Source of the DNA: Pyronema omphalodes
Taxonomy: Eukaryota; Ascomycota; Pezizomycetes; Pezizales; Pyronemataceae
DNA length: 64,000 nucleotides
Assembly: GCA_024516155.1 (NCBI GenBank)
Contig: JAJJXM010000057.1
Location: 372,001-436,000 of the forward strand
Direction of reading: 5' to 3'
Shown here in pieces: positions 1-64,000 of this stretch. A program made the translations under genes and the position numbers. A model generated the notes under the pieces. It searched no databases. It saw only the letters and a program-made list of their open reading frames with translations, and was not told the origin of the DNA. Position 1 is the first letter of the stretch. Every line of letters starts with the position of its first letter.

Positions 1-694
1 CAATGTTAAGAACCTGGGGGTGATGCCAGGTCCCGACTGGGTAAGCCCCAGAGCTGTCAATGTGGGTGGGAGTGTAGTCTCCCAAGTCTCACCGTGCAGT
101 TTTTCATCTAGCGTCCTCAGATCCAAGGAGCCCTGTGCGCTCGGAGGCCACCTCGCCGGGTCGATCCCCCATTTCCTCCAGCCTTCCCCTCCCATTTCTA
201 GCCTTTTTCCCACCTTTATTTCCTCCACAAAGCAAAAACAGAACAAAAGAAAAAGTAACTCCTCCGGGCCACCGCCCCCTCACCTCCCCTCTCTCCCCTC
301 TCTCCGTCCGGATCCTCCACTCTTCTGCTCTCCCCCACGCACCCCCCTCCACTGCTCTGTCGCCCTCCGCGCCTCTTCTCCTTCTCTACCTCCTCCCATC
401 ATCACCCCTCACTCGTCACCGTCTCCGATCTGCTTTCCCTAACGCCTTTCATCTTCGCCTCCCTGCTCATGTCGCGTGTCCCTTGACCTTCTACCAAGAA
501 ACAATAGAAAACAGGAAAAGTAACCCCTCCTCGGCACCCCGTTGCTCCTCCTGCTCCCTTTGCCTCGCTTCTCATCCCCTGTGTCTCCTCACTCCCGCCT
601 TCTCCTCCTCCCGTCGTCATTCCCATTATTGTATTTTTACTTTTACTTCTTTATTGATTTATTATTGTTTTTTTCTGTTTTTTATTCTTTTTCA
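1..694 (-). other. 3' UTR of LINE X1
   Basis: This stretch has no convincing gene. The plus strand is C/T-rich from about 180 to 640, so the LINE sense strand is purine-rich. It is followed towards the left edge by the block that also occurs at 23769-24000 in X2. A T-rich run at 640-690 lies just beyond the ORF2 stop. Open frames here (20-442, 135-698) are by-products of the pyrimidine bias. Confidence 0.8.
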
Positions 695-3487
695 TTAGTT
701 ATCGTGGGTTTCCGCGTGCTCGTCCGTTAGGTCCAGCAGCGTCCCCCAGCCAGTCGTCAGTTTACGAGAGGTGTCCTCTTCTGCGGGGTGAGTACTCAAC
801 TTAGCGTGTGCCCATTCGGCGGTCGCCACCTTGGTGTCCGAGATCATGGTGGACAGAGCCTTCGTGCCGGCGGTCGTACACGAGATCGTGGGGAGAGTCA
901 GTTGGCGTCGTGGGGGGATGTGCAGTGTGTGGGGCAGTTCAGTCCGCTGTGTGTTAAAGTTCGGGCATGAGAGGATTAGGTGTTTGGGGGTTTGTGGGGG
1001 GTGCAGTGGGCAATGACAGGAGTGGGAAGGGTATTTAGCGGTGGGTGGTGTGCCAGGCAGTCCAAAAAGTAGCCGTGGCCTGTGCGGAGTCCCAGTATGG
1101 CCGCCGATATCTATCGCGGGACGGTAGTGTATGCGCTATCGAATCTTATGCGGTGGGGGGCGTCGTAAGTCTTGGGTTTTGGTGATGAAGAGTACCAGTC
1201 CACCCAGTCGGTAACATATTGCTCTCGTATTCGGCGTCTAATCCAGGAGCGAGAAATCGGGGGTGGCGCGGTGGGGTTAAGGGAGGTAGCTGTTTTTGCC
1301 AGGAGATCGGCTGTGTCGTTCCCGGGGATGTCTGTGTGGCCGGGGACCCAATGTAGAGTTACGGACGATCCGGAGCGGCTAAGAGCGGACACCGTCGTGA
1401 GGATGGAGAGGGCCAGTTCTTGGCCGGGACCGTAGGAGGAGTGGGAGGCGCAGAGGATGGCTGCTTGATTGTCTGTAAATATGTGTATTTTGCGGCGGGT
1501 GTGCCTGTTGAGGGTGATGGTTTTTTGGCAGGTCGTAAGGCAGTCGTGTATCGCTCTAAGCTCAGCGTCAAATACTTCGGTTGTATCGCCCATTGGGATA
1601 AGTTCTTCCACTCGGCGAGGTAGGCCGTTGGTGATGCAATATCCCGCTCCGGTTCTTCCGTTTAGTTGTGAACCGTCAGTGTATGCGATAATGTTGCGGG
1701 GGTCTGCGCGGAGGGTCTGGAGCAGTGTGGTGTGTGCTGTACCTGCCTCTGGCTTCGGGAGGGAGGTGATGTTGATTTTGAGGCGGGGGCGTTCCCATGG
1801 GGCGGGATTGGGTTGCGATGTGTTTTCAATGGTGTCTTCAGGTAGCACCCACTTGCTGACTGAGCGGAGCATAGTGACGAGACGGGAGGGGGCCGTGCCT
1901 GGTGACTGCCATTGATAGTCATATCCGTATGGCTGCAGATGGAGGAGTGGAAGTGATTGGGGATGGGGAAGGAGGAGGGGCAGCGTCTGACGACGGGGTG
2001 ATTGGGGGGAAGAGAGAGGAGACGGAGGACGTATTTGCGAGTGCGGTGGTGTAGGCGGACTGAAACCGGGGGGATAGCTGCTTCGTTGTGTAGAGCTACG
2101 ATTGGAGTCGAGGAGAAAGCGTTCAGAATTCGGCGGAGGGCAGAGTTTTGTTGTGTTTGTATTAAATTGGCAAGGCTTTTTTGCCCCGTCCACCAGATCT
2201 CAGAACAAAAGTCGGACCTAGATATCACACACGCCATGTAAAGTGATCCCGTCGCAGACGGGGACAAACCTGTTTCGTGACGTACAAGGCTGCGGAGGGC
2301 GTTGAGGGACCTAGCGGCGGCCGTCAGTCTTGTTTTTACATGATATGAGAAGGAGAGTTTTCTGTCAAAATATATTCCAATCCACCTAACTACATCCGTC
2401 CGTCCTCCTTTCGTCCCTGGGGCAATGATGGTTCCGTTTGGCAAGCGTACATTTATGTCGTCGGTGAGTGTGTCTGTGCGGGATCGGTGAAAGTGCAGCA
2501 GCTCCGATTTCGAATCGTCGAATGCCACAGCATTTGCTTGGGCCCAGTCGAAGGCGGTGCGAGCCGCGACGTCCAGTTCGCGGGCATTCTCTTCTCTGGT
2601 ACGTCCGTGTGCAACGAGAGCTACGTTGTCCATGTAGCTCGGGGTCGATAGCGTGGGGTGAGTCGTTTGTAGTTTGTCAAATAGAGGGCTTAGGTAGATG
2701 AGGAAGAGAATGGGCGACGCCGGGGAACCTTGGGGGATGCCCGTCCTAATAGGTCGCTGTATATCTGTTCGTCCGTCGAATGATAGGGCTGTTGTGCTTT
2801 CGCTTAGGAAAGTCGAACACCAGGAGACAACTGCAGTTGGGCAGCCCAGTGTACGCATTGTCGTGAGGAGGCGCGCGGAGGAGACATTGTCGAAGGCTCC
2901 TCGCACATCTAAAAATAGCGCGGAGGTTACCATGCGGCGCCCCGCATTCGCTTCGACCTTGTGTGTTAGGGCCATTGCAGCGTCGATAGCCGAGCGTTTA
3001 GGGCGCCCGCCTATTTGGTCTGCATGCAGTATGTTGTGTGACTCCGCCATAAGGCTGAGCCGGGTCGCCATAAGTTCTTCTGAGATTTTTCCCATGCAGT
3101 TCAGCAACGCGATGGGTCGATAGTCCTTAACTGCGCTATAGTCGGGTTTATTCGGTTTCGGGATAACCACCGTCGTTGCTTCGCGCCAGCATCTCGGGTG
3201 GTATCCTTTATCACCTAACCTTGCATACAGCGCATCGAACACCTTGGGGATTGCGTCATAGGCTCCCCTTAGGCATGCGAACGTTATCATGTCGGGACCG
3301 GGGGCTTTCTTGGGGGAGGAGGAGTAAATAGCGTGGCGTATTGCTGCGGGGGTGAAGGTGTGCCAGGGGATGATGGGGTGCGTGGGGGGGATTTGAGTTG
3401 GAGGGGCAGCGGGGGGGGGGGGGGGGGTGGGAAAAGCGCCTGAAAGGCGTTTACTTTGCAGTCGAAGTCAACGTGTACCTTATCCAC
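695..3487 (-). pseudogene. LINE X1 ORF2, reverse transcriptase and RNase H part (broken)
   Basis: This is the C-terminal two thirds of ORF2, which would copy LINE RNA at the nicked target. The RT frame runs from 3290 towards 1662, and the RNase H frame from 2193 to 1111, so at least one frameshift separates them. A further stop lies at 1111 before the expected end at 695. RNase H motifs are visible (YTDGSQ, FDAELRAI, FTDNQAA and GHTDIPGND), giving the D-E-D-D set. The RT active site at 2625-2636 reads YMDN where X2 has YMDD and X3 YIDD, so the second aspartate is lost. A long G run near 3410-3427 encodes a poly-proline linker between endonuclease and RT. The copy is inactive. Confidence 0.88.
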
Positions 3488-5096
3488 TGAAAACCGGGGG
3501 TCCTAGAGTGACGGACGGCCGGGTAACTCTCAAATTCTGGAAAGAAAAAGAGAGAAGTAATAATTCCAAAAAGGGGAATTATTACTTCTCAAGGGGATTC
3601 TCCTAACGGAAAGTAGAGTTGATAGTAGTTATAAGTTTAAACTCTCCTGCGTATCTCAGGGAGCGTTTCGAGAGTATTGGTTTTGTTTGGTGGTCGTTTC
3701 TTTCAGAGGGACGACCGGAGGTATTGTATTGATTGGAGGTAAGGTATATATTTGAGGACGTCGGGTGTTGACTCAAAAGATGACAATAACCCTTCGTGGG
3801 AAGTGTTGTTGTATTCGGGACAGTATTGATTGCGTTGCTGGATGATGGCTTCTTCGAGTGGGGGCTTTTGGCACTTTTATATTTTTCTTATCTTGAGCTC
3901 CCCACTCATATACCCTGCAAGCACTATGCGGTGGGCGGAAGTGGAAGTACCCTAAGACGTTGGTTGGCTACACCCAAACGTGATTTTTCCACCATACAAA
4001 ATGCAACTTTTGGAAAAAACGCTAATATCGCGAATATTGTTTAAGACATCCTCCAGGCCGTTATCCGGATGATGCCTTAGTCGTTTGCTAACGCCTGGAC
4101 TCGTTCTTTTCGTCGTTTGCACTGATGTCATTAATAATAATAAGGCATCGGAATGCATTTCGAGGAATGTGCATTGCAGGAGTGGCTGACGCGTTCCTGC
4201 AACTAACTTCGGACTTCGATATCCGGCTGGCGATTCCGTTGCATCCGGTAAAGTCGCTTGTATGATCTGATAATGTTGTCCTGGTCGGCAATAGACTGTG
4301 GGCCTTCCGGGTGTCCCTAATAGGAGGTGGTCCGATGTTCCGTTCGTCGTACGGTTGTCTCGTCATATCGGCAGTTCAAAGGTGCGTTTGCGAAGATAAG
4401 GTTTCCGGTGATAACTAACCAAAGAGGCAGTTAACTCCTTATCTCCTTCGGCCGACTAGACAACGCTGTCGTATGATGCCATTCGGCTTATCCGGTTTCC
4501 TCCGTCGGTCAGGCGTAATGCCTCGGTCACATATGACTATGTTTTCTTGTTTTACGGCAAAGTGTTTCGTGAATACATTATCCCATTGAACTTAAATACA
4601 GTTCATTCCCTCCTAACCTTCCTATCCTCATCAACCTCGATATCTGTTTCCTGCGGTGACCTACTTGCATCACATTCTCCTTTCTATTCGTATGTATATC
4701 TGGCCCGCCGGGTCTGTTAGATCCACGACCCTTTCTGGACGGTTTTCTTGTATACGGTGGAAGAGTTGCGTTCGCATAAAGGCTTCGGTAAGTCTTTGAG
4801 TGAGGCCCTAAGGTTATAAATATTCCATGTTTTTATCAGCGGCAGCGGTATGTTCCTCGAGGTATGGCTGCGCATTAGAAACCGCAGTCATTGATCGGAA
4901 ACAGACCCACCTCGGGGGCTGCCCCGGGTTTCCCCGCCCTAGATGACGCTGACTTTTTCCCTGGCCCCCCATTATCCTACTTCCTGCGGGAAGTGGATGA
5001 AGGGTGGTTAGTAACAGCTCTCGCCTTTGGTTTGAGTTATTACTTAGGTAAGAATCCCCATTCTCTTTAAATGTCTTATCGGGGTAGGGTATGACA
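3488..5096. mobile_element. Probable solo LTR (1609 bp) inserted in LINE X1
   Basis: The insert interrupts LINE sequence that is continuous in X2 and X3. It begins TG and ends CA and is flanked by the 5-bp duplication tccac (3483-3487 and 5097-5101), as expected for an LTR-retrotransposon footprint. It matches none of the LTRs of gypsy A, B or D. No long ORF is present; the open frames at 3796-4044 and 4088-4366 have no recognisable content. Its length is large for a solo LTR, so a non-autonomous LTR element without coding DNA is the alternative. Orientation cannot be fixed. Confidence 0.7.
3552..3590. repeat. Perfect 16-bp inverted repeat with 7-nt loop
   Basis: Arms at 3552-3567 and 3575-3590 are exact reverse complements (GAGAAGTAATAATTCC and its complement) separated by AAAAAGG. 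It lies about 65 bp inside the edge of the solo LTR and would form a stable hairpin in RNA or cruciform DNA. Its function is unknown. Confidence 0.85.
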
Positions 5097-5101
5097 TCCA
5101 C

Positions 5102-6289
5102 CCCACCTACCTGGGTTTTAATTGGGGGGGTCAGTTGGGCGCGTCGGGGGTTTGTGTATCTGAGGGCGGCCCAAACATCGGGGCCTTCTGCGGCGGCCAG
5201 GTATTCTTTCCATAATGAGTCCTTTGCATGTCGTACTCTGCGGTAATGTGTGTTTCGGAGGCACTTGTACTCTGCATGATGGGCCGGGAGGCGAGTTGAT
5301 ATCCACCTCTTTCTTGCGCTCTGCATGTTCCGTCGAGTTGTGCGTAGGTCCTCCATCCACCACCTCTTCGAGCGGGGAGTTGGTGTGAGGGTGGGTGTCG
5401 CCTGTTGGGCAGCCGTTTGAATGGAGTCACGAATGAGGGCGGCTCATTCGTCCCGGTTACTTGCGGATGGGTTTGCGCGGAGGTATGTCCAGTATGGGTG
5501 ACTGGCCTCGACGAGGGTTTGTAGCTCCCTGGTAAAAGTCACCTAGTCTGTTTTTTGCCAGTTGAGTCGTGGGGCGGTGGGGGTAGCGGTGGTATGGTCT
5601 GGGTGGACAGATGTCAGTTGAAAGCGGATGACCTCGTGGTCTGAACCTGTAGCTAGGTCGTCGTCGACTGCCCAGTTTGTGAGTTCCCTTGTCATCGCGG
5701 GGGATGTCAGGGTCAGGTCCAGAACCCATGAGCCAGAGCCGTCTTTGTACTGGTGGGTCGGAACGTCGGGGACGTTCGCCAGATTCCAGTGGTGGGTTTC
5801 GATTAGTTCCACGAGCTCTTCAGCTCGGGCTCTCCTGCGAGTGTTGGAATCCCACAACGGATGGTGCGCGTTGAGGTCACCCGTGATGACACATAGGCGA
5901 GGGAGGACGAGGGGGGTGAGGGCTCGGGACAGGGTGTATAGTTTGGAGATTGGGTCACGTTCGTTATATTTGTTAAGTAAGTAAAAGGGGGGTATTAGGG
6001 GTGTGCGGACCTCTAGGACTTGTAGGTCCGGGTCTTCGGTAACATCGGGTCGAGGAGTGACGCTGATGTGGGGGTTCAAACGGGAGACGTAAGCGGCGGT
6101 CCGGTTGACTTTGTGGTAGCCGCGGCGGGGAAGCAGAAGAATGAAGTTGGGGTGAGTTATGACAAATTTGGGGTCCTTGACGTTTACCTCTTGGACAAGA
6201 ATGATGTCGGTGGAAGCGCTTGCTGTGTTTTGCAGCGTCGTGACGGCGGTGGTGCTGCCATTCGTGTTGTGGGACACGATGCGGAGGGT
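5102..6289 (-). pseudogene. LINE X1 ORF2, endonuclease domain and linker (broken)
   Basis: This is the N-terminal part of ORF2, an exonuclease-endonuclease-phosphatase (APE-type) domain that nicks the target. The clearest frame is 6349-5543; its first codons were separated off by gypsy A, which sits within the first dozen codons of ORF2. Visible motifs are RIVSHNTN at the start, LVQEVNVKDP with the catalytic Glu, TGDLNAHHPLWDS, and SDHEVIRF near the end. Downstream the linker towards RT is spread over several frames (5131-5430, 4814-5356), showing frameshifts. The segment ends at the solo-LTR duplication. Confidence 0.85.
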
Positions 6290-6294
6290 CGGCG

Positions 6295-7461
6295 TGTAAC
6301 GGCGAACAAGGGAGAGATAGCTGACAGAGAACCTGAGGGCTCTTCTCAATTATTCACTCTTGAGTTCAACGAAGATAACCTTATAATAACTTCAACGTTA
6401 GAAACTCTTAAGGCGTGTTGAGCATCAACTTAGAGACTCTTTGTGTTTAGAAGTTTAAGGAAATAAACAAAGATTTCAAGGGACAAAGAGATCCAAAGAC
6501 GGGGACGAGAACGAGGACGTAAACAAAGATTTCGACAAAGTATTTGAATTTGTAAATAAACAAATAACTGTGTAAGGAGAAAAGAAAAACAAAATAAACA
6601 AACAAAGAAACAATCCTCTTATATACAATTTTTCCTCCTTACACGCCGAGCTACTATTTGCAGATTTTTCCCGAAAAATAACTAAGTAAACAATGCGGTC
6701 GCGGTTGCGCGTTCTAGACGCGCTAAGGCGTTGGTACCAAATTGGCGTGTTTGCGTGCACAGCCTCGCCGCGCGCTCGTTAGCGTATCTCGCGTGCGCGA
6801 TAGCGTAACTCGCGTGCGCGGTAGTGTACATCGCGTGCGCGCCTGCGTAACCCTAAGCATAGTCACGCGCGCGCTTCCGTAACCCTAATCGTGCGCGTGC
6901 GTCCGTAACCCTAATCGTGCGCGTGTGTCCGTAACCCTAACCCTAGCTGTGCGAGTACGGTCACAAACCAAACCCTAGTTTGTGTGCGTGCGGGTGCAAC
7001 CCTAACCCTAGTCACGTGAATCCAGATCAGCTGCGATTGGAAAGATGGTGCAATACTCATAAGTTCACATGACTAGATCTTATCTTATGGATAAGATGAT
7101 CGTGCCCTAGCCCTAGTCACGTGTGCGCATATTAGTAGACCAGTGCCCGTGCATACTGATCTACTACTGATTAGAGACACGTGACCGCCCTTATCTAATC
7201 GGATAAGATGATCGGTAGACCGTAGGTATGGAATTTCCGAAAAGGGATCCGAGCAGACCCCTAACCCTGGGGATAGGTCACGTGACCTTTTTGACAATTT
7301 GGGAATCGAGCGTAACCCTAACCCAGGCGAGTGACGTGTGATGATCGAAGACCGAAGGATAATAGAAATAAATAAACAAACGAGTGCTGAATAATGAAGC
7401 GAATGATAATAGGTGAATGAATGACGAGGAGGGGGAAGGTAATAATTCTCGAGCCGTGACA
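6295..7461 (-). repeat. 3' LTR of gypsy A
   Basis: 1167 bp, starting TGTAACGGCG and ending GTGACA on the plus strand. It matches 12577-13717. A TATATAA box on the sense strand lies at 6619-6625, followed upstream by CCCTAA-type motifs and CACGTG sites as in the other LTR. Confidence 0.95.
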
Positions 7462-7475
7462 GGATCCCCCTTCTT
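7462..7475 (-). promoter_or_regulatory. Polypurine tract of gypsy A
   Basis: Read on the minus strand the sequence is AAGAAGGGGGATCC, directly against the 3' LTR, the expected position for priming plus-strand DNA. Confidence 0.75.
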
Positions 7476-7500
7476 GGACTGAGCTCGGGCGAAGTAACTT

Positions 7501-10500
7501 CTAAGATAAGTTAGGGAGGGGTCTCGGTTTATCGGGGTACTTTTTATGAAAGTCGTCAACGGCTTTACTGTCGGAATGGAGTTCGGCGGGTTCCTAATCG
7601 GGCATATCGTATCCAACCCATTTAACCATATACTGGAGTTTCTTCCTGTGAATTCGGGAGTCGAGGATAGCTTTGATGAAGTATTCGTCTTCACCGTCGA
7701 TTTCCACCGGGGGTGGTGGGTCTGATTGTTGACCGGGGTAGGGGTCATTCGCAGCGGGTTCCAATAGGGAAACATGTTGAACGTTATGGCATTTCATCGT
7801 CGGGGGTAGTTCTAATCGGTAGGCAAAGGGGGATACTTGGGCGATAATCTTGAGGGGTCCGTAACGTTTGTTGTCTAATTTCCGGGAGGGTCGACGGGTT
7901 TTCCAATTGCGAGCATTCATCCCTACCAGATCTCCGGGCTGATAATTCGGTGACGGGAGTCGATGTTTATCGGCATTCTCTTGATAACGTAGATTAGCTC
8001 TATTGATTTCAGCTCGTAGATGGTTATGGATTTCGGCGAGGGTTTTCGAAGTTGTGAGGGCCCGTCGATCGTTTATATCGTTCGTAGCTGCTGGCAGTAA
8101 ATCGAATTGGCAACGGGGGTCGAAGCCTTTATTAGCAAAGAACGGGGAAGTTCCCGTTGTCTGGGATGCTTGGTTATTCGCAGCAAATTCTGCTAATGGT
8201 AACCAGTCAGCCCAATCGTCTTGAAGATAGTGGACGTGGGCTCAGAGGTATTGTTCCATAATAGCGGTCATTCGTTCTGTTTGACTGTCCGTTTGTGGAT
8301 GGAATGCCGTAGATAATCGAGGCTCGATTCCCAAACGTTGACAGAGATACTCCAAGACAAAGCAGCGGATTCGGGTCCTCGATCAGAGATAATGGTAAGG
8401 GGGAGTCCATGCAATCGAAAGATGTGGGTAATAAACAAAGACGATAATTCCTTTGCATCGATATCCGTTCGACAGGCAATCAGATGTCGTTCTTTGGTTA
8501 ATCTGTCCACAACTACCCAAATTGCATCACACCCATTGGACCATGGTAATCCTGTTACGAAGTCCATTGATATGTCCTGCCAGGGTCTTTCTGGGATAGG
8601 TCGTGGGCGTAGGATACCAAACGGGGCGTGTCTGGCAGGTTTCGAACGTTGACAGGTATGACAATTTCGAATATATCTTTCCACATCTGTCCTCATCTGG
8701 GCCCACGTATAGGTTCTTGAGATGTATTCTAATGTTTTAGATCTACCTGGCTGTCCAGCCGTAGGAGAGTCGTGGTGTTGTTGCATTAGATGTAATCGTA
8801 GAGGTTCGTAATTCGGGACCCGTAAACATCCCCGGTAGAATAGACGGTTATTGTTTACTGTACATTCAGCTAATGTAGTGTCTTTACAATAACGAGTGTT
8901 ATTGTTTAGCATTTCAATAACCTTAGTAGGGAATGGGTCTTTATCGTAGGCTTCCATGAAGAGCTGGGATAAGGTGAGGTTTGTCTGTTGTGGGTCCGGT
9001 ATTACAGTTTGTTGCGAATTCGTTATTGTTTGTTGATTACTGGGGGTAACAGCCGCAACGTGAAGGATATTCTCTGGCTTAATGATCGTTGTATGGTTCT
9101 CTAGGGAGCGTTCATGCCCCTCTTTAGGCAGATCTCCGGATCGACGAGTCAGTGCGTCTGGTTTACCGCCGGCGGTACCGGGGCGGTAAACAATCTTAAA
9201 ATCCAACTGAGACAAGAACTGGGACCAACGGGCTTGACGGCAGTTCAAGAGCTTTGTCGAAGTAAAATATTCCAGATTCTTATGATCTGACAGTACTCGA
9301 ATGTGGTTAATAACAGATTGTAATTCGGGACGCCATTCTTCGAAAGCCCGGACGATAGCCATGAGTTCTTTATCGTATATCTCATAATTACATTTGGCGG
9401 GGGAATGTTTCTTTGAGAAGTAAGCAATAGGATGTAAGATTCCTTCGTCATCATATTGAGAAAGTACTCCGGCAGAGTCATAATCGGAAGCATCGGTTTC
9501 CACAATAACATCCCGGTCTGGGTCGAAACGAGCCAGAACGGGGGCGGATGTAAATGTCGATTTCAATTCCTCAAAGGCCTGTTGTTGGGGTTCCGACCAG
9601 ACGAAAGGAACTCCTTTTCGTGTGAGTAACGTGAGAGGTCGGACTATTTTCGAATAGTTCTTAACGAAACGTCGATAGAAATTTGCAAAACCCAAAAACG
9701 CTCTAACATCTTTGAGGTTCCGGGGAGATTCCCAATCTCGAACTGCAGTAATCTTCTCAGGGTCCATCTTTATTCCTTCTGTACTAATGATGAGTCCTAA
9801 GTACTTTACTTCCTTCTGATGGAACTCGCATTTCTCTGGTTTGAGATGTAATCCTGCTTTTTCGAATGCTTCGAGGATCAATTTAACATGTTGTTTATGT
9901 TCTTCGAGATTATCCGAATAGATCAGGGTGTCATCCAAATAGGCAGTACAGAATCGATCAAGGTAAGGTGCCAATACGTCGTTAATGAAATTCTGAAACG
10001 TTGCTGGGGCATTGGTAAGCCCAAAGGGCATAACCAATGATTCGAATAATCCGTACCGGGTACGAAAAGCGGTTTTCCATTCTTCCCCATTTGCCAAACA
10101 TATTAAATTGTACGCTCCCCTAATGTCGAGCTTAGTGAACCACTTAGCTCTTGAAAGGTTCATTAAGGTATCCTGCATCAGGGGAAGAGGGTAGCGATTC
10201 TTGATGGTTCCGGCGTTGATTCAACGATAATCGACTACCAAACGCAATGAACCATCGCCTTTCTTTACGAAAAGAATGGGAGCAGCCGCTGGGGATGAAG
10301 AGGCACGGATGAAACCTTTGGTGAGGTTTTCCTCTAACCAACGTTTCAATTCCTCCAACTCTGGACGTGATAGGGAGTAAAGGGGACCGAAGGGAGGTTG
10401 AAAACCATCGACGAGTGATATCTTGTGATCCGACGGTCGGTGGGGCGGTAACTTATCGGCATTGACTTTTTCGAAGATTCCCAAGTACTGGTGATATTCG

Positions 10501-11228
10501 GGTGGTACAATAGTCTTAAGATCCGGTTCCTCTTTTTCTGGTTGAAGAGCTGTGGTGATTTCATTCAACGATAAGGAGAATTGTTCGACTTTTGCGTAAC
10601 GGTTATTGGCATTGTTTACGATCCGTCGAAACGTCGTAGCTGAAATAGCACAGATCTCATTCTGTTGTTTCCGAGCGATACCCTTAACAGGGGTGGGTGT
10701 TAACGTGGTTCGGTGGGGGAGGCAGTTCGGTGATGAGAATTTGATATCGTTGTCGGCGAAGTTTATTGTAACATCGTGTTTACGAAGCCGTGGGATTCCT
10801 AAAACGAGGGGATAATGTCCAAGCCGAGTAACGTAGGCAGTTAGTAATTCATGATGGTCTCCTATTGTACACTGGACATCAACGTATTCGGTGATGTCTT
10901 CTGATGAAATGGGTCGACCATCAATTACTTCAACCATTTTGGGGTTTTCTAATTGATAACGGGGGATGTTGTGTTGGCGTGCGAAGTCTTCGTTCATGAA
11001 GGAAATTCCTGTGCATCCGCAGTCTACGAGAGCATGAGTATCGATTTTGGTATTGTGTTCAGTTAGTGTACATGGCACGACCAAATTATTCCCATCCAAT
11101 TGGTTTTCTTGTTTACTTGACAAAGAACTAGCGGATACATAAACCATTTCCTGAGATGAAACGAAAGACGAGGCAGGGGCTGGTCCAACAACAGAGCCAA
11201 CAGGCTGTTGATGGACTACTCCTTTCCC
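7501..11228 (-). pseudogene. Gypsy A pol: protease, RT, RNase H, integrase, chromodomain (broken)
   Basis: Pol is entered by a predicted -1 frameshift at 11222-11228. The protease active site reads DCG (LVDCGCTG). RT carries FCTAYLDD with the catalytic YLDD intact, and RNase H carries VETDASDY. The integrase zinc-binding region reads HHDSPTAGQPG, so the second histidine is replaced by glutamine; CHTC follows. The DDE domain starts normally (SMDFVTG, ISDRGP) but shifts frame near 8368 and meets a stop at 8242-8244. The C-terminal chromodomain (VKWVGYDMPD) is cut by a TAG at 7594-7596 where tryptophan is expected; the frame then stays open to 7501. A TGA at 10221-10223 interrupts RT just after VVDYR. 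Confidence 0.92.
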
Positions 11229-12334
11229 TGGTCGACGTCGAGGTTTGTTGGGATATCCAAAACCTCGGCGGCGGCTAGGCGAATCTTGCGGGAGTTGTTT
11301 GCTGCCAACGTAGAACATTCGTTCTTGAAGTGATCGGCTGATCCACAATAAAGACAAAGTCCCTTAGCCATTCGTTCATCACGACGGCGTTGGTTCTGAG
11401 CCTTTTGGGACGCTGATAGGTCCATGGGGGCCGATCCGTAATTACCACTACTGGTATTCGTTGGGTGGGACGCCGGGCGAGACGGCGTGGAGCTGGAACG
11501 ACTGGGGGCCGAAGGAACGTGCCGTTTTGTGGTGTTTGAATGAGCTCGAATTCTATAATCTAGGTTCATACAAAGATCCACAAACTTGGTGAAGTTCTGA
11601 GGTTCTTGGGCTTGGTAAACAAGACTGGTCTGAAGGTCTCGAGAGAGCCCAGGCTTCAGAGCATCCTTCTTTGCGTTCTCATCGTAGTTCAAGATAGCCA
11701 TTAACCGTTGGAACTCTGCGTAATATTGGCTAAACTCACGGTTGCCCTGTTGAAGGTTATCCAATTCCGCAGATGCAGTACCAACTTGATCAGGATCTCC
11801 GAAGGCAGCTTCCAGAATTGTAATGAGAGCCTCAACGTCCTTGAGCTTAATCTTATCTGTAAGGACGTAAGGTTGAATCTGATTCTCAGCGTTGCCTTTG
11901 AGATATCCATAAGTATAACGTAGCTTATGTTGATCATCGGTAAAACAGGAGGAGTCTCCGGCGAGCTTGGATCTGACCTTCGAGATGAAGTTCAAGAGTT
12001 CCTTGCATTCACCAGAGAACTCAGGTGGGTGGGGTAATTCGATAGGACGGGTATTGGGAAGGGGACCGTTCTTCGTAAGGGCTTGTAGGAGTCGAACAGA
12101 GGCGTTGGCGCTTTCGAGTTCCCTCTCCAAGTCGGTAATTCATTGGGCGTAGAGGGAGTTATCCTTTCGAGCTTCTGTGAGTGAAACTCGGAGGTCGTCT
12201 CTAAGTTGACAGTCTCGTTCGTATTCCTTTACGGCGTTGCGGACCAGTTTGATCTTCGTGTGGTCCTGTTCGACCTCCAGCCTTTCGGCTTCGTTGAGGT
12301 ACAGGGCCACGACGACCTTGTCATTCTGGTCCAT
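11216..12334 (-). pseudogene. Gypsy A gag with CCHC zinc knuckle (one nonsense codon)
   Basis: This frame of about 372 codons would give the capsid/nucleocapsid protein of the virus-like particle. The start at 12334 (MDQNDKVVVALYL) leads into a helical N-terminus. The same frame continues after a TGA at 12140-12142 with LERELESAN. A capsid-like region with GDPDQVGTASAELDNLQQG and FSQYYAEFQRL follows, matching the gypsy B and D gag motifs FGDPDERATARFKLQNL and FSDYYAEFSRL. Near the C-terminus is a zinc knuckle, CLYCGSADHFKNEC (C-x2-C-x4-H-x4-C). It ends at TAG 11216-11218, overlapped by pol. Apart from the one stop it looks full length. Confidence 0.88.
11222..11228 (-). promoter_or_regulatory. 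Predicted -1 ribosomal frameshift site, gypsy A
   Basis: In gag phase the bases read G GGA AAG, followed by GAG and the TAG stop. A -1 slip on this X XXY YYZ heptamer continues exactly into the open pol frame (GVVHQQPVG). Gypsy B and D have the same arrangement. Confidence 0.75.
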
Positions 12335-12900
12335 TTCGAGGGATTAACGGAGGTGCCAGATGTTGGTTTCGTCGTTATATTGAATTCGAGTTGCTGCGTA
12401 TTCGTTTCCAAGTTGTCGAGCAATTTCGATTTCGTCCAGGACGACGGGGTTCTGAGGGAACGGAAAATGGGTAATAGATTGATGAATTCGTAGAACCAGA
12501 GGTTGTGAAGCATGTAAAGCTTGTTGTAATCGAGAGTTGACGGTAGAGCCGGCAGGTCTTGATTATGCAGTTATGATGTAACGGCGAACAAGGGAGAGAT
12601 AGCTGACGGAGAACCTGAGGGCTCTTCTCAATTATTCACTCTTGATTTCAATGAAGATAACCTTATAATAACTTCGACGTTAGAAACTCTCAAGCTGTGT
12701 CGAGCATCAACTTAGAGACTTTCTGTGTTTAAAAGTTTAAGGAGATGAACAAAGATTTCAAGGGACAAAGAGATCCAAAGACGGGGACGAGAACGAGGAT
12801 GTAAACAAAGATTTCGACAAAGTATTTGAATTTGTAAATAAACAAATAACTGTGTAAGGAGAAAAGAAAAACAAAATAAACAAACAAAGAAACAGTCCTC

Positions 12901-12907
12901 TTATATA
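12901..12907 (-). promoter_or_regulatory. TATA box of gypsy A 5' LTR
   Basis: The sense strand reads GTATATAAGAGG. The box is conserved at 6619-6625 in the other LTR and lies downstream of the motif-rich U3 region, the expected place for a core promoter. Confidence 0.65.
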
Positions 12908-13124
12908 CAATTTTTCCTCCTTACACGCCGAGCCACTATTTGCAGATTTTTCCCGAAAAATAACTAAGTAAACAATGCGGTCGCGGTTGCGCGTTCTAGA
13001 GGCGCTAAGGCGTTCGTACCAAATCAGCATGTTTGCGTGCACAGCCTCGCCGCGCACTCGTTAGCATATCTCGCGTGCGCGATAGCGTAACTCGCGTGCG
13101 CGGTAGCGTGCTTCGCGTGCGCGC

Positions 13125-13600
13125 TAGCGTAACCCTAAGCGTAGTCACGCGCGCGCTTCCGTAACCCTAATCTTGCGCGTGCGTCCGTAACCCTAACCCT
13201 AGCTGTGCGTGTACGGTCACAAACCTAACCCTAGTTTGTGTGCGTGCGGGCGCAACCCTAACCCTAGTCACGTGAATCCAGATCAGCTGCGATTGGAAAC
13301 ATGGTGCAATACTGATAAGGTCACATGACTAGATCTTATCTTATCGATAAGATGATCGTGCCCTAGCCCTAGTCACGTGTGCGCACATTAGTTGACCAGT
13401 GCGCGTGCATACTGATCTACTACTGATTAGAGACACGTGACCGATCTTATCTAATCGGATAAGATGATCGGTAGACCGTAGGTATGGAATTTCCGAAAAG
13501 GGATCCGAGCAGACCCCTAACCCTGGGGATAGGTCACGTGACCTTTTTGACAATTTGAGAATTGAACGTAACCCTAACCCAGGCGAGTCACGTGTGATGA
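13125..13600 (-). promoter_or_regulatory. U3 motif cluster: CCCTAA repeats and five CACGTG boxes
   Basis: Telomere-type CCCTAA/CCCTAG units recur between about 13130 and 13575, several in tandem pairs (for example near 13190, 13225 and 13255). CACGTG palindromes lie at 13269-13274, 13374-13379, 13434-13439, 13535-13540 and 13589-13594. A perfect 16-bp palindrome (ATCTTATCGATAAGAT) is at 13338-13353. The 3' LTR has a matching cluster at about 6845-7345. CACGTG is the core site of bHLH proteins such as Cbf1 and Pho4 in yeasts. The regulatory role is inferred. Confidence 0.6.
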
Positions 13601-13722
13601 TCGAAGACCGAAGCATAATAGCAATAAATAAACAAACGAGTGCTGAATAATGAAGCGAATGATAATAGGTGAATGAATGACGAGGAGGGGGAAGGTAATA
13701 ATTCTCGAGCGGTAACACGCCG

Positions 13723-15012
13723 CTGATGGATGTTGTCTATTCACCGGCGGTCATGGTGGTATCAGTGATGGGGTTGGTTTCGGCGGGAATGTTGTTGTAG
13801 GTGGTGTCTGGGCGGGTTTTCTGCCATGCCTCTCTCACTATTCCTACTTGTACTGGGCATTTCGTGCTGTACGCTGCGTGTTGGGTGTCAGCATGTCCTG
13901 CGGCTACGCAGTTCGAGCATCTGTAAACGGTGTGGATGTACTTCCTGCCCTTCTGTTTGGGGCATTCTCCACAGAAGTGGTATTCCGTTGGGTGTATGGC
14001 GGCGCATATAGCGCAGGTAGGGCCATTGTCGGCAGCGCACGTTGCATGGTGGTGGCCAAACTTCTGGCACCTACGGCACTGGTCGATGGGCGCGGTGGAG
14101 AAGAACTCGGGTGACCTTCCGTGGTTCGAATAGGACGACGACTTTCGTGCGTTTCAATGTGTTGTAGTCGTTGACGGAGCTGAGGGCGATCATGACGCTC
14201 GACGCCGACTTTCCGGCCCGTTCGTCGGGGTGAGATATGTATCGCGGTGGTTGGGTTAATCTGACGGAGTGGTTACGTTCGATTTCGGCTTGCAGGCTTT
14301 GCATGCCTGCCTCGGACTCTGGGTAGATATCGGTTGGTACTCCGTTGACTGCCAGTTTGTACCACTTCTCATTCATGCGGGGGGGCAGCAACGCAGGGTG
14401 TACTTTGCGGGCGGCTTCCAGTATGAGGGGCAGATGGGGGGTGATATCAGCGGGTGTATTCTGAGGGGGGGGGGGGTCAAAATAAGATTTCCTTTGACGT
14501 TCTTCTTCACCATTGAGATAGAAACGCTCTCAGGAGCATTTGCTTTGCGCAAGGCGTCATTGACGGCGACTCCGATTGCTATTTTGGAGCTCTCTGGGAA
14601 GGAACGGGGGTCTGGGCATGGGATAATAATGTCGGTGTGGGGGGGGGGGGATTCTTTCCTTTGGGCTTTGGCAGGCTTAGGGGTTTGTTTAGGAGGCATG
14701 GGGGCAGCAGCGGGGAATAACTTTTTCGTTGCGGGTCCTTCTTCTAGCCACGGGGTGGTGGGGTTCAGATCGGGGCGGGGGGCATGGACGGCGAGGGGGA
14801 TCTTGTGTTTCTTGAGCTTGTTTTCGGCTTCAAGAGAGCGTTTTTTCCAGTAGGCAAGTTCCTTGGGGGAGGGGGCAGCGGGGGTGGGGGCGTGAATAGA
14901 GGGGAGGTCGTTGGATTCGGGGGGGGTGGAGCGGGAATACTGGAGTTCTCGGGGGTGGAGGGTTCGACGGCGGAAAGGAGGGCTGAGATGTCTTCGTTGG
15001 GGAGTATGACGG
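13723..15012 (-). pseudogene. LINE X1 ORF1, C-terminal part with zinc knuckles (broken)
   Basis: This is the second half of the LINE's nucleic-acid-binding ORF1 protein. It is spread over frames 14373-14699, 14071-14391 and 13888-14070, so at least two frameshifts are present. Recognisable pieces match X2 and X3: MNEKWYKLAVNGVPTD, VRLTQPPRYISHPDERAGK, and cysteine/histidine-rich zinc-knuckle remnants. G runs at 14467-14477 and 14640-14650 are likely slip sites. The first ORF2 codons lie at the left end, with the ATG changed to GTG. The other half of ORF1 lies beyond gypsy B. Confidence 0.82.
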
Positions 15013-15552
15013 TGTCAGGGAACTGAGAACGGACGTTCAAGGAACACACTGAACACTACCGGCAAGAGGGACTAGGCAGGTTCCGGGACGGGGAACGGCA
15101 GGACAAGGACCGAAGTGCTCGTCAGACGGACGGCACACAAAACAGGAACAGGGACAAGGACAAGAGTGACGTAGGACTTGGGAGAAGAAGCCTTATATTA
15201 GGAGCAAGGAGAAGACACAAGACGTTCGATGGAGAATCTCGACAACGGGGAGGCAAGCCTCCTTATGTACAAAGGGGCGGCCAGCACTCTTGCTGGGCCG
15301 TCATACAATCATCGCTACATGAGCTTCCGTTCTCCATCAATTCACCTGCGACGCCACAGCTCTCCAGCTCGTGGTACGTCATCCATCATCAACCAGTCTC
15401 TCAGTCACAATGGCACGGCACACACAACAACACAACAACACATCGGCAACACAACACAACACGGCAAGACAACGGCACGATGTCAATCAACAACCACGAC
15501 AACACAACGATGATGCAACAACACAACGGCTCGTCAGCCGTGTGCCGTGACA
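15013..15552 (-). repeat. 3' LTR of gypsy B
   Basis: 540 bp, TGTCAGGG to CGTGACA on the plus strand, nearly identical to 20904-21443. The frame at 15229-15513 is an LTR artefact that recurs at 21120-21401. Confidence 0.96.
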
Positions 15553-15563
15553 GTACCCCCCCG
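15553..15563 (-). promoter_or_regulatory. Polypurine tract of gypsy B
   Basis: The sense strand reads CGGGGGGGTAC, abutting the 3' LTR and following the pol stop (TAA, 15564-15566). Gypsy D has the same tract. Confidence 0.75.
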
Positions 15564-18500
15564 TTAGGCTCGAGTTCCTACGAGAGGAGAAGGTTTGTCT
15601 GGGTATAACTGATGGAATTTCTCAGCGGCCTCAGTTTCGGATAGGTTCGTTTCCGGTTCCCAGGTTGGAGAGTCATGGCCGGTCCACTTGACGAGGTACT
15701 GCAGGTTTCCTCTTGACCAACGGCTATCCAGAATTTCGTCCACGAACCATTCTTCTTCGCCGTCTACTACTACCGGTAGGGGCAGTGGAATAATCTGGCC
15801 AGGGAGGGGGTCCGAAGGGGCTGGGTTTAGTAGGGACACGGGGAAGGTCCTGTGGTGTTTCATGGTCTCCGGTATATCCAATTCATAGGCGTGGGATCCA
15901 ATAGGCCGTAACACGGTGAAGGGGCCTAGGTGTTTGTTTTCTAGTTTCTTTGAGGGGCGGCGGGTTCTTAGGTTGCGGGCGTCCAGCCATACCAGGTCTC
16001 CTGGTTTGAAGACCAGCGCGGGGAGGCGGGAATTGTCGGCGGCTTCTATGTGGCGGGCTTGGGCGTATTTCATTTCCGAACGTAAGACGTCATGGATGTG
16101 TGACATCCTTTCCGCTACCTCGTTCGCTTTCACTTCTTCAGGATTGTCTGTCCTGATTTCCAGTTCGAAAGAGCACTTGGGGTGTCGACCGTATATAGCG
16201 TAGAACGGAGACAGCGACGTTGTATCCGATACTTGGTTATTTGCAGCAAATTCTGCCAGTGGTAAAAATTTCTTCCAATCGTCTTGTAAATAACAGACGT
16301 ACGCGCGGAGATATTGCTCCGTAACCGCGTTAATTCTCTCTGTTTGGCCGTCGGTTTGGGGATGGAAGGCCGTACTCGTGGCAATTTCGATACCCATGCA
16401 ATTTGCCAAGTGTTTCCAGAAATGGGCCACAAATTGCGGACCGCGGTCGGACACTACTGTGTCTGGCAGGCCGTGTAGTTTGAACACGTTTTCCAGGAAG
16501 AGTTGCGCGAAGCCTTCTGCGTCTGTCGTGGAATGACAGGGCACTAAGTGCCGCTGTTTCGTTAGTCGGCAAAAGATCGCACATATTGCGTCGGAGCCTT
16601 CTGATGTCAGTAGTCCAGTAACAAAGTCCACCGATATATTCTGCCAAGGCTGGTGCGGGACCGGTAGGGGCTTCAAGGTTCCATAGGGTGCGTGGCGGGT
16701 AGCCTTTGTTCTTTCACAGGTGTGGCAATTTCGGACGAATTGGTCCACATCTTTTCTCATCGAGGGCCAGTAATAATTCCTGGCGAGGAGTTCGAAAGTC
16801 TTTGCACGGCCCGGGTGTCCCATAGTGGGGGGGTCGTGGTGATCTTGTAGTAGTTTCAATCGTAGTTTATCCAGCGCGGGGACATAGAGGCAATCTCGGT
16901 AGTACAATCTGTTTTCCAACGCGGAGCAATCGGCGAGTGATATGTCCTTACAGATTTGTGTGCCATCTTCCAGCATTCCCAACACTTGGTTGGGGAATGA
17001 ATCTGTCTTGTAGCCCTCTGTGAACAGGAGGTCTACTTCGGAAGGTGCGAGTTTCATGGGCGGAGTCATGCATAACTGAAAGTTCTGTGGCTTCAGAACA
17101 GCTTGCTGGTTCGCCAGTATGCGTTCGTCTCCCTCTTCCGGGAGGTCGGCGGCTCTTCTAGTCAGGGCGTCCGGTTTTCCTCCCAACGTTCCCGGTCGAT
17201 AGGTGATCACAAAGTTAAACCGAGACAGGAACTCGGACCAGCGTGCTTGTCGTCTGTTCAGCCGCTTTGTCGTCATAAAGTATTCGAGATTTTTGTGATC
17301 CGTCAATACTTTTATAGGGAAGGCGGAGCCCTCTAAGTGGGGACGCCATTCCTCGAAACAACGAACTATTGCCAGTAGTTCTTTGTCGTAGATTTCGTAG
17401 TTGCATTCTGCCGGGGAATGCTTCTTGGAATAAAATGCGACGGGGTGTAACACGTTATCGTCGTCGTATTGTGATAAAACTCCAGCAGACACATAGTCAG
17501 ATGCGTCTGTTTCTACTACAATCGGTTTCTCGTAGTCGAAGTGCTTGAGAATCGGTGCTGATGTAAATGCATCCTTCAGTCGGTCGAAGGCGCTTTGCTG
17601 ATCGTTACCCCAGGTAAAGGGGATTGCTTTACCATCTTTCTTTTTGGTCAGGGCCGTCAGAGGGGAGACCACTTTTGAGTAGTCTTTGATAAATCTTCGA
17701 TAGAAATTCGCGAAGCCCAGGAACTCTTGGACCTGTTTCAAATTGGTTGGTTCCTTCCAATCTCTCACTGTGGCTACTTTGGAATCCATCATGCGTGCGC
17801 CGTCGCGGCCGATGTTGTAGCCCAGGTACTGTACTTCTGCCTTCGCAAACTTACACTTCTCTGGCTTCAAGTGCAGTTTTTCTTGTTTGAGTCGTTCCAA
17901 GATGTTTCGGACGTGTGCGGTGTGATCGGACTTTGTTTCGGAGAATACGAGGATATCGTCCAAGTATGCCGTACAAAACTGGTCTAGGTATGGTCTCAGG
18001 ACATCATTTATAAATGCCTGGAAATCGGCAGGCGCGTTGGTGAGCCCAAAGGGCATCACTTTCGATTCAAACAGGCCGTACCGTGTGCGGAAGGCCGTCT
18101 TCCATTCTTCGTCCTCTGCCATTCTGATAAGGTTATAAGCGCTGCGGACATCAAGGGTCGTAAAGTATTGAGCTTTGGAAAGATTCATCATCGTTTCCTG
18201 TATCAATGGCAGCGGGTACCGGTTCTTCTCGGTACCTTCATTGAGTCTCCGGTAGTCGACACACAGGCGTAGGGATCCGTCTGATTTTTTCACGAATAAT
18301 ATCGGCGAGGCGGCTGGTGATTGGGAGCGTTGTATAAATCCTTTCTCCAAATTCTCATCGAGCCACGTTTTCAGCGTCTGCAACTCGTTGCGTGACAGCG
18401 AGTATAGCGGGCCAAAGGGGGGGACGAATCCCTCTTTCAGTGGGATCTTGTGGTCGTAGGGTCGGTGCGGGGGGAGTTCCTTCGCATTGACCTCCTTGAA

Positions 18501-19292
18501 TAAATCGAGGTAGTCATGATAGTCTTCGGGGATCATGTCTTTCAGTTCGTCCTCCGTGAGGGGGGGCTTGTCTTGTAGGGCGACGGTGATCTCGTCCAAC
18601 GATAGCGAGAACACTGTCAGGCTTTCGTCTTCTACCATTTCTTTGAAGTCGGAGATGGTTAGACTTGAGATCTCTATTGGGGGTTCTTCCGGGGGGTCGG
18701 GGACCGAGTCTTCTAACTCCGGCATGGGGTTTGTGTCGGGCTCGTGGACAGCGGGAGGGGGCCTCGAGTCCAGGACCTCGACACCGGTTGTGCTTACAGG
18801 CAATGGGGTGCAGTTCCTTAGGCAGTATTGGGAGTCGAAGCTTACAGTGTTGGAACTGAAGCTTATTGTTACATCGTGTTTCTTCAACCATGGGATACCC
18901 AACACCACCGGGTAGTGACCCAGCTTGGTGACAAACATGGGAAGGATTTCCGAGTGACCGTTGATGGTACACTCTACTTGGGCGAGGTGTGTGATTTTTC
19001 CTGAGGATATGGGGCGGCCGTCGATAACTTCGACCGTTCGAGCGGTGGATAGGGGGGTTAGAGGGAGTTTGTGATGGCGGGCGAAATTGCGGTCAACAAA
19101 GGCGATACCAGTGGCTCCGCAGTCAACGAGCGCTACTGTTTTCACGGAGCGGTTATTGGAAAACAAGGAACAGGAGAGGACAAGGTGTTTGCATTCTAAC
19201 TTTCCAGTAAAACTTGCGCCCGATAATAGCAATGTATCAGCAATAATATTCCCACCAGCGGCAGAGCCATCTTCTTGCAGCTGGTTTATTCT
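15564..19292 (-). CDS. pol: Gypsy B pol polyprotein (protease, RT, RNase H, integrase, chromodomain)
   Basis: The frame has 1242 codons, entered by -1 frameshifting from gag; its first ATG is at 19232. Numbered from that ATG: protease with LVDCGATG near residue 36, a DCG variant of the usual D-S/T-G; RT with FCTAYLDD near 420; RNase H with VETDASDY near 570; integrase zinc region HHDPPTMGHPG...CHTC near 795-835; DDE core VDFVTG, SDRGPQF and QTERIN near 867, 930 and 965; GPF module near 1100; chromodomain (WFVDEIL...YLVKWTGHD...TWEPETNL) near 1157-1207. The chromodomain places it in the chromoviruses, which in known cases target marked chromatin. No inactivating change was seen, so the protein may be functional. 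Confidence 0.95.
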   Translation of the reverse strand, partial: RINQLQEDGSAAGGNIIADTLLLSGASFTGKLECKHLVLSCSLFSNNRSVKTVALVDCGATGIAFVDRNFARHHKLPLTPLSTARTVEVIDGRPISSGKITHLAQVECTINGHSEILPMFVTKLGHYPVVLGIPWLKKHDVTISFSSNTVSFDSQYCLRNCTPLPVSTTGVEVLDSRPPPAVHEPDTNPMPELEDSVPDPPEEPPIEISSLTISDFKEMVEDESLTVFSLSLDEITVALQDKPPLTEDELKDMIPEDYHDYLDLFKEVNAKELPPHRPYDHKIPLKEGFVPPFGPLYSLSRNELQTLKTWLDENLEKGFIQRSQSPAASPILFVKKSDGSLRLCVDYRRLNEGTEKNRYPLPLIQETMMNLSKAQYFTTLDVRSAYNLIRMAEDEEWKTAFRTRYGLFESKVMPFGLTNAPADFQAFINDVLRPYLDQFCTAYLDDILVFSETKSDHTAHVRNILERLKQEKLHLKPEKCKFAKAEVQYLGYNIGRDGARMMDSKVATVRDWKEPTNLKQVQEFLGFANFYRRFIKDYSKVVSPLTALTKKKDGKAIPFTWGNDQQSAFDRLKDAFTSAPILKHFDYEKPIVVETDASDYVSAGVLSQYDDDNVLHPVAFYSKKHSPAECNYEIYDKELLAIVRCFEEWRPHLEGSAFPIKVLTDHKNLEYFMTTKRLNRRQARWSEFLSRFNFVITYRPGTLGGKPDALTRRAADLPEEGDERILANQQAVLKPQNFQLCMTPPMKLAPSEVDLLFTEGYKTDSFPNQVLGMLEDGTQICKDISLADCSALENRLYYRDCLYVPALDKLRLKLLQDHHDPPTMGHPGRAKTFELLARNYYWPSMRKDVDQFVRNCHTCERTKATRHAPYGTLKPLPVPHQPWQNISVDFVTGLLTSEGSDAICAIFCRLTKQRHLVPCHSTTDAEGFAQLFLENVFKLHGLPDTVVSDRGPQFVAHFWKHLANCMGIEIATSTAFHPQTDGQTERINAVTEQYLRAYVCYLQDDWKKFLPLAEFAANNQVSDTTSLSPFYAIYGRHPKCSFELEIRTDNPEEVKANEVAERMSHIHDVLRSEMKYAQARHIEAADNSRLPALVFKPGDLVWLDARNLRTRRPSKKLENKHLGPFTVLRPIGSHAYELDIPETMKHHRTFPVSLLNPAPSDPLPGQIIPLPLPVVVDGEEEWFVDEILDSRWSRGNLQYLVKWTGHDSPTWEPETNLSETEAAEKFHQLYPDKPSPLVGTRA

Positions 19293-20636
19293 TTTCCCGA
19301 CACCTCTTCTTCAGTATCCAATAATTCCACGCTCGCCACTTTAACATTCGTCCTGGCGGGGCACGACGCAGCCATGTGGCCGAGGCCACCGCAGTAGAGG
19401 CAACGTCCTTCTGACAGGCGGGTCGCGCGCTCCTGTGCCGACAGTTGCTGACGGGGTCCCTGGGCAGGGGTTTGCTTGCTGGAGGAGGCGGTGGTGGCTT
19501 GGGTAGCGGGGGTGGGGCGACTGGTGACATGGGTGGCGGTGGTAGTGGGTTTAACTTGGCCGCGGTTGGTACGCAGCTTGCAGAGGTTCTCAAGTGCTCT
19601 CAATTGGGAGTCCAATTTTTGGCACTGGTCAACGAATTCGTGCATCGTGGTCATGGGCGGGGCACCAACCAACTTCTCGTGCAGCTCGAGGGACAGGCCG
19701 TTACGCAGGGCATCCATGGTGGCGGCTTCGTCCCAGCCTAACTCTGCGACTAGGCGGGAGAACTCTGCATAATAGTCCGAAAATTCGCGGTTGTTTTGTC
19801 GGAGATTTTGTAGTTTGAAACGAGCCGTTGCGCGCTCGTCCGGGTCTCCAAAGGTACGCTGTAAAATTTTAATGATGTCCTCGACGTCGTTGAGGGCCCA
19901 GCGGTTGCCATTTTCCTTGATATAAGGAAGGATGTGATCCAAGGCGCGTCCGCGGAGGCGGCCCATGGCATAAGAAATCCGTTTATGGGGGGTCGGGAAA
20001 CGTAGTTCGTCGCTCACCAACTTGATGCGAAGCAAGGAGACAAAGCGGCGGAGGTCCTCCCTGTTGGACCCGTCGAAGGTTGGCGGATCCGAGATTTTGT
20101 CCCCGGTCACGCGGATGCCGGGGGAGGCGAGTAGCGCGTTGATGAGTTCACGCTGGCGGGTGAGCTCCTTCTCGTAGTAGTGGATTTCATTTGTATCGGC
20201 TTGTTCCTCCGGGGTTAGGAGGATCTCGGGGTCTCGGGGGGGGGGGGGTCTTGGAATTGGTGCGATTATAGCGGGGGCTGGGGCTGCGGCTGCGGCTGTG
20301 GTAGGGGGTGCGGCGGCTCGCGGTGCTGGTTCTGGGCCGTTCGGGTAAACCTGGACGGAGCCAGTCTGGATCACGACAGGGGGAATGGGGGCAGGGGTGG
20401 GAGCTTCCGGAGCGCGGGAGGCGACAACGGCTGGATACCCGAGTGCTGTTACGGGAGCCGGGGGTTTCCGCGAGGTCGTTTAAGAGATAACCCGTGGGGT
20501 GGTCCTGAGCGTCTAAGATGGATTGTGCGAGTTGTTTGGTGAAGGTAAGCGGTTCATGGCCGTCAGGGAACTGGGTCATGGCGGCAGCGTTCACAATTTG
20601 CTGCCAGTGTCCTTCGTCAATAAGTTTAATATGCAT
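19286..20636 (-). pseudogene. gag: Gypsy B gag with zinc knuckle, one 1-nt insertion
   Basis: Gag starts at ATG 20634-20636 (MHIKLIDEGHWQQ), overlapping the end of ORF0 by 11 nt. Near 20428 B has one base more than D, so the N-terminal frame (20636 to about 20430) runs into a wrong frame. The rest is open from about 20374 to 19286. It shows a proline/alanine-rich linker, the capsid region (PPTFDGSNRE, RTFGDPDERATARF, FSDYYAEFSRL) and a knuckle CLYCGGLGHMAASC. It ends SGKE and TAA. The indel is the only damage seen, so this copy likely needs gag from elsewhere. Confidence 0.88.
19292..19298 (-). promoter_or_regulatory. Predicted -1 frameshift site, gypsy B
   Basis: In gag phase G GGA AAA is followed by GAA TAA. 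Slipping back one base gives AGA ATA AAC CAG, which is the start of the open pol frame. The plus-strand complement TTTTCCC is at these coordinates. Confidence 0.8.
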
Positions 20637-20868
20637 TCTGGCGGGCTCTGAGGATTGGCTTGAGTCTGATGGTGCGGCGGATGTGCTCCTGATAAGTGTA
20701 GTCCTGGTGTTCCCAGCGGACCACAAGGTAGCAGTTATTTCCTGCTCGTCTGATGGTTCTTCGCACTGCGCCAGCGAATCTGTCGGGGATCCCAAAGGTT
20801 TCGTTTAAGGTATGCGTTTCCAGAGCTTGTTTTAGTGCGTAGGTCCAGGCAGAACCGGTGGGGTTCAT
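20626..20868 (-). CDS. ORF0, 80-codon ORF upstream of gypsy gag
   Basis: It starts MNPTGSAWTYALKQ (ATG 20866-20868) and ends ARQNAY. Its stop overlaps the gag ATG in the string ATGCATATTAA. Gypsy D has an ORF of the same length, position and overlap with nine amino-acid differences and no indel or stop, which argues that it is translated. No known domain is recognised; it is arginine-rich in the second half with a YLVVRWE stretch. It could be an N-terminal gag module expressed by frameshift or reinitiation. An open extension runs upstream to 20940 into the LTR. Confidence 0.65.
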   Translation of the reverse strand: MNPTGSAWTYALKQALETHTLNETFGIPDRFAGAVRRTIRRAGNNCYLVVRWEHQDYTYQEHIRRTIRLKPILRARQNAY

Positions 20869-20892
20869 GCGTGTCGGTTGAATAATTAATCG

Positions 20893-20901
20893 ATCGAACG
20901 T
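20893..20901 (-). promoter_or_regulatory. Candidate self-primer binding site, gypsy B
   Basis: Just inside the 5' LTR (two bases away) the sense strand reads ACGTTCGAT, the exact complement of ATCGAACGT at 21113-21121 in the LTR. No TGG-starting tRNA primer site is seen here. The pair matches the self-priming design known from Tf1 of fission yeast, where the mRNA 5' end folds back as primer. Confidence 0.55.
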
Positions 20902-20903
20902 AA

Positions 20904-21443
20904 TGTCAGGGAACTGAGAACGGACGTTCAAAGAACACACTGAACACTACCGGCAAGAGGGACTAGGCAGGTTCCGGGACGGGGAACGGCAGGACAAGGA
21001 CCGAAGTGCTCGTCAGACGGACGGCACACAAAACAGGAACAGGGACAAGGACAAGAGTGACGTAGGACTTGGGAGAAGAAGCCTTATATTAGGAGCAAGG
21101 AGAAGACACAAGACGTTCGATGGAGAATCTCGACAACGGGGAGGCAAGCCTCCTTATGTACAAAGGGGCGGCCAGCACTCTTGCTGGGCCGTCATACAAT
21201 CATCGCTACATGAGCTTCCGTTCTCCATCAATTCACCTGCGACGCCACAGCTCTCCAGCTCGTGGTACGTCATCCATCATCAATCAGTCTCTCAGTCACA
21301 ATGGCACGGCACACACAACAACACAACAACACATCGGCAACACAACACAACACGGCAAGACAACGGCACGATGTCAATCAACAACCACGACAACACAATG
21401 ATGATGCAACAACACAACGGCTCGTCAGCCGTGTGCCGTGACA
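20904..21443 (-). repeat. 5' LTR of gypsy B
   Basis: 540 bp. On the sense strand a TACATAA box (plus 21154-21160) lies about 35 nt before ATCGAACGT (21113-21121), the inferred transcript start. A GGAGGC/GCCTCC inverted repeat sits between them. AATATAAGG follows as a weak poly(A)-type signal; gypsy D has AATAAA there. Confidence 0.93.
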
Positions 21444-21448
21444 GACGG

Positions 21449-22091
21449 GGGCAATGCGGGACAAAAGATCGTGGAGGGCACGGATTGTGGACTGGTATTT
21501 GTGGATAGATCGGAACGCCTGAGAGACTCTGCCGTTCGTGGCTCTGTCTGAGTGTCGGAACATGTCCGTGGCGGTGTTGAGATTGTCGTTAAGTTGGTCG
21601 ATGGATGTCGCGAGGCTGTCGGTGGTGAGGGAGGTAGATAGGGGGTTGTCGGTGTCACGGCGGAGGCGTTGGACTCCGGCAGGGACTGGGGTGGTGTCGG
21701 CGGCGATGTGGGTGATAGTGTGGGCGGTGGAGGCAGCGGGGCGTTTTTTCGATTTTTCGGTGTTGCGTTGAACGGTGTACTTGGGGTCGGGGTTGGTCAA
21801 TACGTCGGGGGTTTCGTTGGTATCAGGGAGGGTTTTCTTATTGTGGGGGCTCTTGGGGGGAGTGTTGCTGGTGTTGCGCGCGACGGGGGTGGGGGAGCTC
21901 TCGCGGGAAGACGCGTCTTCGTCGCTAGAGTCATCGCTGACGTTAGAGCACGTGTCGACGTGCATTTCCGTGTCAGACGCGTCGGACCCTTGCGGCTCCG
22001 GGTTAGCGCGTTTTTCTTTCGCGAGCGCTCGAGGGGGTGCTTTGTCGGGGGGCAGGGGCTGTTTCTCAACAGCGGAGGATCGGGTAGGCAT
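21449..22091 (-). pseudogene. LINE X1 ORF1, N-terminal part
   Basis: ORF1 starts MPTRSSAVEKQPLPP at 22091 and runs open into the gypsy B insertion. Features are an acidic serine-rich stretch (SDDSSDEDASSRESS), a basic segment (KSKKRPAASTAHTITHI) and predicted helix DQLNDNLNTATDMFRHSD. The same N-terminus is found in X2 and X3. It would be the part of the LINE RNA-binding protein before the zinc knuckles. Confidence 0.82.
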
Positions 22092-22380
22092 CGGAAGCTT
22101 GGAATACGTTGTTTCTGCGGTGTCAACAAGGAATCCGCGATTAAAATGATGGTTTTTGATGTGGGTGGGGGGCGGTGTCGATGGAACCGGTTCGCTGGGC
22201 TTTTCTCAGGGGCCCGAAAACTCTTTTTCGATGAAAACTCAACGAAAAAGAGAGAGCCTGGTCTGGAAAGGCTGCGAATAGGTAATTCGGGGCTGCCGAG
22301 CAATAATCCGCGATAAAATCTTGCGATTTTGGCGTGGTTGTTGAAAAGGCAGGGGGGGGTCCCTCTTTGCTGGGTGGTGT
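22092..22380 (-). other. 5' UTR of LINE X1
   Basis: Non-coding leader. Its outer end on the sense strand reads ACACCACCCAGCAAAGAGGG followed by a C run and CTGCC, comparable with the 5' ends of Y and V. Frames in this stretch are not conserved. Confidence 0.65.
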
Positions 22381-23689
22381 CCAGCCGCAGAACGATGGCT
22401 CTGCCGCTGGTAGTGGACTTATTGCAGACCCGTTATTATTATCAGGAGCAAGTTTCCAAGGAAAAATGGAATGCAGACATTTTGTTCTCCCTTGTTCTTT
22501 GTTCTTTCATAACCACTCCGTGAAATCAGTAGCGCTCGTCGACTGCGGCGTCACTGGCATTGCATTCGTGCACTGCAATTTTGCCCGCCATCAGAAAGTC
22601 CCCTTGACACCCTTACCCACAGCCCCAAGGGTCCAAGTGATCAACGGCCGACCAATTCCCTTCGGAAAGATCACCCACCTCGCCCAAGTAGAGTGCACCA
22701 TCAACGGTCACTCGCAAACCCTGCCTATGTTCGTTACGACGCTAGGCCACTATCCGGTGGTACTGGGCATCCCCTGGCTAAACAAGCATGATGTAACGAT
22801 CAGCTTAGCTCCAACACCGTGAGATTTGTTTCTGGATATTGCCGGAGAAACTGTACCCCGTTGCCAGTAAGCACGACCGCTGTCAAGGTCCTGGACCCGA
22901 ATCCCCCTCCCGATGTCCAAGAGCCCGACACAGATCCCATGCCGGAACTGGAAAACCCAGTCCCCGACCCCCCGGACGAAGCGAGGATGGCAATTTCCAG
23001 CCTGACAGTCTCCGATTTTAAAGAGATGGTAAAAGACGAGAGTCTGACAGTCGTTTCACTATCCTTGGATGCAATCACCGTAGCCTTAGAGGACAGACAC
23101 CCCCTGACAGATGACGAATTTAGGGACATGATCCCCGAAGAATATCACGACTACTTCGAACTATTCAACGAAGTAAATGCGAAGGAACTCCCCCCACACC
23201 GACCTTATGACCTCAAGATCCCGTTGAAGGAGGGATTCGTCCCCCCCTTCGATCCCCAATACTCATTGTCACGCAACGAGTTGCAAAACCTCAAAGCCCG
23301 GGTGGACGAGAATCTGGAAAAGGGTTTCATACAACGCTCTCAATTGTCAGCCGCTTCGCCTATACTATTTGTGAAGTTCTGGGATGGATCCTTATGCTTG
23401 TGTGTGGATTATCGAATGTTGAACGAGGGGACCGAAAAGAATTGGTACCTGCTACCGCTAATACAAGCAACACTGATGAACCTTTCCAAGGACCAGTATT
23501 TTACTACCCTGGACGTCCGTAGCGCCTATAACCTGATCAGGATGGCAGAAGGACAAGAATGGAAAACGGCATTCCGCACGAGGTACGGATTGTTCGAATC
23601 AAAAGTGATGCCATTTGGGCTCACCAACACACCCGGCGATTTCCAAGCGTTCATCAATGATGTACTGCGACCATATTCGGAGCAGATGA
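22381..23689 (+). pseudogene. Gypsy C fragment: protease and N-terminal RT, cut by LINEs on both sides
   Basis: Plus-strand sequence clearly related to gypsy B and D pol but more diverged. It begins at the pol entry (NDGSAAG), carries the protease motif LVDCGVTGIAF and VVLGIPWLNKHD, shifts frame near 22807 by loss of one base, then reads RT motifs up to FQAFINDVLRPY. Gag and LTR would lie left of LINE X1, outside the window. On the right LINE X2 cuts it before the YLDD box. The right flank after X2 does not resume RT, so the locus was already rearranged or deleted. Confidence 0.88.
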
Positions 23690-24503
23690 TTTATTTGAGT
23701 ATTTCTTTATTTATTTATTCATACACGCATCCAACCGTAAGGTTATGGCGGAATCTACAATTTAAATACAATGTTAAGGACCTCGGGGTGATGCCAGGTC
23801 CTCACTGGGTAAGCCCCAGAGCTGTCAATGTGTGTGGGAGTGTAGTCTCCCAAGTCCCGCCGTGCAGTTTTTCATCTAGCGTCGTCAGATCCGAGGAGCC
23901 CCCTGCGCTCGGAGGCCACCTCGCCGGGTCGATCCCCCATTTCCTCCACCCTTCCCCTCCCATTTTTAACCATTTTTCCGCCTTTATTTCCTCCACAAAG
24001 CAAAAACAGAACAAAAGAAAGAGTAACTCCTCCGGGCCACCGTCCCCTCGCCTCCCCTCTCTCCCCGCTCTCCATCCGCGTCCTCAACTCCGCCGCTCTC
24101 CCCCACGCACCCCCCTCCACTGCTCCCTCCCGTCCGCGCCTCCTCTCCTGCTCTACCTCCGCGCATCATCACGCCTCACTCGTCACCGTCTCCGTTCTCC
24201 TTTCCCGCACGCCGTTTCATCTTCGCCTCCCCGCCCATCTCACGTTCCCCTTGACCTCCTCCAAAGAAACAAAAGAAGACAGGAAAAGTAACCCCTCCTC
24301 GTCCCCCCGTTGCTCCTCCTGCCCCCTTTGCCTCGCTCCTCATCTACTGCATCTCCTCTCTCTCGCCTTCTCTTCCTCCTGTTCTCGTTACTCTCCTTCC
24401 GACAGCATCCCCGCTTCCACTCGACACCCATTCGCCCTGCTCGTCGTCTATATACATATATATTATTTTTTTTTTTTTATTATATTTTTTTTTTTCTTTT
24501 TCA
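23690..24503 (-). other. 3' UTR and tail of LINE X2
   Basis: On the sense strand: ORF2 stop, A-rich run, purine-rich tract, the GAGGTGGCCTCC block, the CATAACCTTACGGTTG stem-loop at about 23740-23755, and an imperfect AAATA tail at 23690-23720. No gene is seen; the frame reaching from gypsy C through here to 24291 is fortuitous. Confidence 0.85.
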
Positions 24504-27441
24504 TTAGTTACCGTGGGTTTCCGCGTGCTCGTCCGTTAGGTCCAGCAGCGTCCCCCAGCCAGTCGTCAGTGTATGAGGGGTGTCCTCTTGTGCGGGGTGA
24601 GTACTCAACTTCGCGTGTGCCCATTCGGCGGTCGCCACCTTGGTGTCCGAGATCATGGTGGACAGAGCTTTCGTGCCTGCAGTCGTATACAAGATCGTGG
24701 GGAGAGTCAGTTGGCGTCGTCGGGGGATGTGCAGTGTGTGGCGTAGTTCAGTCCGCTGTTTGTTAAAGTTTGGGCATGAGAGGATTAGGTGCTTGGGCGT
24801 TTGTGGGGGGTGCAGTTGGCAATGACAGGAGTGGGAGGGGTATTTGGCGGTGGGGGGGTGTGCTAGGCAGTCCAGAAAATGGCCATGGCCCGTGCTGAGT
24901 CCCAGTATGGCCGTCGATATCTTTCGCGAGACGGTAGTGTATGCGCTGTCGAGTCTTTTGCGGTGGGGGGCGTCGTACGTCTTGGGTTTTGGTGATGGAG
25001 AGTACCAGTCCATCCAGCCAGTAACGTACTGCTCTCGTACCTGGCGTCTAATCCAGGAGAGGGAAATCAGGGGTGGCGCGGTGGGATTAATGGAGGTAGC
25101 TGTTTTTGCCAGGAGATCGGCGGTGTCGTTCCCGGGGATGTCTGTGTGGCCGGGGTCCCAATGTAGAGTTGCGGATGATCCGGAGCGGTGAAGGGCGGAC
25201 GCCGTCGTGAGAATCGAGAGGGCGAGTTCCTGGCCAGGACCGTAGGAGGAGCGGGAGGCGCGAACGATGGCGGCTTGATTGTCGGTAAATATGTGTATTT
25301 TGCGGCGGGTGTGTCCGTTGAGGGTGATGGTTTTTTGGCAGGTCGTGAGGCAGTCGTGTATCGCTCTAAGCTCAGCGTCGAATACTTTGGTTGTATCTCC
25401 CATTGGGATAAGTTCTTCCACTCGGCGAGGTAGGCCGTTGGTGATGCAGTATCCCGCTCCGGTTCTTCCATTTAGTTGCGAACCGTCAGTGTATGCGATA
25501 ATCTTGCGGGGGTCTGCGCGGAGGGTCTGGAGCAGTGTGGTGTGTGCTGTAGCTGCCTCTGGCTTCGGGAGGGAGGTGATGTTGATTTTGAGGCGGGGCC
25601 GTTCCCATGGGGCGGCATTGGGTTGCGATGTGTTTTCAATGGTGTCGTCAGGTAGCACCCACTTGCTGATGGAGCGGAGCATAGTGACGAGACGGGAGGG
25701 GGCCGTTCCCGGGGACTGCCATTGATAGTCATATTCGTATGGGCTGCGGATGGAGGAGTGGAAGTGATGGGGAATGGGGAAGGAGGAGGGGCAGCGTTTG
25801 ATGAAGGGGTGATTGGGGGGAAGAGAAAGGAGACGAAGGACGTATTTGCGAGTGCGGTAGTGTAGGCGGACTGAAACCGGTGGGATACCCGCTTCGTTGT
25901 GCAGCGCTATGATCGGTGTCGAGGTGAAAGCATTTAGAATTCGGCGGAGGGCAGAGTTTTGTTGTGTTTGTATTATGTTGGCGAGTCTTTTTTGCCCCGT
26001 CCACCAGATTTCACAACCAAAGTCGGACCTAGGTACCACACACGCTATGTAGAGTGTTCTCGTTGCAGACGGGGACAAACCTGTTTCGTGACGTACGAGG
26101 CTGCGGAGGGCGTTGAGGGACCTAGCGGCGGCCGTCAGTCTTGTTTTTACGTGATATGAGAAGGAGAGTTTTCTGTCCAAATAAATTCCAATCCACCGAA
26201 CTACGTCTGTTCGTCCTCCTTTCGTCCCTGGGGTAATGATGGTTGTGTTTGGCAGGCGTACGTTTCTGGTGTCGGTGAGTGTGTCAATGTGAGAGCGGTG
26301 AAAATGTAGCAGCTCCGATTTCGAATCGTCGAATGCTACAGCGTTCGCTTGAGCCCAGTGGAAGGCGGTGCGAGCCGCGGCTTCCAGTTCGTCGGCATTC
26401 TCTTCTCTGGTACGACTGTGTGCGACGAGGGCCACGTCGTCCATGTAGCTCGGGGTCCATAACGTGTGGTGGGTCGCTTGTAGTTTATCAAATAGAGGGC
26501 GTAGGTAGATGAGGAATAGAATGGGCGACGCCGGGGAACTTTGGGGGATGCCCGTCCTAATAGGTCGCTGTACATCTGTTCGTCCGTCGAATGATAAGGC
26601 TGTTGTCCTATCACTTAGGAAAGTCGAGCACCAGGAAATGACTGCAGTTGGGCAGCCCAGTGTGCGCATTGTCGTCAGGAGGCGCGCAGAGGAGACATTC
26701 TTGAAAGCCCCTCGCACATCTATAAATAGCGCGGAGGTTACCATGCGGCGCCCCGCATTTGCTTCGACCTCGTGCGGTAGGGGCATTGCAGCGTCGATAG
26801 CTGAGCGTTTAGGGCGCCCGGCTATCTGGTCTGCATGCAATATGTTGTGTGACTCCGCCATAAGGCTGAGCCGGGTCGCCATAAGTTTTTCTAAGATTTT
26901 TCCCATGCAGTTTAGCAACGCGACGGGTCGCTAGGCCTCAACTGCGCTATAGTCAGGTTTATTGGGTTTCGTGATAACCACCGTCGTTCCTTCACGCCAG
27001 CACCTCGGGTGGCATCCTTTGTCACATAACCTTGCATACAGCGCGTCGAACACCTTGGGGATTGCATCGTAGGCTCTCTTTAGGCATGTGAACGTTATCA
27101 TGTCGGGACCGGGGGCTTTCTTGGGGGAGGAGGAGTAAATTGTGTGGCCTATTTCTTCAGGGGTGAATGTGTGCCAGGGGATAATGGGGTGCGTGGGGGG
27201 GATTTGAGTCGGAGGGGCAGCGGGGGGGGGGGGGGGGCGTGGGGTGGGAAAAGAGCCTGAAAGGCGTTTACTTTGCCTTCGAAATCAACGTGTACCTTGT
27301 CTACCCCACCTACCTGGGCCTTGATTGGGGGGGGTCAGTTGGGCGCGCCGGGGGTTTGTGTATCTGAAGGCGGCCCAGACATCAGGGCCCTCTGCGGCGG
27401 CCAAGTAGTCTTTCCATAATCAGTCCTTTGCATGTCGTACT
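24504..27441 (-). pseudogene. LINE X2 ORF2: RT, RNase H and C-terminal zinc motif
   Basis: The frame is open from 26918 to 24504, with RT motifs TPSYMDDVALVAHS (YMDD intact), RNase H motifs AYTDGSQ, FDAELRAI, FTDNQAA and GHTDIPGNDTAD, and a C-terminal CHCQLHPPQTPKHLILSC cluster typical of Tad/I-type ORF2. A TAG at 26931-26933 (before RPVALLN) interrupts the same frame upstream, where the RT fingers continue (TTVVITKPNKPDYSAVEA). The poly-proline linker is at the right end. Y1 separates it from the endonuclease part. Confidence 0.9.
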
Positions 27442-27669
27442 CTGCGGTAATGGGTGAACCTGCACTGGGCCTTTGGACACGGCAACGGCGACCCCCCCCC
27501 CTGCATTCTCAACAACGAGCACCGAAACCCCCGGTTTTCTCATCGGATTCGGATTCGCAGCACTCTGTTACGTTATTCTCTGAATTTTCAGGGAATTCTA
27601 CGTCGTTTTTGTTGACTTTTGTCGCAAAATCAGAGTTCTCACGAGTTTTGGCTTACCCCACCTCACGAA

Positions 27670-29124
27670 ATGTCGCCAAAACAACGACAGAACAACGCCC
27701 GACGATCGAAACGGTCCGAAAACGCGTACAATGTTCTAGCCGACCTTCCTCATGATGGATCTAATCCTACATTTGATGAAAGAGATGGAAAAGTTGATGA
27801 AGTTGATGGAAACCTCGCTGGAAAGCCCTTCCAGAGCGTGGTCTTGGCAGGATCACCAGTTCCTTCGGCTTCAACACACCAGCAGCAAGCGACACCTGAG
27901 CACAACCGATTCAGAGAATTTCGCCGCGATCTGGTTATTGCTATGCGAGACGCTATCGAGAAAGACGACAGCGATAGCAGCTTGAGCGCCCTGTTCTGTG
28001 AACATGAACCGCTTTTCACAGGAGCAAGCTTCCTGGGGATACAACAGATCCACCGGGACACACAGCGTCGCTTCAATACGCTCGATGACACCATATGCAA
28101 CAACAGCGATGAGATGCGCCACAGATTCGCCGTCATGATGACGAAATTCAACATTCTGACCGGCGAAAACACGAAGCTGCGCGCAGCATACAACTCTACA
28201 TCGAAAGAAACAGCAGCTCTCAAGGCTGCTGTGGACGCCCTGACGACGAAAATCGACGAACAGCACCAAGTCATTTCGGCGCCCCCCTCACCGAACCTCA
28301 CGGCCTCTTCCTCAGCGATGGAAGAGATGACTATGCAACTGTCCGTCGTCCAACATGACATTCAGGATGTCCTGGACGCTGTTCGCAACCCTCCTGGCAA
28401 GAGAAAGCGAAGGTGTAGCGACCAGAACACCGAACCCACCTCACCGACAAACAGAAGACCGGTGAACCACAAACCGAGAGCGGCATCACCGGTGCGAAGC
28501 CTGACGCACTCGAAACATGCGACTACCGCCGCCCAGGACAAGCTTGATGCCCTCAAGCCTATGTCCCCCCTACCTCTCCTCGCGATCACGTCGACCGAAG
28601 CGACGCCGGAACCTCACCCTGACAGTTCATCTGTTCAGGACACACCTCTACCCGACGCCCCAAGCACTGCCCCTGCTGAGACGAACGGATGGAAGACTGT
28701 GGAGGCGAAGGCTACACAGAGGAAGAGGCAGAAAGCGAAGGAGACGACACCTACGGCAGCGCCACCCAGCAAGACCCCTACAACAAAGAATGGTGGCCGG
28801 GGAAAGAATACCCACCAACCCGGAACGACAACCTCCTCTGCAAAGAAGACTTGGGCAGAAGTCGTCAAGAGCGGAGGCATCAACGTCCAGATTGTGCTTG
28901 GGAATCGCAATCTTGGACTAACAACACCACCGACAAGAAGGGGAGAGAGGCGAGGGGGAGCAGCAAGAAGGCTGAGGAAGAAGGAAGGAGAAGGGGAGAG
29001 AGGGGAGGAGAAGAGGGGCAGGGCGGGCCCGGGTGTCTCAAAGGGCAGAGAGTCAGGAGACACCGGCGGAGGAGGTGAGAGCGGAGAGGAGAGTGGGGGC
29101 GCAGGTGGCCCGGCGGCTGTTTAA
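27670..29124 (+). CDS. Y1 ORF1-like protein, 484 aa (coiled coil, basic, TWAEVVK motif)
   Basis: ATG at 27670-27672 (MSPKQRQNNARRSKR). Order: basic N-terminus (1-20); a segment nearly constant among copies (20-75); a variable cassette (about 78-116); GASFLGIQQIHRDTQRR; heptad-rich coiled coil (about 128-200); a short helix (215-239); a basic patch GKRKR near 244, possibly nuclear localisation; a Pro/Thr/Ser-rich linker; TWAEVVKSGG near 394, resembling a motif of LINE ORF1 proteins; and a Gly/Glu/Arg-rich tail. There are no zinc knuckle, RT or endonuclease motifs. Frames of the same 484-codon length recur in Y5, Y8 and, once its insertion is discounted, Y7. The role is probably RNA binding and particle assembly, by analogy with LINE ORF1 proteins. 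Confidence 0.75.
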   Translation: MSPKQRQNNARRSKRSENAYNVLADLPHDGSNPTFDERDGKVDEVDGNLAGKPFQSVVLAGSPVPSASTHQQQATPEHNRFREFRRDLVIAMRDAIEKDDSDSSLSALFCEHEPLFTGASFLGIQQIHRDTQRRFNTLDDTICNNSDEMRHRFAVMMTKFNILTGENTKLRAAYNSTSKETAALKAAVDALTTKIDEQHQVISAPPSPNLTASSSAMEEMTMQLSVVQHDIQDVLDAVRNPPGKRKRRCSDQNTEPTSPTNRRPVNHKPRAASPVRSLTHSKHATTAAQDKLDALKPMSPLPLLAITSTEATPEPHPDSSSVQDTPLPDAPSTAPAETNGWKTVEAKATQRKRQKAKETTPTAAPPSKTPTTKNGGRGKNTHQPGTTTSSAKKTWAEVVKSGGINVQIVLGNRNLGLTTPPTRRGERRGGAARRLRKKEGEGERGEEKRGRAGPGVSKGRESGDTGGGGESGEESGGAGGPAAV

Positions 29125-29409
29125 CTTTGCTTTGGTTTTGTTTTTGCTTTGTGGAGGAAATAAAGGAGGGAAAATGGTTAAAAATGGGAGGGGAAGGGAG
29201 GAGGAAAGGGATGAGCCCAGCGAGGCGGCCTCTGTGCAAGCAGGGCACTTGGTACATCAGACGCGCTTGGACAAGAAACCCCCGTAGTAACAGTGGGGAC
29301 AGACCCCACAACCACAACGATCAAGAGGAGGAGACTGGTAGAGGTGGAGACTGGGTTTTTGCTTTTACATTTCTTTCTTCTTCTCTTTTGTATTTATCTG
29401 TCCCTTGTC

Positions 29410-30960
29410 CCTGTTCAGTAAATACCGTCGTCAAATAGTATCTGCAGTTAATGAGGCAGCCTCGCATAATGACAACTATGCCACCCTTGACCAACTGTTT
29501 GCAGACAACTGGACCGAGTTCATAGGAGCCAGCTACCTGGGGGTACACCAGACCTATCAGGACACACAGCGACGCTTCAATACACTCGAGGAATCCATAC
29601 GCAACAACAACGATGCGATACACGGCAGATTCGACGTCATGATGACGAAATTTAACGATCTGCTCTTCGAAAACGCGACGCTGCGCGAAGCATACGTCTC
29701 TACACAGGCAGAAACAGCAGCCCGCAGGGCTGCTGTGGACGCCCTGACGAAGAAAATCGACGAACAGCAACAAGTCATTTCGGCGCCCCCCTCACCGAAC
29801 CTCACGGCCTCTTCCTCCGCGATGGAAGAGATGACTATGCAACTGTCCGTTGTCCAACATGACATTCAGGATGTCCTGGACGCTGTTCGCAACCCTCCTG
29901 GCAAGAGAAAGCGAAGGGGAAGCGACCAGAACACCGAACCCACATCACCAACGACCAGAGTACCGGTCAACCACAAACCGAGAGCTGCATCACCGGTGCG
30001 AAGCCCGATGCACTCAAAACATGCGACTACCGCCGCCCAGGACAAGCTGGATGCCCTCAAGCTTAAGTCCCCCCTACCTCTCCTCGCAATCACACCGACC
30101 GAAGTGACATCGGAACCTCACCCTGACAGTTCATCTGCTCAGGACACACGTCTACCCGACGCCCCAAGCACTGCACCTGCTGAGACGAACGGATGGAAGA
30201 CTGTGGAGGCGAAGGCTACACAGAGGAAGAAGCAGAGAGCGCAGGAGATGAGACCGACGGCAGCGACACCCAGCAAGACCCCTACAACAGAGAATGGTGG
30301 CCGGGGAAAGAATACCCACCAACCCAGAACGACAACCCCCTCTGCAAAGAAGACTTGGGCAGAAGTCGTCAAGAGCGGAGGCATCAACGTCCAGATTGTG
30401 CTGGGGAATGGCAATCTTGGACTGACAACACCACCGACAAGAAGGGGAGAAAGGCGAGGGGGAGCAGCGAGAAGGCTGAGGAAGAAGGAAGGAGAAGGGG
30501 AGAGAGGGGAGGAGAAGAGGGGCAGGGCGGGCCCGGGTGTCTCAAAGGGGAAAGAGTCAGGAGACACCGGCGGAGGAGGGGAGAGAGGAGAGGAGAGCGG
30601 GGGCACTGGTGGCCCGGCGGCTGTTTAACTTTGCTTTGGTTTTGTTTTTGCTTTGTGGAGGAAATAAAGGGGGAAAAATGGTTAAAAATGGGAGGGGAAG
30701 GGTGGAGGAAATGGGGGAACGACCCGGCGAGGTGGCCTCCGAGCGTACAGGGCTGCTTGAACAGACGACGCTTGACGAACAAAAGCACAACGAGACTTGG
30801 GGGTCTACAACCCCACACCCTGACGACAAGCTCTGGGGCATACCCAGTGAGAGCCTGGCCTGACACCCGGGTTTCTTAATTTTGTATTTACTGTAGATTC
30901 CGCCATAACCTTACGGTTGGATGCGTGTATGAGTTAATAAATAAATAAATAAATAAATAA
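29410..30960 (+). mobile_element. Y2, 5'-truncated Y element with a-type 3' end, nested in Y1
   Basis: Bounded by a 10-bp duplication gtcccttgtc (29400-29409 and 30961-30970). It begins inside the ORF (about codon 80), runs to the ORF stop at 30628, then has the a-type 3' UTR, stem-loop and (TAAA)n tail ending at 30960. 5' truncation with a 3' tail is the hallmark of target-primed reverse transcription. Confidence 0.9.
29412..30628 (+). pseudogene. Y2 partial ORF, N-terminus missing
   Basis: About 405 codons remain open, starting in the variable cassette (KYRRQIVSAVNEAASHNDNYATLDQLF), then GASYLGVHQTYQDTQRR, coiled coil, basic patch, linker, TWAEVVKSGG and the Gly/Glu/Arg tail. The cassette differs from Y1 although downstream parts are nearly identical. 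Confidence 0.8.
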
Positions 30961-31016
30961 GTCCCTTGTCATAACCTTCGGGTTGCAAACAAGTAATGAG
31001 AGAACAAACAAACAAA

Positions 31017-31374
31017 CTGCGGTAATGGGTGTTTCGGAGGCGTTTGTACTCTGCATGGTGGGACGGGAGGCGAGTTGATTTCCACCTCTTTCTTGCGCTC
31101 TGCATATTCCGGCGTGTCGTGCGTACTTCCTCCGTCCACCACCTCTTCGAGCGGGGAGTTGGTGTGAGGGTGGGTGTCGCCTTTTGGGCAGCCGTTTGAA
31201 TGGAGTCCTGAAGGAGGGCGGCCCATTCGTCCAGGTTACTCGCAGAAGGGTTTGCGCGGAGGTATGTTCAGTATGGGTGACTGGCCTCGGCGAGGGTCTG
31301 TAGCTCCCTGGAAAAGGTGTCCCAGTCCGTTTTTTGCCAGTTGAGTCGCTGGGTGGTTGGGGTAGTGGTGGTAT
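31017..31374 (-). pseudogene. LINE X2 ORF2, linker between endonuclease and RT
   Basis: This piece lies between Y1 and gypsy D and corresponds to 51240-51550 of X3. MQSARKRWKSTRLPSHHAEYKRLRNTHYR and the upstream RSKRWWTEEVR are readable on the minus strand. A TGA replaces a tryptophan codon near 31267. Confidence 0.75.
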
Positions 31375-31900
31375 TGTCACGGCACACGGCTGACGAGCCG
31401 TTGTGTTGCGTCATCATTATGTTGTCGTTGTTGTTGTCGACATCGTGCCGTTGTCTTGCCGTGTTGTGTTGTGTTGCTGTTGTGTTGTTGTGTGTGCCGT
31501 GCCGTCGTGATTGATAGACTGATTGATGATGGATGACGTACCATGAGCCGGAGAGCTGTGGCGTCGCAGGTGAATTGATGGAGAACGGAAGCTTTCATGT
31601 AGCGATGTTGGATGACGGCCCAGCAAGAGTGCTGGCCGCCCCTTTGTACATAAGGAGGCTTGCCTCCCCGTTGTCGAGTTCTCCATCGAACGTCTTGTGT
31701 CTTTCCCTTGCTTCTAATAAAGACTTCTTCTTCCAGTCCTACGTCACTCTTGTCCTTGTCCCTGTTCCTGTTTCGTGTGCCGTCCGTCTGACGAGCACTT
31801 CGGTCCTTGTCCTTCCGTTTCCCGTCCCGGAACCCGCCTAGTCCCTCTTGCCGGTAGTGTTCAGTGTAGTCTTTGAACGTCCGTTCCTAGTTCCCTGACA
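31375..31900 (+). repeat. 5' LTR of gypsy D
   Basis: 526 bp, TGTCACGG to CCCTGACA. A TACATAA box at 31647-31653 precedes ATCGAACGT at 31685-31693, the inferred start of R. AATAAA is at 31716-31721. These suggest U3 31375-31684, R about 31685-31740, and U5 to 31900. The plus-strand frame 31533-31841 is not a gene. Confidence 0.93.
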
Positions 31901-31902
31901 TT

Positions 31903-31911
31903 ACGTTCGAT
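31903..31911 (+). promoter_or_regulatory. Candidate self-primer binding site, gypsy D
   Basis: ACGTTCGAT starts two bases after the 5' LTR and is exactly complementary to ATCGAACGT at 31685-31693, at the inferred mRNA 5' end. Gypsy B has the same pair. Confidence 0.55.
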
Positions 31912-31935
31912 CGAATAATTATTCAACCGACACGC

Positions 31936-32178
31936 ATGAACCCCACCGGTTCTGCTTGGACCTACGCCTTAAAACAAGCCCTGGAAACGCACACCTTAAA
32001 CGAAACCTTCGGGATTTCCGACCGATTCGCTGGCGCAGTGCGAGGAACCATCGGAAGAGCAGAAAATCACTGCTACCTTGTGGTCCGCTGGGAACTCCAG
32101 GACTACACTTACCAGGAGCACGTCCGCCACACCATCAGACTCAAGCCAATCCTCAGAGCCCGCCAGAATGCACATTAA
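31936..32178 (+). CDS. ORF0 of gypsy D, 80 codons
   Basis: It starts MNPTGSAWTYALKQ and ends ARQNAH with TAA at 32176-32178. The stop overlaps the gag ATG (32168-32170) in ATGCACATTAA, an 11-nt overlap identical in layout to gypsy B. The nine amino-acid differences from B include conservative changes and no frame loss. No domain is recognised. Confidence 0.65.
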   Translation: MNPTGSAWTYALKQALETHTLNETFGISDRFAGAVRGTIGRAENHCYLVVRWELQDYTYQEHVRHTIRLKPILRARQNAH

Positions 32179-33517
32179 ACTTATTGATGAAGGACACTGG
32201 CAGCAAATTGTGAACGCTGCCGCCATGACCCAGTTCCCTGACGGCCATGAACCGCTTACTTTCACCAAACAACTCGCACAATCCATCCTAGACGCTCAAG
32301 ACCACCCCACGGGTTATCTTTTAAACGACCTCGCGGAAACCCCCGGCTCCCGTAACAGCACTCGGGTATCCAGCCCTGTCGCCTCCCGCGCTCCGGAAGC
32401 TCCCACCCCTGCCCCCATTCCCCCTGTCGTGATCCAGACTGGCTCCGTCCAGGTTTACCCAAACGGCCCAGAACCAGTACCGCGAACCGCCGCACCCACT
32501 ACCACAGCCGCAGCCGCAGCCCCCGCCCCCGCTATAATCGCACCGATTCCAAGACCCCCCCCCCCCCGAGACCCCGAAATCCGCCTAACCCCGGAGGAGC
32601 AAGCAGATACAAATGAAATCCACTACTACGAGAAGGAACTCACCCGCCAGCGTGAACTCATCAATGCGCTACTCGCCTCCACTGGCATCCGCGTGACCGG
32701 AGACAAAATCTCGGATCCGCCAACCTTCGACGGGTCCAACAGGGAGCACCTCCGCCGCTTTGTTTCCTTGCTTCGCATCAAGTTGGTGAGCGACGAGCTA
32801 CGCTTTCCAACCCCTCACAAACGGATTTCTTATGCCATGGGCCGCCTCCGCGGACGCGCCTTGGATCAGATTCTTCCTTATATCAAGGAAAATGGCAACC
32901 GCTGGGCCCTCAACGACGTCGAGGACGTCATTGAAATTTTACAGCGTACCTTTGGAGACACGGACGAGCGCGCAACGGCTCGTTTCAAACTACAAAATCT
33001 CCGACAAAACAACCGCGAATTTTCGGACTATTATGCAGAGTTCTCCCGCTTAGTCGCAGAGTTAGGCTGGGACGAAGCCGCCACCATGGATGCCCTGCGT
33101 AACGGCCTGTCCCTCGAGTTGCACGAAAAGTTGGTTGGCGCCCCGCCCACCGCAACGATGCACTGATTTGTTGACCAGTGCCAAAAATTGGACTCCCAAT
33201 TGAGAGCACTTGAGAACCTCCGCAAGCTGCGTACCAACCGCGGCCAAGTTAAACCCACTACCACCGCCACCCCCGTCACCAGTCGCCCCACCCCCGCTAC
33301 CCAAGCCACCACCGCCTCCTCCAGCAAGCAAACCCCTGCCCAGGGACCCCGTCAGCAACTGTCGGCACAGGAGCGCGCGACCCGCCTGTCAGAAGGACGT
33401 TGCCTCTACTGCGGTGGCCTCGGCCACATGGCTGCGTCGTGCCCCGCCAAGACGAATGTTAAAGTGGCGAGCGTGGAATTATTGGATACTGAAGAAGAGG
33501 TGTCGGGAAAAGAATAA
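32168..33517 (+). pseudogene. gag: Gypsy D gag, one nonsense codon
   Basis: A 449-codon frame from MHIKLIDEGHWQQ to SGKE, with a TGA at 33164-33166 where gypsy B has a glutamate codon (MHEFVDQ). It contains the proline/alanine linker, the capsid motifs (PPTFDGSNRE, RTFGDTDERATARF, FSDYYAEFSRL) and the zinc knuckle CLYCGGLGHMAASC. Unlike B it has no indel, so B and D carry different single lesions in gag. Confidence 0.9.
33505..33511 (+). promoter_or_regulatory. Predicted -1 frameshift site, gypsy D
   Basis: G GGA AAA in gag phase, then GAA and TAA (33515-33517). The -1 frame continues as AGA ATA AAC CAG into pol. Confidence 0.8.
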
Positions 33518-36286
33518 ACCAGCTGCAAGAAGATGGCTCTGCCGCTGGTGGGAATCTTATTGCTGATACATTGCTATTACCGGGCGCAAGTTTTACTGGA
33601 AAGTTAGAATGCAAACACCTTGTTCTCTCTTGTTCCTTGTTTTCCAATAACCGCTCCGTGAAAACAGTAGCGCTCATTGACTGCGGCGCCACTGGTATCG
33701 CCTTTGTTGACCGCAATTTCGCCCGCCATTACAAACTCTCCCTAACCCCCCTATCCACCGCCCGAACGGTCGAAGTTATCGACGGCCGCCTCATATCCTC
33801 AGGAAAAATCACACACCTCGCCCAAGTAGAGTGTACCATCAATGGTCACTCGGAAAACCTTCCCATGTTTGTCACCAAGTTGGGTCACTACCCGGTCGTG
33901 TTGGGCATCCCCTGGTTGAAAAAACACGATGTAACAATAAGCTTCAGTTCCAACACTGTAAGCTTCGACTCCCAATACTGCCTAAGGAACTGCACCCCGC
34001 TGCCTGTAAGCACAACCGGTGTCGAGGTCCTGGACCCGGGCCCCCCTCCCGCTGTCCACGAGCCCGACACAAACCCCATGCCGGAGTTAGAAGACTCGGT
34101 CCCCGACCCTCCGGACGAACCCCCAATAGCGATCTCAAGTCTAACCATCTCCGACTTCAAAGAAATGGTAGAAGACGAAAGCCTGACAGTGTTCTCGCTA
34201 TCGTTGGACGAGATCACCGTCGCCCTACAAGACAAGCCCCCCCTCACGGATGACGAACTGAAAGACATGATCCCTGAAGAGTATCATGACTACCTCGATT
34301 TATTCAAGGAGGTCAACGCGAAGGAACTCCCCCCACACCGACCCGACGACCACAAGATCCCACTGAAAGAGGGATTCGTCCCCCCCTTTGGCCTGCTATA
34401 CTCGCTGTCACGCAACGAGTTGCAGACGCTGAAAACGTGGCTCGATGAGAATTTGGGCAAAGGATTTATACAATGCTCCCAATCACCAGCCGCCTCGCCG
34501 ATATTATTCGTGAAAAAAGCAGACGGATCCCTACGCCTGTGTGTCGACTACCGGAGACTGAATGAAGGTACCGAGAAGAACCGGTACCCGCTGCCATTGA
34601 TACAGGAAACGATGATGAATCTTTCCAAAGCTCAATACTTTACGACGCTTGATGTCCGCAGCGCTTATAACCTTATCAGAATGGCAGAGGGCGAAGAATG
34701 GAAGACGGCCTTCCGCACAAGGTACGGCCTATTTGAGTCGAAAGTGATGCCCTTTGGGCTCACCAACGCGCCTGCCGATTTCCAGGCATTTATAAATGAT
34801 GTCCTGAGACCATACCTGGACCAGTTTTGTACGGCATACTTGAACGATATCCTCGTATTCTCCGAAACAAAGCCCGATCACACCGCACACGTCCGAAAGA
34901 TCTTGGAACGACTCAAACAAGAAAAACTGCACTTGAAGCCAGAGAAGTGTAAGTTTGCTAAGGCAGAAGTACAGTACCTGGGCTACAACATCGGCCGCGA
35001 CGGCGCGCGCATGATGGATTCTAAAGTAGCCACAGTGAGAGATTGGAAGGAACCAACCAATTTGAAACAGGTCCAAGAGTTCCTGGGTTTCGCGAATTTT
35101 TACCGCAGATTTATCAAAGACTACTCAAAAGTGGTCTCCCCTCTGACGGCTCTGACAAAAAAGAAAGATGGTAAAGCAATCCCCTTTACCTGGGGTAACG
35201 ACCAGCAAAGCGCCTTCGACCGACTGAAGGATGCATTTACATCAGCACCGATTCTCAAGCACTTCGACTACGAGAAACCGATTGTAGTAGAAACAGACAC
35301 ATCTGACTATGTGTCTGCTGGAGTCTTATCACAATACGACGACGATAACGTGTTACACCCCATCGCATTTTATTGCAAAAAGCATTCCCCGGCAGAATGC
35401 AACTACGAAATCTATGACAAAGAACTACTGGCAATAGTTCGTTGTTTCGAGGAATGGCGTCCCCACTTGGAGGGCTCCGCCTTCCCTATAAAAGTATTGA
35501 CAGACCACAAGAATCTCGAATACTTTATGACGACAAAGCTGCTAAACAGACGACAAGCACGCTGGTCCGAATTCCTGTCTCGGTTCAACTTTGTGATCAC
35601 CTATCGACCGGGAACGTTGGGAGGAAAACCGGACGCCCTGAAAAGACGAGCCGCCGACCTCCCGGAAGAGGGAGATGAACGCATACTAGCGAACCAGCAA
35701 GCTGTACTGAAGCCGCAAAACTTCCAGTTGTGCATGACCCCGCCCATGAAACTTGCACCCTCCGAAGTGGACCTCCTGTTTACAGAGGGCTACAAGACAG
35801 ATTCATTCCCCAACCGAGTGTTGGGAATGCTGGAAGACGGTACACAAATCTGTAAGGACATATCACTCGCCGATTGCTCCGTGTTGGAAAACAGATTGTA
35901 CTACTGAGACTGCCTCTATGTCCCCGCGCTGGATAAACTACGATTGAAACTACTACAAGATCACCACGACCCCTCACCATGGGACACCCGGGCCGTGCAA
36001 AGACTTTCGAACTGCTCGCCAGGAATTATTACTGGCCCTCGATGAGGAAAAATGTGGACCAATTCGTCCGAAATTGCCAAAACTCACACACCACACGGCA
36101 ACGGCGACCCCACCCCCCTGCATTCTCAACAACGAGCACCGAAACCCCCGGTTTTCTCATCGGATTCGGATTCGCAGCACTCTGTTACGTTATTCTCTGA
36201 ATTTTCAGGGAATTCTACGTCGTTTTTGTTGACTTTTGTCGCAAAATCAGAGTTTTCACGAGTTTTGGCTTACCCCACCTCACGAA

Positions 36287-37741
36287 ATGTCGCCAAAACA
36301 ACGACAGAACAACGCCCGACGATCGAAACGGTCCGAAAACGCGTACAATGTTCTAGCCGACCTTCCTCATGATGGATCTAATCCTACATTTGATGAAAGA
36401 GATGGAAAAGTTGATGAAGTTGATGGAAACCTCGCTGGAAAGCCCTTCCAGAGCGTGGTCTTGGCAGGATCACCAGTTCCTTCGGCTTCAACACACCAGC
36501 AGCAAGCGACACCTGAGCACAACCGATTCAGAGAATTTCGCCGCGATCTGGTTATTGCTATGCGAGACGCTATCGAAAAAGACGACAGCGATAGCAGCTT
36601 GAGCGCCCTGTTCTGTGAACATGAACCTCTTTTCACAGGAGCAAGCTTCCTGGGGATACAACAGATCCACCGGGACACACAGCGTCGCTTCAATACGCTC
36701 GATGACACCATACACAACAACAGCGATGAGATGCGCCACAGATTCGACGTCATGATGACGAAATTCAACATTCTGACCGGCGAAAACACGAAGCTGCGCG
36801 CAGCATAGAACTCTACACAGAAAGAAACAGCAGCTCTCAAGGCTGCTGTGGACGCCCTGACGACGAAAATCGACGAACAGCACCAAGTCATTTCGGCGCC
36901 CCCCTCACCGAACCTCATGGCCTCTTCCTCAGGGATGGAAGAGATGACAATGCAACTGTCCGTCGTCCAACATGACATTCAGGATGTCCTGGACGCTGTT
37001 CGCAACCCTCCTGGCAAGAGAAAGCGAAGGGGTAGCGACCAGAACACCGAACCCACCTCACCGACAAACAGAAGACCGGTGAACCACAAACCGAGAGTGG
37101 CATCACCGGTGCGAAGCCTGATGCACTCGAAACATGCGACTACCGCCGCCCAGGACAAGCTTGATGCCCTCAAGCCTATGTCCCCCCTACCTCTCCTCGC
37201 GATCACGTCGACCGAAGCGACGCCGGAACCTCACCCTGACAGTTCATCTGTTCAGGACACACCTCTACCCGACGCCCCAAGCACTGCCCCTGCTGAGACG
37301 AACGGATGGAAGACTGTGGAGGCGAAGGCTACACAGAGGAAGAAGCAGAAAGCGAAGGAGACGACACCTACGGCAGCGCCACCCAGCAAGACCCCTACAA
37401 CAAAGAATGGTGGCCGGGGAAAGAATACCCACCAACCCAGAACGACAACCTCCTCTGCAAAGAAGACTTGGGCAGAAGTCGTCAAGAGCGGAGGCATCAA
37501 CGTCCAGATTGTGCTTGGGAATGGCAATCTTGGACTAACAACACCACCGACAAGAAGGGGAGAGAGGCAAGGGGGAGCAGCAAGAAGGCTGAGGAAGAAG
37601 GAGGGAGAAGGGGAGAGAGGGGAGGAGAAGAGGGGCAGGGGGGGCCCGGGTGTTTCAAAGGGCAAAGAGTCAGGAGACACCGGCGGAGGAGTTGAGAGAG
37701 GGGAGGAGAGTGGGGGCGTAGGTGGCCCGGCGGCTGTTTAA
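36287..37741 (+). pseudogene. Y9 ORF1-like protein, one nonsense codon
   Basis: A 484-codon frame, nearly identical to Y1 including its variable cassette (NRFREFRRDLVIAMRDAIEKD), but with a TAG at 36806-36808 where other copies have tyrosine (RAAY). The C-terminal half reads on to 37741 with the basic patch, TWAEVVKSGG and the low-complexity tail. Confidence 0.85.
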
Positions 37742-38072
37742 CTTTGCTTTGGTTTTGTTTTTGCTTTGTGGGGGAAATGAAGGCGGAAAAATGGTTAAAA
37801 ATGGGAGGGGAAGGGTGGAGGAAATGGGGGAACGACCCGGCGAGGTGGCCTCCGAGCGTACAGGGCTCCTGGAACAGACGACGCTTGACGAACAAAAGCA
37901 CAACAAGATTTGGGGGTCCACAACCCCACACCCTAACGACAAGCTCTGGGGCATACCCAGTGAGAGCTTGGCCTGACACCCGGGTTTCTTAATTTTGTAT
38001 TTACTGTAGATTCCGCCATAACCTTACGGTTGGATGCGTGTATGAGTTAATAAATAAATAAATAAATAAATA

Positions 38073-38350
38073 GGGAGGGGAAGGGAGGAGGAAAGGGAGG
38101 AGCCCGGCGAGGCGGCCTCTGTGCAAGCAGGGCACTTGGAACATCAGACGCGCTTGGACAAGAAACCCCCGTAGTAACAGTGGGGACAGACCCCACAACC
38201 ACAACGATCAAGAGGAGGAGACTGGTAGAGGTGGAGACTGGGTTTTTGCTTTTACATTTCTTTCTTCTTCTCTTTTGTATTTATCTGTCCCTTGTCATAA
38301 CCTTCGGGTTGCAAACAAGTAATGAGAGAACAAACAAACAAACAAACAAA
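38073..38350 (+). repeat. b-type 3' end attached to Y9
   Basis: Starts in the purine-rich region (GGGAGGGGAAGGGAGG) and matches the 3' end of Y1 and Y8. The stem-loop AACC-TTCG-GGTT is at 38299-38310 and the (AACA)n tail at 38327-38350. Confidence 0.88.
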
Positions 38351-39523
38351 CGTCCGAAATTGCCACACTTGTAAAAGAACAAAAGGTACCCGCCACGCAC
38401 CCTATGGAACCTTGAAACCCCTACCGGTCCCGCACCACCCTTGGCAGAATATATCTGTGGACTTTGTTACTGGCCTACCGACATCAGAAGCCTTCGACGC
38501 AATATGTGCGATCGTTTGCCGACTCACGAAACAGCGGCACTTAGTGCCCTGTCACTCCACGATAGACGCAGAAGGCTTCGCGCAACTCTTCCTGGAAAAC
38601 GTATTCAAACTACACGGCCTGCCAGACACAGTAGTGTCCGACCGCGGCCCGCAATTTGTGGCCCACTTCTGGAAACACCTGTCAAATTGCATGGGTATCG
38701 AAATTGCCACGAGCACGGCCTTCCATCCCCAAACCGACGGCCAAACAGAAAGAATCAACGCGGTTACGGAGCAATATCTCCGCGCGTACGTCTGTTATTT
38801 ACAGGACGATTGGAAGAAATTTTTACCACTGGCAGAATTTGCTGCAAATAACCAAGTATCGGATACAACGTCGCTGTCTCCGTTCTACGCTATATACGGC
38901 CGACACCCCAAATGCTCTTTGAATTGGAAATCAGGACAGACAATCCTGAAGAAGTGAAAGCGAACAAGGTAGCGGAAAGGATGTCACACATCCATGACGT
39001 CTTATGTTCGGAAATGAAATACGCCCAAGCCCGCCACATAGAAGCCGCCGGCAATTCCCGACTCCCCGCGCCGGTCTTCAAACCAGGAGACCTAGTATGG
39101 CTGGACGCCCGCAACCTCAGAACCCGCCGCCCCTCAAAGAAACTGGAAAACAAACACCTAGGCCCCTTCACCGTGTTACGGCCCATTGGATCCCACGCCT
39201 ATGAATTGGATATACCAGAGACAATGAAACATCACAGGACCTTCCCCGTGTCCCTACTAAACCAAGCCCCTTCGGACCCCCTCCCTGGCCAGATTATCCC
39301 ACCGCCCCTACCGGTAGTAGTAGACGGCGAAGAAGAATGGTTCGTGGATGAAATTCTGGATAGCCGTTGGTCAAGAGCAAACCTGCAGTACCTCGTCAAG
39401 TGGACTGGCCATGACTCTCCAACCTGGGAACCGGAAACGAACCTATCCGAAACTGAGGCCGCTGAGAAATTCCATCAGTTATACCCAGACAAACCTTCTC
39501 CTCTCGTAGGAACTCGAGCCTAA

Positions 39524-39534
39524 CGGGGGGGTAC
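39524..39534 (+). promoter_or_regulatory. Polypurine tract of gypsy D
   Basis: CGGGGGGGTAC sits directly between the pol stop and the 3' LTR, as in gypsy B. Confidence 0.75.
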
Positions 39535-40060
39535 TGTCACGGCACACGGCTGACGAGCCGTTGTGTTGCGTCATCATTATGTTGTCGTTGTTGTTGTCGA
39601 CATCGTGCCGTTGTCTTGCCGTGTTGTGTTGTGTTGCTGTTGTGTTGTTGTGTGTGCCGTGCCGTCGTGATTGATAGACTGATTGATGATGGATGACGTA
39701 CCATGAGCTGGAGAGCTGTGGCGTCGCAGGTGAATTGATGGAGAACGGAAGCTTTCATGTAGCGATGTTGGATGACGGCCCAGCAAGAGTGCTGGCCGCC
39801 CCTTTGTACATAAGGAGGCTTGCCTCCCCGTTGTCGAGTTCTCCATCGAACGTCTTGTGTCTTTTCCTTGCTCCTAATAAAGACTTCTTCTTCCAGTCCT
39901 ACGTCACTCTTGTCCTTGTCCCTGTTCCTGTTTCGTGTGCCGTCCGTCTGACGAGCACTTCGGTCCTTGTCCTTCCGTTTCCCGTCCCGGAACCCGCCTA
40001 GTCCCTCTTGCCGGTAGTGTTCAGTGTGTTCTTTGAACGTCCGTTCCTAGTTCCCTGACA
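39535..40060 (+). repeat. 3' LTR of gypsy D
   Basis: 526 bp, same length as the 5' LTR and differing at a handful of positions (for example near 39709 and 39865-39877). AATAAA is retained. Confidence 0.96.
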
Positions 40061-40064
40061 GTAT

Positions 40065-40785
40065 GGTCTGGGTGGAGAGATGTCAGTTGAAAGCGGATGA
40101 CCTCGTGGTCTGAACCCGTAGCCAGGTCGTCATCAACTGCCCAGTTTGTGAGTTCCCTTGTCATCGCGGGGGATGTCAGGGTTATGTCCAGAACCGACGA
40201 GCCAGAGCCGTCCTTGTACTGGTGGGTCGGGACGTCGGGGATGTTCGCCAGACTCCAGTGGTGGGTTTCGATTAGTTCCACGAGTTCATCTGCTCGGGCT
40301 CTCCTGCGAGTGTTGGAATCCCACAACGGATGGTGGGCGTTGAGGTCACCCGTCGTTACACATCGGCGAGGGAGGACGAGGGGGGTGAGGGCTCGGGGCA
40401 GGGTGTATAGTTTGGAGATCGGGTTACGTTCGTTATATATGTTAAGTGAATAGAAGGGGGGTATTAGGGGTGTGCGGACCTCGAGGACTTGTAGGTTCGG
40501 GTCTTCGGTAACATCTGGTCGAGGAGTGACGCTGATGTGGGGGTTTGAACGAGAGACGTAAGCGGCGGTGCGGTTGACTTTGTGGTAGCCGCGGGGGGGG
40601 AGCAAAAGAATGAAGTTGGGGTGGGTTATAGCAAATTTGGGGTCCTTGACGTTTACCTCTTGGACAAGAATGATGTCGGTGGAAGCGCTTGCTGTGTTTA
40701 GCAGCGTCGTCAGGGTGGTGGTGCTGCGATTCGTGTTGTGGGACACGATGCGGAGGGTCGCCGCTGATGAATGTTGTCTATTCAT
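40065..40785 (-). pseudogene. LINE X2 ORF2, endonuclease domain
   Basis: Starts MNRQHSSAATLRIVSHNTNR at 40785, overlapping the ORF1 stop by 8 nt. The APE-type motifs are all visible: SHNTN, VQEVNVKDP, TGDLNAHHPLWDS, SSVLDITLTSP and GSDHEVIRF. The domain itself is uninterrupted up to gypsy D at 40064, so the endonuclease fold is complete, but the rest of ORF2 lies beyond the insertion and carries stops. Confidence 0.88.
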
Positions 40786-42699
40786 CGGTGGTCATGGTGG
40801 TAGCAGCGATGGGGTTGGTTTCGACGGGAACGTTGTCGTAGGTGGTGTCCGGGCGGGTTTTCTGCCATGCCTCTCTCACTATTCCTACCTTTACTGGGCA
40901 TTTCGTGCTGTACGCGGCGTGTTGGGTGTCAGCATGTCCTGCGGCTACACAGTTCGAGCATCTGTAAACGGTGTGGATGCACTTCCTGCCCTTCTGTTTG
41001 GGGCATTCTCCACAGAAGTGGTATTCTGTTGGGTGTATGGCGGCGCATATAGCGTAGGTAGGGCCATTGTCGGCCGCGCACGTTGCGTGGTGGTGGCCAA
41101 ACTTCTGGCACCTACGGCACTGGTCGATGGGCCTGGCGGAGAAGAACTCGGTACCCTTCCCTGGTTCGAATAGGACGACTACTTTCGTGCGCTTCAATGT
41201 GTTGTGGTCGTTGACGGAGCTGACGGCGATCATGACGCTCGACGCCGACTTACCGGCCCGTTTGTCGGGGTGAGATATGTACCGCGGTGGTTGGGTTAAT
41301 CGGACGGAGTGGTTACGTTCGATTTCGGCTTGCAAGCTTTGCATGCCTTCCTCGGAGTCTGAGTAGTAATCAGTTGGTACTCCGTGGACTGCCAGTTTGT
41401 ACCATTTCTCATTTATGCGGGGGGGCAGCAACGCAGGGTGCACTTTGCGGGCGGCTTCGAGTATGAGGGGCAGATGGGGGGTGATATCAGCGGGTGTAGT
41501 CTGGGGGGGGGGGGGATCAGAATAAGATTTCCTTTCACGTTCTTCTTCACCATTGAGACAGAGACGCTCTCAGGAGCATTTGCTTTGCGCAAGGCGTCAT
41601 TGACGGCGACTCCGATTGCTATTTTGGAGCTCTCTGGGAAGGAACGGGGGTCTGGGCATGGGATAATAATGTCGTTGGGGGGGGTGGGGATTCTTTCTTT
41701 TGGGCTTTGGCAGGCTTAGAGGTCTGTTTAGGAGGCGTGGGGGCAGCAGCGGCGAATAACCTTTTCGTTGCGGGTCCTTCTCCTTGCCATGGGGTGGAGG
41801 GGTTCGGATCGGGGCGGGGGGGCATGGACGGGGAGGGGGATCTTGTGTTTCTTGAGCTCGTGTTCGGCTTCGAGACAGCGTTTTTTCCAGTAGGCAAGTT
41901 CCTTGGCGGAGGGGGCAGCGGGGAGGGTGCATGAATAGAGGGGAGGTCGCTGGATTCGGGGGGGGGGGGGGTGGAGCGGGGATAGTTGAGTTCCCGGGGG
42001 TGAGGGATTCGACGGGGGAAAGGAGGGCTGAGATGTCTTCGTTGGGGAGTATGACGGGGGCATTGCGGGACAGAAGATCGTGAACGGCGCGGATTGTGGA
42101 CTGTTATTTGTGGATAGATCGGAACGCCTGAGAGACTCTGTCATTCGTGGCTCTGTCTGCGTGTCGGAACATGTCCGTGGCGGTGTTGAGATTGTCGTTA
42201 AGTTGATCGATGGATGTCGCGAGACTGTCGGTGGTGAGGGCGGTAGATAGGGGGTTGTCGGTGTCACGGCGGAGGCGTTGGACTCCAGCGGGGACTGGGG
42301 TGGAGTCGTCGGCGATGTGGGTGATAGTGTGGGCGGTGGAGGCAGCGGGGCGTTTTTTCGATTTTTCGGTGTTGCGTTGAACGGTGTACTTGGGGTTGGG
42401 GTTGGTCAATACGTTGGGGGTTTCGTTGTTATCAGGGGGGGTTTTCTTATTGGGGGGGGGTCCGGGGGGAGCGTTGCTGGTGTTGCGCGCGACGTGGGTG
42501 GGGGAGCTCTCGCGGGAAGACGCGTCTTCGTCGCTAGAGTCGTCGCTGATGTCAGAGCACGTGTCTATGTGCATTTCCGTGTCAGACGCGTCGGACCCTT
42601 GCGGCTCCGCGTTAGCGCGTTTTTCTTTTGCGCGCGCTCGAGGGGGTGCTTTGTCGGGGGGAGGGGCTCTTTCTCAACAGCGGAGGATCGGGTAGGCAT
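40778..42699 (-). pseudogene. LINE X2 ORF1 (zinc-knuckle protein), several frameshifts
   Basis: The N-terminus MPTRSSAVEKEPLPP starts at 42699 but shifts frame near 42655. The frame 42574-42104 holds the acidic and basic N-terminal parts and ends at a TAA replacing a tyrosine codon. The frame 41443-40778 contains the conserved core (NEKWYKLAVHGVPTD, VRLTQPPRYISHPDKRAGK) and three Cys/His clusters (CRRCQKFGHHHATC, CAICAAIHPTEYHFC, CSNCVAAGHADTQHAAYSTKC). It ends TTMTTDE with TAG overlapping the ORF2 start. Confidence 0.87.
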
Positions 42700-42985
42700 C
42701 GGAAGCTCGGAATTAGTTGCTTTTGCGGTAGCCACGAGGAATCCGCGATTCAAATGATGGTTTTGGATGTGGGTGGGGGGCGGTGTCGATGGAAGCGGTT
42801 CGCGGGGCTTTTCTCAGGGGCCCGAGAACTCTTTTTCGAAGAAAATTCAACGAACAAGAGAGGGCCTGGTCTGGAAAAGTTGCGAATAGGTAAATTGATG
42901 CTGCCGAACAATAATCCGCCATAAAATCTTGCAATTTCGGCGTGGTTGTTGAAAAGGCAGGGGGGGGGGTCGCTCTTTGCTGGGT

Positions 42986-44950
42986 TTTTTTATTTATTTA
43001 TTTATTAACTCATACACGCATCCAACCGTAAGGTTATGGCGGAATCTACAGTAAATACAAAATTAAGAAACCCGGGTGTCAGGCCAGGCTCTCACTGGGT
43101 ATGCCCCAGAGCTTGTCGTTAGGGTGTGGGGTTGTAGACCCCCAAGTCTCGTTGTGCTTTTGTTCGTCAAGCGTCGTCTGTTCCAGGAGCCCTGTACGCT
43201 CGGAGGCCACCTCGCCGGGTCGTTCCCCCATTTCCTCCACCCTTCCCCTCCCATTTTTAACCATTTTTCCGCCTTTATTTCCCCCACAAAGCAAAAACAA
43301 AACCAAAGCAAAGTTAAACCGCCGCCGGGCCACCTACGCCCCCACTCTCCTCTCCTCTCTCAACTCCTCCGCTGGTGTCTCCTGACTCTTTGCCCTTTGA
43401 GACACCCGGGCCAGCCCTGCCCCTCCTCTCCTCTCCTCTCTCCCCTTCTCCTTCCTTCTTCCTCTGTCTTCTCGCTGCCCCCCCTCGCCTCTCTCCCCTT
43501 CTTGCCGGTGGTGTTGTCAGTCCAAGATTGCCATTCCCCAGCACAATCTGCACATTGATACCTCCGCTCTTCACGACTTCTGCCCAAGTCTTCTTCGCGG
43601 AGGGGGTATTCGTTTTCGGTTGGTGGGTAGTCTTTCCCCGTCCACCAGTCTTTGTCGTCGGGGGTTTGTCGCTGTTCTCCGTCGCGCGTTTCTTGTCGGC
43701 CTTATCGTTCCTCCTCTTCTTCTGCGCTTCCTTCCCCTCCACAGTCTTCCATCCATCCTTGTCCGCCAGGGCAGTGGTGGTGGGGGCATCGGGTAGAGTT
43801 GTGTCCTGAGCAGCATCGCTGTCAGGAGCGGGGTTGGTGGTCGCTTCGGTCAAGGTTATCGCGAGAGGGCGCGGGGGATACTTGAGCATCAGAGCATCAA
43901 GCGCATCCTGGGCGGCGGAGGTCGCGTGCTGTGAGTGCATCAGGCTGTGCTCCGGTGATGCATCTCGTTTCTTGTTGATTGCCGGTCGTGGGTTTGTCGG
44001 CGTGGTTGGTCCGGTGTTCTGATCGCTCCCTCGTCGCTTTCTTTTCCCGGGAGGGTTGCGTACAGCGTGCCGAACGTCCTGAATATCGTGCTGGACATGG
44101 GAGAGTTGCATCGTCATGTCCTCCATAGCGGAGGGGGAGGTCGGCGGGCCTGGAAGAGGGAGGGCCTGTGGAGCAATGCGTTCGTCGAGCTGTTTTGTGA
44201 GGGTGTCAACAGCAGCTTTCAGGGCTGCTGTTTCGGCGATGGACTTGTGGTAGGCCTTGCGTAGCGCCACCTCTTCCACGGCCATCTTGTCCATCTTTCT
44301 CGTCAGTGTGTCGAGTTTATCGAAGACAGTTTGGAAGGCGCTTTCCATCTCGTCGCCGATTGCGCCTGTGCGCCGCTCGATGAGCCAGTCAAGGTGGGCT
44401 CCTACTGTCGCGTTGGCTGCGCAGTACTGAAGGATGTTTTCAGCACTGCTGTCGATTTCCGCCCCGAAGACATATGCGCTGACAGCTTCGTGCACCAGCT
44501 CCTTGCGCCATTGCGAACTGGTGAATCGCCATAATTGGTGGTGTATCGTGGGGGTGGTGGTGGTGCTTCTGAGGCTACAGAAGGCGCGCGCTGGAGCGTG
44601 TTTCCGGCGCTGAATCCATCATTTTCATCGACTTTTCCGTCTCTTCCATCAAAAGTAGAATCGGATCTATCTTCTGGAAGGTGCACAAGGGCTTGGAACG
44701 CGTTCCCAGACTGCTTGGGCCGTGGGGCGTGGAGTTGGCGAGGTTTTGGTGGCATTTCGCGTGGTGGGGTAAGCCAAAACGCGTGAAAACTCTGATTTCG
44801 CGGCGAAAATCAACGAAATCAACGTAGAACTCTCTGGAAATTCACAGAGATACGTAAATGAGTGCTGCGAATCCGAATCCGATGGAAAAATCGATGGTTT
44901 CGGTGCTGGTTGTTGCAAACGCAGGGGGGGGTTCGCCGTTGCCGTGTGGT
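42986..44950 (-). mobile_element. Y3, diverged Y element in the 5' UTR of LINE X2
   Basis: Duplication gctctttgctgggt (42972-42985 and 44951-44964) surrounds 1965 bp. The 3' end (a-type, stem-loop and TTTA tail on the plus strand) is almost identical to that of LINE X3 at 45522-45838. The ORF region is clearly more diverged from the other Y copies. Confidence 0.9.
43314..44755 (-). pseudogene. Y3 ORF1-like protein, diverged and frameshifted
   Basis: It starts MPPKPRQLHAPRPKQS at 44755. A frameshift near 44495 joins to an open 393-codon frame ending at 43314. The cassette region (VHEAVSAYVFGAEIDSSAENILQ) is unrelated by eye to other copies, while SAMEDMTMQLSHVQHDIQDV, the GKRKRR patch and KTWAEVVKSGG are preserved. 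This divergent copy shows which parts are constrained: the helix, basic patch and TWAEVVK motif. Confidence 0.8.
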
Positions 44951-45002
44951 GCTCTTTGCTGGGTGGCGCGGGGGAGGGTGTATGCTTGTTTGGAGCAGAT
45001 GA

Positions 45003-45017
45003 GATTGTAGCAACAAA
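45003..45017. other. Short unassigned junction between LINE X2 and Y4
   Basis: About 15 bp (gattgtagcaacaaa) follow the right duplication of X2 and precede the Y4 5' motif. They do not continue gypsy C RT, so the pre-insertion locus is unclear. Confidence 0.5.
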
Positions 45018-45521
45018 CACGGCAACGGCGACCCCCCCTGCATTCTCAACAACGAGCACCGAAACCCCCGGTTTTCTCATCGGATTCGGATTCGCAGCAC
45101 TCTGTTACGTTATTCTCTGAATTTTCAGGGAATTCTACGTTATTTTGTTGACTTTTGTCGCAAAATCAGAGTTTTCACGAGTTTTGGCTTACCCCACCTC
45201 ACGAAATGTGGCCAAAACAAAGATAGAACAACGCCCAACGATCGAAACGGTCCGAAAACGCGTAAAATGTTCTGGCCGACCTTCCTCATGATGGATCTAA
45301 TCCTACTTTTGATGGAAGAGATGGAATAGTTGATGAAGTTGATGGAAACAGCGCTGGAGAACCCCTCCAGAACGTGGTCTTGGCAGGATCACCTGTTCCT
45401 TCGGCTTCAACAGATCAGCAACAAGACACAACTACCTGATCGCTGTATATGTGGCGCCACGAAATAATCAAGTTCATCCTTGAAGAATATGGAGCAGGTG
45501 ATGAAGCGCACCTGGACAGAT

Positions 45522-46308
45522 TTATTTATTTATTTATTTATTAACTCATACACGCATCCAACCGTAAGGTTATGGCGGAATCTACAGTAAATACAAAATT
45601 AAGAAACCCGGGTGTTAGGCCAGGCTCTCACTGGGTATGCCCCAGAGCTTGTCGTTAGGGTGTGGGGTTGTAGACCCCCAAGTCTCGTTGTGCTTTTGTT
45701 CGTCAAGCGTCGTCTGTTCCAGGAGCCCTGTACGCTCGGAGGCCACCTCGCCGGGTCGTTCCCCCATTTCCTCCACCCTTCCCCCTCCCTTTCTTAACCG
45801 TTTTTCCGCCTTTATTTCCTCCACAAAGCAAAAACAAACAAGCAAAAGAAAAGAAAAGAAGATATAACTCCCCCGGGTCAACGCCCCCCCATCGCACCTC
45901 TCTCCCCTGTGCCACTACCCTACTCTACGTCCCTCCCCTCGCCCTTCACCACGCTCCTCCCTCTCGGCTCGCCAGCCGTCCAGCGTCCCACTCCGTCCAC
46001 TTCTCTCCGCGTCACCATCTCGCACTCGCCTCATTCGTGCTCCTCCCGTCCGTCTCCACCGCGTCTCTCCTCTCCCTCGACTCCTCGCCTCACTTTCATT
46101 CCCGTTTCAAAAAGAAAAAACACAATACTCCATTCTCCACAACAACCACGCTTCCGCTCTCCCAGTCTCCCGTCTCCACTCTCTCCTCGTCATCGTCCGC
46201 TTCCTCCATCTCCCCTCTCCCTCGCCTCTCTCTCCGCTCTCGCCTCCCGCTTCTCCCTCCCTCCGTCCTCCTCCTACTTCTTTTTATTATTATTTTTTTT
46301 TTTTTTTT
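45522..46308 (-). other. 3' UTR and tail of LINE X3
   Basis: The first roughly 315 bp (45522-45838) are nearly identical to the Y a-type 3' end: tail, stem-loop, CACCCGGGTTTC block, GAGGTGGCCTCC block. Beyond that the sequence is LINE-specific, C/T-rich on the plus strand, with a T run (46288-46310) next to the ORF2 stop. No gene. Confidence 0.85.
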
Positions 46309-49300
46309 TTAATTATTAGAGGTAACCGCGTGCTCGTCCGTCAGGTCCAGCAGCGTCCCCCAGTCTGTTGTCAGCGTAGCAGATGTGTCCTCCTCAGCGG
46401 GGAGTTTACTTAACCTTGCGTGAGCCCACTCCGCAGTCGCTATCTTGGTCTCTGAGATCATAGCGGACAGTGCTTTGGTTCCGGCGGTGGTGTGTAAGAT
46501 TGTCGGTAGTGTGAGGTGTCGTCGTCGTGGGATTTTCAGTGTACGTCGCAGTTCGGTCCGTTGGGAAGTGAAGTGGGGGCACGAGAGAATGAGATGTTTG
46601 GGGGATAGCGGGGGGTGAAGGGGGCATGAGCACGAGCGGGAGGGGTATTGGGCGGTGGGGGGATGAGCAAGGCAGTCCAAAAAATAACCGTGTCCGGTTC
46701 GCAATCCCAAGATTGCGGTTGATAGTTTGCGTGGTAGGGCCGTGTAGGCATGGTCGAGGCGTCGACGGTGTGGGGCGTCGTATGTTTTAAGTTTCGGCGC
46801 GGAGGAGTACCAGGTCGTCCAGTCTTGGATGTACTGATCGTGAATCTGTCGGCGTATCCAGGACAGGGAGACCGGGAGCGAAGAGGGGGGAGTTAGGGTG
46901 GTTGCAGTTTTGGCGAGGAGGTCGGCTTGGTCATTCCCGGGTATATCGGTATGTCCTGGGACCCAATGTAAGGTGACGGATGTGTTTTTGGAACGGAGGG
47001 AGGAGGCGATGTCGTGTATAGCGCGGGCGAGCTCTTGGCCCGGACCATATGTTGTGCGGGAGGCGCGGAGGATGGCCGCCTGGTTGTCTGTAAAGACGTG
47101 TATCCGGCGGCGTCGGAGGTGGTTGTGGGAGATGATTGTGTAGCACATCTCGAGGCAGTCGTGAATTGCTCGTAGTTCGGCGTCGAACACTTCCGTGGTC
47201 GTGCCCATGGGGATGGATTCGTTGACTTGACGGGGGAAACCTGAGGTGATACAGTATCCGGCGCCTGTTTTTCCTTCGAGTTGGGAACCGTCTGTATAGG
47301 CGATAATGTTGGTTTTGTCGTCACTCAGGTCGCGGATCAGCGAGAGGTGTTCGACGGCGGCTTCGGGTTTGGGGAGGGAGGATATCTTTATTCGTAGGGG
47401 TGAGCTTATCCACGGGGTGGGATTTGGGTGTGCCGTGTCCTCGATTACGTCGTCTGGTAATATCCACTGACCGACGGAGCGGAGCATGCGAACGAGGCGC
47501 GAGGGGGCTTTCTGGGTGGTGTTCCAGGGGTAGTCATATTCGGACGGGTCACATATGGAGGTGGGGAAGTGGTTGGGCACGGGGAAGGAGGAAGGGCAGC
47601 GTCTAACTACGGGGTGGGAAGGGTGGAGGGAGAGGAGGCGGAGAACGTATTTGCGGCTGCGGCGTTGAAGGCGAACTGCGACGGGGGGTATGGCGGCTTC
47701 GTTGTGTAGGGCCACTATGGGGGTCGATGTGAATGCGTTTAGTATGCGGCGTAGGGCGGAGTTTTGTTGCGTTTGTAGTGTGCTGGCCAGTCCTTTTTGT
47801 CCATTCCACCAGATCTCAGAGCCAAAATCCGAACGGCAACGGCGACCCCCCCCCCTGCATTCTCAACAACGAGCACCGAAACCCCCGGTTTTCTCATCGG
47901 ATTCGGATTCGCAGCACTCTGTTACGTTATTCTCTGAATTTTCAGGGAATTCTACGTTGTTTTTGTTGACTTTTGTCGCAAAATCAGAGTTTTCACGAGT
48001 TCTGGCTTACCCCACCTCACGAAATGTCGCCAAAACAACGACAGAACAACGCCCGACGATCGAAACGGTCCGAAAACGCGTACAATGTTCTAGCCGACCC
48101 TCCTCATGATGGACCCAACCCTATTTTTGATGGAGGAGATGGAATAGTTGATGAAGTTGATGGAAACTTCGCTGGAAAACCCTTCCAGAGCGTGGTCTTG
48201 GCAGGATCACCAGTTCCTTCGGCTTCAACACACCAGCTACAAGCGACAACTGAACACAGCCGGTTCAGTACCTACCGCCGCTTGTGTGTATCCGCGATTA
48301 CTGAGGCAGTTGCCGCTGATGACACCTATGCCACCCTGGATCAGCTTTTCCATGACAACTACGCCGAACTCAATGGAGCCAGCTTCCTGGGGATACAACA
48401 GATCCACCGGGACACACAGCGACGCTTCTATACACTCGAGGAATCCATGCGCAACAACAACGATGCGATACACGGCAGATTCGACGTCATGATGACGAAA
48501 TTCAACGATCTGCTCTTCGAAAACGCGACCCTGCGCACAGCATACGACTCTACACAGGCAGAAACAGCAGCTCTCAAGGCTGCTGTGGACGCCCTGACGA
48601 AGAAAATCGACGAACAGCAACAAGTCATTTCGGCGCCCCCCTCACCGAACCTCACGGCCTCTTCCTCAGCGATGGAAGAGATGACTATGCAACTGTCCGT
48701 CGTCCAACATGACATTCAGGATGTCCTGGAGGCTGTCCGCAACCCTCCTGGCAAGAGAAAGCGAAGGGGAAGCGACCAGAACACCGAACCCACCTCACCA
48801 ACGACCAGAGCACCGGTCAACCACAAACCGAGAGCTGCATCACCGGTGCGAAGCCTGATGCACTCGAAACATGCGACTACCGCCGCCCAGGACAAGCTTG
48901 AAGCCCTCAAGCCTATGTCCCCCCTACCTCTCCTCGCGATCACGTCAACCGATGCGACACCGGAACCTCACCCTGACAGTTCATCTGCTCAGGACACACC
49001 TCTACCCGACGCCCCAAGCACTGCCCCTGCTGAGACGAACGGATGGAAGACTGTGGAGGCGAAGGCTACGCAGAAGAAGAAGGCGAAAGCGCAGGAGACG
49101 AGACCTACGGCAGCGACACCCAGCAAGACCCCTACAACGAAGACTGGTGGCAGGGGAAAGAATACCCACCAACCCAGACAGACAACCCCCTCCGCAAAGA
49201 AGACTTGGGCAGAAGTCGTCAAGAGCGGAGGCATCAACGTCCAGATTGTGCTTGGGAATGGCAATCTTGGACTTACAACACCACAGACAAGAAGGGGAGA

Positions 49301-52299
49301 GAGGCGAGGCGGGGCAGCGAGAAGGCTGAGAAAGAAGGAGGGAGAAGGGGAGAGAGGGGAGGAGAAGAGGGGCAGGGGGGGCCCGGGTGTTTCAAAGGGC
49401 AAAGAGTCAGGAGACACCGGCGGAGGAGTTGAGAGAGGGGAGGAGAGTGGGGGCGTAGGTGGCCCGGCGGCTGTTTAACTTTGCTTTGGTTTTGTTTTTG
49501 CTTTGTGGGGGAAATAAAGGCGGAAAATGGTTAAAAATGGGTGGGGAAGGGTGGAGGAAATGGGGGAACGACCCGGCGAGGTGGCCTCCGAGCGTACAGG
49601 GCTCCTGGAACAGACGACGCTTGACGAACAAAAGCACAACGAGACTTGGGGGTCTACAACCCCACACCCTAACGACAAGCTCTGGGGCATACCCAGTGAG
49701 AGCTCGGCCTAACACCCGGGTTTCTTAATTTTGTATTTACTGTAGATTCCGCCATAACCTTACGGTTGGATGCGTGTATGAGTTAATAAATAAATAAATA
49801 AATAATAGAGCCAAAATCCGACCTAGAGGTTACACACGCTTGATAAAGTGTACGGGTCGCTGAGGGGGACAGACCTGTTTCGTGACGTACCAAACTTCGG
49901 AGGGCGTTGAGGGACCTAGCGGCGGCCGTCAGTCTTATTTTTACATGTTGGGAGAAGGAAAGTTTGCGATCAAAATGTATGCCAATCCACCGGACCACGT
50001 CCTTGCTGCCTCCTTGAGTCCCAGGGGTGACTATGGTGCCATTAGGTAAGCGCACATTTGTTGCTTCGCTGTGTTCATCGATTCGCGACTTATGGAAGTG
50101 CAGCATCTCCGATTTGGAATCGTCGAATGCTACCGCGTTTGTCTGCGCCCAGTTGAATGCGGTGCGAGCGGCTGCTTCCAGGGCGCGCGCATTTTGTTCT
50201 CTCGTTCGTCCATGGGCCACCAAGGCAACGTCGTCTATATAGCTAGGGGTCCACAGGGTCGGGTGTTCGGATTGTAAGGCGTCAAAGAGGGGGCGAAGGT
50301 ATATGAGGAAGAGTATTGGCGACGCGGGGGATCCCTGGGGAATGCCGGTTTGAATTGGTCGCTGTGAATCTGTTCTGCCGTCAAAGGATAGGGCGGTTGT
50401 GCGGTCACTTAAGAATGAGGAACACCACGATATTACCGCCTGTGGGCAGCCGAGTGAGTGCATAGTTGCCAGTAATCTGGCGGAGGAGACGTTATCGAAA
50501 GCTCCTCGTACATCTAAAAATATGGCAGACGTCACGAAGCGATTTCCCGCGTTAACTTCTACCTCATGCGTCAGTGCCATCGCGGCGTCAATGGCCGAGC
50601 GTTTTGGGCGCCCGCCAATCTGGTCCTTATGCAGGATGTCGTGCGACTCCGCCATAAGGCTGAGCCGGGTCGCCATGAGGTTTTCTAACACCTTGCCCAA
50701 GCAGTTGAGTAAGGCGATCGGGGAGTATGCCTTTATGGCGCTATAGTCCGGTTTGTTTGGTTTAGGTATCACCACCGTCGTGGCCTCTCGCCAGCTCCGC
50801 GGATGATATCCTTTCGTTCCTAAGGTTGAGTACAGGGCGTTGAAAACTTTGGGGACTGCATCGTACGCCTTCCTAAGGCACGCGAACGTGATGGAGTCCG
50901 GGCCGGGGGCTTTCTTGGGGGAGGATGTTGTGATAGCGGTACGAATTTCTTCGGGGGTGAATGTTTTCCAGGGGAGTTGGGGGTTGGGTCGTGAGGTGCG
51001 TGTGGGGGGGGCAGCTGGGGGGGGAGGGAATAACGCTTGAAAGGCCTCTACCTTACTGTCGAAGTCGACGCATACCTTCTCCATTCCTCCTACCTGTGTC
51101 TTGATCGGTGGTGTCAATTGAGCGCGGCGCGGGTTTGTATATCGGAAGGCCGCCCATATGTCTGGTCCTTCCACCGCGGCTAAGTATTCCTTCCACATGG
51201 AGTCCTTTGCATGTCGGACTTTCCTGTAGTGGGCGTTTCGAGACTGTTTGTATTCGGCGAGGTGTTGGGGAAGGCCGGTCTGTTTCCATCTCCTCCTGGC
51301 CCGGGTCATGTCTTTACGTGTCAGGCGTACCTCCTGCGTCCACCATCTCTTCGACCGCGGGGTTGGGGTGAGGGTAGGTGTTGACATCGCGGCGGCGGTT
51401 TGGATAGAGTCGCGAAGGAGGGCAGCCCATTCGTCGAGGTTCTCGGCGGAGGGGTTGGCTCGGAGGTGGGACCACCGGGGGTAGGAAGCTTCGGTGAGAC
51501 GTTGCAATTCTTCGGTGAAGGTCTCCCAGTCCGTCTTGCGCCAGTTTAGTCGCGTAGTGTCGCCGGCGGTGTTGTGGTGGTCTGGGTGTAAGGAGTTGAT
51601 TTGGAAACGGATCACCTCGTGGTCCGATCCCGTGGCAATGCCGTCGTCAATAGCCCAAGAAGAAATTTCCCTTGCCATCGCCGGGGCTGCCAGAGTCAGG
51701 TCGAGGACCGAAGAGCCCGATCCGTCTCGATAGTGGTAAGTAGGGACGTCCGGGACGTTTACCAGTTGCCAGTGATGGTCTTCCATCAGTTCCACCAGCA
51801 CGTCTGCTCTCGCTTGTCTGCGTGCGTGGGAGTTCCACAGAGGGTGATGGGCATTGAGGTCCCCTGTGATCACGCAACGGTGGGGGAGAGTGAGGGGGGT
51901 AAGGGAGCCGGGGACGGTATATACTTTTGTTTGGGGGTCTTTTTCATTATAGATATTTAAGAGGTAAAAGGAGGGAATGAGTGTGGTGCTGACCTCGAGT
52001 ACCTGGAGGTCAGGATCTCCGCTGACGTCCGGTCTTGGTGTGACTCGAACATGTGGGTTGAGGCGGGAGACATATGCAGCAGTGCGATTGACTTTGTGGT
52101 GGCTGCGGGGGGGAAGTAACAAAAGGAAATTTGGATGTGTGATTGCGTACCGGGGATCTTTAACGTTAATCTCTTGTACCAGCAATATGTCTATTTTGGA
52201 TCCTGCTGAGTTCAGCAGTGTTGTTAGTGCGGTGGCGCTGCGATTCGTGTTATGTGACACGATGCGAAGGGTCGCCGCTGATGAGTCGTATCTATTCAT
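46309..52299 (-). CDS. LINE X3 ORF2: endonuclease, RT, RNase H, zinc motif (interrupted only by Y5)
   Basis: About 1333 codons once Y5 and one duplication are discounted. The endonuclease (residues 1 to about 230) has SHNTNR, VQEINVKDP, TGDLNAHHPLW and GSDHEVIRF. A basic linker follows, then a proline-rich stretch. RT has YIDDVALVAHG near residue 686. RNase H (about 990-1120) has AYTDGSQ, FDAELRAI, FTDNQAA and GHTDIPGNDQAD. A C-terminal cluster SCSCPLHPPLSPKHLILSC follows. All catalytic positions are present, so this copy was competent until Y5 (47833-49806) split it after FGS. It ends at 46309. Y5 is not a real intron. Confidence 0.9.
48024..49478 (+). CDS. Y5 ORF1-like protein, 484 aa, intact
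   Basis: Same architecture as Y1, with a different cassette: NRFREFRRDLV of Y1 is replaced by SRFSTYRRLCVSAITEAVAADDTYATLDQLFHDN (split here as SRFSTYRRLC and the acidic helix after it). The coiled-coil segment also differs (LEESMRNNNDAIHGRF against LDDTICNNSDEMRHRF). The rest, from SAPPSPNLTASSSAMEEM onward, is nearly identical. The frame has no stop or indel, so the protein is a candidate for a translated product. Confidence 0.77.
   Translation: MSPKQRQNNARRSKRSENAYNVLADPPHDGPNPIFDGGDGIVDEVDGNFAGKPFQSVVLAGSPVPSASTHQLQATTEHSRFSTYRRLCVSAITEAVAADDTYATLDQLFHDNYAELNGASFLGIQQIHRDTQRRFYTLEESMRNNNDAIHGRFDVMMTKFNDLLFENATLRTAYDSTQAETAALKAAVDALTKKIDEQQQVISAPPSPNLTASSSAMEEMTMQLSVVQHDIQDVLEAVRNPPGKRKRRGSDQNTEPTSPTTRAPVNHKPRAASPVRSLMHSKHATTAAQDKLEALKPMSPLPLLAITSTDATPEPHPDSSSAQDTPLPDAPSTAPAETNGWKTVEAKATQKKKAKAQETRPTAATPSKTPTTKTGGRGKNTHQPRQTTPSAKKTWAEVVKSGGINVQIVLGNGNLGLTTPQTRRGERRGGAARRLRKKEGEGERGEEKRGRGGPGVSKGKESGDTGGGVERGEESGGVGGPAAV
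49754..49769 (+). repeat. Conserved 3' stem-loop, a-type (Y5 example)
   Basis: AACC (49756-49759), loop TTAC, GGTT (49764-49767), with a T-G wobble below. The same block, CATAACCTTACGGTTG, is found near the 3' end of X2, X3 and every a-type Y. The b-type end has CATAACCTTCGGGTTG, giving a TTCG loop. Confidence 0.7.
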
Positions 52300-55200
52300 C
52301 AGTGGTCATGGTGGTGTCGGCGATGGGGTTTATTTCGGCGGGGATGGCGTCTAGGGGTGTTGTCTCCGGGCGAGTCTTCTGCCAGGCTTCCCTGACGACG
52401 TTCACTTTGACGGGGCAGCGGGTGCTGTATGCGGCGTGGTGGACGTCTGTGTGGCCAGCGGCGACACAATTTGCACACTTGTAGAGGGTGTGTTGACATT
52501 TGCGGCCCTGGATTGTGGGACACTGGCCACATTGGTGATATTCGGTGGGGTGAGGGGCGGCGCATATCGCGCAAGCGGGGCCATTGTCAGCTGGGCAGAT
52601 TGCATGATGATGTCCAAATTTCTGGCATCTGCGGCATTGGTCAATGGAACGGGCGGTGAAGAATTCTGTCACCTTGCGTTGTTCGAATAATACTGTCACC
52701 TTTGTTCTCTTGAGGAGGTTGTATTCCTCGCTGGACTTCAGTGCGATCATCACACTGGAGGCGGTCTTACCAACACGCTTGTCCGGGTGAGAGATGTACC
52801 TTGGGGGTTGTGTCAGGCGTACTCTGTGGTTCGTCTCGATTTCTTGCTGCAATTTTCCCATACCCTGGGCTTTTATTTATTTATTTATTAACTCATACAC
52901 GCATCCAACCGTAAGGTTATGGCGGAATCTACAGTAAATACAAAATTAAGAAACCCGGGTGTTAGGCCGAGCTCTCACTGGGTATGCCCCAGAGCTTGTC
53001 GTTAGGGTGTGGGGTTGTAGACCCCCAAGTCTCGTTGTGCTTTTGTTCGTCAAGCGTCGTCTGTTCCAGGAGCCCTGTACGCTCGGAGGCCACCTCGCAG
53101 GGTCGTTCCCCCATTTCCTCCACCCTTCCCCTCCCATTTTTAACCATTTTTCCGCCTTTATTTCCCCCACAAAGCAAAAACAAAACCAAAGCAAAGTTAA
53201 ACAGCCGCCGGGCCACCTACGCCCCCACTCTCCTCCCCTCTCTCAACTCCTCCGCCGGTGTCTCCTGACTCTTTGCCCTTTGAAGCACCCGGGCCCGCCC
53301 TGCCCCTCTTCTCCTCCCCTCTCTCCCCTTCTCCCTCCTTCTTTCTCAGCCTTCTCGCTGCCCCGCCTCGCCTCTCTCCCCTTCTTGTCGGTGGTGTTGT
53401 AAGTCCAAGATTGCCATTCCCAAGCACAATCTGGACGTTGATGCCTCCGCTCTTGACGACTTCTGCCCAAGTCTTCTTTGCGGAGGGGGTTGTCTGTCTG
53501 GGTTGGTGGGTATTCTTTCCCCTGCCACCAGTCTTCGTTGTAGGGGTCTTGCTGGGTGTCGCTGCCGTAGGTCTCGTCTCCTGCGCTTTCATCTTCTTCT
53601 TCTGCGTAGCCTTCGCCTCCACAGTCTTCCATCCGTTCGTCTCAGCAGGGGCAGTGCTTGGGACGTCGGGTAGAGGTGTGTCCTGAGCAGATGAACTGTC
53701 AGGGTGAGGTTCCGGTGTCGCATCGGTTGACGTGATCGCGAGGAGAGGTAGGGGGACATAGGCTTGAGGGCATCAAGCTTGTCCTGGGCGGCGGTAGTCG
53801 CATGTTTCGAGTGCATCAGGCTTCGCACCGGTGATGCAGCTCTCGGTTTGTGGTTGACCGGTGCTCTGGTCGTTGGTGAGGTGGGTTCGGTGTTCTGGTC
53901 GCTTCCCCTTCGCTTTCTCTTGCCAGGAGGGTTGCGGACAGCGTCCAGGACATCCTGAATGTCATGTTGGACGACGGACAGTTGCATAGTCATCTCTTCC
54001 ATCGCTGAGGAAGAGGCCGTGAGGTTCGGTGAGGGGGGCGCCGAAATGACTTGTTGCTGTTCGTCGATTTTCTTCGTCAGGGCGTCCACAGCAGCCTTGA
54101 GAGCTGCTGTTTCTGCCTGTGAAGAGTCGTATGCTGTGCGCAGCGTCGCGTTTTCGAAGAGCAGATCGTTGAATTTCGTCATCATGACGTCGAATCTGCC
54201 GTGTATCGCATCGTTGTTGTTGCGCATGGATTCCTCGAGTGTATTGAAGCGTCGCTGTGTGTCCCGGTGGATCTGTTGTATCCCCAGGAAGCTGGCTCCA
54301 TTGAGTTCGGCGTAGTTGTCATGGAACAGCTGATCCAGGGTGGCATAGGTGTCATCAGCTGCAACTGCCTCATTAATCGCGGATACACACAAGCGGCGGT
54401 AGGTACTGAACCGGCTGTGTTCAGTTGTCGCTTGTAGCTGGTGTGTTGAAGCCGAAGGAACTGGTGATCCTGCCAAGACCACGCTCTGGAAGGGTTTTCC
54501 AGCGAAGTTTCCATCAACTTCATCAACTATTCCATCTCCTCCATCAAAAATAGGGTTGGGTCCATCATGAGGAGGGTCGGCTAGAACATTGTACGCGTTT
54601 TCGGACCGTTTCGATGGTCGGACGTTGTTCTGTCGTTGTTTTGGCGACATTTCGTGAGGTGGGGTAAGCCAAAACTCGTGAAAACTCTGATTTTGCGACA
54701 AAAGTCAACAAAAACAACGTAGAATTCCCTGAAAATTCAGAGAATAACGTAACAGAGTGCTGCGAATCCGAATCCGATGAGAAAACCGGGGGTTTCGGTG
54801 CTCGTTGTTGAGAATGCAGGGGGGGGGGTCGCCGTTGCCGTGTGGTGTGTGCGCGCATACCCTCGGCGGTGTCCTCGTAGTAATCCGTGGGGATTCCGTG
54901 GACTGCCAGCTTATACCATTTTTCGTTAAGTCGGGGGGGCAAGAGGTTCGGGTGGACTGTGCAGGCAGCGGCGTGGATAACAGAGAGGTGGGGGGTGAGA
55001 TCGGTAATGGATGTGTTCGGGGAAGGGGTAAGCATGAGGCTTCCTGCGAGATTTTTCCTAACCGTCATGATGTTTCCTTCCACCTTCGCCTTGTGTAGGG
55101 CTTCGTTGACAGCTAATCCAATGGCGACCTTAGAGCTATCGGGCAGGGCACGGGGGTCAGGGCAGGGGATCACAATGTCTTGGACGCGGGGGGGGTTCTT

Positions 55201-56199
55201 GCGTTGGGGGTTGGGTTTGGTGGTCTTAGGGGGGGTCTTCGATGGGGCAGCGGCTTTCTCTTTGAACAGCTTGACGGACGAGGGTATTGGTCCTTGCCAC
55301 GGTTCGTTCGCCTGGGGTGGGGGAGGGGGTAGGTGAGGGGGAGGAGGGAGCTCGTTCTTCCGGAGTTCAGCTTCGGCGTTCAAGCACCTCTGCTTCCAGT
55401 ACTCGGCTTCGCTGAGGCGGGGGGCATGTTTGGAGGGTAAATCGAGAGGGGCGTTAACGGGTTGGGTATCGGGGCTGGTGGTCTCGAGGGGGGTGGGGGA
55501 TGCGGAGACGGGGGTGGGGGGCACGGCGGTAGCTGTTCCTTTCGGTAGGAGGGACGGGGCGAGGAGTTGGACGGCATCGTAGATGGATTGGAGGAGGGAC
55601 TGGTTCTTGTTGATTGTCTTGCACGCTTTGTTGATTCTGTCGTTCGTTGTCTGGTCGGCGTGACGAAACATGTCCGCGGTGGTAGCAAGATTGTGGTGGA
55701 GGACGTCGATGGATTGAGCGAGGTCGGCGTTGCTGGGAGGTGTGGCGTTGATCGGAGCGATGTCAGGGTGGAGTCGTTTGACGTTTGCAGGAACGGGGGT
55801 GGAGTCTTCGGCGATATGGGTGATAGTATGGGCAGTGGAGGCGGCGGGGCGTTTTTTCTGTTTTCCGGTGGTTTGTTGGATGGAGTATTTGGGGTCATTG
55901 TTGCTCAGTTGATCGGGGGTGTCGGAGTTTACAGGGAGGGGTTTTTTGTTGTGGGGTGTTTTGGGTGGGGCGTTGGTGGTGTTGCGAGAAGTTGGCGTTG
56001 GGGAGCTGTCTCGGGGAGACGCGTCGTCGTCGCTGGAATCCTCGCTGACGTCAGAGCACGTGTCTACGTGCATCTCAACGTCGGACGCGTCGGACTCGTG
56101 CGGCTCTGCGTTAGCGCGTTTTTCTTTCGCGAGCGCTCGAGGGGGCGCTTTGTCGGGGGGGAGGGGCTGTTTCTCAACAGCGGAGGATCGGGTGGGCAT
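52292..56199 (-). CDS. LINE X3 ORF1, 636-codon zinc-knuckle protein (interrupted only by Y6)
   Basis: Starts MPTRSSAVEKQPLPP at 56199. It has an acidic serine-rich region, a basic segment, helices, a proline-rich linker, the conserved core (IVIPCPDPRALPDSS, NEKWYKLAVHGIPTD, VRLTQPPRYISHPDKRVGK), then Cys/His clusters CRRCQKFGHHHAIC, CAICAAPHPTEYHQC and CANCVAAGHTDVHHAAYSTRC. It ends TTMTTDE. Y6 splits the frame after EDTAEGM and the phase is kept. ORF1 proteins of this type bind LINE RNA. The stop overlaps the ORF2 ATG by 8 nt (52292-52299). Confidence 0.9.
52870..54855 (-). mobile_element. Y6, full-length Y element (a-type) in LINE X3 ORF1
   Basis: Duplication cataccct (52859-52866 and 54856-54863), extendable to 11 bp with one mismatch. 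1986 bp with the TTTA tail and stem-loop at the left and the C-run leader (GGCGACCCCCCCCC on the sense strand) at the right. Same orientation as the host LINE. Confidence 0.92.
53197..54650 (-). pseudogene. Y6 ORF1-like protein, 1-nt deletion
   Basis: Starts at 54650 with MSPKQRQNN. The cassette resembles Y5 (SRFSTYRRLCVSAINEAVAADD). One base is missing in a C run near 53751-53755 (MSP then wrong frame), where Y8 has six bases and Y6 five. Downstream the correct frame reads to 53197. Otherwise full length. Confidence 0.85.
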
Positions 56200-57552
56200 C
56201 GGAAGTTCGGAATAAGTTGTTTCTGCGGTAGCGACAAGGAATCCGCGATTGAAATGATGGTTGTTGATGTGGGTGGAGGGTGGTGTTGATGGAACCGGTT
56301 CGCGGGGCTTTTCTCAGGGGCCCGAAAACTCTTTTTCGATGAAAACTCAACGAAAAAGAGAGGGCCTGATCTGGAAATGCTGCGAATAGGTAATTCGGGG
56401 CTGCCGAACAATTATCCGCGACAAAATCTTGCGATTTAGGTAGGTATAATAAGAAAAGTATGGGGGATGCACCTGGACAGATCATTGGCAGCAAACCACT
56501 CACGCATCAGTGCCCTCACGTTGTTAGGTGTCAACCAGGACAACACAGAGACTCACCGCCGCTTCGACACAGTCGAAGAGAAGATGTACGACATAAGCTA
56601 CCACATCGACCACAGGCTTGATGCCGTTCTGGCGAAACTCAACGACCTGCACGGCGAAAAGGCGAAGCTGCGCGCAGCATACGACTCTACACAGGCAGAA
56701 ACAGCAGCTCTCAAGGCTGCTGTGGACGACCTGACGATGAAAATCGCCGAACAGCAACAAGTCATTTCGGCGCCCCCCTCACCGAACCTTACGGCCTCTT
56801 CCTCAGCGATGGAAGAGATGACTATGCAACTGTCCGTCGTCCAACATGACATTCAGGATGTCCTTGACGCTGTTCGCAACCCTCCTGGCAAGAGAAAGCG
56901 AAGGGGAAGCGGCCAGAACACCGAACCCACCTCACCGACAAACCGAAGACTGGTGAACCACAAACCAAGAGCGACATCACCGGTGCGAAGCCTGATGCAC
57001 TCGAAACATGCGACTACCGCAGCCCAGGAGAAGCTGGATGCCCTCAAGCTTACGTCCCCCCTACCTCCCCTCGCAATCACATCGACCGAAGCGACACCGG
57101 AACCTCACACTGACAGTTCATCTGCTCAGGACACACCTCTACCCGACGCCCCAAGCACTGCCCCTGCTGAGATCAACGGATGGAAAACTGTGGAGGCGAA
57201 GGCTACACAGAAGAAGATGACAGCGATTTATTTATTTATTTAATAACTCATACACGCATCCAACCGTAAGGTTATGGCGGAATCTACAGTAGATACAAAA
57301 TTAAGAAAGCCGGGTGTCAGGCCGAGCTCTCACTGGGTATGCCCCAGAGCTTGTCGTTAGGGTGTGGGGTTGTAGACCCCCAAGTCTCGTTGTGCTTTTG
57401 TTCGTCAAGCGTCGTCTGTTCCAGGAGCCCTGTACGCTCGGAGGCCACCTCGCCGGGTCGTTCCCCCCATTTCCTCCACCCTTCCCCTCCCATTTTTAAC
57501 CATTTTTCCGCCTTTATTTCCTCCACAAAGCAAAAACAAAACCAAAGCAAAG

Positions 57553-60500
57553 TTAAACAGCCGCCGGGCCACCTACGCCCCCACTCTCCTCTCCTCTCTC
57601 AACTCCTGCGCTGGTGTCTCCTGACTCTTTGCCCTTTGAGACACCCGGGCCCGCCCTGCCCCTCTTCTCCTCCCCTCTCTCCCCTTCGCCTTCCTTCTTC
57701 CTCAGCCTTCTCGCTGCTCCCCCTCGCCTCTCTCCCCTTCTTGTCCGTGGTGTTGTCAATCCAAGATTGCCATTCCCCAGCACAATCTGGACGTTGATGC
57801 CTCCGCTCTTGACGACTTCTGCCCAAGTCTTCTTTGCAGAGGGGGTTGTCGTTCTGGGTTGGTGGGTGTTCTTTCCCCTTCCACCATTCTTTGTTGTAGG
57901 GGTCTGTTTGGGTATCGCTGCCGTAGATGTCGTCTCCTTCGCTTTCATCGTCTTCTTCTGTGTGGCCTTTGCCTCCACAGTCTTCCATCCATCGGTCTCA
58001 GCAGGGGCAGTGCTTGGGGCGTCGGGTAGAGGTGTGTCCTGAGCAGATGGACTGTCAGGGTGAGGTTCCGGTGTCGCTTCGGTCGACGTGATCGCGAGGA
58101 GAGGTAGGGGGGAGACAGGCTTGAGGGCATCAAGCTTGTCCTGGGCAGCGGTAGTCGCATGTTTTGAGTGCATCAGGCTTCGCACCGGTGATGCAGCTCT
58201 CGGTTTGTGGTTGACCGGTGTTCTGGTCGTTGGTGAGGTGGTTTGTTTGTTTGTTTGTTCTCTCATTACTTGTTTGCAACCCGAAGGTTATGACAAGGGA
58301 CAGATAAATACAAAAGAGAAGAAGAAAGAAATGTAAAAGCAAAAACCCAGTCTCCACCTCTACCAGTCTCCTCCTCTTGATCGTTGTGGTTGTGGGGTCT
58401 GTCCCCACTGTATACTACGGGGGTTTCTTGTCCAAGCGCGTCTGATGTTCCAAGTGCCCTGCTTGCACAGAGGCCGCCTCGCCGGGCTCCTCCCTTTCCT
58501 CCTCCCTTCCCCTCCCATTTTTAACCATTTTTCCTCCTTAATTTCCTCCACAAAGCAAAAACAAAACCAAAGCAAAGTTAAACAGCCGCCGGGCCACCCG
58601 CGCCCCCACTCTCCTCTCCTCTCTCCCCTCCTCCGCCGGTGTCTCCTGACTCTTTGCCCTTTGAGACACCCGGGCCCGCCCTGCCCCTCTTCTCCGCTCC
58701 TCTCTCCCCTTCTCCTTCCTTCTTCCTCAGCCTTCTCGCTGCTCCCCCTCGCCTCTCTCCCCTTCTTGTCGGTGGTGTTGTCAGTCCAAGATTGCCATTC
58801 CCCAGCACAATCTGGACGTTGATGCCGCCGCTCTTGACGACTTCTGCCCAAGTCTTCTCTGCAGAGGGGGTTGTCGTTCTGGGTTGGTGGGTATTCTTTC
58901 CCCTTCCACCATTCTTCGTTGTAGGGGTCTGTTTGGGTATCGCTGCCGTAGATGTCGTCTCCTTCGCTTTCATCTTCTTCTTCTGTGTGGCCTTTGCCTC
59001 CACAGTCTTCCATCCGTCGGTCTCAGCAGGGGCAGTGCTTGGGGCGTCGGGTAGAGGTGTGTCCTGAGCAGATGGACTGTCAGGGTGAGGTTCCGGTGTC
59101 GCATCGGTTGACGTGATCGCGAGGAGAGGTAGGGGGGACATAGGCTTGAGGGCATCAAGCTTGTCCTGGGCGGCGGTAGTCGCATGTTTTGAGTGCATCA
59201 GGCTTCGCACCGGTGATGCCGCTCTCGGTTTGTGGTTCACCGGTCTTCTGTTTGTCGGTGAGGTGGGTTCGGTGTTCTGGTCGCTTCCCCTTCGCTTTCT
59301 CTTGCCAGGAGGGTTGCGAACAGCGTCCAGGACATCCTGAATGTCATGTTGGACGACGGACAGTTGCATAGTCATCTCTTCCATCGCTGAGGAAGAGGCC
59401 GTGAGGTTCGGTGAGGGGGGCGCCGAAATGACTTGTTGCTGTTCGTCGATTTTCCTCGTCAGGGCATCCACAGCAGCCTTGAGAGCTGCTGTTTCTGCCT
59501 GTGTAGAGTCGTAGGCTGCGCGTAGCTTCGTGTTTTCGCCGATCAGAATGTTGAATTTCGTCATCATGACGTCGAATCTGAGGCGCATCTCATCGCTGTT
59601 GTTGCGTATGGTGTCATCGAGGGTATTGAAACGACGCTGTGTGTCCTGGTGGATCTGTTGTATCCCCAGGAAGCTGGCTCCAGCGACTTCGGGGTAGCTG
59701 TTATAAAACAGTAGGTCAAGGGAGGCATAATTGTCATCAACCAGGGCTGCCTGATTAATGGCAGATACAATATTGCGACGGTAGGTACTGAACCGGCTTT
59801 GTTCAGTTGTCGCTTGTTGCTGGTGTGTTGAAGCCGAAGGAACTGGTGATCCTGCCAAGACCACGCTCTGGAAGGGTTTTCCAGCGAAGTTTCCATCAAC
59901 TTCATCAACTTTTCCATCTCTCCCATCAAGAGTAGGATTAGATCCATCATGAGGAAGGTCGGCTAGAACATTGTACGCGTTTTCGGACCGTTTCGATCGT
60001 CGGGCGTTGTTCTGTCGTTGTTTTGGCGACATTTCGTGAGGTGGGGTAAGCCAAAACTCGTGAAAACTCTGATTTTGCGACAAAAGTCAACAAAAACAAC
60101 GTAGAATTCCCTGAAAATTCAGAGAATAACGTGACAGAGTGCTGCGAATCCGAATCCGATGAGAAAACCGGGGGTTTCGGTGCTCGTTGTTGAGAATGCA
60201 GGGGGGGGGTCGCCGTTGCCGTGTGGTGTGACCCTGTTGGTGAGGTGGGTTCGGTGTTCTGGTCGCTTCCCCTTTGCTTTCTCTTGCCAGGAGGGTTGCG
60301 AACAGCGTCCAGGACATCCTGAATGTCATGTTGGACGACGGACAGTTGCATAGTCATCTCTTCCATCGCTGAGGAAGAGGCCGTGAGGTTCGGTGAGGGG
60401 GGCGCCGAAATGACTTGGTGCTGTTCGTCGATTTTCTTCGTCAGGGCGTCCACAGCAGCCTTGAGAGCTGCTGTTTCTGCCTGCATAGAGTCGTATGCTG

Positions 60501-61014
60501 CGCGCAGCTTCGTGTTTTCGCCGAGCAGAATGTCGAAGTTCGTCATCATGACGTCGAATCTGTGGCGCATCTCATCGCTGTTGTTGCGTATGGTGTCATC
60601 GAGGGTATTGAAGCGTCGCTGTGTATCCCGGTGGATCTGTTGTATCCCCAGGAAGTTGGCTCCAATGAGTTCGGCGTAGTTGTCTCTAAACAGTTGATCT
60701 AGAGTGACATAGTTGTCATCAACTGCAACTGCCTCATTGATCGCAGATACACACAAGCGACGGTAGTCGCTGAACCGGCTTTGTTCAGTCGTCGCCTGTT
60801 GCTGCTTTGTTGAAGCCGAAGGAACTGGTGATCCTGCCAAGACCACGCTCTGGAAGGGCTTTCCAGCGAAGTTTCCATCAACTTCATCAACTATTCCATC
60901 TCCTCCATCAAAAGTAGGATTGGATCCATCATGAGGAGGGTCGGCTAGAACATTGTACGCGTTTTCGGACCGTTTCGATCGTCGGGCGTTGTTCTGTCGT
61001 TGTTTTGGCGACAT
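57553..61014 (-). CDS. Y7 ORF1-like protein, frame kept apart from Y8 insertion
   Basis: The start is 61014. Lengths on both sides of Y8 (61014-60236 and 58228-57553) add to 1455 nt, the same 484 codons plus stop as Y1, Y5 and Y8. Cassette: SRFSDYRRLCVSAINEAVAVDDNYVTLDQLFRDN. The reading frame is broken only by Y8, which lies in the linker after EPTSPT. Confidence 0.75.
58242..60235 (-). mobile_element. Y8, full-length Y element (b-type) in Y7
   Basis: 13-bp duplication gttggtgaggtgg (58229-58241 and 60236-60248). 1994 bp. The (AACA)n tail appears as TTTG repeats at 58242-58258, followed by the TTCG stem-loop and the b-type 3' UTR. The 5' leader with the C run is at 60190-60235. Confidence 0.94.
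58578..60032 (-). CDS. Y8 ORF1-like protein, 484 aa, intact
   Basis: Starts at 60032 (MSPKQRQNNARRSKRS), ends at 58578, with no stop or indel. The cassette differs again (SRFSTYRRNIVSAINQAALVDDN, LFYNSYPEVAGAS), whereas the coiled coil resembles Y1 (LDDTIRNNSDEMRLRF). The downstream region with GKRKRRG, TWAEVVKSGG and the low-complexity tail matches the a-type copies, although this element has the b-type 3' end. Confidence 0.77.
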   Translation of the reverse strand: MSPKQRQNNARRSKRSENAYNVLADLPHDGSNPTLDGRDGKVDEVDGNFAGKPFQSVVLAGSPVPSASTHQQQATTEQSRFSTYRRNIVSAINQAALVDDNYASLDLLFYNSYPEVAGASFLGIQQIHQDTQRRFNTLDDTIRNNSDEMRLRFDVMMTKFNILIGENTKLRAAYDSTQAETAALKAAVDALTRKIDEQQQVISAPPSPNLTASSSAMEEMTMQLSVVQHDIQDVLDAVRNPPGKRKRRGSDQNTEPTSPTNRRPVNHKPRAASPVRSLMHSKHATTAAQDKLDALKPMSPLPLLAITSTDATPEPHPDSPSAQDTPLPDAPSTAPAETDGWKTVEAKATQKKKMKAKETTSTAAIPKQTPTTKNGGRGKNTHQPRTTTPSAEKTWAEVVKSGGINVQIVLGNGNLGLTTPPTRRGERRGGAARRLRKKEGEGERGAEKRGRAGPGVSKGKESGDTGGGGERGEESGGAGGPAAV

Positions 61015-61229
61015 TTCGTGAGGTGGGGTAAGCCAAAACTCGTGAAAACTCTGATTTTGCGACAAAAGTCAACAAAAACAACGTAGAATTCCCTGAAAAC
61101 TCAGAGAATAACGTAACAGAGTGCTGCGAATCCGAACCGATGAGAAAACCGGGGGTTTCGGTGCTCGTTGTTGAGAATGCAGGGGGGGGGTCGCCGTTGC
61201 CGTGTGGTGTTACAAGATGAAAGCGAAGG

Positions 61230-61672
61230 GGTAACACACCACACAGCAACCGCTGACCCCCCCCTGCATTTGCGACAACAACAACAATTTCCCCGATTTT
61301 CGAATCGGCAATCGATTTCTTACCTCGGAATTACCCCGAATCTCGATTTTCGGAACCCAGCTACCGTTCACCGTTGAGATTCAGCGGAAAAACGCGATTC
61401 TGGGACCTCCGTGCCGGATTCCGGGCACTTTCATCAACGCCGCTCCACCACCCGCCCTCCAATCATCAAACCGACCTTATTTTCGGTTTCGGCATACCGA
61501 AATCCCCCCCCCCCCCCCCCAATCCCCCCCCCCACCAGCAGCACTGGTTGTGGTGATACCCCAAATTTCCCCCCCTCCGGACCCCTTTCCTCTCGAGAAA
61601 TTTTCGTGCTTGCGTAGCAAGAGCCTCCTCACGTGACTCTTCGCCATCGCTTACCTCACCACCGGTTAAGCG
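61230..61672 (+). other. 5' UTR of LINE V
   Basis: Leader with long C runs at 61257-61263, 61504-61520 and 61526-61533. No convincing gene; short frames at 61374-61617 lack support. Confidence 0.7.
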
Positions 61673-63365
61673 ATGGACGCTAACGCACCTATCCCTGCCA
61701 CGCCCTCGCGTATGCAGGTACCCGAGAATATTTTTAGCCCCGACGAGCTTTCCCGAATCAACGCCCCACACGCTGGCTCCTCCGCCATCGCGACCTCTAA
61801 GAAATCAACGACCGTCTCCGGAAAAGTCACCAAACGCCCCACCAAAAAATCCGACTCTAGACTTGGCCTCGACCTCCTCCGCAAAAATGCCACCCGACCG
61901 GAAACAAACACCCCCGTGAACCTCGATGGGACCCCCGTCGAAACAATGCCGACCGCTATGGACACTGACAGTTGCCCCGACACCGACTCCGAATCCGACT
62001 CTGACCTGAACCTCAACGACAGCCAGCACGCAATAACTGCTTCCGACATCAACCCCGCGACCTTAGCCGAACTGATCAAGACGAACATCATGGATCTCCT
62101 CCGCCCAATGAACCAACGCCTCGAAACCGTAACCAAACGCATCGACAAACCACACCGAACCACCACCCAGCCCCGAACCGACCACCTCGCCGACAACCCC
62201 CCGACCGCCCCCGACACCGCCCCCGCCACCATGCCCATCGCCAACGACATACACCATTGGATGGCGAGATGCCACATGCTCGAAGGAATCTTGCGCAGCA
62301 ACAACATCGCCATCCCCCTCGACGCACCCCGGACTGCAACCCGCCCATCCAATGCACCCTCCGCGCCGTGGGCGGACCCCTCCAAGACCAAAAACTCTCC
62401 TCAAAGCCAACCCCCCCACCAACCCCACACCCGCCACTACTCGCCCCGTCGTCAAACGACAGCCCCGAACCCACCCCCAGGAAATCATCCTGCCCTGCCC
62501 CAACCCCAGTGCCCTCCCGATCCACACGAGAGTAGAAGTGGGCTTCGCAGTGAACAAAGCACTGCTAGAGGCCAAAGCCCCCTCTCACATGGGGGTCACT
62601 ACGGTCCGCAAAAACCAAGCGGGAAATATCATCTTGACACTGAACCCTGCTACCACCACCGAAGAGCTAACCGCACACTTAGAAACAATTCAACGCGCTG
62701 CCCAAACGGTACACCCCTCCCTCGACAGCCCCCACATCAACGAACGATGGTATAAACTCGCCGTCCATGGCATCCCCACAGACATCTACCCCGACACTGA
62801 GGAAGGAATGCGCCTCCTCCGAGAAGAAATCGAACGGAGCAACAACCCGGTCACCCTGGCCCAGAACCCGCGGTACATGACGACGGCAGAAAAACGTGCT
62901 GGCAAGACGGCCTCCAGTGTGGTAATTGCGGTGCGCACGCCCGACGAGTTGGCCCTCCTCAAACGCCGTAAGGTACTGGTCCTCTTCGAAGCACGAAGGG
63001 TCACCGAATACTTCACCGCGAGGAAAACCGATCAATGTCGACGGTGCCAACTCTACGGCCACCACTACGCAACCTGCACTGGACCCCCCGGACCGATCTG
63101 CGCCCTCTGTGGAAAAGACCACCCCACGGAGAACCACAACTGCACCGAATGCCCGACGAGAAACGGTAAGTCGTGCTCACACACCAAGTACGAATGCAGG
63201 AACTGCGGCGAGGCTGGCATCCCCGAACACGACCATCCCGCCTTTCACAAACAATGCCCGACTCGCCTCCGCATCCACAAGGAAGCCAGAGAGGCAACCC
63301 AACCCGCCGCCTTTACCTCACCCAACCCTACAGACAAAGACACCGACATGATCCAACATGTCTAA
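61673..63365 (+). pseudogene. LINE V ORF1, zinc-knuckle protein with one frameshift
   Basis: Starts MDANAPIPATPSRMQ at 61673. The N-terminal frame holds an acidic region (DTDSCPDTDSESDSDLN) and helices (IKTNIMDLLRPMNQRLETVTKRIDK). Near 62395-62410, in AAAAACTC, the homology to X passes into another frame, which then reads the core (IILPCPNPSALP, NERWYKLAVHGIPTD, NPRYMTTAEKRAGK) and Cys/His clusters CRRCQLYGHHYATC, CALCGKDHPTENHNC and CRNCGEAG...HKQC. It ends at TAA 63363-63365, overlapping ORF2. A one-base indel seems the only damage. Confidence 0.87.
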
Positions 63366-64000
63366 TTACAACCCATTGGCAACGACAATCCGAATAATTT
63401 CCCATAACATGAACCGCCAACGCCCAGCCCTCGACTCCCTCCTAAACAGCGCCTGCACAACAGCAGACATCATCCTGCCACGAGAAATCAACATCACTGA
63501 CCCCGCCTTCGCCACCAGCCACCCCGCCTTCACGTTGGTCCTGCCCCCCCGCGGTGACAGAGCATCCAACAGGACGGCGGCGTATATCAACCGCACAGAC
63601 CCCTACCTAAAAGTATCACAACGCACGGACATATGTACAGACCCAGACCTCCAGGTCCTCGAGGTAGGTACAGATCTCATCCCCGCGTTTTTCCTCTTAG
63701 ATATTTATAACGAACGTGACCCCGAAACCCAAACCTACACAATTCCCCGCTCCCTATCACCCCTTTCCCTCCCCCGCAGATGCGTTATAACAGGTGACCT
63801 CAACGCTCACCACGCTCTATGGAACTCCACAACACGCACACCCAAACGTGCCAGTGAACTGGTACACCTAATAGAACAGGAAAACTGGAGACTGGTTTCC
63901 GTCCCAGACACCCCGACACACTACTACCGACGGGGGACTAGATCCTCCGTTATAGACTTGACCCTGGCCTCGCCAGGCATGATGGCAGAGGTAGGGAACT
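63358..64000 (+). CDS. LINE V ORF2, N-terminal endonuclease (runs off the window)
   Basis: ATG at 63358-63360 inside the end of ORF1. The first 214 codons are open: TTIRIISHNMNRQRP, then ILPREINITDP where X has ILVQEVNVKDP. The catalytic glutamate is kept but the usual Val-Gln before it is Pro-Arg. TGDLNAHHALWNS and SSVIDLTLASPGM follow. It is an APE-type endonuclease by motif; RT and RNase H would lie beyond position 64000. Confidence 0.87.
   Translation, partial: MSNYNPLATTIRIISHNMNRQRPALDSLLNSACTTADIILPREINITDPAFATSHPAFTLVLPPRGDRASNRTAAYINRTDPYLKVSQRTDICTDPDLQVLEVGTDLIPAFFLLDIYNERDPETQTYTIPRSLSPLSLPRRCVITGDLNAHHALWNSTTRTPKRASELVHLIEQENWRLVSVPDTPTHYYRRGTRSSVIDLTLASPGMMAEVGN

What the first reader, a model, noticed from the sequence alone, without database searches (positions are those of the whole stretch)
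27457..61213. Family Y: a full-length ORF1-only 'half-LINE' that shares its 3' end with an autonomous LINE
Nine Y copies are visible. Those with both ends defined by duplications are consistently about 1.97-2.0 kb (Y3 1965, Y5 1974, Y6 1986, Y8 1994), so this is a defined unit and not random truncation. Each carries one 484-codon ORF (open in Y1, Y5 and Y8, and in Y7 apart from the Y8 insertion) and no RT, endonuclease or zinc knuckle. Duplications of 8-15 bp, tails and a 5'-truncated copy (Y2) show target-primed mobility. The last roughly 315 bp of a-type copies are nearly identical to the 3' end of LINE X3 (compare 42986-43300 with 45522-45838). Inference: Y RNA is mobilised in trans by X. 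The closest known analogue is mammalian HAL1, which keeps ORF1 only; a fungal counterpart with a coding ORF under apparent constraint would be notable.
Basis: partly seen in the sequence, partly recalled or inferred. Interest (0 to 1): 0.88.

Follow-up and report, generated by a model that had tools for sequence, protein, structure and literature searches.

The report
Gene-carrying LINE parasite that swaps helpers
In a soil fungus, a 2-kilobase jumping element that makes one conserved protein but no copying enzyme appears to borrow that enzyme from several different full-length elements by wearing their tail sequences, a partner-switching trick known from tiny non-coding elements.

Summary
Family Y is a discrete ~2.0-kb element in a genome that is almost certainly Pyronema omphalodes. 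Two capped searches list 165 distinct Y ORFs, most without stops. The ORF is under purifying selection (median dN/dS 0.36 between subfamilies, 1.30 in shifted frames). Only 2 of the 165 have a listed RT within 3 kb downstream, and both are complete Y copies nested in LINEs.

Two parts of the interpretation change. (1) Y is not tied to LINE X. Among 53 distinct Y 3' ends, the distal part matches LINE W in 23, X in 20, Z in 8 and X74/X78-type LINEs in 2, while the first 45 bp after the stop are closest to x2/X78-type LINEs in 53 of 53. Tail type and ORF ancestry disagree, so Y has repeatedly exchanged its 3' end. In the window, Y3 is a full Y joined to 284 bp of W tail inside one 14-bp target duplication: a probable template-jump chimera. 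(2) The ORF shows no convincing homology to LINE ORF1 (hhalign probability 5%), although Y's 5' UTR is LINE-like.

Best reading: a protein-coding, RT-less, helper-switching LINE parasite. Closest in kind: HAL1, HeT-A, MoTeR2, CORE-SINEs. Trans-mobilisation itself is inferred.

The parts
27457..31017 (+). Y1: full-length alpha-type Y with a W-type 3' end, interrupted by Y2 at 29410-30961. Flanking repeat TGCGGTAATGGGTG.
27670..29124 (+). Y1 ORF, 484 codons plus stop
29125..29409 (+). Y1 W-type 3' end (continues 30972-31017 beyond Y2)
   Evidence: 93-97% to W LINE and to a W-tailed Y
29410..30961 (+). Y2: 5'-truncated Y with an X-type 3' end, inserted in Y1's tail; 10-bp duplication GTCCCTTGTC
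36080..38067 (+). Y3: full-length Y with a complete X-type 3' end; 5' part of a chimeric insertion
38068..38351 (+). 284 bp of W LINE 3' end joined directly to the (AATA)n end of Y3, inside the same insertion
   Evidence: 98-99% to W; unique junction in the genome
36066..36079 (+). 5' copy of the 14-bp target duplication GTCCGAAATTGCCA enclosing Y3 plus W tail
38352..38365 (+). 3' copy of the 14-bp target duplication; the unfilled site is in the other LTR-element copy (minus strand, at 16736)
   Evidence: 74 of 80 bases identical to the empty site
42986..44955 (-). Beta-subfamily Y with an X-type 3' end, inserted at the 5' end of LINE x2; 14-bp duplication ACCCAGCAAAGAGC. Its open frame is 43314-44618.
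45017..45433 (+).
47833..49807 (+). Intact alpha-type Y with an X-type 3' end, inserted in ORF2 of LINE X3; 15-bp duplication AGAGCCAAAATCCGA. ORF 47970-49478 (stop to stop).
52872..54841 (-). Y with an X-type 3' end and a disrupted ORF, inserted in ORF1 of LINE X3
56452..57217 (+). Partial Y interrupted by the copy at 57226-61205 (start approximate)
57226..61205 (-). Y with an X-type 3' end, interrupted by the W-tailed Y at 58245-60235
58245..60235 (-). Intact alpha-type Y with a W-type 3' end; 13-bp duplication CCACCTCACCAAC. ORF 58578-60086 (stop to stop).
45522..56440 (-). Autonomous LINE X3 (zinc-knuckle ORF1; endonuclease, RT and RNase H ORF2) carrying two nested Y copies; source type of the X tail
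61237..64000 (+). 5' half of an autonomous Z/W-type LINE that runs on beyond the window (to contig position 439014)

Best explanation
Y is a non-autonomous non-LTR retrotransposon with its own conserved protein and no polymerase or endonuclease. It has a LINE-like 5' UTR, one 484-codon ORF (a long helix flanked by disordered, partly basic regions) and a 3' UTR whose distal ~200 bp is taken from an autonomous LINE. Shown here: the anatomy, insertion marks, constraint on the ORF, four 3'-end types matching four LINE types, ORF ancestry and tail type that disagree, and one chimeric insertion in which a Y copy is joined to another LINE's tail. Inferred: the RT of the LINE whose 3' end Y wears (X, W, Z or X74/X78-type) primes on the shared terminal hairpin and repeat. 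The Y protein coats its own RNA, which is why selection keeps it in an element that cannot move alone. During reverse transcription the enzyme sometimes switches between a LINE RNA and a Y RNA within a conserved stretch just after the Y stop codon, giving Y a new 3' end and so a new helper.
Against: No transcript, protein or retrotransposition data. The genome-wide tail searches were capped at about 40 hits: 7 of 40 W-tail hits lie downstream of a listed W RT, but 0 of 40 X-tail and 0 of 40 Z-tail hits lie downstream of a listed RT, so the X and Z links rest on 5 X and 4 Z LINE copies read directly (4 more Z candidates and 2 other LINEs had no recognisable end). Fold energies of the terminal hairpin are no better or only modestly better than shuffles (z -0.49 to -1.89), and the compensatory changes are few. 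Ten of 23 copies lack a repeat of 8 bp or more. DNA-level gene conversion could also make mosaic tails. Loci were chosen by similarity to Y1, X RT or an X tail, so the tail proportions are not genome frequencies.
Confidence: 0.78

Rival explanations
1. True half-LINE by descent: the Y ORF is the ORF1 of an X78/x2-like LINE that lost ORF2 and has since diverged beyond recognition, as HAL1 arose from L1.
For: Y's 5' UTR resembles the 5' UTR of LINE X over ~160 bp (local score 61 against a maximum of 27 in 500 shuffles; W 44 against 26). The proximal 3' UTR is LINE-like. The ORF sits where ORF1 would and is predicted to have one long helix.
Against: hhalign of the Y profile (25 sequences) against the LINE ORF1 profile (6 sequences, Z not included) gives probability 5%, E 0.0076, over 36 low-complexity columns. 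No zinc knuckle.
Confidence: 0.3
2. The mosaic tails come from DNA-level recombination or gene conversion between inserted copies, not from template switching. Mobilisation by several LINEs would still follow.
For: Copies are numerous, similar and often nested, which favours ectopic exchange. The alpha-beta synonymous distance falls from 1.35 (residues 219-268) to 0.12 (residues 417-466), as a conversion tract would give.
Against: The Y3 + W-tail chimera lies in a single 14-bp target duplication with an intact empty site elsewhere, which conversion does not explain.
Confidence: 0.25
3. One LINE with relaxed 3'-end recognition mobilises every Y, and the tail types are historical passengers.
For: All tail types share an AACC/GGTT hairpin and A-rich repeats.
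Against: Tails match their LINE counterparts at 97-99% (X, 19 of 20), 98-100% (W, 19 of 23) and 97-99% (Z, 7 of 8), so each is recent. Terminal repeats differ as the LINEs' do: AATA for X, AAAC for W and Z.
Confidence: 0.15
4. Y is a deletion remnant of a larger autonomous LINE that has Y as its ORF1 and is missing from, or collapsed in, the assembly.
For: The assembly has 232 contigs, and RT hits were listed only up to a cap (54 of 1351 and 82 of 1029 candidates scored).
Against: Of 70 tail rows, 59 reach a complete LINE-type terminus. The two ORFs with an RT downstream are nested insertions. The three LINE families read in full carry a different ORF1 or its zinc-knuckle part.
Confidence: 0.07
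5. Y is a host gene dispersed as retrocopies by LINEs.
For: The ORF has no similarity to known retrotransposon proteins.
Against: Uniform ~2-kb units with LINE-type ends on both sides, intact ORFs in most listed copies, and mobility of several subfamilies are unlike processed pseudogenes. No single-copy progenitor was looked for beyond the capped searches.
Confidence: 0.04

Closest known systems
HAL1 (half-L1), mammals
   Same: RT-less, encodes one protein, flanked by target duplications, thought to depend on a full-length LINE (PMC5322556 and PMC5753468, passages).
   Different: HAL1 encodes L1 ORF1p; the Y ORF has no convincing homology to LINE ORF1. Y wears the 3' ends of at least four LINE types.
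MoTeR2, Magnaporthe oryzae
   Same: Fungal, RT-less, with terminal sequences shared with an RT-encoding LINE (860 bp at 5', 77 bp at 3') and an unrelated middle (PMC7367193, passages).
   Different: MoTeR2 is telomeric and paired with one LINE; its 786-bp unique part has 'no obvious function' in that paper. Y is dispersed, carries a 484-codon ORF under constraint, and pairs with several LINEs.
HeT-A, Drosophila
   Same: A LINE-like element that encodes no RT, has a Gag under negative selection, and is presumed to use another element's RT (PMC5537684, passages).
   Different: HeT-A is confined to telomeres and its Gag is an ORF1p-type protein; no exchange of 3' ends between helpers is described in the passages seen.
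CORE-SINEs and other SINE/LINE pairs
   Same: One element lineage carried by several LINEs through different LINE-derived 3' ends: MIR with L2, MIR3/Ther-2 with L3, Mar-1 with RTE-3 (PMC3747384 table, passage).
   Different: SINEs are short and non-coding. Y carries a conserved protein gene, and its changes of partner are recent and within one genome.
MINE chimeras, Magnaporthe grisea
   Same: LINE-tailed chimeras made by RNA template switching during LINE reverse transcription in a fungus, flanked by target duplications (PMC2104539, abstract, passages and section 9).
   Different: MINE 5' parts are the non-coding WEIRD RNA, and the paper regards WEIRD as no transposable element. Y is a propagating coding family; only Y3 is a MINE-like junction.

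Membership tests
Half-LINE (HAL1-type) | ORF homologous to ORF1 of the parent LINE | tested here: not met
   hhalign probability 5%, 36 columns; Z ORF1 not in the profile
Half-LINE (HAL1-type) | No RT or endonuclease in the element | tested here: met
   (RT lists capped)
Half-LINE (HAL1-type) | UTRs derived from a LINE | tested here: met
   5' UTR against X and W; 3' UTR
Half-LINE (HAL1-type) | Target-primed insertion with target duplications and a 3' tail | tested here: met
   13 of 23 with 8 bp or more, 10 of 506 in controls; repeat tails
Half-LINE (HAL1-type) | Mobilised in trans by a LINE RT | not testable with these tools
   Needs a retrotransposition assay
MoTeR2-like RT-less LINE relative | Both termini shared with an RT-encoding element, middle unrelated | tested here: met
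   3' end 92-98% to partner; 5' end only distantly alike, about 70%
MoTeR2-like RT-less LINE relative | Telomeric insertion | tested here: not met
   Copies lie inside LINEs, an LTR element and other Y copies within contigs; no telomere repeat was sought
SINE | Short, pol III promoter, non-coding | tested here: not met
   About 2 kb with a constrained 484-codon ORF; a pol III promoter was not looked for
SINE/LINE pair with exchangeable tail (CORE-SINE-type behaviour) | One body with 3' ends of different LINEs | tested here: met
Tad-type autonomous LINE (clade name recalled) | Endonuclease-RT-RNase H ORF2 in the element | tested here: not met
   Present in X, absent from Y

The most novel reading that the evidence does not exclude
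On this view the Y protein is the cause of cis-preference in an element that owns no enzyme, which would separate the packaging function of a LINE from its catalytic function.
Probability: 0.4. Interest if true: 0.82.

Novelty: new variant of a known kind. Interest (0 to 1): 0.66.

Why it matters
What keeps a protein gene intact in a retroelement that cannot copy itself is an old puzzle for HAL1 and HeT-A. Y offers many near-intact, recent copies and a built-in set of natural experiments: near-identical ORFs with different docking ends, and diverged ORFs with the same docking end. That makes it possible to test separately what the 3' end does (helper choice) and what the protein does (cis-preference, packaging). 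It also extends the tail-exchange strategy of SINEs to a coding element, and shows LINE template switching at work within a single insertion.

Tried and rejected
Homology of the Y ORF to known proteins: no Pfam match above cut-off for the Y1 ORF; only weak coiled-coil-type matches over 25 family members (best E 3.8e-4); nothing in the PDB below E 0.25. AlphaFold gave mean pLDDT 50.9 and pTM 0.30, with one confident long helix (residues 130-218 of the 501-residue construct) and the rest disordered; I did not run a fold search on it. A heptad-periodicity test gave no clear coiled-coil signal.

A scan of viral contigs with the Y profile found nothing.

The coordinate test of tails against listed ORFs and RTs was only partly informative: X-tail 20 of 40 after Y and 0 after RT; W-tail 10 after Y, 7 after W RT; Z-tail 12 after Y and 0 after RT; the rest unassigned. 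The RT-adjacency control found 2 downstream, 11 upstream and 11 opposite-strand pairs within 3 kb.

L006 looked like a possible Y-Y template jump but proved to be an ordinary nested beta-Y with a 13-bp duplication. A reciprocal junction (W tail followed by an X-type tail) was not found. L043 (X-type end followed closely by a W-type end) was not resolved, because its 5' flank is not held.

Rows dropped: of 70 tail rows, 11 were left out of the tail classification (one LINE end, one cut by a locus edge, nine interrupted or unresolved); 6 of the remaining 59 repeat a copy already counted, leaving 53. Of those 6, L047 lies at another contig position than L048 but is identical to it including flanks. 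From the ORF tree 2 of 37 sequences were dropped, and four interrupted tails were assigned by hand from their remaining sequence (Y1 and L006 as W, L017 and L018 as Z). ORFs for dN/dS were kept only if open for 470 codons, or 440 at a locus edge (37 kept after removing identical ones).
Full report
Where it is. The window is contig C186, 372001-436000, of a 60.8-Mb genome in 232 contigs. Named protein hits to the Y ORF are all Pyronema omphalodes (BZA77DRAFT_ tags), and seven of the contig lengths given with them equal contig lengths of this genome (131020, 959751, 45383, 139280, 95315, 104804, 330407). I take the host to be that fire-associated discomycete (description recalled).

What Y is. 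Nine Y copies and one 5' fragment lie at 27457-61205, many nested in each other, in LINEs or in an LTR element. Three have an open 502-codon frame, 484 from the ATG. Two genome searches, capped at 88 and 102 scored hits, give 165 distinct Y ORFs by 3' end; 78 of 88 and 95 of 102 hits have no stop inside. By ORF there are at least three subfamilies, here called alpha (502 stop-to-stop codons), beta (498; the copy at 42986-44955) and '500'. Related proteins at 45-61% identity occur in JGI metagenomes (155 proteins at E <= 0.001, 120 listed, from 8,000 scored candidates).

Insertion marks. Of 70 rows with a Y-like ORF end, 23 had both element ends in held DNA. They measure 1.98-2.04 kb except one with a mis-anchored 5' end; the search range for the 5' end limited how far lengths could vary. 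Direct repeats of at least 8 bp flank 13 of 23, against 10 of 506 mismatched pairs; at least 10 bp, 10 of 23 against 3 of 506.

Constraint. On 37 intact ORFs, Nei-Gojobori dN/dS is 0.36 alpha-beta, 0.34 beta-500 and 0.60 alpha-500. The same alignments read in the other two frames give 1.30/1.30, 1.27/1.40 and 0.97/1.36. Within tail groups of alpha it is 0.44-0.52. Constraint is strongest in residues 180-310 and in the C-terminal third; residues about 99-148 cannot be aligned reliably between alpha and beta, and within alpha one window (139-188) has dN above dS (0.105 against 0.047). The protein has one long helix and otherwise predicted disorder, with basic stretches at 241-280 and 361-440. 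That fits an RNA-binding, self-associating protein, but function is not shown.

No RT. Of 165 Y ORFs, 2 have a listed LINE RT within 3 kb downstream on the same strand (11 upstream, 11 opposite). Both were fetched: each is a complete W-tailed Y inserted in a LINE, one in X ORF1 and one in W ORF2. RT lists were capped, so this is not exhaustive. Fifty-nine of 70 tail rows end in a recognisable LINE-type terminus.

The 3' ends. Other Y copies end differently. I read the 3' ends of 5 X, 4 W and 4 Z LINEs and of 6 single members of related families. In the distal 3' UTR, X-tailed Y is 96-98% identical to X, W-tailed Y 97% to W, and Z-tailed Y 92% to Z, while X is 60-61% identical to W or Z and W 74% to Z. 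Over 53 distinct Y copies the best distal match is W in 23, X in 20, Z in 8 and X74/X78 in 2. The first 45 bp after the stop codon are closest to x2/X78-type LINEs in 53 of 53 copies, and positions 45-75 in 50 of 53, ties included. Only the two X74/X78-tailed copies are of one type throughout, which suggests the ancestral state.

Repeated exchange. X-tailed alpha and beta ORFs are dS 0.645 apart but have 96% identical distal tails; X-tailed and W-tailed alpha ORFs are dS 0.147 apart but have 59% identical distal tails. On a tree of 35 ORFs the tail type changes at least 7 times; 3 is the minimum for four types, and shuffled labels need 16 on average, 11 at least. So tails are inherited for a while and then replaced. 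Breakpoints differ: L020 and L022 pass from W-like to Z-like inside the tail, and L019, L024 and L050 become W-like further upstream than other W-tailed copies. The fall of alpha-beta dS towards the ORF's 3' end, to the level seen within alpha (0.123 and 0.115), suggests that exchange also reaches into the coding region.

A chimera in the window. Y3 has a complete X-type end, (AATA)n, followed at once by 284 bp of W LINE 3' end. A 14-bp duplication flanks the whole (36066-36079, 38352-38365), there is no duplication at the inner junction, and the related LTR element at 15.5-21.4 kb holds the unfilled site (74 of 80 bases). The junction occurs once in the genome. The simplest account is one target-primed event that began on a W-type RNA end and jumped to the 3' end of a Y RNA. 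Template switching of this kind is described for the MGL LINE of Magnaporthe grisea (PMC2104539; abstract, passages and section 9).

A shared docking hairpin. All tail types end in a two-stem hairpin with an AACC/GGTT inner stem. Two outer pairs differ on both sides between the X-, W- and Z-type LINEs (CG against TA), and 56 of 59 Y rows could be parsed and follow the tail they wear. Fold energies are not remarkable (z -0.49 for X, -1.51 to -1.89 for the others).

Origin. Y's 5' UTR is related to that of LINE X (score 61; 500 shuffles reach 27 at most) and less so of W (44 against 26). The ORF is not recognisably LINE ORF1. Y is therefore a LINE-ended element whose gene is either a very diverged ORF1 or of other origin; this remains open.

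Comparison. RT-less, coding LINE dependants are known (HAL1, HeT-A), a fungal RT-less element sharing both ends with a LINE is known (MoTeR2), and SINE lineages that use different LINE tails are known (CORE-SINEs) (passages only). I found no report of a coding element that has exchanged 3' ends among several LINEs in one genome. The searches were made, in an open-access library that lacks most subscription papers; the original HAL1 paper was not held. I therefore rate it a new variant of a known kind.

Limits. Loci were chosen by similarity to Y1, to the X RT or to an X tail, so tail proportions are not genome frequencies. Mobilisation in trans, cis-preference and the role of the protein are inferences.

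Noticed in passing
window 61248-64000: This LINE's first ~0.8 kb is 95% identical to LINE W, but from 62466 it is only 70% like W and from 62866 is 96% like Z, so the autonomous LINEs may be mosaics too.
   Followed up: no
Y ORF residues about 99-188 (alignment A1): A hypervariable stretch at the start of the long helix differs almost completely between Y subfamilies and metagenome homologues, while the flanks are conserved; within alpha dN exceeds dS in one window.
   Followed up: partly
L012 3440-3757: A short W-type 3' end without Y or LINE body follows a W-tailed Y, with what looks like a repeat of nearby sequence on its two sides: possibly a severely 5'-truncated insertion.
   Followed up: no
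G000:C189 1157-1170 kb (L046-L048): Three X-tailed Y copies lie about 5.5 kb apart with near-identical surroundings, which suggests tandem or segmental duplication of a stretch that also holds Z-type RT fragments.
   Followed up: no
window 15487-21400 and 31415-39596: Two related LTR retrotransposons (about 96% alike), the second interrupted by the Y3 chimera. Used only as an empty-site reference.
   Followed up: no
G000: LINE X is present in many near-identical copies with open ORF2 (42 of 54 scored RT hits without stops, about 98% identical), so the genome probably holds recently active LINEs.
   Followed up: partly
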